This document shows, piece after piece, positions 1 through 64,000 of a stretch of 64,000 nt of DNA (its first letter is position 1; every line of letters starts with the position of its first letter). The notes under the pieces were generated by a model. The model searched no databases and was not told the origin of the DNA. It saw only the letters and a list, made by a program, of their open reading frames with translations. This stretch comes from Paralichthys olivaceus (lineage: Eukaryota > Chordata > Actinopteri > Pleuronectiformes > Paralichthyidae), in contig NC_091108.1 in the NCBI RefSeq assembly GCF_024713975.1, positions 1,284,501 through 1,348,500 on the forward strand, given 5' to 3'. The position numbers and the translations under genes were made by a program.

Positions 1-3000
1 ACAGAGCAGGAGATCAGAGAGATGCACGACGAGCAGGCCAACCCCCAGAATGCTGTGGTGAGCACCGGCCCCGGGTGGTTTCATGTTGAGAAATAAAATA
101 AATATTATATTTAAGCAAATATTCTCGAATGAAATAAGCATATTTTACAAATGATAGCAAATATTCAGTATTACAAATCCAAAAACCATTCGAACCATCA
201 CTGTTTCTGAAACTCTCTCTCTCTCGCTCTCTCTCGCTCTCTCTTCAGGGGACGTTGGATGTGGGGATGATCGATTCAGTTTGTGCGTCAGATAATCCAG
301 AGAGGTGAGGACCGACATCGAATCATCGTATGTCTTGAAGTTTTCCGTGCATCATCTGAAAAGTGTCAGCCAGATACAGCGTTTGCTGCTGCCATTATTT
401 AAGTCCACTTTTAGTTTCATGGTCATATTGCAACAACAAAGTTTCACTGTGCAGCCGAAAATAAAAGCTGCTGTAAAATCTAAGACCCCGTTCAGGCCTG
501 GTATCAACAGCCACACACGCACACACACACATTGCCATCGTACACATCTGTGTCACAGTGGGAGAAAACATTTGGTCAAACTCAAATCACGTCCATGTTT
601 ATTGCACAAAGAGCAGGAAGTGAGATCCGATCACAAGTGGTCGACTGGTGAACAGAGGTCTCAAGATGGATGTTAATACCAGGTCTCTGATTTTATTCTC
701 ACCATCCTTTCTCCACCTTCACAGGTCAAACTCCTTTGTCATGATCACAGCCAACCGCGTGCTACACTGCAACGCCGACACGCCCGAGGAGATGCACCAC
801 TGGATCACGCTGCTGCAGCGCTCCAAAGGAGACACCCGAGTGGACGGGCAGGAGTTCATCATCCGAGGTGATGGGGGAATCACTTTTAGTTTTTGACATT
901 CTCTTGACAGAGAAGAAAAAGAAGCATCCTCATGTGACTCCTTTTCTCCCCCCAGGCTGGTTGCACAAAGAGATGAAGAACAGCACCAAAGTGTCCCTGA
1001 AACTGAAGAAGCGCTGGTTCCTGCTCACCCACAATTCCCTGGACTACTATAAGAGCTCTGAGCGCAACGCCCTGAAGCTGGGAACGCTGGTGCTGAACAG
1101 CCTCTGCTCCGTGGTTCAGCCGGACGAGAAGGTGTTCAAAGAGACCGGTAAGAAATGGAAGAGTCGCAGGCAGAATCAGGTCGGATCTGATGTGTTGTTT
1201 AATCATCCCTCTCTCGCATCTCGTCGCTTCCTCTCAGGATACTTGAGCGTGATCGTGTACGGCCGCAAACACTCGTACCGTCTCTACTGCAAGCTGCTGA
1301 GCGAGGCCACGCGCTGGGCCAACGCCATCCAGAACGTCATTGACACCAAAGCTCCCATCGACACGCCGACACAGCAGCTCATCCAGGACATCAAGGTAGG
1401 AAGCTCCTCGGCAGAACGCTGATGGAGACTCGATGAACGAAGATATAGATTTGTTTTTTCCAATGTGGGATAATGTAGGATCATTCTAAAGACTGTTAAC
1501 AAATCACAAGTGAACAAGATACAGTCACACTCATGTTGATTCAGATGAAACTAACAGTGTGCTCAGACGCTGACTCTGAAATTCAGGCTCTGAAAACTGC
1601 TCTGCTCTCTGCAGGAGAACTGTCTGAACTCAGAGGTGGTGGAGCAGATCTACAAGAGGAACCCCATCCTTCGCTACAGCCACCACCCGCTGCACTCGCC
1701 TCTGCTGCCGCTGCCCTATGGAGACATCCACGTCACCGGTGAGTCACAGTTACAGAGAAGAGTCAGGGCGGAGGAACCGGCTTCCTGGATCACTCAAATA
1801 TCCGCAAATACTGGTGTCAGTCACCTCATGAAGACTCCAACACAGAGGATTATTGGCATTTTCCTCCTCATCTAAATATATATTAAGAAAGATCGGTTTC
1901 ATCCACTAACTATGACACATTAAATTGCCACAACCGTGTGACAATGAATGCAAAAGTCCATTCTCTTCCAACATCTCTGAAATTAAATCCATCAGATCTG
2001 GTTCAGATTCAGATTTCGGACTGAAAAGCACAGGATCATGAAGAGGAGGTGAAATGTACATACCATGAATGTCAAGACGATTTTCACGATCAACATGTGT
2101 TGAAATGTGATGTATTAATTTTAATAGAGAATTTATTAGACAATATGGACAACAAGTAGTTCACAGTGTACAAACAGTTGGATCCCACTCTAATGGATTT
2201 TGGTGACACTGCCTGAAGCGACACCGACAGAAGTTTCAGGTGAAACGTGGCACATGCAGCTACATGATGACCATCGCTAACCTCGTCCCTTCATCCCCCG
2301 TTCAGCTCAACGACACAGAAACTACACAACGCTCCAGGACGAAGCCCTCAAGGTGTTCAGCTCTCTGCAGCACTTGGAGGGGGTGGCCGACCCCGTGCCC
2401 ATCATCCAGGGCATTCTGCAGACGGGCCAGGAGCTCAAACAGCTGCGGGACGAGCTGTACTGTCAGCTGGTGAAGCAGACGACACGAGCGCCGCAGCCGG
2501 GAAGCCCCGGTAACCTCTGCAGCTGGAAGATCCTGGCCTGCATGTCCTGCACCTTCGTCCCAACCAGGAGCATCCTCAGATACCTCAAGTTCCACCTGAA
2601 GAGGTACTGACATGTGCACAGACAGATGAGGACAGTTTGTGTGACCAAAATGGATTCAGAAATGAATCTGTGGGTATTGTTTCTTATTCTTGCTTAATTT
2701 TTTGAATCTTTGGCACCAACAATCTCCACATCTCTCTAGGACTCGAGAGCTCCTCCCCGGCTCGGAGATGGATCGTTACGCCGCCTTCGCCCTAGAGTCC
2801 TTGAGAAGGACTCGAGCCAGGGAGAACGTCCCGTCGCAGGAGGAGATCCGCTCCATTGTGGCACGACAGGACATGAGCACCACCGTTCACTGCCACGGTG
2901 GAGGCTCCTGCAAGATCACCATCAACTCACACACGACGGCCGGAGAGGTGGGTGACACTGGGACCCGTGCGGAGTAAAGTGTTCGGCACATGGTGCATTG

Positions 3001-4963
3001 TGGTGAGGCTGGAAGCAACAGAGAATTTAGATCCTGCTGTGTGTGTATGTGTGTGTGTGTGTGCGTGCGTCAGGTGGTGGAGAAGCTGATCCGCGGCCTG
3101 GATATGGAAGACAGCAGGAACATGTTTGCTCTGTTCGAACACAACGACACCATAGAGAAAGCCATCGAGAGCCGCACAGTGGTGGCTGACGTCCTCGCCA
3201 AGTTTGAAACGTAAGTGTGCGAGTGTGTGTGCGAGTGTGTGTGCGAGTGTGTGTGCGTTCTTTTGAGTGTTGTCCGTTATTAACTCGCTCTCTGGCCTCC
3301 AGGCGATCAGAGATTCCAGACGAAAACAACACTGGCTGGAAGTTTTACTTCAAGCTCTACTGCTTCTTGGACACGGACAATGTTCCCAGAGACAGCGTGG
3401 AGTTCGCCTTCATGTTTGAACAGGTGAGACGAAGCTGCCGGCCAATCACTTCACTGCCGTGCAGAGCTGACTGACAGATGATCTATGGAAGCTGTCCGAT
3501 GATTATTGTGTAGAATTCACACTAATGTCTGTCATCTGACTGTGAACTAAATAAGAAACTGATCAAACTAAAAATCTATTTTGATTCAGTTTTCCATAAT
3601 TTTGTTTAAGCAGTTTTATTTGTATCACAAATCGAGAAATGTTGCTCAACAGCCGCTCGACTTCAGACAGTTGTGTCTCTGAACGCTGGGAAGTGTAACA
3701 GTAGCTTTGGTTTAAGAAGTTCTGTGTCTGCTGTCTACAGGCCCATGAAGCCGTCATCCGTGGTCGGTATCCGGCCCCTGAGGAGACTCTTCAGTTCCTG
3801 GCTGCCCTGAGACTTCAGTACCTCCTGAGAGATCACAGCTCCCAGGCTAACGTTCCAGAAATGTCCCAGGTGTTCCCCATGGCGCGATTACGGGCCCGGG
3901 TGCAGAACTCGGCCAAGACATTTGCCCCAGGCACCGGCTCGGTGGCCGACCGCTCGGGCACAACGGAGAGGAAACGCTCGAGCTTCCTGGAGGGAACACT
4001 GAGGCGGAGCTTCAGGAGCGGCTCGGTGAGTCGGCAAAAGCTGGAGGAGGAGAACAGCCTGGAGGCCTGGATGAGGGAGGAGGCGGCGGCGGTGAGAACC
4101 AGTGTGATGGACAAGTGGAAGAAACTGCAGGGGATGAACCAGGAGCAAGCCATGGTGAAATACATGACGCTGGTGAAGGAGTGGCAGGGATACGGGTCCA
4201 CGCTGTTCAACGTCGAGGTGAGTGGAAATCATTCCATAGGACTTTTTATCATCAAAACGCAGCTGTGGCGAGTTTGGAGCCAATTCTGAGTAAACGCTTG
4301 GGAAAGTCTCCATTAGATTGGATGAGTCCAAAGCTGCGTCAATCTCCCTGTCGTCTTTAGCAGCCAGACCTCAGTGTGCTCTATCTCGTTTCAGTGTCGG
4401 GACGGATCGTTCCCCTGCGACCTGTGGTTGGGTGTGAGCCGAGAGGCCATATCAGTGTACAAACGGGGGGAGCCGTGGCCTCTGGAGGTTTTCCCATATG
4501 AACAGATTCTCTCCTTCGGCGCCCCGCTGCCCAATGCATACAAGATCGCCGTGGAGGGCCGAGAGCTGGTCTTCGAAACCCAAATGGTTCGTACAACAAA
4601 TGCTCCTTCAAAACTTTTGGTTTTTCTTGACGTTGACATTATGCGAATTTTTTTAAAGAATAATATCAAAACAGTCAGATCATTTTTCAGTCGTCCAAAT
4701 GCTCATATTCACATTTTCAAAGTTCAAACTACAAACGAGCTCCGCACAAATTGACTAAACCATCGCGACCGAGTCAAAACTATCAACTCTGTAGAAATCT
4801 AAAAGATCAGGAAATGAAACACCACAAATGTTGCTCCTCCTCCCCTCTGCAGGTCATGGACATTGCCAAGCTGATGAAGGCCTACATCAGCATGATCGTC
4901 AAGAAGCGCTACAGCAACTGTCAGTCCGTCAGCAGCCACGGCAGCCAGTGCAGCGCCTGGTGA
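1..4963 (+). CDS. myo10: Unconventional myosin-X, C-terminal tail (partial, 13 exons)
   Basis: Motor that moves cargo to filopodial tips; the tail binds PIP3, microtubules and integrins. Only the tail is in the window; motor, IQ and coiled-coil exons lie to the left. Coding exons: 1-57, 249-304, 725-867, 956-1147, 1238-1395, 1615-1738, 2306-2603, 2740-2947, 3074-3210, 3303-3423, 3741-4217, 4395-4586, 4853-4963. All junctions are GT/AG and the phases join into 757 codons ending in TGA at 4961-4963. The order is the end of one PH domain (NRVLHCNADTPEEMHHWI), a second PH domain (WLHKEMKNSTKVSLKLKKRW), MyTH4 (YKRNPILRYSHHPLHSPLLP; ELYCQLVKQT) and FERM (SCKITINSHTTAGEVVEKLI; WKFYFKLYCFLDTDNVP), ending MKAYISMIVKKRYSNCQS. 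Identity with vertebrate MYO10 is clear from these stretches. Whether this is one of two teleost myo10 copies cannot be told. Confidence 0.96.
3039..3073 (+). repeat. (TG)n tract forming the 3' splice site of a myo10 intron
   Basis: An almost pure TG repeat, broken by TATG and TGCG units, runs straight into the acceptor CAG at 3071-3073. The usual pyrimidine tract is missing. The intron is only 126 bp (2948-3073). The downstream exon (3074-3210) encodes part of the FERM domain. Confidence 0.9.
3214..3258 (+). repeat. Short GT-rich minisatellite at a myo10 donor site
   Basis: Immediately after the GTAAGT donor at 3211 there are about three copies of a 12-bp GCGAGTGTGTGT unit. They fill nearly half of a 92-bp intron (3211-3302). 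Confidence 0.85.
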
Positions 4964-7630
4964 AGTCTGCCCTTTGATTCCTGACCTTATGGCTGTGTGC
5001 CGGAGCACCGCAGAAGGGCCGAGCGCGGCTGCCGCTGGGCCACGTGTGGATGCTCGTCCTTAGCGTTGGTGAAAGAGCAGCTTGTACATTAGACTCTGTG
5101 AATGCTGAAGACAAACCCCAATGCTCTTAATGTTAACTCCCTCAAATGATCGTTTTGACTGGTCACATTCCAAAACACCACATCGCCACACCCGACAGAT
5201 CAGAACCTTGAAAGAAGGACGGTTAGAAAACCGTTTCAAAATGGAAGGAACAACGACCAAAGCCTTTTAGGAGAATTTCCCTGATTTGCCAAAAAGCAAG
5301 AAACAACTGGAAAACACAGATTTCTAATGCAGGCAAAATGCTCACAGCACAAGAAGCAGTCATCGTGCAGAACTTAAACTGGAATCAAACCTGCAGCTAT
5401 TAGAATCACGTGTCAACGTTTGTAGTAAATCTTTCAGTTTGAAGGAGTTGAGATTTTCTAAAGCTTGCACTCAAATAGATTTACTCTGCTTGTGCTCAAA
5501 GTGTGTATTTGCACTCAGATATTTTGTTGCCTGGGCAGATTTCCTGCGCTCCAGCTTCAGCTCTTCCTCATGCGCTGCTGCCCTCCCCGGCTTTATTATA
5601 ACACATCGCAAGAAAAGCTAACGCACCCACAACGAGGGCGGGGCAGTTTCTTTCATCATCCCGACACCTGGCATTCTGTCGGTTCTTCTATTTGACAGAC
5701 TTAAAATAAATCCGAGAGCAGAGAGTCAGAGGAGACACGTATCGAGCACACAGAAGCAGCATGAACGTGAAGATGGAGTGAGTCTGAGTGCAAGCACATA
5801 GATTGAGCTCAAGCAGCGGCTGTGTGAGCAGGGTTTTAAGGAAAATTATGACAAAATCTGAACGTGAAATCAAAAAGTCCCGCTCTCCAACTTAAAGAGC
5901 ACACTCTTGAATAGAAGGAAAACAAAAATCTGTTGGTCTAATATAAATCAAATATAAATATACAAGAAATTCCACTTCTCCAACACCAAAGAAATCAGTT
6001 TAAATTTAACAGGACGTTGTTTTCTCATCAGTTCAACATTTCAAAATGTGGTCGTGTCTCGTTTGGGAATAAGCTCCTTTCTACCTGATGCTAACATGAC
6101 TATGGCACAACAAGGACTGTTGGGGGGGGGGTTGTTATCGGGGGTTTTGTGTGTGTCTCTGTGTGTTTGTGTGTCTGTGTGTGAGAGAGCTGTGTCGACA
6201 GGCTGTTTGAATGTGAAAAAAACGAAAGCAGAGAGCCTTCACACCGTTTCCTCTGCTTTGAAAACTCTGGGACTGGACGTCTATATTTTTCTCAATGTCT
6301 CCAGGATGATCTGTTCACTGTAAATAATTTGCGGCTCTTGTCTCAGAACATTTCCACTTTGAGGTCGGCTGTTGTGATGGATTGAAGTTGAGATACGAAG
6401 GTCACACAAGTGCCTGTTCAAACTAAAGCAGGATGAACGCCAATCAGATCTTGTCATATCGGCCAGAGGCTGGAGAAGGTGCTGCCACGGCTCCTGCAAC
6501 TACCAATGCACCTGTTCACTGCAAAATCTGTCGAAACCAAGCAAATCATTCGAGGCAGATTTTAAAATCCTCTTTTATTATTTCAAGAAACTTTGACAGA
6601 ATCGAGAGGCAGAGAACGCCAAGACCTAGTTCATCGGATCAGTCGCTACAACCGCTTCGTTACGACCCAGCTTCAGCTTCGGTTTGTCTTCGTTTGGGAC
6701 TTCACTCTGGGAGAATTGATTTGCAGCCAGAGTTCACATCCAACAAATATACAACAAAAACGACTAAATCAATAGAAATTAAGGAGAAGGCAAGAAAAAG
6801 CAGAGTTGTAGATTTTCAAATTAAGATAAAACTAAATGAAAAATAAAACATACTCTTCTCAACCGAGTCACCACACTTCCTCAAAATGTGAATTAAATCT
6901 AGTCCAATAGAAAATCACCATTGTGTCAGATAGATGTCTGATGTTTGTCAGCCTCTGCTGGCAGCAAGTTGGAACTACAACAACACAAACATCCCCTTTT
7001 AAACTACAGACGCCTGAGACACATGTGAGACTTTAGATTCACCAAATTCATAGGAATTCATGACAGGACAGGGATTTTTTTTTCTGTCATGTCAGAATAA
7101 CATGGTTTTAAATATTTTAAAATTTCTGATGTCGCATCTTCAACGGAACCTGTCCTCATCATTTTCGCTGAGTTCCCATGGATAACAGTTATTGTGCCTT
7201 TTAAAGCTCCTCGGTCTCACACGAGACCCTGAATGACTTGTTCAGGTGGACAGTTTGCAGTGTAACGTTCCTTCAACATTTCACTGGAGCTCCGCGGGCG
7301 GCAGATCCATCCAAAGACGCGTGTGCAGGTTAATTCCACGGTGCCTTGTTGTATATTGTGTACACTTACTTTACGTTCTATGTGTGGTTTCCATTTATTT
7401 GGTATAATGTGCAATGTTATATATATATATATATTATATAATCACGTGGCTGTACATTTTATACTTCTGTTGTTTTTCCTGAATGATTTTCTCTTGTTTC
7501 TTAACGACCATCCGACAGACAGTGGATCTTAGTCCGGTGTCTGTTATAAAATTTAAAAAAAAATCTGTACGAGTTGTTTTGCGTATTGAAAGGATGATTC
7601 TAACAATAAATGGTTGCATATTTGATTCAA
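4964..7630 (+). other. myo10: myo10 3' untranslated region (inferred)
   Basis: No other gene is seen after the myo10 stop. AATAAA hexamers occur at 5705-5710, 6842-6847 and 7605-7610. The last is followed by GT-rich sequence, as expected downstream of a cleavage site. A 3'UTR of about 2.6 kb fits the long MYO10 3'UTRs of other vertebrates, but the true end is inferred. A G-run (from about 6121) followed by a GT-rich stretch to about 6185, and an AT repeat at about 7413-7443, lie inside it. Confidence 0.55.
7605..7610 (+). terminator. Candidate distal poly(A) signal of myo10
   Basis: Canonical AATAAA with GT-rich sequence in the next 50 bases. It is the last such hexamer before the repeat fragment at 7.87 kb. 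Confidence 0.5.
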
Positions 7631-7869
7631 AGGTGTATTCAGTTAGGTTTTCTCTTTGCCTCACTGTTGTCCCACAGACTGAATTATCTGCAGCAGTTTT
7701 ATTGGGTGAGATCAAACTCAGGACAAAACATTTACCAGAAACTCTTCACAATTAGACTTTCCTCTATTCCTGTTCATAGTTCCATCCATTCAGCTATTTC
7801 CACTTCTGTACACTGCTCACATTAAACACAGAACATTTCCTGAGGGAAACCTCCAGAGGGTTTCTCAGG

Positions 7870-8035
7870 GGGAGGTTTCTGAATCGCTCTTAGTCTGGCC
7901 CCTCCCCTGGGACCACTTTGCCTTGGGAGACCCTACCAGGGGCCACGGCCCCGGACAACACAGCCCCCAGGATCACCGGGTCACCCAAACCCCTCCACCA
8001 CGGTAAGGTGGCGATTCACGGAGGGGAGTTACACA
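7870..8035. mobile_element. Dispersed-repeat fragment, probably non-LTR retrotransposon derived
   Basis: A GC-rich block unlike its AT-rich surroundings, with phrases such as GGGACCACTTTGCCTTGGGA and CCTCCACCACGGTAAGGTGG. I recall these from repeated elements in many fish genomes. Family and orientation are uncertain; no coding part is present. Confidence 0.4.
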
Positions 8036-9416
8036 AGGGTGGATTTCAATTAAAGAACAATTTCTAAGTCATTTCTAGCTACTGAATATTAATAAATACA
8101 CAAGAGATGTATAATAAGAAAAAACGACGCTAAACAAAACTATTGTCTACTGACTTGTGTGGAGAATGTTTGATTTGGTTCAGACTCTACGTGATCTTTC
8201 CTGTAGATTTCAAAAAGCTTAGTTAAGGAATGATACTGAGAAACGTAGAGAACGAAAATAACTGAATGTCATTTTCATCACGTTGGTTAGAAAAGACTGG
8301 AACTTGAAATTAGCCAGTTTGTCTGTTTCAGTCGAAATGAGTTAAACTGGTTTACGGGAGCCTCGCTGAGCGCTTAATGAAATTCTGCTGCGTAAATAAA
8401 CTGTTGCCACCACAAGACGAGACAGAAGGAGTGAAAAATTAAATCTCAACCAAAAATAGCTGCTTCCTAAAACTGCTGGAGGATTAAAGAACTGCACTCA
8501 CCCACACTAGATCTTCTTCTCTTCCGTCTCTGGGTTTCCACGGCAGGAACCAGGGTCTTAATAAAGCTAGGGGCAAATATTTTTACCCCTTGATTGAGGG
8601 GGGGGGGGGCTTCTGGGTGGGGCTTGCAGCATTAAACACACCTGATTGGTTGAGTATTTGATTAGCCAACACTTTTAAAAAGAGATTATGGATCCGCAAT
8701 AGAATGCAAGGACCCCTAGAGGACATTCAGGGGGAAGCAGCAGAATGTCGGTGAAGAGCCCTCGCACTCGTCATGACGCTGCAGTCGGTCAGTGAAGCTT
8801 CCCTGCAGCACAGTCCGTCAGGTCAACTGCACATGTAGATAAACAACACTGCTCTCCATGTATACAAATATTATTTATACATTACATCCATGTTACATTC
8901 AAAAGAAAATAGAAATACAGCCAACAGCAAAAGTCACATTCAAGTCGTTTCTGTGCTGCACATTGCAACGTCGACCCCCAGCCTCCTAAGGCACCAAACA
9001 AAATCCAATGACACACACCCCAAAACTACACAGGGCTCCTGGAAGCTCAACAGAGGGGACAGGTCAAAACAACGTGTTCAACTGTATTTACACAAGTCAT
9101 CGGAGGATCGATCCTGTGTAGCAGCAAACACAGTTGTTGAAACGCCAGCATATACAGACAGTGGGAGATAAGACATGAAACATCGCGGGTAGAACCTCTT
9201 CCTGACATCAGGGGTTTCTCTTGTGCTCAATCTGCCTCATGAACTGAATCCTGAACGCTCGTTGGTCAAAGAGTCGCTGGAAAATTCAGCGGGTTCTTCT
9301 AAATGATTCCTACGAAGGAAAATCCTGTGACAGAAGGTTCCAGACGTGTTTGTACGAAGAGTTACCTGATGTTTTTTAATGTAAACCAACAAATGATCAG
9401 AATTTCATGTCAGTTT

Positions 9417-9565
9417 GGCTTCTGACCACAGACTGTAAACAAAGATGGAGGACAGGACGGCTCCCTACAGGTGAAGTCATCTAAACCGCCCCCTGGTGGC
9501 TGTAGTGTATCATACACCTTGTGTCCTCCATGTTAGAAGATGGGACATGGACCGAATTAAAAAGT
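9417..9565. mobile_element. Dispersed-repeat-like segment (MITE type)
   Basis: Contains CGCCCCCTGGTGGCTGTAGT and CTCCATGTTAGAAGATGGGA followed by CATGGACC. A related string (GTGTTAGCAGCCGGGACGTG, then GACC) recurs at about 57.74-57.81 kb, so this is a repeated sequence within the window. Ends were not resolved. Confidence 0.5.
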
Positions 9566-10311
9566 CACATGTTTCTCAAAGACGATCACATTGATGTTTG
9601 TTCAAGTTTTCACATTTGGTCTGAATTAGTTATTTGATGATATGTAAAAGGGGGTAAAACTTCATGATTGACAGCTGAGACTGACTCGTGATTGGTCGAG
9701 CATCAACCCCACCCCACCCCCGCGCTGCAAATTATCTCAAAACGATTCCAAAGAGAACAGAGCCTAAATTCTGAGTTAATGAAAAATTGCGTTTATATTT
9801 ATATTGGAAATTAGTCACCATTTTTCTCCTTGGTGCCAAATTACATTTCTTTCAAGCGATGGTCCAATAAAATCACTGTTGAATCAATTCCTTTCCTTCA
9901 TACTCAGCACACATCAGCCTTACTGCTGAGTTCATCTGAACAAGAAGTGCATGAGCATGGATGCTATGAATCAACCGAACTCCTAAACCTAAATTTGAGG
10001 GATGTGGACACTGACCGTGCACAGTATCCATTAACTCTCACGTGGCTACACCGTCGTGACATGTGATTGACAGGTTGGTGACCCCGTCGTTCCTACGTGA
10101 CATGAACATTGAGCCAATGGAAGAATATTTTTACTCAGGATTAAACCACATGTGGGTTCATTTAACTGTTGAGATAGTTTTGAGGACCGGCCCCAGAGCA
10201 AACTGCTTTAATGCTTCAGGAAATCATGTAGCATCACAGAGAATACAGAAATGAAATCCCAGCAAAGCTCAGATTGTTACAACCAAGGTTGAACCATCAG
10301 AATTTTTCTTC

Positions 10312-13300
10312 CTACACCGATGTGACACGAATGACGACCTCTCCTGAGTCACCGTCCTGGCTGAGGTTGTTTCGCGGCACGAAGCCAGGACAGAATGGGG
10401 CCAAACAGAGGCAGGTCCATGGCTGTGGCCCCAGCTGGGTGGAGTGTAAGGGGCCATTGGGGCCAAAGGTGGCCAGGGGCAACCAGAGCGTCCTGGGGGC
10501 CAATGAGGAATGACCGGTGCTCATCTCCTCCATGTCCTTTGCCTTATCATAACCCTGGACGTCCCAGTGGAGGTTAACGGCTCGCCAGCGCATGAAGACG
10601 TTGTACACTGCTGCCCCCTCATGGACAATCAAGCCTGCAACAATGACAGAAAATAACACTTTAAAGAAAACTGTTGAAAACATTACGCATCTTAGAAATG
10701 GTCCCTTCCACGCTCCAGGCCACATTCAGTATCAGGTAGAGTCATTTATTTTCTTCTTCCACCTCAGTTCCCTCACACAACAGGTTTCATGCAAAGTCCT
10801 CGGCTCCTGATTCTCATGTTAAAGTGAAACAAAACGGCGGCTGGTTCCCTGGTCAAAATCCCTTTGTTTCACATTTCATTTTATAATTGACCTCAGGGGA
10901 CGGTTGTCTGGTGTCAGCTGCATTAATCCTTCCCATCCTCACCTACGCAGACCAGGTCCATGAAGCCGTACATGCCATAGCAGATCTGGAAGAGGACGTC
11001 TCGGCGCTGCCAGATGGCCTGCGGGCTGAGAGCCGACCACAGCAGCCAGGAGATGCTGGCCACCAAAAAGAGGGAACCCAGGAACACGGCGATGATCTGC
11101 ACCTTCTCCACCAGGGTGATGGTGATAGACTGCCACTGCAGACAGAGAAGACAGAGAGTACATGAAACGGACTGAAAACAAACGTCTTTGTCTGTAAACG
11201 CACGTGAAGCTTTAATCCAGAGCAACAGGAACACCACATATATCTGAGACTGTGATCGTCGCCTCAGACAAAACTCGGTTCACGAGCTGAGGTCTTCAGA
11301 TGACTCTGTGATCGAGATTCTTTTATTTGATCGAGAAAGATGAAAGTCAGCTCGACACAACTGCAGACGACACCAAATAAAGACAAATAGAAATACCACA
11401 CTGCGGTTATATGGGTAACAGTACGAATAACATCCTTCATTGTAACAACTGGTCAAAATATGAAAACGGTGCATTAAGGACTATTCTCATATTATTATTT
11501 CTTTTTAATGACAACTTTATTTTTGTATTATTACGACTTTATTCTCGTAAAACCACATCAACCAGATCTGGGCGTGTTAGATGGAGCATGAAACAATGAG
11601 CACACAGTTCCACACAGTCCTGAGCACCTGCCACATGTCTGACTGAATCTCCAGAAAGGAGAAGAAGGAGGCAAAGAGGAGGTGGAAAGAGGAGAATGTG
11701 AAGCAGGACAGAACAGGTGTCGGATTAAGAGAAGAAGAAAGTGCAGCACAAACTTAATAAACGAACTGCGAAACAGAAAATTGTTGATGGTGACGTGCTC
11801 GATTCAGAGGAAAATAACTTGTGCTGAGCATCTTTGTGTGTTTGTTCAATCTGCCAGTGACTCAAGTTCCATCTGGAGCGAACAGACCTGAATGTTCCTC
11901 CAGAGAATCACGTCTGTTCAGCTTTGAAGGACTGAAGAAATCCGAGCAGAGGCCTGACGAGGAGATGCAAACTCTCAGCCGGTGGAAAAAGATTTTTTGC
12001 TGCTCTGATTTTTTAAAAAAGGCAGAAGGTAGAATAACGTGAATACCTGCTTCATCGCATTCTTCCCACAATGCAGCCTGACTGAGGTTTTCATCGGACA
12101 CTGCCTGTTAAATGCTCACATCCTTCAAACTGAGATTATCCGTGTGCTCAGATTACGGGATGATTGAGGCAGTTTAGTGTTTTTAAGAACAGATTGTTCA
12201 CAGCTTGAATTTCACCATTTAAGCACAGTAATATTTCAGCTCGAGCTGTTCCTTTAAGTATCGTTGTTGGTGAAGTTTTAACGGTCACAATGTGAACCTG
12301 TGTCGTCTGCTTGTTTCTCCATGATAACAGAGAAGAGCTTCTTCAATATTTAGGTTCTGAACTTGAGTTTAAGTGATACAGTTGTGACAGACGCTGCTTT
12401 TTCCAGCGTCTCTGAGTATATCACAGTTCCACAGTCTCTAAACCCGCTCACAGTGCTGGAGGTGTGCTGTCCCTACCTGAGGCTGTCCAAGTACACACGT
12501 GGACCCACAACACAAATATAAGGAAAGAAAAAACTAACTGCTGCACGCTGTAATACCTGCCACGGTCTCTTCATGTTGATGGCGATGACGTGGAAGCGAT
12601 AGCAGCAGAGCTCGCAGGTCCAGCAGCCCCGCTCGCTGATCCACTTCAGCAGGCAGTGCTGGTGAGTGTAACGCACTGAGCCGTCGCACCGGCATGGATT
12701 CAACAAGTCGCCCTGGAGACCAGAGAGAGGGCAGAGGTCATTATATAATAAAGAGATGACATTGATTTGATAAAAGCACTTTAAGACATTCACAAGTGGA
12801 AAATAACTGGAACTCTCAACGCACAACGTTGGAATCATACTCATGTCTCGGCTGGAGTTTCTATAAATTTGACCACTTCCTGTTGCACCAGTGACGGCTT
12901 GAACCTCGGGATCCTTCCAGGAACAGGAGGAAACAGCAGGAAACACAGACGTGTGTGTGTGTGTTTCCTATCATTTCAAAAGTGACTTTGGTCTTTTCTT
13001 CCAGCTGGTCATTCGTCAAACGAAAACACACGACTTGTTCACCACAGGACTTTGGCAGCATCGCTCAGATCAATGATCATCTCTCCAAGCTACACTCATG
13101 GATGTTAACGGCAGGCTGCAGCAGGACATTAATCATTGAAGACACATATTTGTGCTTCTGTTTTTTCTCCTTCTTCTTCCTCCTCCAGAAGCCATTACTG
13201 TAGCTTTGACCTGCCGGCCGAGCTGTGAGTGGCATATTAATAGTATATTAAGGTCAGTGGTCAGGGAGCTCATTTTTCATCATGTCATGAAAACCTTGTG

Positions 13301-15725
13301 GGTTTAAAAGGACCTCGGAGGCTTCGTCTTGAATGAAGTGACGCGGCGTCGGCTACCAACTGAAGCTGTGATTGATAAAAACCAACATCAAGGAGTCGGT
13401 ATCCTCGAAGGAGCCGTTTGACGAAGCCGCTGCACTTATTCATGGGTCGCTTATATACCAACACACATACACTATTGGCTGTACCTCTAAATGTACAGTT
13501 GTCATTACTACTCCCTCGCTATCAGACTTTTTCCTTTTGTACAAATACATGTGACGCTCTGAGGATTCTGCCTGTTTTCCCAGTTAATAATTATAGGGTT
13601 AAAGGGATAGGTCAAATTTTTATTTTTTGGTGAACTATCCCTTTAAGATCAGAGGATGTCGCACCTTGTTAATATCTATGAGACAAACTGTGATTTGAGA
13701 ATATGCTAATAAAAATCTTTTTCTTATAAAAAATAAAATTTGGTTCATTCTATTTACTACGACAGTCGTTAATGATCTCTCTGATCTCTGTCGGACTTCA
13801 TCTGTGTATGAAGTTTGTCCAGTATGTCGTCAACAGCTCCCAAAAAAGGCGAGCAAGTTATTATTATTATTTTATTATTATGAATTTGGGGGAAATTATA
13901 TTTTTAATGGAAATTAAAAATGACAACCTGTGGATGCTGATCGGGCCTTGTCTCGGGTTAAATGACATCTTATTCTCACTCCGTCTCCTCACACAGGAGT
14001 ATTTTAAGTGTCAAATTTCTGTTTTGCAATTTTCTTTGTAACTTGTGAGCTTGACCAGCCCGCGGCCTCGTATCAAAATCAAGTATTAGTCTGGACCCGG
14101 AGGCAGAGCAATTAGATTAGCTCTGCTAATAGGCTATAGCCCACGTTCAGAAGACAGGATATTCACTTAGGCGTTTACTGCCCTGACTCCTCTCTTCCCC
14201 TTCAGCTCCGGTGGGGATGAATCGTCCCTCATCGAGTCTCGCTGTCACGGACCAAATAGGCAAACGCCGTGTCAGGTTTCAGAGCCGGAGTGTCCATTTG
14301 TCCCTGCTGGTCCACATCTGTCCATCCAGCTCCAGGAAGACGAGCAGACGGTTCGACTGACGCATCGCTTGGGGATGATGTTCATTATAAATAGATTATG
14401 ATTCAGCCTTTTTCATCCCCCTCTGATATGATGGATATGAAGCAGTCTGTTTCATTGGGTTTGGATTGTACAACGGACCAATACACAAGACGATGATTTG
14501 ACCGTGCACATAAATGTGCAATAAGAAACGTGACAACATGAAAACAAGGACCGTCTGAAGGGAACTTCTGCGTCCTCTTGTATTCAGCTCAGAACGATTT
14601 CCCAATAAAAATACAATAACGAGCATGAAAGTTCAAATGGTAGTTTGGTCTCATAATCATCCTGAAGTTAATCTCACTCACTAGTTTACACAGCACAGTT
14701 TGTATTTAAAGGTTCCCTGATGCTCAGCCTCGAAAGGAAACTGTTTTCAGAGCATGCTGACCTCTGACCCTGTAAATCCTCACTCAGGAAAACTCCACTC
14801 ACATTGAAACGTTTCCAGTTTTTGTTCACTTTGTCCAATCAAACCTGCACAAAGACATTTAACCAACAAGTGTCGATCGGACAATTTAGTTATTTCAGCT
14901 CTAGCGGCGTATGTGAAGAGCATTAACCAAAGAAAACCTCCAAACTCAACTCAGTTTTCATGTTACAGCTGGACTGTAGAGATTCTGTCTCCATTCAGAC
15001 GACGACCACAGTCTCGTATTACGACAGGAAACCCGTGAAACCTCAACCTGCTGCAGCTGTGACCAAATTCCCATCGAACACTGAGACACACGTGAAAGTG
15101 ACCTCTGCATTTTGTGTGAGCTCCATGCAGCAGCTAGAGACTAATGTTTGCTAATTGTTTTCAGGCTTTTAACGTTATCGTGTTTTTGAAAGTTGCTTTG
15201 TGATCTTTCTCGCTTATAGCTGATGTAAATGTAAAGTATTCCAATGTAAAGTATTTCAAAGTAAAGGGTCCATTCTAGAGTACAGGGAACCATTGGAACC
15301 CCAGAGGAAAGTGGGATTTGTTCTGGAGCTCCCGGACACACACGTGGTGTCTCACCTGAGCCCGGGTCCACCCACATGACATCACTCACCTGCTCTGCGC
15401 CTTGGAAGCAGATGCGGCAGCTGGGAGTGGGGATGCACGTGTCGCTGCTGCAGTTTGAATGCATCGCCTGCGTCTTGCACGATGCTCCCCCGACCGCCCC
15501 ATCCTCGCTGGAACAATCCCCCCGGTTGGATTCCTGCAAGGCGCCCCCACATGTGTCCCCGCAGCCCCGGTCCTCCCGACAGTCCTCCCCTTCCTCCCGC
15601 TCCTCTCCCGGCTCCGCCTCGTCCTCGGGATGCGGACGTCCTCGGGGGGCGCGCGGTTCTTCCTCCCAGGTGTGGCGGTGGGTGATGGCGGTGCCTCCCC
15701 TCGCCTCTGCCTCCTCCGTGCTCAT
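10312..15725 (-). CDS. marchf11: E3 ubiquitin ligase MARCH11, complete, four coding exons
   Basis: Membrane-bound RING-CH ubiquitin ligase; the family ubiquitinates sorting cargo in the trans-Golgi/multivesicular-body route. Exons in transcript order: 15725-15390, 12712-12557, 11135-10943, 10634-10312; all GT/AG, phases closing to 335 codons plus TAG (10312-10314). Start chosen at the ATG beginning [11 protein letters not shown], since upstream codons in the frame are not family-like. The N-terminus is acidic and low complexity. The RING-CH (C4HC3) runs from [10 protein letters not shown] across exon 1/2 through [20 protein letters not shown] to [12 protein letters not shown]. Two membrane segments follow: [20 protein letters not shown] and [20 protein letters not shown]. 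The end, [10 protein letters not shown], keeps a T-x-V PDZ-binding terminus. It is shorter than the human protein (about 400 residues), mostly N-terminally. MARCH4/9 are relatives, but [18 protein letters not shown] and the C-terminus fit MARCH11 best. Confidence 0.95.
13599..13646. mobile_element. Tiny palindromic MITE in marchf11 intron 1
   Basis: Begins TTAAAGGGATAG and ends CTATCCCTTTAA, with a short AT-rich centre. This is an almost perfect 48-bp inverted repeat bounded by TTAA. The TTAAAGGGATAG...CTATCCCTTTAA arrangement is a familiar internally deleted fish MITE. Confidence 0.7.
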
Positions 15726-16020
15726 GTTCAAGTCAAGTGTCGGAATTAAATAACATCGATGCCCCCGACGGCCGCGCACAGTGTCCCCCACCACCGCGAG
15801 ACGTGATGCAGGTCCCAGGTCCCTCCGTTCCGTGGATGCCGAACCGAGGATCAGCAGCCAAATCCCCGCCGGTGCTGCGGCCCATCCGCCGGCTGAATCC
15901 GCCTCGTGCGCTCCGGAGACCCGGGGAGCATTTCCGAGCAGCAGCGTCCAGGCATCGCAGCGGAACTCAAACCGACCTGAAGCACCGGATTCCCGTCTTC
16001 CTCTTCCCTTCCTCCCCCTC
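15726..16020 (-). promoter_or_regulatory. marchf11: CpG-rich 5' UTR/promoter region of marchf11 (inferred)
   Basis: The stretch from about 15.48 to 16.02 kb, spanning exon 1 and its upstream flank, is visibly richer in G+C and CG dinucleotides than its neighbours. This is the usual look of a vertebrate CpG-island promoter. No transcription start can be fixed. Confidence 0.5.
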
Positions 16021-16049
16021 TGCCTCCGCCTCTATGGTCCAAGCTGACA

Positions 16050-16120
16050 GCTACACACACACACACACACACACTACAGACAGACACTACACTCACACAC
16101 ACACTACAGACAGACACACA
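16050..16120. repeat. (CA)n microsatellite, interrupted
   Basis: Two CA runs separated by TACAGACAGACACTACACT-like spacers, just upstream of the marchf11 CpG region. Confidence 0.9.
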
Positions 16121-16246
16121 CTTGTACATCTACACTTCTGTCTTCCAGAGCCCTTGAACAATATATTTTGTATTTGATCATTGAGCTCATGCTTCTCTAA
16201 TTCCATTTCTACTGTAATTGATTCTGTATTTTACATCCACAGATGA

Positions 16247-16277
<31 letters not shown>

Positions 16278-16350
16278 CTCACCCTCGAACAGTCCATTGA
16301 TAAAGTGAGGACGGGTCAAATTGTCCTCTGTAGGTCTATGCTGAGAATGG

Positions 16351-16404
16351 TCCTCACAAATATAGAAGTACAGGAACACACTTGTACTTCTATCTTTGTG
16401 AGGA
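16351..16404. mobile_element. 54-bp inverted repeat, MITE-like
   Basis: Left arm TCCTCACAAATATAGAAGTA (plus CA), 10-base loop, right arm TGTACTTCTATCTTTGTGAG (plus GA). The 22-bp arms pair with one mismatch. It resembles the 'GTGAGGAC' microsatellite-associated repeats of teleosts; the family is not certain. Confidence 0.6.
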
Positions 16405-19400
16405 CGCTCGTTGGCACTGCTGCAGGTGAAGAGGTGTGAAAACTCCAGTGACCAATATTGTTTAAGTATTATCACAGTATTGTTCAAAATTTGCTTCAAA
16501 AGGATAAAAAAAAACAACAACGAATACACAAACTAACTTCGCCAAGTTTTACATCGACATTAAATACATCAATAAGAACGATGAGAATATTTTCGTCATC
16601 TATCGAAGGTTCGACAACTTGTTGAGTCAAGTCGAGGCAAAATAACTAACAGTGGATGTTAGTTTGTTAGCTCTGAACAGCAGATCTCCTTCCGCCATGT
16701 TTTTATAAAACACAACAAACGCTGCACTGGCCGAGTTCGCGTCTTGGACACGTGTTGACTTTGGTTGATGCTGGACAGAATCAACCAAATCATCATAATA
16801 ATAAAGGATTAAATGCTTCAAATAACCAACTGGAGTTGTTACCACGTTATATCATTTCAACCCTGGGTATAATGCCCTCCCTTAGCCTAACCGTAACCAT
16901 CACAACTTAAGGCCTAACCCTTAACTTAACCGAGTTCTAAACCTACACGCGAACCCGGAGAGGTCAATGCTTAGAGTGATCACACACACTGATGTGGCCG
17001 TGAGCTACTGAGCGGCTTTCGATCAAGAATCCTTCCCTCTGATGAGTCGAGCGCTCAGGAAACAGAAAGGACCGTTCCCCAGGGGAGACGACCAATCAAT
17101 CACATTATTATCCCATTAATATGATGGAGGAGATAACTCTCCTGACCCACCAAGGCATTACCTCTGCACTGCCGCCTGCGAGGAAGGAAAAAGAGGAGCT
17201 GCATCATATTTACAGCACAGGCTGCCGGGGGGGGGGGCAGGGGGGATTCAAGGTTTCCCCTAAATCTTTCACTCTCGGCCAGACTCTCTTCATATGACCT
17301 CAGATAAACACGTATGACACCGAGGACACATGGTTCAAAGATCTTCATATGAATCTCTGACTCACATTCTACAAACATCTGGATTGGTTCTCTGATGATG
17401 GAAACAAACATCAGCAGTTAAAGTGGAACACCGGCCCGGAGGCATAAGAGGAACCGAGGTTCCACTGGATTTTCACCGTGTCAGGACGCAGAGAGAAACA
17501 AGAGTTTGAGCTCAAGTCTGCAGCCCGTGTTCAGATCATCACATCTGAGCTCCGAGCTGCTTCTTAACACTTCACCTGAAGCAAATCAAACACCTTCAAC
17601 CAAACTCCAGCTACATCTCACTGGAGCGATGCTTCGGTAACAACCATGAACCTCAATGGTCACAAAATAATAATCCTAGTTTATTATTATTAGATGCATT
17701 ATAATCCAGAGAAGCTGCCTTTTTAATGTAAAAAAATAAAAAACACCCATCCCTCCATGGGACCATCTTGAAAAGTCTAAATGATTGGGTGATGCTAAAC
17801 GATCAACAAGACTTAAAAACATTTCCTGATTCTCTCCTGTCTGCTGAACGTGTGTGACACCCTGAGAACTCACACTGTTCTGGTGTCCTGACTCAGTGTC
17901 TAAATTATTGCCTGTATCTTCTCATCAGCCTCCAAATGGACCTGATAATAAAGCTCACGGAGCCTCAGTCGGCGAATCGTCTGTCGGAGGAGGAGACTGC
18001 TTTTCCAAGAAGAATCTTCTCTTCTTCTTTTTTTCTTTTGACGATGTCTATCGCTTTCCGGGGAGTGGGCCAGTAATGGACTCTAATGCAGCAAAGGAAA
18101 TTATCCACTCATGTCCAATCACTACCTACGAAGCACCGATCAATACCAGGTCCCCAGGGCTCGAAGGGAGACCGGGATCGTGCTGAGAGCAGGGAGGGCT
18201 GGGTGAACTGCGTCCGAACAGGTTTGTTTAGGGGGGTGGGGGGTGGGACTGAGATCGACCGTCTCTGAATTTACTTTTGGATTTCAACTTCTGAGAGAGT
18301 GGCGCCCATCCACGGACTAAAATGGCATTCAGAGCTCATTCTCCTCCAAGGCCCAACTCTCTCCTTAAATTCAATCAAGCCGCTCCAAACTGATCGATAT
18401 CAGCTCCCAAAATACGTCTTCAGGTCCACAGATGATTCCCTAGGAAACTTCCCATCTCACATTGTTAAAGAAATAAAATAAATCCTGGATGTGCCCCTTT
18501 ATCCAGATGTGCAGCTGGACTGTGCTCTTCTGGGAAATGTCTGATGTTTCCTCCTTTAATGGAAAAGTCGTTTTTTGTGAAATCCTCCTAAAAAACACAC
18601 GCAGGCAAAAACATACGACGCCTCTATTCTAGGAAACCACGTTTTAGTTGTACTCCTCTTATATTCTACATAATATACACACTCAAGGTTAGTGAAACCA
18701 AACTTTAGTTTTTTGACAGGAACAGTTTTGGTCCGACATCCTTCATCCACTTTATGACAGTTTTAAACCACTGATAAGAACTTTTGTGTTTACCAAGAAA
18801 CTTTTTTAGTTATTCCTACTTAAACCTTTTAAAAAACCAAATGTGCATCAACGGGACGATAAAAATAATTCTCAATTATTACGAAGGGAATATTGGTTTT
18901 TCTCAGGACCGTCAGCATTATGAACACACTTCCCTGCACACAGAAGTTAATGAAGAAGATTTCTACCGGTGGAGAAGAAGAAAGAGGTCAAACACTTCTT
19001 TACTTTGGTTTCTCTAATGAATTGAGGAGTTAAAAGTTCACTGTGGAGGATAAACATCAGAGATATTTCACAACCAAAGACGTTGTTCCTATAAATGTTT
19101 CATAACCAGCTCGAGTGAACGACTTCATAAGCATGAGCTACGTGCGGACTTGGTCCTGATTGGCTCACCTCTCTTATGACTCAAACAAGTCACCAGCTGC
19201 TGAAACTAAAACCCTCGGCCCACAGCAGCTTCACCACATTTGAATTTAAAGGGAGCTGGTGGATTCCAACACTTAAGCTTCGTGAAAGTGTTTCCATGGA
19301 TTCAGGTGATCTAATTCAACTTCAGGATTATGAGCCAGACGTCCTGAAGAACTGGTAGATTCTAAATCAGGAATATAAATAGAGAACGTGAGCAAATGAA

Positions 19401-20699
19401 ATACATCAACACGCATCAGACGGTCGAGCTATTTTTAAGAATCACCTTCTCCCATCACTTCCTGAGTGCTAATGCCTCTCAGCCATTTGCTCTGGTTCTC
19501 TCCCCAAGTCATCCCGATCAATTATTCTCCTTCTCGCCGTCGGCCTGTCTGCAGAGCCCCTCCCCCTCTCTGTTCTTCCTGTCGACTCCTTCAAACAGTG
19601 GCATACTGTACGAGGCAGGGCGCCTCAAACCCCTGAAACCGCTGTGCCGCAAACACTCTCCCAGCCTGCTGGAGGAAGTGGAGAGCCTGCCAAAGATAGA
19701 GTGGAGGACCACAAACAAATGGAGGAGCTGAGCTCATTAAAGCGCTGGTGTGGTGGGTCAGCATCCTGCTGGAGAAGAAGCCCGATCAGCTTTCGATGAC
19801 ATCATCATCTGCACGAGGCCCACAGCGAGTGATCAGACTGACGCGTCTGAAAGGAGCTGCACCGACGATCCAAACCACAAAGCCTTTCCTTCAGTAGGCT
19901 GAAAATCCACAGTGGAGCAGTCGGTGTTTAAAATATTGAAATAACGAAGAGGAGACACCAACACGGCAGCCATGCTCCCCCGCCACATCACCACCAACCA
20001 GTCACCCCCTCTACCCCCCCCCCCCTCTACGACTGAACTCTTGTTCGATCACTTCATGTAGTCACGACATCTGCTGCTGTTCCAAACAAGAAATAGAAGA
20101 CGTCATTGGAGCTGTAAGACACTGACGGGGACGCATCCGTTTCCAGATGCTTTACAAACAACAGAACATCTATTCACCACTGATGAGAATAACTGTTAGC
20201 TGCAGCCTCATCTGCTTCATGGTGACGAACGCACCGCACCGGCACAAATGTGAACAATGTCGACAGTTCTAGCTCATAAAAGTACGTTAAACATATGAAA
20301 TGACAAAATGAAGACAAAGAATTGCACTGAACGTAAATTAGCATAGCGTCAACAGCTTTAACGTGCTAGAGCTAAACTAAATTCTGGCCAATAGGTTGTG
20401 AACACAAACATTTCTGATAAATGTGGTTGTGTCACTGTTGTGACCATGTACATACAGAGGATCTCCTGTTAATAAACCTTAGAGAAGCTTATTTCATCGT
20501 ATTTCTTCAAGCTGACATTTTCTCTCCCGACGTGCAACAGGTTGTTTCTGCTCATCAAATTAAAGCGCCGTGTCAGATTTCCGCTGTCTGCAGTGAATCC
20601 TGCCACATCGGTGAAGAACACTGTTCACAGTGGTTCCCCCACCTGCAAACAAAATAGTTAGCATTTAAGAAGACTACTGTATCAAATAAATATGAAACT

Positions 20700-20705
20700 T
20701 TTATT
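20700..20705 (-). terminator. Candidate znf622 poly(A) signal
   Basis: TTTATT on the plus strand (AATAAA on the znf622 strand), about 490 bases after the stop codon. A plausible 3' end. Confidence 0.45.
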
Positions 20706-21190
20706 TAGTTGGATGCGTAATATGAGTATACTGAATCATAAAGATCCGTCATTGGTCTAACAAAAGGTCAAACTGACAAACTGCAGCAGTTATACATGAT
20801 CCATAGAGATCCTAAGTCATCTGTGCCTTGTGCGTTGTTGTTTGAGCAGTTGATGAGATGTTTCCCCTGCTAGTTCAATCACAAGTTCATTTCAAGCAGG
20901 TTTCCTGTGGACCTACACTTTCCGCTCCGTGAGAGAACATGAGAGATTAAAAAAGGTAATTTCACTTTGTGTGAGAATTCTACAAAGTTATGCCCATTCA
21001 AGTTTTTGCTGCAGTTGTCAAACCTCAAGTCAACATAACACGTTAGATCAGGACTGATTTCGGGCGATCTGAAGGTTTGATGGTTCTGCAGCTGTGCTCG
21101 ATTCTGCGCTCCGAGTCTTGTTGCCTGGAAAAAAGCAGAGATGCGACCGGTCCACGGTCTCGCACCACGACCTGTTTCCCCGCTGACGGT

Positions 21191-24100
21191 TTAGAACATG
21201 ATTTGGATTCTGAAGTGCTTCTGCTTGGTGGTGTTGTGATTCATGCCCATCTTCAGCATCCATTTTGACTTCATCATCTGTACGTACTGCATGTCTCTCT
21301 GGGTCCGATGGAACGAGCCGTTGCCTAAGAGACAGAGAGACGGGAGGGGCAGCGTGAATGAACATGGGGCGTGTCGTTGTTCAGGAGCAGTTCTCTCGTC
21401 GTTATGATGGGAAGAATGAAAAGAGAACCCAAGGACAAGACTTAAACACAGAGAGGTTCTTTTGTTAGTATGTCAGTGGGATGTGAAGCGCTCATCAGAG
21501 ACTGTGGTTTGGCTGCAGTACAAGAATATGACCACTAGAGGACGTGATCAGTTCCTATCCCTCAGGAGCAAGTGGCACGCTCTTTAAATTTAGTGACATC
21601 TAGTGGTGAAAAACATGTCTGCCTCCATAGAGAGGAACCACTCCTGGTAGAAATATAAAGTATTTAGATATAAAGTATTTAAACATAAAGTATTTAGATG
21701 TAAAGTATTTAGATATAAAGTATTTAAACATAAAGTATTTAGATGTAAAGTATTTAGATGAAACACAGCAGTAAAAATATCTCCAGGATTATTTTATCTG
21801 AACTTTACACTGAACCTGCTGTATAAATAAAGTTAGGCTGTCTTATTGAAAATGATCATAGAATCTTTTTTGCACGTTTGTCTTGGTTGATTTGGTTTTC
21901 TCCACGACACGTGTATACGAGCGCCCCTGTAGTTAAACCCTGGTTGGGACAGTTGCCTTTTCTCAGGCGCACAAGAAATCAAAGTTGAAAGAGGAAGCTG
22001 GTAGAAGTGATAAACAAAAGGAAACAGCATTATCAATAAACCCCAACGGCCAAAACACGTCATCTCCACGGAACAGAAAACACAAACAAAGGATCTGCTG
22101 ACACAATTCCACACTGGGCGCAAAACCTCGGTTTCTTTCTAAACTTTTAAAAAGAAAACACTTGACACCAAAGACACAACTTTAATTTTGTTCCGGTTAA
22201 ATCTTACCTCCATCTCCTCCCCAGCCCAGCGCTTTGTACTGCCGGAGGACTCGGCCAACAGCGTTCTTATTGTGGGTGAGAACCACCGCTCGCTGAGCTC
22301 CAAATCGCTGTTTGTAGTACCTCATGAGGGAGCGGTGGCCGATTTTGGCACCTGAGGAAACAATCAGAAGTATTCATGTTAGAGCATGAAGATATATTTT
22401 TAAAAAAACCTCATGATGATCGCAACGAGCGAACGACAGCACAAATCTTCCTCTCAGTTTCCCCGCCCCTCAGAATCAGTATATTCACTCTTTTTTATTT
22501 CTCAACACAACAAAACATGATGAAGATATTGAGTTGAATGCTGCTTCATCTCATCTTGAATACTTTTACTAATGTATAAATGTTTTACACTGAATTTATA
22601 TCATCATTTTTACTTGGCTGCTCAACTCTAAACGAAAACCACTTTCAAGTGGAGGAGAGCACAGCGCTCCATGAGGCTCTGGTTCTACACTGCGACGTCT
22701 TTAAACACGCCATGTGATTTGATCACATCAGCGACTCCTGGGAGTTAAAAACAGCCAAATCAGATACACAGTGAAAGTTATGTAATATCATTTTACATGA
22801 GAATAATCATACAAACACAGTAAGATATCTTATCCTGCATCCTGAAAGCTGTAACTCTAGTTTACCTTCACACAGTGTTTACTTTGTGATGCTGTGACTC
22901 ATTGACAGTGATAACAAGTGCATCTGTTGATTGGTGGGGGGGATAATAACTAATTATGAAGTCACCTGAAGGCAGAGTCAGCTCCAGCGTCTCGTCGTCG
23001 TACTCCAGGTTCTTGTCGTCGGGCAGATCTTCGATCATTTCAGAATCCTCGCCCTCCTTACTGTCAGGGTAGCTGCTCCTATTGGCAGAAAACAAAGCAA
23101 GCAAAAAGACCATGTGAACAAAAAGGACAGCGATGCAACATAAATGCATGCAGATGTCTTTAAAGGCCGTTTTTTAAAGCAACACACCGGTACACTCTGG
23201 GTCCCCCTACAGGTGGGAGGCGTAATTCACATTTTTAAACCCAAAATGAATTTATTGTAGTCTGTGACCTTTGACCATCAAGGAATCCGTGAGTAGAAGT
23301 GAATATTTGTACCAGATGAAATGAAATTCTCTGCTGGTGTTACCGGTACATGATGTTCACAAGAACATGCTTTGTATGGTGTACAGAGAACCTTGACCAC
23401 CAAAATAAAATCAATTCATCTGTGACAATTTGAAGAGATTCCCTCAGTGTGTTCTTGAAATCTGCCTTTGCTTAATCCATTAAGACCTGATGCGATATGT
23501 GCGAGTATGTTTCTTTAAGACTAGGTGCGACTCGTTTGGGCTCTTATCCTGGAAAAGTTTTTAAAGTGAGGGCTCAGACAATGGCTGCTGCTCCAAGTGA
23601 CAGGAGAAATATTAAAGCCCATTACAGCAGTTTCACTGAAGTAACCAACGATGAATAGAACAAATCAGACCCAGACGATGTTCCTGGTGACCTGCTCACG
23701 AAGACTCAAGAGACATGTTTGAGGAGGAGGAGGAGGAGGAGGAGGAGGAGGAGGAGGAGGAAGGGGGATCTAAGCCAGTTTGCCAGCTTGATTGGTTTTA
23801 TTTCAAAATGTTCATGAACTTGAGGGAAAACGCAAGATCTATCTATTTCATGTGTTGCTTCAGAGGCTGAGAAATGTTCAGTCAACTTCGGCAATTCTGT
23901 CAGCTCTTCAGAAAACTCAGGTTTTAGTTGGTTGTTCTGAAACATCGCTGCAGTTTCAGAGGGTCTTGTTATTTTTATTATAGTTTCATCCACGCCCACC
24001 GATCAGATCACAGATTATTCACTTGTTCAAAGTGGCTTAATTACCTGAAGTCATAGAAGTCGGCAAACTCCAGGGCAGCATCGCCGTCTGTGAAGAGCTT

Positions 24101-26129
24101 ACAGTGGCTTTTGTCTGTCATGTGACTCTGTACTGCTTCAGCTGAATAAAACGAGCGCCCCTTCTCGTTACACCACAGACACACGTTCCCAGCACCAACC
24201 TTTTCTCCTGTGACGAGGAAAACATACTGTTGTTAGATTTGGCAGGAAAGTTAAAAAAAAAAGAATGAATCACAGAGAACCAAATATTTTTGCAAACACA
24301 TTGACAACACATTGTTCACATCCAGCTTAGCGCTACTAGTGCAGGACTGTTCGCTCTAATACAGGGACTTACTCTTCAACATTGGAAAATAACTTGCAGA
24401 TGTTTTCACACAACTTTAAACAGAACTACAAACTTTATAGGTCCAGTGTGTAAGATTCAGGTGAAAGGGACTATTGGCAGAAATTTAATCTACAATAATC
24501 CTCATGATGTTTTCACAAGTTCGTTTCATCTAAAATAACTGAATTGTAGTTTTCTTTACCCCAGAAAAGACCCTTTATATTTAAATATATTTAAATACTT
24601 TATATTTACATGGAGGGGACCCTCTCTACGGAGGCCGCCATGTTTTTTTACATTATTCCAGACTGAACAAACTAAAACCTTCTGAGTTTTTATGACAACT
24701 GAAGTTGCCAGGTTCTTCTTCATGTTTGGAAGGAGAGGGGGGGTGAGGGGTGTTCAGCTGCAACATGACACTTCACCACTAGGTGTCACTAAATTCTACA
24801 CACTGAACCTTTAATGTCAGCTGCATTTGGGAATTAACACAAAGACACAGAAGTGGGAGTATTTCCTTTCCTCTTTAGTTCCAGTTTCATTTTACTGCTC
24901 AGATGAGTGAACTGTGCTCATCCACACTTGTATTGAGCATTCACAGATTAACATCTGGGCCCTTTACACTATGCGTCCATTATCTGCCTGAAGACCAAGT
25001 TCCTAACACTTACGCTCCAAACTCACCGAGGTAACGGATCAGGCCCCTGAGGTCGACAAGGAACTCCACATCAGGGATGAAAAAGCTGTGGACTTTGGTC
25101 ATGTGGGCGACATTCTTCAAGAGTGACTTCGAGTGATGGGAGCAGAACAGGCAGTCGGTGGCGGGGATGGAGCCTGGCAAACCAGCGGGGTGGGGGTCAG
25201 ACAGAGCCGCAGGGTCTCCTACCTCCTGATCCATCATTTCCTCTTCATGCTCCTCCATCTCATCTTCTTCTTCCTCCTCCTCCTCAATGTCCTCCCAATC
25301 TTCTGGAAGAATTTAATTTTAAAACCAAAGAATGAATGGATGTGAAACTCGAATAACTTCAACATCAACTTCTGTACTTGACACCGATTACACTTCAAGT
25401 GAAACTACCTCAAGTCTCAATACATACATTACAGATAACCGCAAAAAGCACATAAAGCAGAACTTCACAGTACTTTGGTAAAAAAGGTCACGTCAGTAAG
25501 AGGTTTACTCTGATGTGTCCACAGTGGTTACACATCTTCTCCTTACCTCCCTCAGCTGTGGCTCCCTCTTCTCTCTCTCGCCTCTTGGCTTGCTCCTCCA
25601 GCCACATCACACGGGGAGGTATGTCCGGCCTCTCTGTCTTCTCCTTTGTCGCTCCTTGTGACATCTGGGCCTTCCCCTGCTTGGGCAGGCTCGACCTCTG
25701 CTGCTCTTTCAGAGCTTGCTGCAGGGCCTCGTTCCTGGCGTCGTGATCCACCTTCTCGTCACCAAGTCCCTTCTCCAGGTTCTTTTCATTCATCCTCTCC
25801 ACTTCCTTCTGGGCGGCTAGCAGCGCCTGCTTCTCGGCCTGTTGGTGTTTGTGAGACTGCAGGTGGTTCTGGTAGGCGTTGGCGCTGGAGAACTTCTTGC
25901 TGCAGACGGCACAGCCCTCTGTGACCGATGAGTCATTCAGATGTTGTTCGGCAGCAGCCCTCTGTGCCAGGACGCGCTCCTGGAAGTTTTCAGCAGTGAC
26001 AGGGGGCATGTCGGCCACCTTGCGCTTTAGGTTGTAGCGGTGCCAGTCGGTTTTGTAGTGTGTTCGCTGCACTTCGCCATCTGAAAAAGCCACTCGGCAG
26101 CTGATGCAAGTGTAGGAGGCCATGACAAC
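21191..26129 (-). CDS. znf622: Zinc finger protein 622 (ZPR9/REI1-like), complete
   Basis: Cytosolic C2H2 zinc-finger protein; the family (yeast Rei1) acts in late 60S ribosomal-subunit maturation, and human ZNF622 also interacts with MELK. Coding exons in transcript order: 26123-25547, 25302-25027, 24207-24045, 23078-22966, 22351-22208, 21324-21191. All are GT/AG and sum to 468 codons plus TAA (21191-21193), close to the 477 of human. Start at 26121-26123 (MASYTCISCRVAFSDGEVQR), six bases after an acceptor TTTCCAG, so a noncoding first exon must lie upstream. Visible fingers: CISCRVAF...H, CAVCSKKFSSANAYQNHLQS and CLFCSHHSKSLLKNVAHMTK. An acidic stretch (EDIEEEEEEDEMEEHEEEM) follows in exon 2, then NLEYDDETLELTLPSG and a basic C-terminus (RSLMRYYKQRFG; MQYVQMMKSKWMLKMGMNHN). 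No damage seen. Confidence 0.96.
21582..21818. mobile_element. MITE copy with expanded internal AT repeat
   Basis: Left part TTTAGTGACATCTAGTGGTG and right end TTTACACTGAACCT match the two ends of the full-length copy at 24439-24810 in opposite orientation. The middle is a tandem AAGTATTTAGATATA-type repeat. It lies just downstream of the znf622 last exon boundary, in the last intron. Confidence 0.7.
21656..21765. repeat. AT-rich minisatellite (about 15-18-bp units)
   Basis: Repeated TAAAGTATTTAGATA / TAAAGTATTTAAACA units, about seven in a row, inside the MITE copy at 21582-21818. Confidence 0.85.
23725..23762. repeat. (GAG)n trinucleotide repeat in a znf622 intron
   Basis: About twelve uninterrupted AGG/GAG triplets, between the exons ending at 24045 and starting at 23078. 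Confidence 0.95.
24439..24810. mobile_element. Full-length MITE (about 372 bp)
   Basis: Terminal inverted repeats: left AGGTCCAGTGTGTAAGATT, right AATTCTACACACTGAACCT; these pair with three mismatches. It has no coding capacity, carries a short AT tract (about 24578-24612) and lies in a znf622 intron. At least three other copies or partial copies are in this window. Target duplication and superfamily are not clear. Confidence 0.8.
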
Positions 26130-26763
26130 CTGGAAACAGGTCAAGTTGAAATTATTCATTTGTCACAGAGGGCTTTACAATACAGACAACATAGTCTTAA
26201 AACCATTTGGATTCTACCCAAATATGCAAAACAAAAACAGACCAAACTTAATTCAAAAAGTAGCTCAACGCATCGATTACACTGACAATTACTTTCCACA
26301 TTTACTGTCACAAAATGAAAAATGCCCAATCCCAATTTTATTGACCCACAGTGACATCTACAAAGTCCAGAGATACTCAACTCACAACCTAACATGTTCT
26401 TTTATCAGTTGCTGCAGACTGTTGGTAAATCGTATATTTAAATTAAAGGCAAATCAGTATTTAACTAAAATAAGTATATTCTTATCTTCATATACTTTGC
26501 TGGAAGACGAAATAGCACTCTGTGACCACTGAGGGCAGAGTCACTATTGTGCAGATTTGTTTTCATTTGTCTAACATGATAATGATGAATGTATGAATGT
26601 GGTACAGGCAAAACAAGCAATCTGAAGTTCCTGGAGCATCGAGTTGAAGGATGGGGCCTGGGTAGAGCATCCAGGAGGCAGGACACGACCAAACAAATTC
26701 AGAATTCAGACATCCACAAATTTCAGCTTTTAAAATAAACGATTATTTCAGTGTTTACTATGT

Positions 26764-26878
26764 AGATTTAGTGACATCTAGTGGTGAAGTGTCATGTTGC
26801 AGCTAAAGAAACACTAGTATAAACACCACCAGGATTGTTTAATTTCTCTTTTACCTTTATCTTACACACTGGACCTCT
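26764..26878. mobile_element. Internally deleted MITE copy
   Basis: Begins TTTAGTGACATCTAGTGGTG, with GTGTCATGTTGCAGCT nearby, and ends CTTACACACTGGACCT. These are the two ends of the 24439-24810 element with most of the middle missing. It lies in znf622 intron 1. Confidence 0.75.
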
Positions 26879-27058
26879 GATACGGGAACGTAGCATTTAA
26901 AAGTGGAAACGATTTGACGGAGATAAATCTGAAATACACAGTAACACTGAATATGTCTTCTCTTGTAAAATAATGAACGTAGCAGTGCTTAAACAACCAG
27001 AGTGTTGGTTGACAGTCATAACATCTGTCTACTGGACAATAGCCTAGCTAGCTGCACA

Positions 27059-27092
27059 GTCGCCAGCTAGCTGTCAACAGCTAGCTGGCGAC
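27059..27092. repeat. Perfect 15-bp inverted repeat with 4-base loop
   Basis: GTCGCCAGCTAGCTG, loop TCAA, then CAGCTAGCTGGCGAC. It shares the AGCTAGC core with the tandem repeat that starts 100 bp to the right. Confidence 0.9.
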
Positions 27093-27190
27093 AAGCAGGT
27101 CGACGGCGAAACTTAACGATACTAAACTTAACTTCATGAAAAGTTTTAACTTCAGCTGCAGGACGGCGGCACTCATACCATGCTACTGTC

Positions 27191-27477
27191 GGCTAGCGAC
27201 CAGCTAGCCGAACCCCAGGCATCGGCTAGCGACCAGCTAGCCAAACCCCAGGCATCGGCTAGCGACGAGCTAGCCAAACCCCAGGCATCGGCTAGCGACC
27301 AGCTAGCCAAACCCCAGGCATCGGCTAGCGACGAGCTAGCCAAACCCCAGGCATCGGCTAGCGACCAGCTAGCCAAACCCCAGGCATCGGCTAGCGACCA
27401 GCTAGCCAAACCCCAGGCATCGGCTAGCGACCAGCTAGCCAAACCCCAGGCATCGGCTAGCGACGAGCTAGCCAAAC
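27191..27477. repeat. 33-bp tandem repeat, about 8.7 units, with GCTAGC palindromes
   Basis: Each unit starts GGCTAGCGAC, continues CAGCTAGCC (or GAGCTAGCC in units 3, 5 and 9) and ends AAACCCCAGGCATC. GGCTAGC and GCTAGCC are inverted around a five-base loop, so each unit can form a hairpin. GCTAGC recurs at intervals of 11 and 22 bp. As 33 is a multiple of three, long open frames run through it on both strands. Position is inside the inferred first intron of znf622, about 90 bp from the donor. Confidence 0.95.
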
Positions 27478-27565
27478 AAGCCCATTTAGTGGAGACATTT
27501 ATAAATAACAGCCAACGTGTCGCTCAGTGTTCATGAACTCAACAAACACGCCCGACGACACTTAC

Positions 27566-27720
27566 TCAATGACTCGGGTGGGGCGGCCGCGGCGATGGGA
27601 GAGTCTCCGGGTGACTGAGTCCAGAACCCCGCAGCAGCACTGGCGACACACGAGGGCGAGTCGCTTCTTCGGCGGCGGTTGAGCGGCGCTTCATGTGCAA
27701 CACCGCCCCCTACAGCTCCA
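27566..27720 (-). promoter_or_regulatory. znf622: Inferred noncoding exon 1 and CpG promoter of znf622
   Basis: On the minus strand a strong donor (GA then GTAAGT) lies at 27565/27564, with GC- and CG-rich sequence upstream to about 27.72 kb. This fits a noncoding first exon spliced to the acceptor at 26131/26130, six bases before the znf622 ATG. Inference from splice signals and base composition only. Confidence 0.55.
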
Positions 27721-28305
27721 GAGTGTTTGTGTTGTGACTTCAGGTTGGAGGTGAGACAAGAAACTGTGTGAGTGTGTGCGAGGCGGAATGAGACTGGTGG
27801 TGGGTCAACAGGTGTTTTATGAGGGATATAACAAAGTACATTTACTTTGTTGCTGTACGTCAATATATTCGTCACGTGTTTCTACTTTACTTGAGTAGAA
27901 AAACAAGAAACCGTGGATTTAACAACTGTGTTATTTATTTAAAAATTCAGCTTTGTCACACATTTGATGCAGTTTTTATTTGTTTGAGAAATATGAAAGG
28001 ATATTTGCATAACTCAGGATCAATACAGGTTCTAAAACATCCCAGAAGCTTATTTCTACATTGATTCAGAAAACAACAGCAACATTAGTTCTTTCAAACA
28101 CATTCATGTCAGTGTCATTATAGATTCTGTCTTTACAAAGTGAGACTGAACATCTGGGATGAAGGAGGGCCAGTGTTTGATTGACAGCTGATCTCTGTGC
28201 GGAGCAGAAACGTCACCACGACGAACTTTGAGCAACAAACATGGAGACAAAAGAAGTTCAAGATTTAAACACAGAATCTAAATCACTGCTTTTAATGACT
28301 CCAGA

Positions 28306-29979
28306 CTATTTGAGTTTACACAACTCAGCTGAGGATCCATAATAAACCAGAACTCCAGCATAGAGAGGCTGAGTGAATGTGGTCTGGACTCTGTGGAGGA
28401 GAGTCATGGTGTCAGAGACGCTGTAGAAGGACAGAACACCTGCACTGTGATCCAGGTACACTCCTACTCTGGAGGACGGAGGACCTGACACTGGAGTCTG
28501 GATGCTGTTGTGATAAAAGTTATAACTTTTTTTATAGCAATATAACCTCCAAGATTTATCATTGAATCCAAATCTACAGTCATCTGACCTCCCTGCTCTG
28601 TTGATATTCTTGTATGTGACTGCTACACCAACTCCTCCTCTTCTCTCCACCTCCACCTCCCAGTAACAACGTCCAGTCAGACTCTCTCTACTCAGGACCT
28701 GAAACCAACCAGTGAATCTGTCTGGATGATCAGGATAAAACTGTTCTTCACTCATTCTTGTCACTTTTCTGTTTCCCTCAGATAATAACAGTTCTTTGTG
28801 TGCTGTGTTTGGATCCAGTGTGATTTCCTGTGAATATTTGAAGAAGTCAGCTCTGGTCTTGGGCTCTGGTTGTGGCAGTAAAACATCCACTTGAGACACA
28901 ATCTGTAAAATCTTTGTCTCTGTCTCACTCAGAATGTCCTGTAGTCGACCTCTGACCTGTGACACAGCTGCTGTCACGTCCTCAAAGTTCCTCAGAGGAC
29001 GGATCCTGATGCTGGATGAGTGTGTAGATTCACTGAGTGACAGTGAGGGGGGGTAGTTGAGTAGAAACTGGATGTGATCCTCTGTGTGTGAGAGCTGCTT
29101 CAGTTCATCGTCTCTCCTCTTCAGCTCAGTGATCTCCTGCTCCAGTTTCTCCTGAAGCTCTTTGACTCGACTCACTTCAGTTTCCTGCTGGGATCTGATC
29201 TGCTGCTTCACATCAGAGCTTCTTTTCTCCAGCAGACGGATCAGCTCAGTGAAGATCTTCTCACTGTCCTCCACTGCTTTATCAGCAGAGCGGTTGACGG
29301 CCTCCTCCTCCTGTTGAAGCAGCTTCACATCTTTCTCTCTGTCCTGGAGTCTCTGCTGGATCGTTTGTCTCCTCGGCCCGAGCTCTCTCTGCCTCTCAGT
29401 CATTTCTGCTGCAGCTGTGACTGTGTCGTGGTCTTTATGTTGATCCACAGAGCAGAGATAACAGATACACTGCTGATCAGTGCGGCAGAACATCTTCATC
29501 ACCTCATCGTGACGAGAGCAGATGTTCTCCTGGAGCTTCTCGGAGGGCTCCACCAGCTTGTGCTTCTTAAATGGAGGTGACTGAAAATGAGGCTGGAGGT
29601 GTTTTTCACAATAAGAGGCCAAACAATCCAAACAGGACTTGAGAGCTTTGAGTTTTCTCCCAGTGCAGAAATCACAGGCCACATCTTCAGGTCCAGCATA
29701 GCAGTGATCAGCAGGAGCAGCTTGGAGTCCAGTCTTCTTCAGCTCCTCCACTAAATCAGCTAACATGGTGCTTTTCACCAGGACAGGCCTCAGTGTGAAG
29801 GTCTCTCTACACTGAGGACAGCTGTAGATTCCTCTCTGATCCTCATTGTCCCAGTGGGTTTTAATACAGCTCATACAGTAGCTGTGTCCACAGCCAATAG
29901 TCACTGGATCCTTCAGTAGATCCAGACAGATCGAACAAGAGAATCTTTCTCCGTCCAGTTGATTTTCTTGCTGCGCCAT
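28306..29979 (-). CDS. TRIM E3 ligase, array copy 1 (TRIM16-like/finTRIM-like), intronless
   Basis: 557 codons in one exon. RING of C3HC4 type: C15, C18, C30, H32, C35, C38, C54, C57 (CGHSYCMSC). B-box 1 is at about 102-131 (CDFC...CLDCLASYCEKH) and B-box 2 at about 154-186 (CSRHDEVMKMFC...CYLCSVDQHKDH). A coiled coil spans about 195-305 (TIQQRLQDREKDVKLLQQEE onward). PRY-SPRY runs from about 372 to the end (LDPNTAHKELLLSEGNRKV; GRCYWEVEVE; VGVYLDHSAGVLSFYSVSD). By family: a cytoplasmic ubiquitin ligase whose SPRY recognises targets; teleost expansions of such TRIMs are linked to antiviral defence. Specific to this copy: VEVE insertion, CYKKSYNFY loop and GVLVYYGSS end. Homology with the other units stops left of about 28014, so its poly(A) signal must be outside the repeat (TTTATT near 27933). 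Confidence 0.95.
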   Translation of the reverse strand: MAQQENQLDGERFSCSICLDLLKDPVTIGCGHSYCMSCIKTHWDNEDQRGIYSCPQCRETFTLRPVLVKSTMLADLVEELKKTGLQAAPADHCYAGPEDVACDFCTGRKLKALKSCLDCLASYCEKHLQPHFQSPPFKKHKLVEPSEKLQENICSRHDEVMKMFCRTDQQCICYLCSVDQHKDHDTVTAAAEMTERQRELGPRRQTIQQRLQDREKDVKLLQQEEEAVNRSADKAVEDSEKIFTELIRLLEKRSSDVKQQIRSQQETEVSRVKELQEKLEQEITELKRRDDELKQLSHTEDHIQFLLNYPPSLSLSESTHSSSIRIRPLRNFEDVTAAVSQVRGRLQDILSETETKILQIVSQVDVLLPQPEPKTRADFFKYSQEITLDPNTAHKELLLSEGNRKVTRMSEEQFYPDHPDRFTGWFQVLSRESLTGRCYWEVEVERRGGVGVAVTYKNINRAGRSDDCRFGFNDKSWRLYCYKKSYNFYHNSIQTPVSGPPSSRVGVYLDHSAGVLSFYSVSDTMTLLHRVQTTFTQPLYAGVLVYYGSSAELCKLK

Positions 29980-32251
29980 TTCACCCGCTGCCAGTGACTG
30001 TAGAATAGTTTCACTTCCTGTGAACAGAAACAGAGTCTCTGCTTCTCCCCCTCTCGTTCACTCCTGCAGTGACTCATCTCCCACAGTTCACGTCTTGTTC
30101 ACTGATTCTTACACTGACACGTCTGTGAAGGGAGGTGACAAAGAAATATCCTGACTGGGAGGAGCTGGTTGTGTTTGAGAGCAGGAAGAAGTTTTACTAC
30201 ATTTCTCTACCATGAGCTGTTTGGGAGTTTTTTATCTGTGTCATCACATTTCAAAGTGAATGTTTGCACAGGGAGCTGTCACATTCAGCTCACAACAGCA
30301 CAGGTTGGAACATTATTCACGTTTCAAAGTCTCCAGAAAGTCAATCAAGTTTTTAAGTGGAATAAAAACAAACTTACAAAGTGCTTCACACATGAAAAAC
30401 ACAAGTACAAATACATGGAAACCCACTAATGGAAGAGTAAAAGTATAAAAACTCTACAGGTGACAGAAATGTAATCATGAACAACCTTTACAGTAATACT
30501 ATCAGGGTACGATGACGCCACCCAACTCACAAACCAACCAGAATACCTCAACCCAACCCATAACCTAGCAAACCAACAGACTGACAAGTCACAGACCAGA
30601 AATCAACCAACAACCCAACAACTAACCAAAAAACAATCCACAACCCAACCAACTGACCAAACCAAACAACAGACCAACAAACCACAACCCAACTTACAGC
30701 CCAACCAACAAACCCACCGACAAACCCAGAACCCAACTCATCAGCTGCAGTGAGGAAATATATGGACAAAGTAGAACTGGGTGTGTACGAAGACGGAGGT
30801 TTATCAGGCTTTTCCACATTCCAGTCAGAGAAGCAGCACTTTACAAAAAAGACTTGGTTCAACTACTTTGGGTTTGTTGACGACTTTGTTCCTTTAGTTT
30901 TAGTGACATTTGAAAACAGAGACAAACTGTCATGTGAGAGAAGAGCCTCCTACAGAGGCTGGATTTGTATATTTATCTAGAGCCATTCATTCCTTGGAAA
31001 ATAGTTTGAACATGTTTAAATGGAATTCTCTCTGCATCATTTCACCTCTCAGTGATAATGACCGTCTGAGTTGCTCTGTGTTAGAAGTGGAACTCTGAGC
31101 TCCTGTCGGCTCTGGCACATCACCACATGTTGGTTCATCTCCAAGTTGTGATGTGAAGGGAAGAGAGTGAGGAAATAAACGCAGAGAACAGAGCTGACTG
31201 TGTTTCAAAGTATGAAGAAGATGGAGGCTTATCAAGCTGCTTCACAGTCCGGTAAGAGGAGCAGCACTTTACGATGAAGACTAGATCACAACTTTGATTC
31301 GATGTTGGTTGTATAATACATGTTGACACGTTTGGGTTGTTGATGACTTTGTTCCTTTAACTTTAGTTCCATTGAACTTGTTCTTAGTTAAAACACTGAA
31401 GGACTAGATTGGTCCTCAGCAGAGCCCCTCCTCATCTGGAACTATGCATTGTTCAAAACATCGAACCGTTCACGTGATGAAACCGCCATTAAAATTTAAA
31501 TCCTGGCTCCGCCCCCTTGAACCAACAAAATGCCTGAATTTTCTAAACAGTGATCAATAATATTTAAATGATTTATTAAGTAAGAACCTTTTGGATTTAG
31601 AGCTTTGAATGATGATTCAAGAAGCAGCATGAGGAGAAGAGCAAATCCGAGCACAAACGGGGAACGTTTGAGTACAAGAGCTGGGTTTTAAAGAGAGCAT
31701 TATGACATTTGTTGTGAAATCAATAAGTCTCGATCTGAAACTGAAAGACCACGCTCCGAAATAAAGAGAAGAGACAAATATATGAAACAACGTTATTCTT
31801 TATTCAAACCTTCAGTTTGTTCACACGTTTCATCAGTAGAGTCGGTTCAATGACTCTTGATCTCATGGAAACATTCACTTCATCCACACAGTCAGTTTGT
31901 TTCACCTCCATCTCACAGGAGGAAAAGAAAAGAACAAATAATCAGCTCATTGATTATGATCAGGATCAATACAGGTTCTAAAACATCCCAGAAGCTTATT
32001 TCTACATTGATTCAGAAAACAACAGCAACATTAGTTCTTTCAAACACATTCATGTCAGTGTCATTATAGATTCTGTCTTTACAAAGTGAGACTGAACATC
32101 TGGGATGAAGGAGGGCCAGTGTTTGATTGACAGCTGATCTCTGTGCGGAGCAGAAACGTCACCACGACGAACTTTGAGCAACAAACATGGAGACAAAAGA
32201 AGTTCAAGATTTAAACACAGAATCTAAATCACTGCTTTTAAAGACTCCAGA
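29980..32251. other. Array spacer 1 (TRIM copies 1-2)
   Basis: From left: promoter side of copy 1 (29980-30.15 kb); a CCAAC/AACCA low-complexity tract (about 30519-30742); two diverged versions of a short module (30.79-30.90 and 31.21-31.37 kb); then the 3' flank of copy 2, with AATAAA on its strand at 31799-31804. No gene. The 1,273-bp element found in spacers 3-5 is absent; the empty site reads TTTGTATATTTATC at about 30965-30978. Confidence 0.75.
30009..30018 (-). promoter_or_regulatory. ETS-IRF composite (EICE)-like site upstream of TRIM copy 1
   Basis: On the gene's strand the sequence is GGAAGTGAAACT, 30 bp before the ATG. GGAANNGAAA is the classical PU.1/IRF composite; it differs by one base from an ISRE. 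Confidence 0.45.
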
Positions 32252-33919
32252 CTATTTGAGTTTACACAACTCAGCTGAGCATCCAGAATTAAAAAACCCA
32301 ACTCCAGCATAGAGAGGCTGAGTGAATGTGGTCTGGACTCTGTGGAGGAGAGTCATGGTGTCAGAGACGCTGTAGAAGGACAGAACACCTGCACTGTGAT
32401 CCAGGTACACTCCTACTCTGGAGGACAGAGGACCTGACACTGGAGTCTGGATGCTGTTGTGATAGAAGATATAAATGTTTCCAAAACAATCTAACCTCCA
32501 AGATTTATCATTGATTCCAAATCTACATTCATCTGACCCCCCTGCTCTGTTGATATTCTTGTATGTGACTGCTATAGTAACTACTCCTCTTCTCTCCACC
32601 TCCCAGTAACAACGTCCAGTCAGACTCTCTCTACTCAGGACCTGAAGCCAATAAGTGAATCTGTCTGGATGATCAGAATAAAACTGTTTTTTACTCACTA
32701 ATGTCACTTTTCTGTTTCCCTCAGATAATAACAGACGTTTGTTTGCTGTGTTTGGATCCAGTGTGATTTCCTGTGAATATTTGAAGAAGTCAGCTCTGGT
32801 CTTGGGCTCTGGTTGTGGCAGTAAAACATCCACTTGAGACACAATCTGTAAAATCTTTGTCTCTGTCTCACTCAGAATGTCCTGTAGTCGACCTCTGACC
32901 TGTGACACAGCTGCTGTCACGTCCTCAAAGTTCCTCAGAGGACGGATCCTGATGCTGGATGAGTGTGTAGATTCACTGAGTGACAGTGAGGGGTAGTTGA
33001 GTAGAAACTGGATGTGATCCTCTGTGTGTGAGAGCTGCTTCAGTTCATCGTCTCTCCTCTTCAGCTCAGTGATCTCCTGCTCCAGTTTCTCCTGAAGCTC
33101 TTTGACTCGACTCACTTCAGTTTCCTGCTGGGATCTGATCTGCTGCTTCACATCAGAGCTTCTTTTCTCCAGCAGACGGATCAGCTCAGTGAAGATCTTC
33201 TCACTGTCCTCCACTGCTTTATCAGCAGAGCGGTTGACGGCCTCCTCCTCCTGTTGAAGCAGCTTCACATCTTTCTCTCTGTCCTGGAGTCTCTGCTGGA
33301 TCGTTTGTCTCCTCGGCCCGAGCTCTCTCTGCCTCTCAGTCCTTTCTGCTGCAGCTGTGACTGTGTCGTGGTCTTTATGTTCATCCACAGAGCAGAGATA
33401 ACAGATACACTGCTGATCAGTGCGGCAGAACATCTTCTTCACCTCATCGTGACGAGAGCAGATGTTCTCCTGGAGCTTCTCGGAGGGCTCCACCAGCTTG
33501 TGCTTCTTAAATGGAGGTGACTGAAAATGAGGCTGGAGGTGTTTTTCACAATAAGAGGCCAAACAAACCAAACAGGACTTGAGAGCTTTGAGTTTTCTCC
33601 CAGTGCAGACGTCACAGGCCACATCTTCAGGTCCAGCATAGCAGTGATCAGCAGGAGCAGCTTGGAGTCCAGTCTTCTTCAGCTCCTCCACGAAATCAGC
33701 TATCATGGCGTTTTTCACCAGGACAGGCCTCAGTGCGAAGATCTCTCTACACTGAGGACATCTGTAGATTCCTCTCTCATCCTGATCGTCCCAGTGGGTT
33801 TTAATACAGTTCATACAGTAGCTGTGTCCACAGCCAATAGTCACTGGATCCTTCAGTAGTTCCAGACAGATCGAACAAGAGAATCTTTCTCTGTTCGGTT
33901 GATTTTCTTGCTGCGCCAT
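32252..33919 (-). CDS. TRIM E3 ligase, array copy 2, intronless
   Basis: 555 codons, uninterrupted; RING, two B-boxes, coiled coil and PRY-SPRY as in copy 1, with all zinc ligands kept. The RING end is the most diverged of copies 1-5: NRERFSCSICLELL, CMNCIKTHWDDQDERGIYRC and LVKNAMIADFVEELK. SPRY is of the ANKRLLLSEG / LVSKKQFYSDHPDRFTYW / DCFGNIYIFY / GFFNSGCSAELC type, shared with copies 3 and 4. The poly(A) signal is probably at 31799-31804. Its upstream flank has lost about 120 bp relative to copy 1, including half of the ISRE-like site, so its regulation may differ. Confidence 0.95.
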   Translation of the reverse strand: MAQQENQPNRERFSCSICLELLKDPVTIGCGHSYCMNCIKTHWDDQDERGIYRCPQCREIFALRPVLVKNAMIADFVEELKKTGLQAAPADHCYAGPEDVACDVCTGRKLKALKSCLVCLASYCEKHLQPHFQSPPFKKHKLVEPSEKLQENICSRHDEVKKMFCRTDQQCICYLCSVDEHKDHDTVTAAAERTERQRELGPRRQTIQQRLQDREKDVKLLQQEEEAVNRSADKAVEDSEKIFTELIRLLEKRSSDVKQQIRSQQETEVSRVKELQEKLEQEITELKRRDDELKQLSHTEDHIQFLLNYPSLSLSESTHSSSIRIRPLRNFEDVTAAVSQVRGRLQDILSETETKILQIVSQVDVLLPQPEPKTRADFFKYSQEITLDPNTANKRLLLSEGNRKVTLVSKKQFYSDHPDRFTYWLQVLSRESLTGRCYWEVERRGVVTIAVTYKNINRAGGSDECRFGINDKSWRLDCFGNIYIFYHNSIQTPVSGPLSSRVGVYLDHSAGVLSFYSVSDTMTLLHRVQTTFTQPLYAGVGFFNSGCSAELCKLK

Positions 33920-36079
33920 TTCACCTGCTGCCAGTGACTGTAGAATAGTTTCACAAAGAAAGGAGCCAAAGAAATATCCTGACTGGGAGGAGCTGGTTGT
34001 GTTTGAGAGCAGGAAGAAGTTTTACTACATTTCTCTACCATGAGCTAATTGGGAGTTTTTTATCTGTGTCATCACATTTCAAAGTGAATGTTTGCACAGG
34101 GAGCTGTCACATTCAGCTCACAACAGCACAGGTTGGAACATTATTCACGTTTCAAAGTCTCCAGAAAGTCAATAAAGTTTTTAAGTGGAATAAAAACAAA
34201 CTTACAAAGTGCTTCACACATGAAAAACACAAGTACAAATACATGGAAACCCACTAATGGAAGAGTAAAAGTATAAAAACTCTACAGGTGACAGAAATGT
34301 AATCATGAACAACCTTTACAGTAATACTATCAGGGTACGATGACGCCACCCAACTCACAAACCAACCAGAATACCTCAACCCAACCCATAACCTAGCAAA
34401 CCAACAGACTGACAAGTCACAGACCACAAATCAACCAACAACCCAACAACTAACCAAAAAACAATCCACAACCCAACCAACTGACCAAACCAAACAACAG
34501 ACCAACAAACCACAACCCAACCTACAGCCCAACCAACAAACCCACCGACAAACCCAGAACCCAACTCATCAGCTGCAGTGAGGAAATATATGGACACAGT
34601 AGAACTGGGTGTGTACGAAGACGGAGGTTTATCAGGCTTTTCCACATTCCAGTAAGAGAAGCAGCACTTTACAAAAAAGACTTGGTTCAACTACTTTGGG
34701 TTTGTTGACGACTTTGTTCCTTTAGTTTTAGTGACATTTGAAAACAGAGACAAACTGTCATGTGAGAGAAGAGCCTCCTACAGAGGCTGGATTTGTATAT
34801 TTATCTAGAGTCATTCATTCCTTGGAAAATAGTTTGAACATGTTTAAGTGGAATTCTCTCTGCATCATTTCACCTCTCAGTGATAATGACCGTCTGAGTT
34901 GCTCTGTGTTAGAAGTGGAACTCTGAGCTCCTGTCGGCTCTGGCACATCACCACATGTTGGTTCATCTCCAAGTTGTGATGTGAAGGGAAGAGAGTGAGG
35001 AAATAAATGGAGAGAACAGAGCTGACTGTGTTTCAAAGTATGAGGAAGATGGAGGCTTATCAAGCTGCTTCACAGTCCGGTAAGAGGAGCAGCACTTTAC
35101 GATGAAGACTAGATCACAACTTTGATTCGATGTTGGTTGTATAATACATGTTGACACGTTTGGGTTGTTGATGACTTTGTTCCTTTAACTTTAGTTCCAT
35201 TGAACTTGTTCTTAGTTAAAACACTGAAGGACTAGATTGGTCCTCAGCAGAGCCCCTCCTCATCTGGAACTATGCATTGTTCAAAACATCGAACCGTTGA
35301 CGTGATGAAACCGCCATTAAAATTTAAATCCTGGCTCCGCCCCCTTGAACCAACAAATTGCCAGAATTTTCTAAACAGTGATCAATAATATTTAAATGAT
35401 TTATTAAGTAAGAACCTTTTGGATTTAGAGCTTTGAATGATGATTCAAGAAGCAGCATGAGGAGAAGAGCAAGTCCGAGCACAAACGGGGAACGTTTGAG
35501 TACAAGTGCTGGGTCTTAAAGAGAGCATTATGACATTTGTTGTGAAATCAATAAGTCTCGATCTGAAACTGAAAGACCACGCTCCGAAATAAAGAGAAGA
35601 GACAAATATATGAAACAACGTTATTCTTTATTCAAACCTTCAGTTTGTTCACACGTTTCATCAGTAGAGTCGGTTCAATGACTCTTGATCTCATGGAAAC
35701 ATTCACTTCATCCACACAGTCAGTTTGTTTCACCTCCATCTCACAGGAGGAAAAGAAAAGAACAAATAATCAGCTCATTGATTATGATCAGGATCAATAC
35801 AGGTTCTAAAACATCCCAGAAGCTTATTTCTACATTGATTCAGAAAACAACAGCAACATTAGTTCTTTCAAACACATTCATGTCAGTGTCATTATAGATT
35901 CTGTCTTTACAAAGTGAGACTGAACATCTGGGATGAAGGAGGGCCAGTGTTTGATTGACAGCTGATCTCTGTGCGGAGCAGAAACGTCACCACGACGAAC
36001 TTTGAGCAACAAACATGGAGACAAAAGAAGTTCAAGATTTAAACACAGAATCTAAATCACTGCTTTTAAAGACTCCAGA
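33920..36079. other. Array spacer 2 (TRIM copies 2-3)
   Basis: Same order as spacer 1: shortened promoter side, CCAAC-rich tract (about 34346-34570), two module copies, 3' flank of copy 3 with AATAAA on its strand at 35627-35632. The 1,273-bp element is absent here too (empty site near 34793-34806). Confidence 0.75.
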
Positions 36080-37750
36080 CTATTTGAGTTTACACAACTC
36101 AGCTGAGCATCCAGAATTAAAAAACCCAACTCCAGCATAGAGAGGCTGAGTGAATGTGGTCTGGACTCTGTGGAGGAGAGTCATGGTGTCAGAGACGCTG
36201 TAGAAGGACAGAACACCTGCACTGTGATCCAGGTACACTCCTACTCTGGAGGACGGAGGACCTGACACTGGAGTCTGGATGCTGTTGTGATAGAAGATAT
36301 AAATGTTTCCAAAACAATCTAACCTCCAAGATTTATCATTGATTCCAAATCTACATTCATCTGACCTCCCTGCTCTGTTGATATTCTTGTATGTGACTGC
36401 TACACTAACTCCTCCTCTTCTCTCCACCTCCCAGTAACAACGTCCAGTCAGACTCTCTCTACTCAGGACCTGAAGCCAATAAGTGAATCTGTCTGGATGA
36501 TCAGAATAAAACTGTTTTTTACTCACTAATGTCACTTTTCTGTTTCCCTCAGATAATAACAGACGTTTGTTTGCTGTGTTTGGATCCAGTGTGATTTCCT
36601 GTGAATATTTGAAGAAGTCAGCTCTGGTCTTGGGCTCTGGTTGTGGCAGTAAAACATCCACTTGAGACACAATCTGTAAAATCTTTGTCTCTGTCTCACT
36701 CAGAATGTCCTGTAGTCGACCTCTGACCTGTGACACAGCTGCTGTCACGTCCTCAAAGTTCCTCAGAGGACGGATCCTGATGCTGGATGAGTGTGTAGAT
36801 TCACTGAGTGACAGTGAGGGGGGGTAGTTGAGTAGAAACTGGATGTGATCCTCTGTGTGTGAGAGCTGCTTCAGTTCATCGTCTCTCCTCTTCAGCTCAG
36901 TGATCTCCTGCTCCAGTTTCTCCTGAAGCTCTTTGACTCGCCTCACTTCAGTTTCCTGCTGGGATCTGATCTGCTGCTTCACATCAGAGCTTCTTTTCTC
37001 CAGCAGACGGATCAGCTCAGTGAAGATCTTCTCACTGTCCTCCACTGCTTTATCAGCAGAGCGGTTGACGGCCTCCTCCTCCTGTTGAAGCAGCTTCACA
37101 TGTTTCTCTCTGTCCTGGAGTCTCTGCTGGATCGTTTGTCTCCTCGGCCCGAGCTCTCTCTGCCTCTCAGTCCTTTCTGCTGCAGCTGTGACTGTGTCGT
37201 GGTCTTTATGTTGATCCACAGAGCAGAGATAACAGATACACTGCTGATCAGTGCGGCAGAACATCTTCTTCACCTCATTGTGACGAGAGCAGATGTTCTC
37301 CTGGAGCTTCTCGGAGGGCTCCACCAGCTTGTGCTTCTTAAATGGAGGTGACTGAAAATGAGGCTGGAGGTGTTTTTCACAATAAGAGGCCAAACAAACC
37401 AAACAGGACTTGAGAGCTTTGAGTTTTCTCCCAGTGCAGAAATCACAGGCCACATCTTCAGGTCCAGCATAGCAGTGATCAGCAGGAGCAGCTTGGAGTC
37501 CAGTCTTCTTCAGCTCCTCCACTAAATCAGCTATCAGGATGTTTTTCACCGGGACAGGCCTCAGTGCGAAGGTCTCTCTACACTGAGGACAGCTGTAGAT
37601 TCCTCTCTCATCCTCATTGTCCCAGTGGGTTTTAATACAGCTCATACAGTAGCTGTGTCCACAGCCAATAGTCACTGGATCCTTCAGTAGATCCAGACAG
37701 ATCGAACAAGAGAATCTTTCTCCGTCCAGTTGATTTTCTTGCTGCGCCAT
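36080..37750 (-). CDS. TRIM E3 ligase, array copy 3, intronless
   Basis: 556 codons, uninterrupted. RING C3HC4 intact; the linker differs (LRPVPVKNILIADLV). B-box 1 reads CDFC...CLVC, B-box 2 CSRHNEVKKMFC. The coiled coil has REKHVKLLQQ, shared only with copy 4, and TEVRRVKELQ, unique. SPRY is close to copies 2 and 4 (DCFGNIYIFY; GFFNSGCSAELC) but with RGGVSVAVTY. The only copy with a full ISRE match just upstream of the ATG. Probable poly(A) signal 35627-35632. Role as for copy 1; target unknown. Confidence 0.95.
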   Translation of the reverse strand: MAQQENQLDGERFSCSICLDLLKDPVTIGCGHSYCMSCIKTHWDNEDERGIYSCPQCRETFALRPVPVKNILIADLVEELKKTGLQAAPADHCYAGPEDVACDFCTGRKLKALKSCLVCLASYCEKHLQPHFQSPPFKKHKLVEPSEKLQENICSRHNEVKKMFCRTDQQCICYLCSVDQHKDHDTVTAAAERTERQRELGPRRQTIQQRLQDREKHVKLLQQEEEAVNRSADKAVEDSEKIFTELIRLLEKRSSDVKQQIRSQQETEVRRVKELQEKLEQEITELKRRDDELKQLSHTEDHIQFLLNYPPSLSLSESTHSSSIRIRPLRNFEDVTAAVSQVRGRLQDILSETETKILQIVSQVDVLLPQPEPKTRADFFKYSQEITLDPNTANKRLLLSEGNRKVTLVSKKQFYSDHPDRFTYWLQVLSRESLTGRCYWEVERRGGVSVAVTYKNINRAGRSDECRFGINDKSWRLDCFGNIYIFYHNSIQTPVSGPPSSRVGVYLDHSAGVLSFYSVSDTMTLLHRVQTTFTQPLYAGVGFFNSGCSAELCKLK

Positions 37751-37777
37751 TTCACCCGCTGCCAGTGACTGTAGAAT

Positions 37778-37791
37778 AGTTTCACTTTCTC
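37778..37791 (-). promoter_or_regulatory. Full-consensus ISRE upstream of TRIM copy 3
   Basis: On the gene's strand: GAGAAAGTGAAACT, which fits the interferon-stimulated response element (A/G)NGAAANNGAAACT at every position. It lies 28 bp before the ATG, so either the 5' leader is very short or the site lies in a leader or an unrecognised upstream intron. Confidence 0.55.
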
Positions 37792-38739
37792 TGAACAGAA
37801 ACAGAGTCTCTGCTCCTCCCCCTCTCGTTCACTCCTGCAGTGACTCATCTCCCACAGTTCACGTCTTGTTCACTGATTCTTACACTGACACGTCTGTGAC
37901 GGGAGGAGACAAAGAAATATCCTGACTGGGAGGAGCTGGTTGTGTTTGAGAGCAGGAAGAAGTTTTACTACATTTCTCTACCATGAGCTGTTTGGGAGTT
38001 TTTTATCTGTGTCATCACATTTCAAAGTGAATGTTTGCACAGGGAGCTGTCACATTCAGCTCACAACAGCACAGGTTGGAACATTATTCACGTTTCAAAG
38101 TCTCCAGAGAGTCAATAAAGTTTTTAAGTGGAATAAAAACAAACTTACAAAGTGCTTCACACATGAAAAACACAAGTACAAATACATGGAAACCCACTAA
38201 TGGAAGAGTAAAAGTATAAAAACTCTACAGGTGACAGAAATGTAATCATGAACAACCTTTACAGTAATACTATCAGGGTACGATAACGCCCAACTCACAA
38301 ACCAACCAGAATACCTCAACCCAACCCATAACCTAGCAACCCAACAGACTGACAAGTCACAGACCACAAATCAACCAACAACCCAACAACTAACCAAAAA
38401 ACAATCCACAACCCAACCAACTGACCAAACCAAACAACAGACCAACAAACCACAACCCAACTTACAGCCCAACCAACAAACCCACCGACAAACCCAGAAC
38501 CCAACTCATCAGCTGCAGTGAGGAAATATATGGACACAGTAGAACTGGGTGTGTACGAAGACGGAGGTTTATCAGGCTTTTCCACATTCCAGTAAGAGAA
38601 GCAGCACTTTACAAAAAAGACTTGGTTCAACTACTTTGGGTTTGTTGACGACTTTGTTCCTTTAGTTTTAGTGACATTTGAAAACAGAGACAAACTGTCA
38701 TGTGAGAGAAGAGCCTCCTACAGAGGCTGGATTTGTGTA

Positions 38740-40012
38740 TGTAGCCCCCTCACTCAATTCCTATGTTGTAACACAACCCTTGTGATTACACACTCTGTAC
38801 TTTAAACACCTGTTTTGCATGGAGAGGAAAAGGGGATGGCGACAAATATAAACTGGGAGTTGTGCACAAAAATATGATTCAAAATCAAGGTGCAAAGAGG
38901 CCCAGTTAGCTTATAATATAGCTAAACTGTGTGTGGGAGCTTTAACTCCCATGCTTCACACTTACTCAACTATAGCTCCTGACTGTTCCACATGAATCAC
39001 ATTATCCTACAATGAAATGGCTTACATAACTGTTAAACATGGATCACCCTCAAACACACAGATGGATTGCAAAAAATATCACAGCATTTATTTCAAACCC
39101 CCAAACAAATAAAATAAGCAATTTAAAAAAAATAATACCCGGGATTTTCTAACTCAGTCTATGGTACCATGTTCGTTGGCGCGCTGTTGGAGCTCATGTG
39201 TAACCCTCCGGTGGAGAATTGTTCGTAAACCCCCGATCCCGCAGCGAGCAGAAGGAAGAAGAAACGCTCTGTCCACGTGCACCAAGTCCCTGGCGGCAAG
39301 TCCTGAGCACCTGTACTGCAGCAGCATGAGCGGCAATGTCCGAAGCACACTAACATTAAAAGTCAAGACCTCAAATGAATACACTGTTAGAAAACCAGAA
39401 ATGTGCGTAACTTTAGCGTCCACAACCTCAATACTCACGCAGACACTTGGGAATAAACCCAGGCTTCCCACGTGCAGCCTGACGCAGGCCTCCTCCGATC
39501 CTGTGAAGACGCACGCTAGTCAGCTGACGCGGTTCCACGTGCTAACAGTAACAGCTAATTTAGCAACAACACTCAGTCAAACGTCTCCCAACACGACTCA
39601 CACTGCGGCTGGTTGAGGTTCCACAGAGTCTGGGTCTTATTTCTTATTAATACTGTATTTACAAAGAGTAACAGGAACGTAGAGCAGCTACCATCCTCTC
39701 TCTCTGTCCTCGTGCTTCTTCACGCTCTGTCTCGTCTTGTCTGAACTAAGTCCTATCCTACCCTAACTTGATTGATTGACACCTGTCTATCAAATAAAAC
39801 TAACTGAAAACGGACATGAGAAGTTCAAGGTCTGTTCTTGATGTGGGATATTTGAACATCTTAACAACAATACACAGATTCCCATATTGATGCAGAAATT
39901 AAACCGCATAAGTAATAAATGAGGTAGTATTTCACAAAATCAGCAGAAGGATAAACCTACATTACAGATATCAAAGTACTACAGTGTGAACTAAAATCAG
40001 CAGGGCACTACA
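38740..40012. mobile_element. TG...CA element, probable solo LTR (first array copy)
   Basis: Begins TGTAGCCCCC and ends GGGCACTACA: a five-base inverted end TGTAG/CTACA of LTR type. The flanks are TGTA (left, in place of TATA) and TATA (right), and the empty site in spacers 1-2 has a single TATA, so a 4-bp target duplication is likely. Length 1,273 bp. No internal retroviral or Gypsy coding region is attached, so a solo LTR is the best reading. Family and orientation undetermined. A fossil, amplified by the TRIM duplications rather than by new insertion. Confidence 0.6.
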
Positions 40013-41296
40013 TATATTTATCTAGAGCCATTCATTCCTTGGAAAATAGTTTGAACATGTTTAAGTGGAATTCTCTCTGCATCATTTCACCTCTCAGTGA
40101 TAATGAGCGTCTGAGTTGCTCTGTATTAGAAGTGGAACTCTGAGCTCCTGTCGGCTCTGGCACATCACCACATGTTGGTTCATCTCCAAGTTGTGATGTG
40201 AAGGGAAGAGAGTGAGGAAATAAACGGAGAGAACAGAGCTGACTGTGTTTCAAAGTATGAAGAAGATGGAGGCTTATCAAGCTGCTTCACAGTCCGGTAA
40301 GAGGAGCAGCACTTTACGATGAAGACTAGATCACAACTTTGATTCGATGTTGGTTGTATAATACATGTTGACACGTTTGGGTTGTTGATGACTTTGTTCC
40401 TTTAACTTTAGTTCCATTGAACTTGTTCTTAGTTAAAACACTGAAGGACTAGATTGGTCCTCAGCAGAGCCCCTCCTCATCTGGAACTATGCATTGTTCA
40501 AAACATCGAACCGTTCACGTGATGAAACCGCCATTAAAATTTAAATCCTGGCTCCGCCCCCTTGAACCAACAAAATGCCTGAATTTTCTAAACAGTGATC
40601 AATAATATTTAAATGATTTATTAAGTTAGAACCTTTTGGATTTAGAGCTTTGAATGATGATTGAAGAAGCAGCATGAGGAGAAGAGCAAATCCGAGCACA
40701 AACGGGGAACGTTTGAGTACAAGTGCTGGGTTTTAAAGAGAGCATTATGACATTTGTTGTGAAATCAATAAGTCTCGATCTGAAACTGAAAGACCACGCT
40801 CCGAAATAAAGAGAAGAGACAAATATATGAAACAACGTTATTCTTTATTCAAACCTTCAGTTTGTTCACACGTTTCATCAGTAGAGTCGGTTCAATGACT
40901 CTTGATCTCATGGAAACATTCACTTCATCCACACAGTCAGTTTGTTTCACCTCCATCTCACAGGAGGAAAAGAAAAGAACAAATAATCAGCTCATTGATT
41001 ATGATCAGGATCAATACAGGTTCTAAAACATCCCAGAAGCTTATTTCTACATTGATTCAGAAAACAACAGCAACATTAGTTCTTTCAAACACATTCATGT
41101 CAGTGTCATTATAGATTCTGTCTTTACAAAGTGAGACTGAACATCTGGGATGAAGGAGGGCCAGTGTTTGATTGACAGCTGATCTCTGTGCGGAGCAGAA
41201 ACGTCACCACGACGAACTTTGAGCAACAAACATGGAGACAAAAGAAGTTCAAGATTTAAACACAGAATCTAAATCACTGCTTTTAAAGACTCCAGA

Positions 41297-42964
41297 CTAT
41301 TTGAGTTTACACAACTCAGCTGAGCATCCAGAATTAAAAAACCCAACTCCAGCATAGAGAGGCTGAGTGAATGTGGTCTGGACTCTGTGGAGGAGAGTCA
41401 TGGTGTCAGAGACGCTGTAGAAGGACAGAACACCTGCACTGTGATCCAGGTACACTCCTACTCTGGAGGACAGAGGACCTGACACTGGAGTCTCGATGCT
41501 GTTGTGATAGAAGATATAAATGTTTCCAAAACAATCTAACCTCCAAGATTTATCATTGATTCCAAATCTACATTCATCTGACCTCCCTGCTCTGTTGATA
41601 TTCTTGTATGTGACTGCTATAGTAACTCTTCCTCTTCTCTCCACCTCCCAGTAACAACGTCCAGTCAGACTCTCTCTACTCAGGACCTGAAGCCAATAAG
41701 TGAATCTGTCTGGATGATCAGAATAAAACTGTTTTTTACTCACTAATGTCACTTTTCTGTTTCCCTCAGATAATAACAGACGTTTGTTTGCTGTGTTTGG
41801 ATCCAGTGTGATTTCCTGTGAATATTTGAAGAAGTCAGCTCTGGTCTTGGGCTCTGGTTGTGGCAGTAAAACATCCACTTGAGACACAATCTGTAAAATC
41901 TTTGTCTCTGTCTCACTCAGAATGTCCTGTAGTCGACCTCTGACCTGTGACACAGCTGCTGTCACGTCCTCAAAGTTCCTCAGAGGACGGATCCTGATGC
42001 TGGATGAGTGTGTAGATTCACTGAGTGACAGTGAGGGGTAGTTGAGTAGAAACTGGATGTGATCCTCTGTGTGTGAGAGCTGCTTCAGTTCATCGTCTCT
42101 CCTCTTCAGCTCAGTGATCTCCTGCTCCAGTTTCTCCTGAAGCTCTTTGACTCGACTCACTTCAGTTTCCTGCTGGGATCTGATCTGCTGCTTCACATCA
42201 GAGCTTCTTTTCTCCAGCAGACGGATCAGCTCAGTGAAGATCTTCTCACTGTCCTCCACTGCTTTATCAGCAGAGCGGTTGACGGCCTCCTCCTCCTGTT
42301 GAAGCAGCTTCACATGTTTCTCTCTGTCCTGGAGTCTCTGCTGGATCGTTTGTCTCCTCGGCCCGAGCTCTCTCTGCCTCTCAGTCCTTTCTGCTGCAGC
42401 TGTGACTGTGTCGTGGTCTTTATGTTCATCCACAGAGCAGAGATAACAGATACACTGCTGATCAGTGCGGCAGAACATCTTCATTACCTCATCGTGACGA
42501 GAGCAGATGTTCTCCTGGAGCTTCTCGGAGGGCTCCACCAGCTTGTGCTTCTTAAATGGAGGTGACTGAAAATGAGGCTGGAGGTGTTTTTCACAATAAG
42601 AGGCCAAACAATCCAAACAGGACTTGAGAGCTTTGAGTTTTCTCCCAGTGCAGACGTCACAGGCCACATCTTCAGGTCCAGCATAGCAGTGATCAGCAGG
42701 AGCAGCTTGGAGTCCAGTCTTCTTCAGCTCCTCCACTAAATCAGCTAACATGGTGCTTTTCACCAGGACAGGCCTCAGTGCGAAGGTCTCTCTACACTGA
42801 GGACAGCTGTAGATTCCTCTCTGATCCTCATTGTCCCAGTGGGTTTTAATACAGCTCATACAGTAGCTGTGTCCACAGCCAATAGTCACTGGATCCTTCA
42901 GTAGATCCAGACAGATCGAACAAGAGAATCTTTCTCCGTCCAGTTGATTTTCTTGCTGCGCCAT
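41297..42964 (-). CDS. TRIM E3 ligase, array copy 4, intronless
   Basis: 555 codons, uninterrupted. The N-terminal half resembles copy 1 (ETFALRPVLVKSTMLADLV; CLDCLASYC; CSRHDEVMKMFC), but B-box 1 has CDVC, B-box 2 SVDEHKDH (as copy 2) and the coiled coil REKHVKLL (as copy 3). SPRY is of the copy 2/3 type with RGRVTIAVTY and SIETPVSGPLSS. This patchwork points to exchange between copies. Zinc ligands intact. Probable poly(A) signal 40844-40849. Confidence 0.95.
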   Translation of the reverse strand: MAQQENQLDGERFSCSICLDLLKDPVTIGCGHSYCMSCIKTHWDNEDQRGIYSCPQCRETFALRPVLVKSTMLADLVEELKKTGLQAAPADHCYAGPEDVACDVCTGRKLKALKSCLDCLASYCEKHLQPHFQSPPFKKHKLVEPSEKLQENICSRHDEVMKMFCRTDQQCICYLCSVDEHKDHDTVTAAAERTERQRELGPRRQTIQQRLQDREKHVKLLQQEEEAVNRSADKAVEDSEKIFTELIRLLEKRSSDVKQQIRSQQETEVSRVKELQEKLEQEITELKRRDDELKQLSHTEDHIQFLLNYPSLSLSESTHSSSIRIRPLRNFEDVTAAVSQVRGRLQDILSETETKILQIVSQVDVLLPQPEPKTRADFFKYSQEITLDPNTANKRLLLSEGNRKVTLVSKKQFYSDHPDRFTYWLQVLSRESLTGRCYWEVERRGRVTIAVTYKNINRAGRSDECRFGINDKSWRLDCFGNIYIFYHNSIETPVSGPLSSRVGVYLDHSAGVLSFYSVSDTMTLLHRVQTTFTQPLYAGVGFFNSGCSAELCKLK

Positions 42965-42993
42965 TTCACCTGCTGCCAGTGACTGTAGAATAG

Positions 42994-43003
42994 TTTCACT
43001 TCC
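42994..43003 (-). promoter_or_regulatory. EICE-like site upstream of TRIM copy 4
   Basis: GGAAGTGAAACT on the gene's strand, 30 bp before the ATG, same as copies 1 and 5. Confidence 0.45.
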
Positions 43004-43957
43004 TGTGAACAGAAACAGAGTCTCTGCTTCTCCCCCTCTCGTTCACTTCCTGCAGTGACTCATCTCCCACAGTTCACGTCTTGTTCACTGATTCTTACAC
43101 TGACACGTCTGTGACGGGAGGAGACAAAGAAATATCCTGACTGGGAGGAGCTGGTTGTGTTTGAGAGCAGGAAGAAGCTTTACTACATTTCTCTACCATG
43201 AGCTGTTTGGGAGATTTTTATCTGTGTCATCACATTCCAAAGTGAATGTTTGCACAGGGAGCTGTCACATTCAGCTCACAACAGCACAGGTTGGAACATT
43301 ATTCACGTTTCAAAGTCTCCAGAAAGTCAATAAAGTTTTTAAGTGGAATAAAAACAAACTTACAAAGTGCTTCACACATGAAAAACACAAGTACAAATAC
43401 ATGGAAACCTACTAATGGAAGAGTAAAAGTATAAAAACTCTACAGGTGACAGAAATGTAATCATGAACAACCTTTACAGTAATACTATCAGGGTACGATG
43501 ACGCCACCCAACTCACAAACCAACCAGAATACCTCAACCCAACCCATAACCTAGCAAACCAACAGACTGACAAGTCACAGACCAGAAATCAACCAACAAC
43601 CCAACAACTAACCAAAAAACAATCCACAACCCAACCAACTGACCAAACCAAACAACAGACCAACAAACCACAACCCAACTTACAGCCCAACCAACAAACC
43701 CACCGACAAACCCAGAACCCAACTCATCAGCTGCAGTGAGGAAATATATGGACAAAGTAGAACTGGGTGTGTACGAAGACGGAGGTTTATCAGGCTTTTC
43801 CACATTCCAGTAAGAGAAGCAGCACTTTACAAAAAAGACTTGGTTCAACTACTTTGGGTTTGTTGACGACTTTGTTCCTTTAGTTTTAGTGACATTTGAA
43901 AACAGAGACAAACTGTCATGTGAGAGAAGAGCCTCCTACAGAGGCTGGATTTGTGTA

Positions 43958-45230
43958 TGTAGCCCCCTCACTCAATTCCTATGTTGTAACACAACCCTTG
44001 TGATTACACACTCTGTACTTTAAACGCCTGTTTTGCGTGGAGAGGAAAAGGGGATGGCGACAAATATAAACTGGGAGTTGTGCACAAAAATATGATTCAA
44101 AATCAAGGTGCAAAGAGGCCCAGTTAGCTTATAATATAGCTAAACTGTGTGGGGGAGCTTTAACTCCCATGCTTCACACTTACTCAACTATAGCTCCTGA
44201 CTGTTCCACATGAATCACATTATCCTACAATGAAATGGCTTACATAACTGTTAAACATGGATCACCCTCAAACACACAGATGGATTGCAAAAAATATCAC
44301 AGCATTTATTTCAAACCCCCAAACAAATAAAATAAGCAATTAAAAAAAAATAATACCCGGGATTTTCTAACTCAGTCTATGGTACCATGTTCGTTGGCGC
44401 GCTGTTGGAGCTCATGTGTAACCCTCCGGTGGAGAATTGTTCGTAAACCCCCGATCCCGCAGCGAGCAGAAGGAAGAAGAAACGCTCTGTCCACGTGCAC
44501 CAAGTCCCTGGCGGCAAGTCCTGAGCACCTGTACTGCAGCAGCATGAGCGGCAATGTCCGAAGCACACTAACATTAAAAGTCAAGACCTCAAATGAATAC
44601 ACTGTTAGAAAACCAGAAATGTGCGTAACTTTAGCGTCCACAACCTCAATACTCACGCAGACACTTGGGAATAAACCCAGGCTTCCCACGTGCAGCCTGA
44701 CGCAGGCCTCCTCCGATCCTGTGAAGACGCACGCTAGTCAGCTGACGCGGTTCCACGTGCTAACAGTAACAGCTAATTTAGCAACAACACTCAGTCAAAC
44801 GTCTCCCAACACGACTCACACTGCGGCTGGTTGAGGTTCCACAGAGTCTGGGTCTTAATTCTTATCAATACTGTATTTACAAAGAGTAACAGGAACGTAG
44901 AGCAGCTACCATCCTCTCTCTCTGTCCTCGTGCTTCTTCACGCTCTGTCTCGTCTTGTCTGAACTAAGTCCTATCCTACCCTAACTTGATTGATTGACAC
45001 CTGTCTATCAAATAAAACTAACTGAAAACGGACATGAGAAGTTCAAGGTCTGTTCTTGATGTGGGATATTTGAACATCTTAACAACAATACACAGATTCC
45101 CATATTGATGCAGAAATTAAACCGCATAAGTAATAAATGAGGTAGTATTTCACAAAATCAGCAGAAGGATAAACCTACATTACAGATATCAAAGTACTAC
45201 AGTGTGAACTAAAATCAGTAGGGCACTACA
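43958..45230. mobile_element. TG...CA element, probable solo LTR (second array copy)
   Basis: Exactly the same length (1,273 bp), ends and insertion point as the copy at 38740-40012, with only scattered base differences. It was therefore copied with the TRIM unit. Right flank TATA. Confidence 0.6.
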
Positions 45231-46514
45231 TATATTTATCTAGAGCCATTCATTCCTTGGAAAATAGTTTGAACATGTTTAAATGGAATTCTCTCTGCAT
45301 CATTTCACCTCTCAGTGATAATGAGCGTCTGAGTTGCTCTGTATTAGAAGTGGAACTCTGAGCTCCTGTCGGCTCTGGCACATCACCACATGTTGGTTCA
45401 TCTCCAAGTTGTGATGTGAAGGGAAGAGAGTGAGGAAATAAACGGAGAGAACAGAGCTGACTGTGTTTCAAAGTATGAAGAAGATGGAGGCTTATCAAGC
45501 TGCTTCACAGTCCGGTAAGAGGAGCAGCACTTTACGATGAAGACTAGATCACAACTTTGATTCGATGTTGGTTGTATAATACATGTTGACACGTTTGGGT
45601 TGTTGATGACTTTGTTCCTTTAACTTTAGTTCCATTGAACTTGTTCCTAGTTAAAACACTGAAGGACTAGATTGGTCCTCAGCAGAGCCCCTCCTCATCT
45701 GGAACTATGCATTGTTCAAAACATCGAACCGTTCACGTGATGAAACCGCCATTAAAATTTAAATCCTGGCTCCGCCCCCTTGAACCAACAAAATGCCAGA
45801 ATTTTCTAAACAGTGATCAATAATATTTAAATGATTTATTAAGTAAGAACCTTTTGGATTTAGAGCTTTGAATGATGATTGAAGAAGCAGCATGAGGAGA
45901 AGAGCAAGTCCGAGCACAAACGGGGAACGTTTGAGTACAAGTGCTGGGTCTTAAAGAGAGCATTATGACATTTGTTGTGAAATCAATAAGTCTCGATCTG
46001 AAACTGAAAGACCACGCTCCGAAATAAAGAGAAGAGACAAATATATGAAACAACGTTATTCTTTATTCAAACCTTCAGTTTGTTCACACGTTTCATCAGT
46101 AGAGTCGGTTCAATGACTCTTGATCTCATGGAAACATTCACTTCATCCACACAGTCAGTTTGTTTCACCTCCATCTCACAGGAGGAAAAGAAAAGAACAA
46201 ATAATCAGCTCATTGATTATGATCAGGATCAATACAGGTTCTAAAACATCCCAGAAGCTTATTTCTACATTGATTCAGAAAACAACAGCAACATTAGTTC
46301 TTTCAAACACATTCATGTCAGTGTCATTATAGATTCTGTCTTTACAAAGTGAGACTGAACATCTGGGATGAAGGAGGGCCAGTGTTTGATTGACAGCTGA
46401 TCTCTGTGCGGAGCAGAAACGTCACCACGACGAACTTTGAGCAACAAACATGGAGACAAAAGAAGTTCAAGATTTAAACACAGAATCTAAATCACTGCTT
46501 TTAAAGACTCCAGT

Positions 46515-48182
46515 CTATTTGAGTTTACACAACTCAGCTGAGGATCCATAATTAAAAACCCCAACTCCAGCATAGAGAGGCTGAGTGAATGTGGTCTGGA
46601 CTCTGTGGAGGAGAGTCATGGTGTCAGAGACTCTGTAGAAGGACAGAACACCTGCACTGTGATCCAGGTACACTCCTACTCTGGAGGACGGAGGACCTGA
46701 GACTGGAGTCTGGATGCTGTTGTGATAAAAGATATAAATGTTTCCATCATGATATAATGACCAAGATTTATCATTGGATCCAAATAGACATTCATGTGAC
46801 CCCCCTGCTCTGTTGATATTCTTGTATGTGACTGCTACAGTAACTCCTCCTCTTCTCTCCACCTCCCAGTAACAACGTCCAGTCAGACTCTCTCTACTCA
46901 GGACCTGAGACCAACCAGTGAATCTGTCTGGATGATCAGAATAAAACTGTTCTTCACTCATTAATGTCACTTTTCTGTTTCCCTCAGATAATAACAGTTC
47001 TTTGTGTGCTGTGTTTGGATCCAGTGTGATTTGCTGTGAATATTTGAAGAAGTCAGCTCTGGTCTTGGGCTCTGGTTGTGGCAGTAAAACATCCACTCGA
47101 GACACAATCTGTAAAATCTTTGTCTCTGTCTCACTCAGAATGTCCTGTAGTCGACCTCTGACCTGTGACACAGCTGCTGTCACGTCCTCAAAGTTCCTCA
47201 GAGGACGGATCCTGATGCTGGATGAGTGTGTAGATTCACTGAGTGACAGTGAGGGGTAGTTGAGTAGAAACTGGATGTGATCCTCTGTGTGTGAGAGCTG
47301 CTTCAGTTCATCGTCTCTCCTCTTCAGCTCAGTGATCTCCTGCTCCAGTTTCTCCTGAAGCTCTTTGACTCGACTCACTTCAGTTTCCTGCTGGGATCTG
47401 ATCTGCTGCTTCACATCAGAGCTTCTTTTCTCCAGCAGACGGATCAGCTCAGTGAAGATCTTCTCACTGTCCTCCACTGCTTTATCAGCAGAGCGGTTGA
47501 CGGCCTCCTCCTCCTGTTGAAGCAGCTTCACATCTTTCTCTCTGTCCTGGAGTCTCTGCTGGATCGTTTGTCTCCTCGGCCCGAGCTCTCTCTGCCTCTC
47601 AGTCATTTCTGCTGCAGCTGTGACTGTGTCGTGGTCTTTATGTTGATCCACAGAGCAGAGATAACAGATACACTGCTGATCAGTGCGGCAGAACATCTTC
47701 ATCACCTCATCGTGACGAGAGCAGATGTTCTCCTGGAGCTTCTCGGAGGGCTCCACCAGCTTGTGCTTCTTAAATGGAGGTGACTGAAAATGAGGCTGGA
47801 GGTGTTTTTCACAATAAGAGGCCAAACAAACCAAACAGGACTTGAGAGCTTTCAGTTTTCTCCCAGTGCAGACGTCACAGGCCACATCTTCAGGTCCAGC
47901 ATAGCAGTGATCAGCAGGAGCAGCTTGGAGTCCAGTCTTCTTCAGCTCCTCCACGAAATCAGCTAACATGGTGCTTTTCACCAGGACAGGCCTCAGTGCG
48001 AAGATCTCTCTACACTGAGGACAGCTGTAGATTCCTCTCTGATCCTCATTGTCCCAGTGGGTTTTAATACAGCTCATACAGTAGCTGTGTCCACAGCCAA
48101 TAGTCACTGGATCCTTCAGTAGATCCAGACAGATCGAACAAGAGAATCTTTCTCCGTCCAGTTGATTTTCTTGCTGCGCCAT
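46515..48182 (-). CDS. TRIM E3 ligase, array copy 5, intronless
   Basis: 555 codons, uninterrupted. The linker combines EIFALRPVLVK with STMLADFVEELK; B-box 1 CDVC...CLVC; AAAEMTERQ as in copy 1. SPRY is its own type: AHKELLLSEG and MSEEQFYSDHPDRFTGWSQV (near copy 1), then SHECLFGSNDKSWSLYHDGN and GVFNYGSSAELC. It also has QIVSRVDVLL and FYRVSDTMTL, not seen in the others. Zinc ligands intact. Probable poly(A) signal 46062-46067. Confidence 0.95.
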   Translation of the reverse strand: MAQQENQLDGERFSCSICLDLLKDPVTIGCGHSYCMSCIKTHWDNEDQRGIYSCPQCREIFALRPVLVKSTMLADFVEELKKTGLQAAPADHCYAGPEDVACDVCTGRKLKALKSCLVCLASYCEKHLQPHFQSPPFKKHKLVEPSEKLQENICSRHDEVMKMFCRTDQQCICYLCSVDQHKDHDTVTAAAEMTERQRELGPRRQTIQQRLQDREKDVKLLQQEEEAVNRSADKAVEDSEKIFTELIRLLEKRSSDVKQQIRSQQETEVSRVKELQEKLEQEITELKRRDDELKQLSHTEDHIQFLLNYPSLSLSESTHSSSIRIRPLRNFEDVTAAVSQVRGRLQDILSETETKILQIVSRVDVLLPQPEPKTRADFFKYSQQITLDPNTAHKELLLSEGNRKVTLMSEEQFYSDHPDRFTGWSQVLSRESLTGRCYWEVERRGGVTVAVTYKNINRAGGSHECLFGSNDKSWSLYHDGNIYIFYHNSIQTPVSGPPSSRVGVYLDHSAGVLSFYRVSDTMTLLHRVQTTFTQPLYAGVGVFNYGSSAELCKLK

Positions 48183-48211
48183 TTCACCTGCTGCCAGTGA
48201 CTGTAGAATAG

Positions 48212-48221
48212 TTTCACTTCC
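48212..48221 (-). promoter_or_regulatory. EICE-like site upstream of TRIM copy 5
   Basis: GGAAGTGAAACT on the gene's strand, 30 bp before the ATG. Confidence 0.45.
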
Positions 48222-49171
48222 TGTGAACAGAAACAGAGTCTCTGCTCCTCCCCCTCTGGTTCATTCCTGCAGTGACTCATCTCCCACAGTTCACGTCTTG
48301 TTCACTGATTCTTACACTGACACGTCTGTGACGGGAGGAGACAAAGAAATATCCTGACTGGGAGGAGCTGGTTGTGTTTGAGAGCAGGAAGAAGTTTTAC
48401 TACATTTCTCTACCATGAGCTGTTTGGGAGTTTTTTATCTGTGTCATCACATTTAAAAGTGAATGTTTGCACAGGGAGCTGTCACATTCAGCTCACAACA
48501 GCACAGGTTGGAACATTATTCACGTTTCAAAGTTTCCAGAAAGTCAATAAAGTTTTTAAGTGGAATAAAAACAAACTTACAAAGTGCTTCACACATGAAA
48601 AACACAAGTACAAATACATGGAAACCCACTAATGGGAGAGTAAAAGTATAAAAACTCTACAGGTGACAGAAATGTAATCATGAACAACCTTTACAGTAAT
48701 ACTATCAGGGTACGATGACGCCCAACTCACAAACCAACCAAAATACCTCAACCCAACCCATAACCTAGCAAACCAACAGACTGACAAGTCACAGACCACA
48801 AATCAACCAACAACCCAACAACTAACCAAAAAACAATCCACAACCCAACCAACTGACCAAACCAAACAACAGACCAACAAACCACAACCCAACTTACAGC
48901 CCAACCAACAAACCCACCGACAAACCCAGAACCCAACTCATCAGCTGCAGTGAGGAAATATATGGACAAAGTAGAACTGGGTGTGTACGAAGACGGAGGT
49001 TTATCAGGCTTTTCCACATTCCAGTAAGAGAAGCAGCACTTTACAAAAAAGACTTGGTTCAACTACTTTGGGTTTGTTGACGACTTTGTTCCTTTAGTTT
49101 TAGTGACATTTGAAAACAGAGACAAACTGTCATGTGAGAGAAGAGCCTCCTACAGAGGCTGGATTTGTATA

Positions 49172-50444
49172 TGTAGCCCCCTCACTCAATTCCTATGTTG
49201 TAACACAACCCTTGTGATTACACACTCTGTACTTTAAACACCTGTTTTGCATGGAGAGGAAAAGGGGATGGCGACAAATATAAACTGGGAGTTGTGCACA
49301 AAAATATGATTCAAAATCAAGGTGCAAAGAGGCCCAGTTAGCTTATAATATAGCTAAACTGTGTGTGGGAGCTTTAACTCCCATGCTTCACACTTACTCA
49401 ACTATAGCTCCTGACTGTTCCACATGAATCACATTATCCTACAATGAAATGGCTTACATAACTGTTAAACATGGATCACCCTCAAACACACAGATGGATT
49501 GCAAAAAATATCACAGCATTTATTTCAAACCCCCAAACAAATAAAATAAGCAATTAAAAAGAAATAATACCCGGGATTTTCTAACTCAGTCTATGGTACC
49601 ATGTTCGTTGGCGCGCTGTTGGAGCTCATGTGTAACCCTCCGGTGGAGAATTGTTCGTAAACCCCCGATCCCGCAGCGAGCAGAAGGAAGAAGAAACGCT
49701 CTGTCCACGTGCACCAAGTCCCTGGCGGCAAGTCCTGAGCACCTGTACTGCAGCAGCATGAGCGGCAATGTCCGAAGCACACTAACATTAAAAGTCAAGA
49801 CCTCAAATGAATACACTGTTAGAAAACCAGAAATGTGCGTAACTTTAGCGTCCACAACCTCAATACTCACGCAGACACTTGGGAATAAACCCAGGCTTCC
49901 CACGTGCAGCCTGACGCAGGCCTCCTCCGATCCTGTGAAGACGCACGCTAGTCAGCTGACGCGGTTCCACGTGCTAACAGTAACAGCTAATTTAGCAACA
50001 ACACTCAGTCAAACGTCTCCCAACACGACTCACACTGCGGCTGGTTGAGGTTCCACAGAGTCTGGGTCTTAATTCTTATTAATACTGTATTTACAAAGAG
50101 TAACAGGAACGTAGAGCAGCTACCATCCTCTCTCTCTGTCCTCGTGCTTCTTCACGCTCTGTCTCGTCTTGTCTGAACTAAGTCCTATCCTACCCTAACT
50201 TGATTGATTGACACCTGTCTATCAAATAAAACTAACTGAAAACGGACATGAGAAGTTCAAGGTCTGTTCTTGATGTGGGATATTTGAACATCTTAACAAC
50301 AATACACAGATTCCCATATTGATGCAGAAATTAAACCGCATAAGTCATAAATGAGGTAGTATTTCACAAAATCAGCAGAAGGATAAACCTACATTACAGA
50401 TATCAAAGTACTACAGTGTGAACTAAAATCAGCAGGGCACTACA
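49172..50444. mobile_element. TG...CA element, probable solo LTR (third array copy)
   Basis: Same 1,273-bp length and insertion point as the two others. Here both flanks keep the TATA duplication (49168-49171 and 50445-50448), which makes the LTR-type insertion clearest. Confidence 0.65.
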
Positions 50445-51728
50445 TATATTTATCTAGAGCCATTCATTCCTTGGAAAATAGTTTGAACATGTTTAAATGG
50501 AATTCTCTCTGCATCATTTCACCTCTCAGTGATAATGACCGTCTGAGTTGCTCTGTGTTAGAAGTGGAACTCTGAGCTCCTGTCGGCTCTGGCACATCAC
50601 CACATGTTGGTTCATCTCCAAGTTGTGATGTGAAGGGAAGAGAGTGAGGAAATAAACGGAGAGAACAGAGCTGACTGTGTTTCAAAGTATGAAGAAGATG
50701 GAGGCTTATCAAGCTTCTTCACAGTCCGGTAAGAGGAGCAGCACTTTACGATGAAGACTAGATCACAACTTTGATTCGATGTTGGTTGTATAATACATGT
50801 TGACACGTTTGGGTTGTTGATGACTTTGTTCCTTTAACTTTAGTTCCATTGAACTTGTTCTTCGTTAAAACACTGAAGGACTAGATTGGTCCTCAGCAGA
50901 GCCCCTCCTCATCTGGAACTATGCATTGTTCAAAACATCGAACCGTTCACGTGATGAAACCGCCATTAAAATGTAAATCCTGGCTCCGCCCCCTTGAACC
51001 AACAAAATGCCAGAATTTTCTAAACAGTGATCAATAATATTTAAATGATTTATTAAGTAAGAACCTTTTGGATTTAGAGCTTTGAATGATGATTGAAGAA
51101 GCAGCAGGAGGAGAAGAGCAAGTCCGAGCACAAACGGGGAACGTTTGAGTACAAGTGCTGGGTCTTAAAGAGAGCATTATGACATTTGTTGTGAAATCAA
51201 TAAGTCTCGATCTGAAACTGAAAGACCACGCTCCGAAATAAAGAGAAGAGACAAATATATGAAACAACGTTATTCTTTATTCAAACCTTCAGTTTGTTCA
51301 CACGTTTCATCAGTAGAGTCGGTTCAATGACTCTTGATCTCATGGAAACATTCACTTCATCCACACAGTCAGTTTGTTTCACCTCCATCTCACAGGAGGA
51401 AAAGAAAAGAACAAATAATCAGCTCATTGATTATGATCAGGATCAATACAGGTTCTAAAACATCCCAGAAGCTTATTTCTACATTGATTCAGAAAACAAC
51501 AGCAACATTAGTTCTTTCAAACACATTCATGTCAGTGTCATTATAGATTCTGTCTTTACAAAGTGAGACTGAACATCTGGGATGAAGGAGGGCCAGTGTT
51601 TGATTGACAGCTGATCTCTGTGCGGAGCAGAAACGTCACCACGACGAACTTTGAGCAACAAACATGGAGACAAAAGAAGTTCAAGATTTAAACACAGAAT
51701 CTAAATCACTGCTTTTAAAGACTCCAGA

Positions 51729-53399
51729 CTATTTGAGTTTACACAACTCAGCTGTAGATCCATAATTATAAACCTCAACTGCAGCATAGAGAGGCTGAGT
51801 GAATGTGGTCTGGACTCTGTGGAGGAGAGTCATGGTGTCAGAGACGCTGTAGAAGGACAGAACACCTGCACTGTGATCCAGGTACACTCCTACTCTGGAG
51901 GACGGAGGACCTGAGACTGGAGTCTGGAAGATGTTGTGACAAAATTTATAAATGTTTCCATCACAATATAACCTCCAAGATTTATCATTGAATCCAAATC
52001 TACATTTATCTGACCTCCCTGCTCTGTTGATATTCTTGTATGTGACTGCTACACTAACTCCTCCTCTCTCCACCTCCACCTCCCAGTAACACCGTCCAGT
52101 CAGACTCTCTCTACTCAGGACCTGAGGCCAATCAATGAATCTGTCTGGATGATCAGGATAAAACTGTTCTTCACTCATTAATGTCACTTTTCTGTTTCCC
52201 TCAGATAATAACAGACGTTTGTAAGCTGTGTTTGGATCCAGTGTGATTTCCTGTGGATATTTGAAGAAGTCATCTCTGGTCTTGGGCTCTGGTTGTGGCA
52301 GTAAAACATCCACTTGAGACACAATCTGTAAAATCTTTGTCTCTGTCTCACTCAGAATGTCCTGTAGTCGACCTCTGACCTGTGACACAGCTGCTGTCAC
52401 GTCCTCAAAGTTCCTCAGAGGACGGATCCTGATGCTGGATGAGTGTGTAGATTCACTGAGTGACAGTGAGGGGTAGTTGAGTAGAAACTGGATGTGATCC
52501 TCTGTGTGTGAGAGCTGCTTCAGTTCATCGTCTCTCCTCTTCAGCTCAGTGATCTCCTGCTCCAGTTTCTCCTGAAGCTCTTTGACTCGACTCACTTCAG
52601 TTTCCTGCTGGGATCTGATCTGCTGCTTCACATCAGAGCTTCTTTTCTCCAGCAGACGGATCAGCTCAGTGAAGATCTTCTCACTGTCCTCCACTGCTTT
52701 ATCAGCAGAGCGGCTGACGGCCTCCTCCTCCCGTTGAAGCAGCTTCACATCTTTCTCTCTGTCCTGGAGTCTCTGCTGGATCGTTTGTCTCCTCGGCCCG
52801 AGCTCTCTCTGCCTCTCAGTCCTTTCTGCTGCAGCTGTGACTGTGTCGTGGTCTTTATGTTGATCCACAGAGCAGAGATAACAGATACACTGCTGATCAG
52901 TGCGGCAGAACATCTTCTTCACCTCATCGTGACGAGAGCAGATGTTCTCCTGGAGCTTCTCGGAGGGCTCCACCAGCTTGTGCTTCTTAAATGGAGGTGA
53001 CTGAAAATGAGGCTGGAGGTGTTTTTCACAATAAGAGGCCAAACAATCCAAACAGGACTTGAGAGCTTTGAGTTTTCTCCCAGTGCAGAAATCACAGGCC
53101 ACATCTTCAGGTCCAGCATAGCAGTGATCAGCAGGAGCAGCTTGGAGTCCAGTCTTCTTCAGCTCCTCCACTAAATCAGCTATCAGGATGCTTTTCACCA
53201 GGACAGGCCTCAGTGCGAAGATCTCTCTACACTGAGGACATCTGTAGATTCCTCTCTGATCCTCATTGTCCCAGTGGGTTTTAATACAGCTCATACAGTA
53301 GCTGTGTCCACAGCCAATAGTCACTGGATCCTTCAGTAGATCCAGACAGATCGAACAGCAGAACGTTTCCTGATCCAGCTGAACTCCTCTTTGAGCCAT
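51729..53399 (-). CDS. TRIM E3 ligase, array copy 6 (array edge), intronless
   Basis: 556 codons, uninterrupted, same domain order. The first 14 codons differ from all others (MAQRGVQLDQETFCCSICLD versus MAQQENQLDGERFSCSICLD), and so does the whole upstream flank. Repeat homology therefore ends just inside the start of this gene. MAQxGVQLDQExF is the N-terminus I associate with this TRIM family elsewhere in teleosts, so copy 6 may keep the older 5' end. SPRY: AYKRLLLSEG, PDRFIDWPQV, VEVERGGVSV, GNIYKFCHNIFQ and VEVYNYGSTAELC. Unique coiled-coil change LLQREEEAVSRS. Probable poly(A) signal 51276-51281. Confidence 0.95.
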   Translation of the reverse strand: MAQRGVQLDQETFCCSICLDLLKDPVTIGCGHSYCMSCIKTHWDNEDQRGIYRCPQCREIFALRPVLVKSILIADLVEELKKTGLQAAPADHCYAGPEDVACDFCTGRKLKALKSCLDCLASYCEKHLQPHFQSPPFKKHKLVEPSEKLQENICSRHDEVKKMFCRTDQQCICYLCSVDQHKDHDTVTAAAERTERQRELGPRRQTIQQRLQDREKDVKLLQREEEAVSRSADKAVEDSEKIFTELIRLLEKRSSDVKQQIRSQQETEVSRVKELQEKLEQEITELKRRDDELKQLSHTEDHIQFLLNYPSLSLSESTHSSSIRIRPLRNFEDVTAAVSQVRGRLQDILSETETKILQIVSQVDVLLPQPEPKTRDDFFKYPQEITLDPNTAYKRLLLSEGNRKVTLMSEEQFYPDHPDRFIDWPQVLSRESLTGRCYWEVEVERGGVSVAVTYKNINRAGRSDKCRFGFNDKSWRLYCDGNIYKFCHNIFQTPVSGPPSSRVGVYLDHSAGVLSFYSVSDTMTLLHRVQTTFTQPLYAAVEVYNYGSTAELCKLK

Positions 53400-53420
53400 T
53401 TCACCGCCCTGAAATGGATC

Positions 53421-53434
53421 AGTTTCCCTTTAAC
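53421..53434 (-). promoter_or_regulatory. ISRE-like site upstream of TRIM copy 6
   Basis: GTTAAAGGGAAACT on the gene's strand: one mismatch from GAAANNGAAACT, 21 bp before the ATG. It sits in a flank unrelated to those of copies 1-5. Confidence 0.4.
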
Positions 53435-54439
53435 TGACAAAAGTTGAATCAGGATCCAAACTGTGTTATTCTTGTTGCCTCTCAGCTCCTGAACTTCAGT
53501 TTGACTTATCTTCAAACAGCAGCTCGGTGAAGGGGCGGGAGCTAGTTAATATTTGGTCAAAGTCCTCCTCCTTTCAGTGAGTGAGTAACCTGGGTATATG
53601 AGAGAACTTTCAGTCAAAGAACAATATTCTTTATATTTGTTTCAGTCGAGCTTGTCTCTCATGCTGAGAGCACATCCAGAGTCAGAGGAGACGTGGAACA
53701 ACCCGGTCCACATCTTCCACTGGCATCTGCATGGTCACGCAGAGAATCTACCATCAGCTTATAATTCAACCACTCCACGTCTCCGTTATCACCTCTGTGG
53801 ATGCTCCTCATAAACTGTAAAGGTGTGACTCAGAGCTGACTGTCAGTTTTCCACTGTAATTAAGATTATTCTAGACGGACTTTGTTCTCTGCACCGGCTG
53901 CTCCTTGGATGATATCTTATCAGAGACGTCTGCAAGGAGGTGATAGGGAACAAATTAGTTTTGAAATTGAAAGAAATCCCTCAGACTCACAGAGCCAAAG
54001 CTCAGAGTCCAACCGAACACATGGAAGGTTTCCCTTTACGGATTCCAGGTCCTACAGTGTTCATGATTCAAGCATTTTCATATTCCTTTAAAAATATTCA
54101 GCATGACAACTTCACTTCCTGTTCATGTGTATCCCTGACGCCTGCGTAATCTCAGAGTTCCACGTCTCTGAGCTTCCCACAGTTCCTCCCTGCAGCCACT
54201 CGGTGCCGCCAGTGTCTCACGTTTCCTGTGAAGCTGCTCTCGGGGGCTTGGTTGGTTTAGTTTCCCACAGTCATGACGCAAAAAGTCAACATTCAACATC
54301 TCTTAACTTTTATCGTCCTACGTGAAACAAGCCCAGTAAATATTACGGCAAATCAGCCACTTTTGAATGTGGTAGAATCTGTATTGAAACACTTTTAATT
54401 ACACATTTAATTAATTTCAGTCATTTTCAAATGATGTGT

Positions 54440-54750
54440 CTTATAAACATTATAAAAAGTACTGACTTTTCTCCTGTATTAGCTTCACTACACTGGCTTC
54501 CTGTTACATATTCAATTGGGTTAAAACCCTCCTCCTCACCTACATACCTTAAAGGGCTCATAGTGCCATATCACCCCATTAGAGCACTGCGCTCTCAGAG
54601 TTCAGGTCCCTAAACTCCATAAAAGTCGAGTTATCAAGCTCCTCTCCGGTGGAATTATCTCTCAACTTTAGTTCTGGAGACAGACACCCTCTCTACGTTT
54701 AAGAGTCGGCATCAAACCTTCCTTTGTGATAAAGCTCTGCTGCTATAGGT
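54440..54750 (+). mobile_element. L2-type LINE fragment, 3' end of the reverse-transcriptase ORF
   Basis: Reads SPVLASLHWLPVTYSIGLK, then (after a deletion that removes the usual 'LLLTYKALNGLAP' segment) PTYLKGLIVPYHPIRALRSQ, and further on, in another frame, DTLSTFKSR and FLCDKAL. This is the C-terminal signature of fish L2/CR1-group LINEs. 5'-truncated and decayed. Confidence 0.8.
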
Positions 54751-54902
54751 CTAGAATGTCGGGGACACATGAAACATGGAGTTTCTCCAGAGGAGGTGTA
54801 CGTGCTAACGCAAATGTCCGAGTGAGAGCCTCCAGAGTTTCTGCAGGGGCCCCTCTCATGTGACTCTCTCTGAGGTCTGTGATTGAATCATAACAGCATT
54901 TT

Positions 54903-54914
54903 GAAACTGAAACT
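54903..54914 (+). promoter_or_regulatory. Perfect ISRE core about 1.5 kb upstream of TRIM copy 6
   Basis: GAAACTGAAACT matches GAAANNGAAACT exactly. Could be chance; its position at the 5' edge of the array makes it worth noting. Confidence 0.3.
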
Positions 54915-55607
54915 GAGCAGAAGATGGCTCCTGGACTTAAAACACCACAACCTGTTTCTGCATTCATTCCCTCTGGGTCACAGTTCATCTAAATCTGAAC
55001 ACAGAGATATGCTATGGGAGCGTCAGAGCTAGACAGACAGACTCTCCGGTACAGTAAAGCCGATCTCTCAGTCTGTCAGAATGGAAAAGACCAGAAAATA
55101 TTTAATCAGCAATTTGGTTTCAAATATTCATGAAATCTAATCAAGTTAATCACGGTTCATCGTTATTTCACAGCATAATGAACCCCCCCGCCTCTTCACT
55201 CAAGCATGACCAGGGTGGCTGACTGACCAAAGTGACGGATCAGAGAGAAGGCGGGCTACCTGTCTTCTGAATTGATTGAGTGATCACAGGTTCAATTCAT
55301 CGGGTGTGAAAACCACGACCTTGGTAAAACCGACCTCTGGGTTTTTCACTGTGCAGCTGCAGTTTGAGACGAGACGAGTGAAGAGTTCTGCAAAAACCTC
55401 AAGTCAACAAACTGACGTTGAACAGAAAATCCAGTTTTCTTTTTTTTTAATGATGAGACAAACTCTTCTTCTTTTCCTGCAACTGACTCAACTGAGACAA
55501 ACTTTGTTCTTTGAAACAACCGACGACTGACAGATTAGTAACTGAGCAGAATTACTGCCCAGTGGTCGTACGCCTCCGACAACCAGTGTTGACTTTAGTA
55601 CCAAAGA

Positions 55608-56248
55608 ATTCAAGTATCGATTCTAAAGTATTTAAGTATCTAGTAAAGTATTTACATATCAAGTATTTAAGCATCAAGTAAAGTATTTAAATATCAAGCA
55701 TTTAATTGAAGTATTTAGATATAAAATGTTGAAATACAAAGTATTTAAATAAAAATAATTTAAATATAAAGTATTTAAATATCAAGTATTTAGATATTAA
55801 GTATTTAAATAAAGTATTTAAATATAAAGTATTTAAATAGAGTTTTTAGATATAAAGTATTTAAGTATCAAGTAAAGTATTTAAATATCAAGTATTTAAG
55901 TGAAGTATTTAAATATTAAGTATTTAAATAAAGTATTTTAATATAAAGTATTTAAATATAAAGTATTTAAATAGTTTTTAGATATAAAGTATTTAAATAA
56001 AGTATTTAAATACAGTATTTTAATAAAAAGTATTAGTATTTAAATAGTTTTTAGATATAAAGTATCTAAATATATAGTATTTAGATACTTTATATTTAAA
56101 TACTTTACTTGATACTTAAATACTTTATATCTAAATATATAGTATTTAGATATAAAGTATTTAAGTATCAAGTAAAGTATTTAAATATAAAGTATTTAAG
56201 TATCAAGTAAAGTATTTAAATATAAAGTATTTAAATATAAAGTATTTA
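55608..56248. repeat. AT-rich minisatellite, about 640 bp
   Basis: Dozens of degenerate AAGTATTTAAATATA units (about 12-18 bp), mostly in one orientation with a short inverted stretch at about 56.08-56.14 kb. Confidence 0.9.
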
Positions 56249-56347
56249 TTCTAGGGTAAAAAAAGTTGTAGAATTTAGATGAAACAGATAATTTAACTTC
56301 AGTTCCTGTCAATCGATCCTCTCATCTCAATCTTACACACTGAACCT
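55608..56347. mobile_element. MITE copy largely replaced by minisatellite
   Basis: Right of the minisatellite, TAGGGTAAAAAAAGTTGTAG, ATTTAGATGAAAC and the end CTTACACACTGAACCT match one arm of the 24439-24810 MITE. The other arm was not found. Confidence 0.6.
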
Positions 56348-57644
56348 TCAAATGAAAAATAATCTCGTCTGAAGTAAGATTCTTTTCTGAAGAATCTATC
56401 TATCTAACTTTGATTGAAGATATTTGTTCATCGTAGTCGTATATTTCAGGTTATTAAACAGGCTCAGATATTTCGTTATCGACACAGAGCTCCTGTCTGA
56501 AAGTGTCCATGCTTTGCAGGAGTGTTTGGACAACTCATTATTTAGGCTCGACTCTGCACAGCCGGTCATGACTCCACTATAAAAGCAGAAGTGGACTGCT
56601 TCCAGAGGCGAGACGGACTTCAGCTCCAGGAGTCATGCAGCATCCACACAAGAGCTTCCATCATTTGTCATTTTTAATATAAATCTTTTCACCCTCACAC
56701 AAATTGCACATTTTTTTCTCCAAATGGACGCACAGTCAGCAGTGGACAACTTGACATCTTCCGTATACACTGTGAACTGGCTAAAAGAAGGAGAAACAAA
56801 AAGAATAAAATAAGAGACATCTAACTTGATCTTACCACCACTTTACTATGGCATGCATAGGTTTCAGACCTTACTCAGAAAGAGACAACAGACACTTGGT
56901 CTACATTTTCTAAACGATGCCGGGACTGCTGGCGACTCGGGGAAGAAAAGGAAAAAGTACAGAAAACGTTTGCTGTGCCGTGAGGACGACCGTCAACTCG
57001 GGTCCCCGGGGGAAAACAGACGGAGGGTTTGTCGAGCAAAACTTCGGCCTTCCTGTTTCCCTGCGAGCGGAAAGTTACGGCTGCGAAGTCGTATTTGGTG
57101 GTTGACTTTGTGAGTGTGGTAGCCACAGCGCAGTTGACAATACTGAAGCTTTTATTTCTCCATCAAGGATTTGAGCACTAAAGAGGCCAGAGGAGGCTCG
57201 GGTTAAAACTAAACCACGGCTCACCACCGAGGGATGATGGGTAGTCATGGTTGGTTGGAGACAGGTGAATTTGGGGCTTTTCATACCTGAACACTTTTAT
57301 ATTTCAGCAGCAGCTTTAGGGAATTACAACTCGACCGAAAAACTGCTGCCGGGGAGCAGCGTGTCGCCGAGGTTGACGGGGAGAAAATAACAACAGCGAC
57401 CGAGTCGGTTTATCACAAACGCCGAAAACCGAACGAGCTGCAAGTCTTTCACTGCCCAACGAGTGGAACTGAAATTACAATTCTTCCTGTTGCAAAGAAG
57501 AAATGACGGTATTCAACTGATGTTTCTGCAAGGACAGCGCCCCCTACAGTCATGTTGTGCAGGGTGAAGCTCTGGTTGTTTGAATTGTTGAATTATCTGT
57601 GTAGGAAGCTGCTGAATATATTGAACGTACTGTTGCTTCCACCA

Positions 57645-57815
57645 GGCGCGGCACGCTGGTTGAGCGTTTAATGCTGATGTGTCACAGCAAGAAGGTTGTT
57701 GGTTTGAATCCAGTTTCAACTGGAGCCTCCCTGTGTGGACGGACAGGGTGTGACTGCAGTATAGTTATATACCCTGCCTACTCCGTGTTAGCAGCCGGGA
57801 CGTGGACCAAACAAA
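57645..57815 (+). mobile_element. SINE-like segment with tRNA-promoter-like motifs, plus MITE-like tail
   Basis: GCGCGGCACGCTGGTTGAGC and, after about 35 bases, GGTTTGAATCCAG resemble the A and B boxes of fish tRNA-derived SINEs. It continues into TGACTGCAGTATAG and GGGACGTGGACC, related to the segment at 9.45 kb. Confidence 0.45.
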
Positions 57816-59826
57816 GAAAATAAATAAATCTAAGTAGACGTTAAATAAATGTTTGTCAAAGATGGTTTCTGACATTTCAAGTCGCTCTCATCACACTTTC
57901 AGTTCCTGTTTGGTTTTACTTCCTTATTTCATGATACATGCAGCGCTGGGACCAACTGACTCATGGTCAAAAGTTTATACAGAGTTCATTTATTTCTTTA
58001 AATCTCTTTTTCTTTTTGAAAAGTGCTTTCTGAAATAGTTTTCTTTTAATTTCGTCTGTGTTGTTTCTCTGTACGTAAAGAAAACTGAAGACAGGAGGAT
58101 CAACTCCGCCATCGCTTCTGCACAGACTTTGTGTCCTGGATAAATGATGTCTTAAATTTCCAGAAGGTGGGAGGACGTGGAGACGCGTCTTTAGTTGCAG
58201 TCTGGTCGGAAGGGACCGAGGAAAAAACCTGTTCTATCAACGTTTAGTCTGCGACGAAACAGGAACCCGATATTCACCCGACAGGGGCACACTTCTGAAG
58301 CTGACAGCAGCCGGCTGGCAGACGACGCTCGGACTTTCTCTACTTACAAAAAGAATTCAAATTTCAGTTCCAACTTTAAATCAAACTCTCCCACGACAGC
58401 TTGTTTCTGACTTCAAGCGTGAACCATCTGCTGCTGTCACGTTAAAAACCCAACACACGAGTCCCCCTGTCAATCCAGGCCGGGCTCTGTCAGCTGCTTG
58501 GTCGGACCTCATCATTCTAAACTGAGGAGGAGGAACAAAGAGACATTTTGGCTCCTGAGTTCTTTGTGGGTTAAAGATTAGCATAGACACTGATAAGAAA
58601 ATAAAGATTAACAGATGTTTGTATCTCGCCGGCTGTGCTGCTGGAGGCAACACGTACTATGGGGTCGGATGGTCACAGGGTTCATACACAAAGTTTTCAT
58701 TTCCAATATTGCAGACTCTGTCCAGAATCGTTAGAGGAATCTTTCAGTCAAATTTAGAAGGACTGTAGTTAGAGAGATCGTGTCGCAGCAAGTTCCACCG
58801 TCCCTGGAGTTAAAGTTCTAAAACTCCGTATTATAGTAATTCTACTTTCCAACATAGTACAGACCTGGAAAAGGTCACAGGTTTTACTTTCCCACATACA
58901 CAGGAACCCTGGAGTCCAGAACACGGGAAACATAAAAACCAGCACGCTGCCGTCAGTACAAAGAAGTGATAACTAAATATCTCACTCTATTGATAGAATT
59001 CCATTTTGTCGGTCATATATAAACGTTAACATGTACACACGCTCGTCACTGGTGGTCGTGGAATCGGGAGCTTTATTATAATGGGTTGGTGGAGTTTGCT
59101 CTTGCTGGCGCTCAACAAATATACTGTGAATGCAAGTAACAATAATTAATATAATGACAATTAGAATAATAATAATAACGTAATGATGCTCATCATCGTC
59201 TGCACCGTGCCTCGTAAACCTGGAAAAACTCAAAACTGAACAAGAGCCAGGTAACTCCACCTCCTCAGCCCCCACCCCAAAAAAACAACAACAGAGGATT
59301 AAAAACAGGGAACATTGAGTCGAGGCGGCAGTTTCTCTCTGGCTTCATCCAAGTCCCCGAGTCCACACGCGCCACATAAATGTCCGCCCATGTCCTGAAG
59401 TCAGTGGAAGGTGCAGGGAGGTGAGGGGGTGAAGGGAGGGGGCTGGCTGTAGTTCCAGCTCCAGAAAGCCTCTGTGGAGCCTGTTTGAGAGCATGTGTGT
59501 GCGCGCTGACCCGGTGAGTCCGGTTTACAAAGACCACGCTAAAGAGCGGTCGGCCATGACGGTCACTCGTCTGTTTTTTAATTTTTTTTTTAATTTGTTC
59601 TTTTCCTTATTTTTCCATTTATGTTTGACCGGGAGTCTGTGTGCCCCAGTTTACTGCCCCCTGGTGGATGGGGGCGGGGCATGAGTATGGCTCACCGGGT
59701 ATTTTGAAGTCGGCTACTCTCGTCCCCACTGTCAGTCAGAATGATGTAGATGCAGGGCTGGAGGAGGGGGTTAGCAGGCCCAACCAAGGTGGAGGTGTAA
59801 TTTCATATTTACGATGGAAAGAGATA

Positions 59827-59828
<2 letters not shown>

Positions 59829-59864
<36 letters not shown>
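59829..59864. repeat. (GT)n microsatellite
   Basis: Uninterrupted GT dinucleotides, about 18 repeats. Confidence 0.95.
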
Positions 59865-59866
<2 letters not shown>

Positions 59867-60064
59867 TTCACATGTGGTGTGTGTTGGCGCCCTGAAGATC
59901 TGCCCAGATGTTACTCCTGCTCTTCAGTGGCGTTTGTGTCGACTGGTAAAAGCAGAACAAGAAGCAGGTGACGTGGTTGATTTTCTACAACTTGTTATCG
60001 TGCGGAGGAGCGTCTCCTCGGCTAATATATGACTACAGGTGGGAGACATTTCTGGACAGGTCCT

Positions 60065-60067
<3 letters not shown>

Positions 60068-60133
<66 letters not shown>
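60068..60133. repeat. (GT)33-type microsatellite beside the ranbp9 stop codon
   Basis: A pure GT run of about 66 bp that ends only about 13 bases from the stop codon, so the mRNA has a long (CA)n immediately after the coding region. Confidence 0.95.
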
Positions 60134-60134
<1 letters not shown>

Positions 60135-60146
60135 ATGTACATGAGG

Positions 60147-63100
60147 CTAGTGCAAGTAATCGTCCACAGAGGCGAAGGCGCAGGAGCCGCTGCCAGTCCG
60201 TGCCATGATGGCAAGGCACTGGGCGGCCTGACCCACGGCCTGAGCCAGAGGGGGCTGCTTGGGCAGGTTGTGAGTCTCTGGAGAGAATGAGGAGGGAGAA
60301 GAGGAATAAAAAGGTCAGAGCGACACACAAACACCAGAAGTGAAGATGCATCAGTACGTTTCAACCACTACTTTGTGTCTGTGGCACCAGCTCACACTGG
60401 TCTACAACTCCGTACGGTTCTTTTTTTCCCATCCAGCCACTGTGCTGCTACTCTGGTATTTTAATTTCATCTGCTGCTGCTTGAACTTACTCAGCACAGA
60501 TCAGCTGACCCACCTAATATTGCACTGTTGAGAGTGGAGCAGACCGGCTCTCTCTGAATGGCGTCCAGCTGGTAGCCGACTGGACTGTTCCATGGGTCTG
60601 AGTAGGCGAGAAGGCTGAACGCATCCTGCAGCAGGAGACAGCAAGAACAAGAAAAGGACTGATCACACATCAGTGGACGCTTCACTTTCTCTTCCATCAG
60701 TGACGTTGGGTTCTGTGCAGCTACTTTCTCTCCGCAGGTTGTACCCGTTGAACCATTTAACCAGAAATTATCCTCCAGCATCTACATTGGTATTTAACTG
60801 CGATGTCATCAATCTTCTTATACTTCATGTCTATAAGATAAATGCACCCAAAGCAAAAAGGCTCAAATCTGACAGATCCTGCGAAATAAACACAACATTG
60901 ATCCAAAAGACTTTTTAAATATAGAAACATGAACAAGATACTTCTTGAGTCTCCAGCAGTGATTTGAACTATGTACGTTTTGAATTTTCTGAGCTATGAA
61001 AACGTTTCTCTGCTTCTCTCCTGCCACCGAGGGATTTCTGCGTTACCTTGAGCATCTTCTTGTTAGTCGAGTTCTTGCCACACTCACGGCGGAGGTGTTC
61101 GCTCATGCTCTGGAGCTCCCTGCCGAAATGGATCATTCTCTCAATGGCCGCCTGGCTCCCACCGCACAGCTGCCGCTTGGACTGAGCAGATTCCACTTCT
61201 TCGGAGCCACAGCGACATGCAAGAAGGACATCCACACAGCAACAGTGGAATAAGCATCCAATCCCAGGTTTACATCAAAGTGGTCAAAAGTGTCAATTTC
61301 ACAGAGAAAGGATGATAAGGTCTGTTTCTGACAGAGGAGAGGAAGACACAAAACCTTCAGGCACTCACCAGCGTTCGTCCAACAACTCCAAATCAACCAA
61401 GGTAGAAATACGGGAAGCAGAGGTATGTTGCCATTTTGATAATTGCTTCACACACTCACACACACACACACACAGTACCCACCCATGTCTGCGTCACAGT
61501 CGTCGGGCTCTGCGCTGTGTTTAGAGCTGCCGTTGAGGAAACCATTTGAGGAGGATTCTGTCACTCCGTTGGTGAAGTGGTCAACCTCCATATCTATGTC
61601 ATTGCTGAAGAAAAAAAAAAAAGACAGGATGTGTGAAGGCTCACAGGAAGTGTTTCCTCCTACCAACGCCCACCCACACCTGTGACCTGCACCCATTGCA
61701 CAGTATCAACTGTCAATCATGATAACACCTACAATAAAGTGCATCTACGCCGAGACGACACCTCCACACAGAAGCAAAAGTTCAGCTTTATAAGCAGTGC
61801 AATGAAATACAGTTAGTGTCAGTGAGTCCCTCAGTACCTGGTTACGGGCTGTTGACCGCGGCTCCCGTTAAGACTGATGTCAGACGCTGGGAGGGTGGAG
61901 CCAGAGCTCGGAGGGCAGGGCTTGTGACTGTGAGGGGAGGAGCTGTGGCTCTTATTAGACGTCACGCCATTACAGCAGTTGCTGTCAAACCCTTAAAACG
62001 ACAAGAGTGACGAGAGAATTATTATTTTTTTTACATGATAATACAGCGTCATAGTTTTCATAGTTTGTAAATATGTCAATGAATGATGCTGAGTATGCAC
62101 TTGATGCCTGATCACCAGATGTGAATGACACAAGCACAGCTGGACTGTACCTGTGAGGTACGGCTGGGAGCTGCTGGCTTTGTGGCTCGGGCTGCTGAAG
62201 GGTCGCGGGGAGCCGGGGTAATTGTCCTGAGACTTTGGGCTGCGACCTCCCAGACACCTCACCTCACTGTCTGTCCCATTCACCATCTCTATGAACTGTC
62301 TCACCCTGGGGATGGATGGATGGGGGGGTGGGGTAGAAAAAAAAAAAAACACAAGCTGCCTCAAGTCCGGGACACAAGTCCTCAGTCCCCCGCCACACTT
62401 CAAAGATCAGCTGCATTCTAAACATCCAATAAGCGTTAAATCGTACTTGAGCATGAAGAGCAGGTCTGGGTTCCTCTCCAGGAGGTTGGGATAGAGCTGC
62501 TGGGTGGTCTCGATGGCCTCGCCCATTCTACCTGACAACACCAGCTTCTGGATTTCTGCCAGAAAACAGTGAACACGTTTACAGGACCATGTTTTTTTAT
62601 ATACACTGATACAGTTTGTATGCTTTGTTTTGTTCCAGTAATATCCCTGAAATAAAACTGTGCTCGTTTAATTAAGTTATTTAAGTGATCGCTGTCGTTT
62701 TCTTCCTAAAATATTACGTCAAAAAACCGTCCAATAACAATTCAGGTTGAGCTTAAACAGTTCAACGGGTCTGAAAGCAGCTTTAGAAAAATGCCAGCAC
62801 AGAATGACTCACTCTGTCGATTTTTGATGGAGGCCAGCTCCTCGTGTACAGCCTGGTCGGTGGATTTGGCAAAGGCTTCAGCTGTGGCACAATAGCTGTG
62901 GTGCACCAGGTAGGAAGCCACCATTCTAACAGGGCAGAATGTGGGAAAACACATTGAGTGATTAGACACAGCTGCAGGAGACATCACAGAGCAGAGACAT
63001 ACCTGATGAGTGTTTCTGTGAATAGCATCAAACCAGTGTATCTGCTCCGCCTGGTTTAACTGTCCTGGTTTACAAGGACCTTTGTGATCAGAGGATTGAT

Positions 63101-63702
63101 TCGACATTTTACTGTTTCTCTACAAAGACAATGTAAGTCTCCCATCCACCCATCTGACCTTAGCGAACTTAGAAACACCTCGTTTTAAATTCCAGGCCAC
63201 GGGGCGACTTCACTTCACTCCTCCCTAAACCCCATCCCCTATCGAAAGGAGATTAAATCCATTCACAATAAGTAATCATAGCAACAGAGAACTAATCCCA
63301 TCAGGTCATAGCATGAAGTGAAACCCAGTCCCACAGGTTTCACTTCTGGATCCCGGCTCCTGCTCTCTAGTGGAGAAGTGCTCCATATGGGCCTTGATCC
63401 TCATCACGTCAGCAGACATTATCCACAGTGTCCAACTCCTTCAATGCTCCACTTCAACCCTGTTATTTCATGGTGAATGTGGATTTTGTACGGGTTCAGT
63501 TTTCCCAATCCTCTTACTTCTGGATCATGGACTGCCACTCGCCCTCGCGCTCCCCAATGGGGAAGCGATCGATCTGGGCCTGGATCTTTGTCCTCCACTC
63601 TCGCATGTAGTCCTCAATGTCGAACACAAAGGGGTGTTGGCCGAAGTTTGCATCAACCACCTCCCCTGGAGTCTGAAGGCCCACGGTCGGGTACAAGTTT
63701 GG
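60147..63702 (-). CDS. ranbp9: Ran-binding protein 9, C-terminal part (partial, nine exons)
   Basis: Scaffold and substrate-side subunit of the CTLH (GID) E3 ubiquitin ligase. Exons in transcript order: 63702-63518, 62925-62813, 62555-62447, 62305-62151, 61991-61838, 61604-61483, 61198-61047, 60625-60514, 60277-60147. All GT/AG; phases close exactly on TAG (60147-60149), giving 410 codons plus stop. Order: end of SPRY ([20 protein letters not shown], then GQHPFVFD); LisH ([20 protein letters not shown]); CTLH ([33 protein letters not shown]); serine-rich linker ([40 protein letters not shown]); CRA (RRQLCGGSQ-like [40 protein letters not shown]). The [10 protein letters not shown] linker separates it from RANBP10. 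Upstream exons are beyond the window. The exon at 61198-61047 has a weak acceptor but the only phase that fits. Confidence 0.94.
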
Positions 63703-64000
63703 CTGCAACAAGGAGAGAGCTGTGAGTTGCGACGATAGAAGGAAATGGAGTTTGGGAATAAAATGGAATCCTCAGAGGGTTTTGTCAAGAATTATCCTGT
63801 AAAACTGAACATAACCTATTAAGCTGATCAATGGAGAGCTTTGTTCATCAGAACCAATGACTCTGTGATCATATTGTCATGTGCTGCGATTTCTGAATCA
63901 CTTCAAACACTTTTTGTGGAGCCCCCAGACACAACAACAGATAGAGGTTTCAGTGGTGATCTAGTAGAGTGAGGTTAGAGTGAGGACAAGTCCAAATCTA
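63703..64000 (-). other. ranbp9: ranbp9 intron (partial)
   Basis: Upstream of the acceptor TTGTTGCAG at 63703-63711 on the minus strand. No exon with family similarity was seen between here and the window edge. Confidence 0.7.

Follow-up and report, generated by a model that had tools for sequence, protein, structure and literature searches.

A tandem array of six finTRIM-like genes with divergent PRY-SPRY domains on a nearly uniform scaffold in Paralichthys olivaceus

How six neighbouring TRIM genes can be nearly identical along much of their length and still carry markedly different PRY-SPRY domains is the question raised by this locus, which we analyzed within a window of 64 kb (the whole stretch of DNA, to which all positions refer). 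Six single-exon TRIM ORFs were found in head-to-tail order, all on the minus strand, between 28306 and 53399: T1 (28306–29979, 557 aa in one coding exon), T2 (32252–33919, 555 aa), T3 (36080–37750, 556 aa), T4 (41297–42964, 555 aa), T5 (46515–48182, 555 aa) and T6 (51729–53399, 556 aa). The gene-to-gene intervals, measured between low ends, are 3946, 3828, 5217, 5218 and 5214 bp, and these values agree with the original prediction, which was one of six intact, intronless genes on one strand. The proteins T2–T6 are 92–95% identical to T1, and the repeat homology (28014–53405, minus strand) comprises five periods plus one gene length, with DNA identities of 96.5–99.0%. Neither tRNA genes nor Rfam families at the gathering threshold were detected in the window. 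The claim that none of the copies is a pseudogene holds for the reading frames, all six of which are open, with the caveat that 112–118 bp (by MAFFT or BLAST) are missing or replaced upstream of T2 at 33954–33961 on the minus strand, a segment that sits at about –154 to –36 in T1, T3, T4 and T5, and that the sequence upstream of T6 is unrelated to that of the other copies.

In all six proteins, the Pfam models for RING, B-box, TRIM coiled-coil, PRY and SPRY scored above cut-off and occurred in that order, as in the TRIM (RBCC) class with PRY-SPRY; Pfam recognized a single B-box (150–188), and the first B-box region appears only through the alignment of T6 with TRIM25. When T6 alone was compared with PDB chains alone, the two best molecules were TRIM25 (E = 6.5e-65) and TRIM16 (E = 4.6e-40); residues 11–308 (RING, B-box and coiled coil) aligned to human TRIM25 and residues 368–541 (SPRY) to human TRIM16 (solved chains 4cfg and 7qs3, respectively). 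Judged by sequence, the array consists of TRIM25/TRIM16-like (finTRIM-like), putative E3 ligase genes. To our knowledge, human TRIM25 and TRIM16 do not form arrays. Searches for relatives beyond the window in two collections that hold no fish proteins yielded 31 stretches matching a pattern among viral contigs and 41 among genome contigs, none of which was confirmed.

Differences among the copies are concentrated in the PRY-SPRY, as had been anticipated: within its gap-free columns 41 codons vary in amino acid and 4 are synonymous-only, and the SPRY differences further include in-frame indels and replacement of whole codons. The T2, T3 and T4 genes share one SPRY type (type A), and T1, T5 and T6 each have a private type, that of T1 showing an insertion of two codons and a deletion of one. 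The coiled coils proved almost identical, again as anticipated, with 5 amino-acid-variable and no synonymous-only codons in columns 191–352. Variability had also been expected in the RING-linker/B-box region, and this expectation was borne out for columns 4–76, where 22 of the 27 codons that vary in amino acid across the N half are located, but not for the B-box region, where only 4 codons vary (columns 105–190). Private amino-acid changes of T2 are clustered between codons 8 and 46. The mean pairwise nucleotide difference is 5.80% in the PRY-SPRY, compared with 0.53% in the coiled coil and linker, 0.14% in the gene end and first 560 bp of the 3' flank, 1.30% in the distal 3' flank and 1.14% in the distal upstream region; the value for positions –154 to –1 (6.65%) was left unused because the T2 deletion inflates it. 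Between SPRY types the divergence is approximately 6–7%, against 0.3–1.5% in flanks and spacers.

The spacers fall into two length classes. An insert of approximately 1.26 kb with the termini TGTAG...CTACA occupies the T3/T4 (38744–40012), T4/T5 (43962–45230) and T5/T6 (49176–50444) spacers, flanked by TGTA and TATA in the first two and by TATA on both sides in the third, and is missing from the two short spacers; its sequence is probably that of a non-autonomous DNA transposon. Copies of the insert differ by 0.32–0.55% and spacers pairwise by 0.76–1.53%. At the edges of the array, codons 1–14 and the upstream region of T6 are unlike those of all other copies, homology of the T1 3' flank to the other copies stops at +292, the segment shared by T1 and T6 begins 6 bp ahead of the start and ends 292 bp past the stop, and the four middle genes combine a T1-type upstream with a T6-type downstream region. 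These features bear on the possibility that alleles of a shorter array were partly set in tandem during assembly. Allelic difference in some fish spans the range seen among the spacers, which is to that extent compatible with such an artefact; however, no spacer pair is closer than 0.76%, the window contains no Ns, and a single ordered array is consistent with the four SPRY types, the two spacer length classes and the unique edges at both the upstream and the downstream end, so we regard this explanation as very improbable.

The same anatomy suggests that the array was probably born from unequal exchange between two neighbouring paralogues, of which T6 would keep its own upstream region and first 14 codons, and T1 its own distal 3' flank. 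A retrogene origin of the founding pair was also considered, given the limits of the segment shared by T1 and T6, and exchange between paralogues was tentatively preferred because no poly-A tract is seen in the sequence at the 28014 edge and because T6 differs through codons 1–14. Within the upstream regions, putative motif leads for virus/interferon induction were noted at –39, namely GAAANNGAAA in T3 and GGAANNGAAA in T1, T4 and T5; T2 has neither at this position.

Amino-acid change in the SPRY had been expected to exceed synonymous change, and the PRY-SPRY pN/pS was 1.94 for the six copies (codon bootstrap 1.13–4.44) and 2.86 for T1–T5, compared with 0.89 for codons 1–190 of the six copies. 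One-omega codon tests, run over seven kappa values, rejected neutrality (omega = 1) in the PRY-SPRY (2ΔlnL = 6.28 for six copies and 9.08 for T1–T5) and gave 2ΔlnL values of 8.32 and 14.68, respectively, for the whole CDS, although these tests presuppose a single tree without recombination, which is false for this array, and synonymous counts are small. For codons 14–190 (the RING/B-box half), the same test was not significantly above neutrality (2ΔlnL = 2.84; 2.01 for T1–T5 with kappa = 2 in the fixed model; P = 0.155 by simulation at kappa 2). Of the selection pattern originally proposed, the faster amino-acid change in the SPRY was therefore upheld, and the excess in the RING-linker/B-box region was not significant. 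In simulations at kappa 2, 13.0 synonymous-only codons were obtained in the PRY-SPRY, compared with 4 observed (P = 0.0018); neutral duplication alone is ruled out because such codons are too few.

Values of pN/pS and omega above 1 would also fit a recent ordinary duplication after which new SPRY mutations came under strong positive selection, with no old variants and no exchange, and the small size of most synonymous counts keeps an age difference of the SPRY from being firm. However, synonymous sites of the PRY-SPRY are more diverged than the flanks (4 synonymous-only codons over approximately 115 synonymous sites, versus 2 variable sites of 710 in a set of coiled-coil synonymous sites, gene end and 3' flank; P = 0.004), the three SPRY types adjoining the compared spacers differ at 33–38 of 516 sites against the much lower spacer and insert values given above, and recombination was detected (P = 0.0045, 41 informative sites). 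On account of this recombination signal, the age contrast and the spacer differences, we consider selection on point mutations without exchange very unlikely. Since the SPRY divergence is large for such flanks and the SPRY synonymous sites, albeit in small counts, look older than the flanks, the SPRY variants seem to be older than the present copies or to have been imported into them, although the apparent excess of old synonymous change could instead stem from a hotspot of mutation or conversion, and the low 3' divergence from constraint on the 3' UTR.

The copies are recombination mosaics by sequence comparison: T4 differs from T1 at 5 of 570 sites in the N half and at 36 of 513 in the PRY-SPRY (P = 6e-8), its N half being T1/T5-like and its SPRY T2/T3-like (type A), while the corresponding contrast between T4 and T3 was not significant (P = 0.10). 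The young tandem expansion that had been predicted is supported, but the prediction did not capture this mosaic structure or the large SPRY divergence. Because an SPRY island coexists with mosaic copies, the locus looks like one in which the scaffold evolves in concert while SPRY variants, under diversifying selection, are kept, converted or exchanged. We thus favour, as the probable explanation, a young finTRIM-like array with an exchange-homogenised scaffold and selection for differing PRY-SPRY surfaces. Repeated unequal exchange or gene conversion would keep the copies similar in coiled coil and 3' end, selection for copies with unlike PRY-SPRY surfaces would allow old SPRY variants to persist, and some of these variants would recombine onto other RING/B-box halves. 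A similar pattern would result from conversion by donors beyond the window, the SPRY types being imported from diverged TRIM or NLR-B30.2 loci elsewhere and the island representing donor tracts later kept by selection. Such import, which is possible but in our view rather doubtful, fits the 17 multi-site codons of the PRY-SPRY (7.2 simulated), the whole-codon replacements and in-frame indels, and the sharp SPRY borders to the near-identical coiled coil and 3' flank, although clustering of changes within codons is also expected from strong selection alone.

The array resembles systems described in other fish. The finTRIM (ftr) genes were reported by van der Aa et al. (2009; PMC2657112) as same-orientation RBCC-B30.2 clusters in teleosts, with TRIM16 and TRIM25 as closest mammalian relatives, positive selection in the B30.2 and weaker selection in the RING and B-boxes. 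The array shares the common orientation (6/6 genes), the best matches to TRIM25 and TRIM16 (T6 only, against PDB chains) and positive selection in the B30.2 (codon tests on one tree, ignoring recombination), whereas its selection signal in the RING/B-box is not significant, and its SPRY stands out as a sharp island from a coiled coil and 3' end that hardly vary. Its single exon contrasts with the six-exon organisation described for zebrafish finTRIMs but agrees with medaka, where 47 of 55 genes have the entire ORF in a single exon (PMC2657112); exon number is not a defining finTRIM feature across teleosts, as most medaka finTRIMs are also single-exon. Among the nearly 400 zebrafish NLR-B30.2 genes, gene conversion was reported to differ between the NACHT scaffold and the B30.2, the latter also showing signs of positive selection (PMC4852459); scaffold and B30.2 likewise evolve differently here, but the scaffold is TRIM rather than NLR. 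The btr and trim35/hltr genes of zebrafish and pufferfish, derived from trim39 and related to trim35, respectively, are likewise multiplied RBCC-B30.2 genes, whose B30.2 is described as positively selected and, in btr, as containing recombination breakpoints (PMC3137616), whereas the T6 SPRY is closest to TRIM16 among solved chains. On sequence grounds, the pattern closely resembles what is already known from fish TRIM families, particularly finTRIMs including the single-exon medaka genes, and zebrafish NLR-B30.2 conversion, and is unusually sharp here. Sorting the sources of SPRY diversity is harder in families of dozens or hundreds of copies, and a small, completely sequenced array whose common insert serves as a rough clock makes it possible to tell new mutation apart from retained old variants and from exchange.

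By analogy with the TRIM family, the coiled coil likely dimerises each protein, the variable SPRY loops likely bind a target, and the RING likely ubiquitinates that target or itself; the term 'antiviral-type' in the original prediction similarly reflects family resemblance. The four natural SPRY types on a near-constant scaffold are suited to direct binding comparisons. We also entertain, as an unlikely idea, that the array serves for germline reassortment: with the homogenised coiled coil and 3' end as recombination tracks, new ligases would be made by reshuffling SPRY cassettes and, independently of these, variants of the RING-linker. Within this same unlikely reading, co-varying residues at columns 71–73 and 76, which align with T67, V68, L69 and V72 of TRIM25 (pairing extended from the T6–TRIM25 alignment), of which T67 is reported as a ubiquitin contact and the other three as RING-dimer positions (PMC4864278), might determine the pairing preferences among the copies.

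We confirmed by open reading frames, Pfam domains and alignment that the array consists of six intact, single-exon RING/B-box/coiled-coil/PRY-SPRY (TRIM) genes on the minus strand, T1 to T6 by rising coordinate, with the spacing and domain order claimed in the original prediction. In minus-strand order, T6 (51729-53399) is the first gene and T1 (28306-29979) the last, and repeat homology spans 28014-53405. Of the five spacers between the genes, two are short (2272 and 2160 bp); the other three are long (3546, 3550 and 3546 bp). The upstream homology of T6 ends 6 bp short of the start codon, and codons 1-14 of this gene are unlike those of every other copy; the downstream homology of T1 ends 292 bp past the stop, and T2 is without 112-118 bp of upstream sequence that other copies have. 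Near the array's left edge lies a 33-bp tandem repeat (27189-27477; 8.8 copies, 97% match).

We compared divergence along the repeat unit; T6 is absent from the upstream part of this comparison, and T1 from the 3' flank beyond +292. The mean pairwise difference was 1.14% in the distal upstream segment (22 of 842 sites segregating), 2.97% in codons 1-190 (41/570), 0.53% in the coiled coil plus linker (8/582), 5.80% in PRY-SPRY codons 385-552 (66/504), 0.14% in the gene end and first 560 bp of 3' flank (2/581), and 1.30% in the distal 3' flank (20/724). With sites taken as independent, PRY-SPRY differed from the 3' flank at P 7e-21 and from the distal 3' flank at P 5e-12. The 3' flank also varied less than the distal 3' flank (P 0.0007), which could reflect 3' UTR constraint (T2-T6 carry AATAAA/ATTAAA at +448 and +675) or recent homogenisation. 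Separately, a base private to T1 creates an ATTAAA poly-A-like signal at 28291-28296 (+10 to +15 past the stop).

The prediction that amino-acid change is focused on the SPRY domain was supported by a codon-based comparison of the six copies, in which nonsynonymous exceeded synonymous change in PRY-SPRY (Nei-Gojobori proportions, mean over 15 pairs: pN 0.0625, pS 0.0321, ratio 1.94, bootstrap 1.13-4.44). The ratio was 1.59 for codons 14-190 and 0.89 for codons 1-190, the latter being low because the start of T6 is divergent; in the coiled coil plus linker, pairs differed on average by 3.07 nonsynonymous changes and by no synonymous ones. Among T1-T5 only, pN/pS reached 2.86 in PRY-SPRY and 2.67 over the whole CDS. 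Likelihood tests against a model with omega = 1, run over a range of kappa values and assuming one tree without recombination, gave 2dlnL values of 6.28 (six copies) and 9.08 (T1-T5) for PRY-SPRY and 8.32 and 14.68, respectively, for the whole CDS; codons 14-190 were not significant (2.84, six copies). In codon simulations of six copies with kappa 2, PRY-SPRY had fewer synonymous-only codons than expected (4 observed, 13.0 simulated; P 0.0018) and more multi-site codons (17 observed, 7.2 simulated). The deficit of synonymous-only codons was not significant in codons 14-190 (3 observed, 5.6 simulated; P 0.155) or in the coiled coil plus linker (0 observed, 2.1 simulated; P 0.09).

Within PRY-SPRY, using block limits that we drew from conserved motifs, labels V1 to V3 that we take to follow TRIM5 usage, and gap columns scored as variable, variable columns numbered 8/24 in the V1-like block, 5/12 in block 445-456, 5/11 in the V2-like block, 12/20 in the V3-like block and 8/11 in the C-terminal loop, with only 2/43 in block 499-541. 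The weighting on V1 and V3 resembles that of the sites published for zebrafish finTRIMs, of which regions 1 and 3 have six each and region 2 has one (PMC2657112); the V2-like block and the C-terminal one vary more here.

The copies fall into four SPRY types, namely T1, type A (T2, T3 and T4), T5 and T6, with 4-5 differences per 516 sites among type A copies and 30-38 per 513-516 sites between types. From 41 informative sites, 361 of 820 site pairs were incompatible, and neighbouring sites were less incompatible than in shuffles (P 0.0045 by our own simplified test). The N half (codons 1-190) of T4 is close to those of T1 (5/570) and T5 (6/570), yet its SPRY is type A; relative to T2, the SPRY of T4 is closer than its N half (P 0.008), and relative to T3 the difference is not significant (P 0.10). 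Run tests over the whole CDS gave P < 0.05 in 8 of 15 pairs, confounded by uneven rates. Within SPRY alone, two of six pairs gave a signal, T1-T6 clearly (P 0.003) and T5-T6 weakly (P 0.027); exchange between N half and SPRY is therefore better supported than exchange inside the SPRY domain.

Each long spacer carries one additional segment, roughly 1.26 kb in length, whose termini read TGTAG...CTACA. TATA flanks this segment on both sides, except that two of the three copies have TGTA on the left, and the short spacers have a single TATA at that site. This is the anatomy of a probable DNA-transposon insertion with target duplication, because of which the short spacer would be the older form. 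The three inserts are 0.32-0.55% apart, and whole spacers differ by 0.76-1.53%. The short T1/T2 spacer differs from the insert-bearing spacers by 0.84-1.01%, about as near as these are to each other (0.76-0.82%, insert counted). Since the spacer tree is close to a star, and the three spacers with the insert do not form a group in it, exchange may have spread the insert, rather than simple duplication of blocks. Synonymous-only variation in PRY-SPRY (4 codons of about 115 sites) is higher than variation at coiled-coil synonymous sites, gene end and 3' flank (2/710; P 0.004). Combined with the presence of three SPRY types next to inserts that are almost the same, this difference suggests, on small counts, that the SPRY variants predate the present units.

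No description of this array was found in titles and abstract openings of the open-licence literature, which is not proof of absence. Published work already describes the family, single-exon genes of this kind, selection on B30.2 and gene conversion that affects scaffold and B30.2 differently (PMC2657112, PMC3137616, PMC4852459). The family type points to a fish as the source, and the array is a real, well-formed case of a known kind, distinguished by a SPRY island of unusual sharpness and an internal clock that can be put to use.

FinTRIMs are regarded as diverged from trim16 and trim25 (PMC6579814). RING columns 71, 72, 73 and 76 (T/A/I, M/L, L/I and L/F) align in our comparison with TRIM25 T67, V68, L69 and V72. 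In TRIM25, T67 is a ubiquitin contact, the other three belong to the RING-dimer core, and E10 is required for activity (PMC4864278). The changes at dimer-core positions replace hydrophobic with hydrophobic residues. At RING codons 6-12, the E9 position is an invariant E, but the E10 position is R in T1-T5 and T in T6, and the L7 position is D or N; because of these last two differences, the N-terminal helix need not act as that of TRIM25 does.

About 39 bp 5' of the start, T1, T4 and T5 carry a candidate, presumably PU.1/IRF-like, motif GGAANNGAAA, and T3 carries at 37780-37789 (about -39 to -30) a candidate GAAANNGAAA that we take to be interferon-response-like; T2 has neither at about -39.

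Outside the array, 20 of 296 stop-to-stop stretches of at least 55 aa were compared with Pfam, giving PH, MyTH4 and FERM pieces (745-4286, plus strand) and, on the minus strand, RINGv (12476-12967), C2H2 (24044-26162) and LisH (62745-63119) pieces; we take the neighbouring genes to be MYO10, MARCHF11, ZNF622 and RANBP9/10. Arrays of 15-base units with a common TAAAGTATT core occur at 55624-56248, 21653-21759 and 15228-15266, and a 217-aa open reading frame of unusual composition lies at 15141-15794 on the minus strand.
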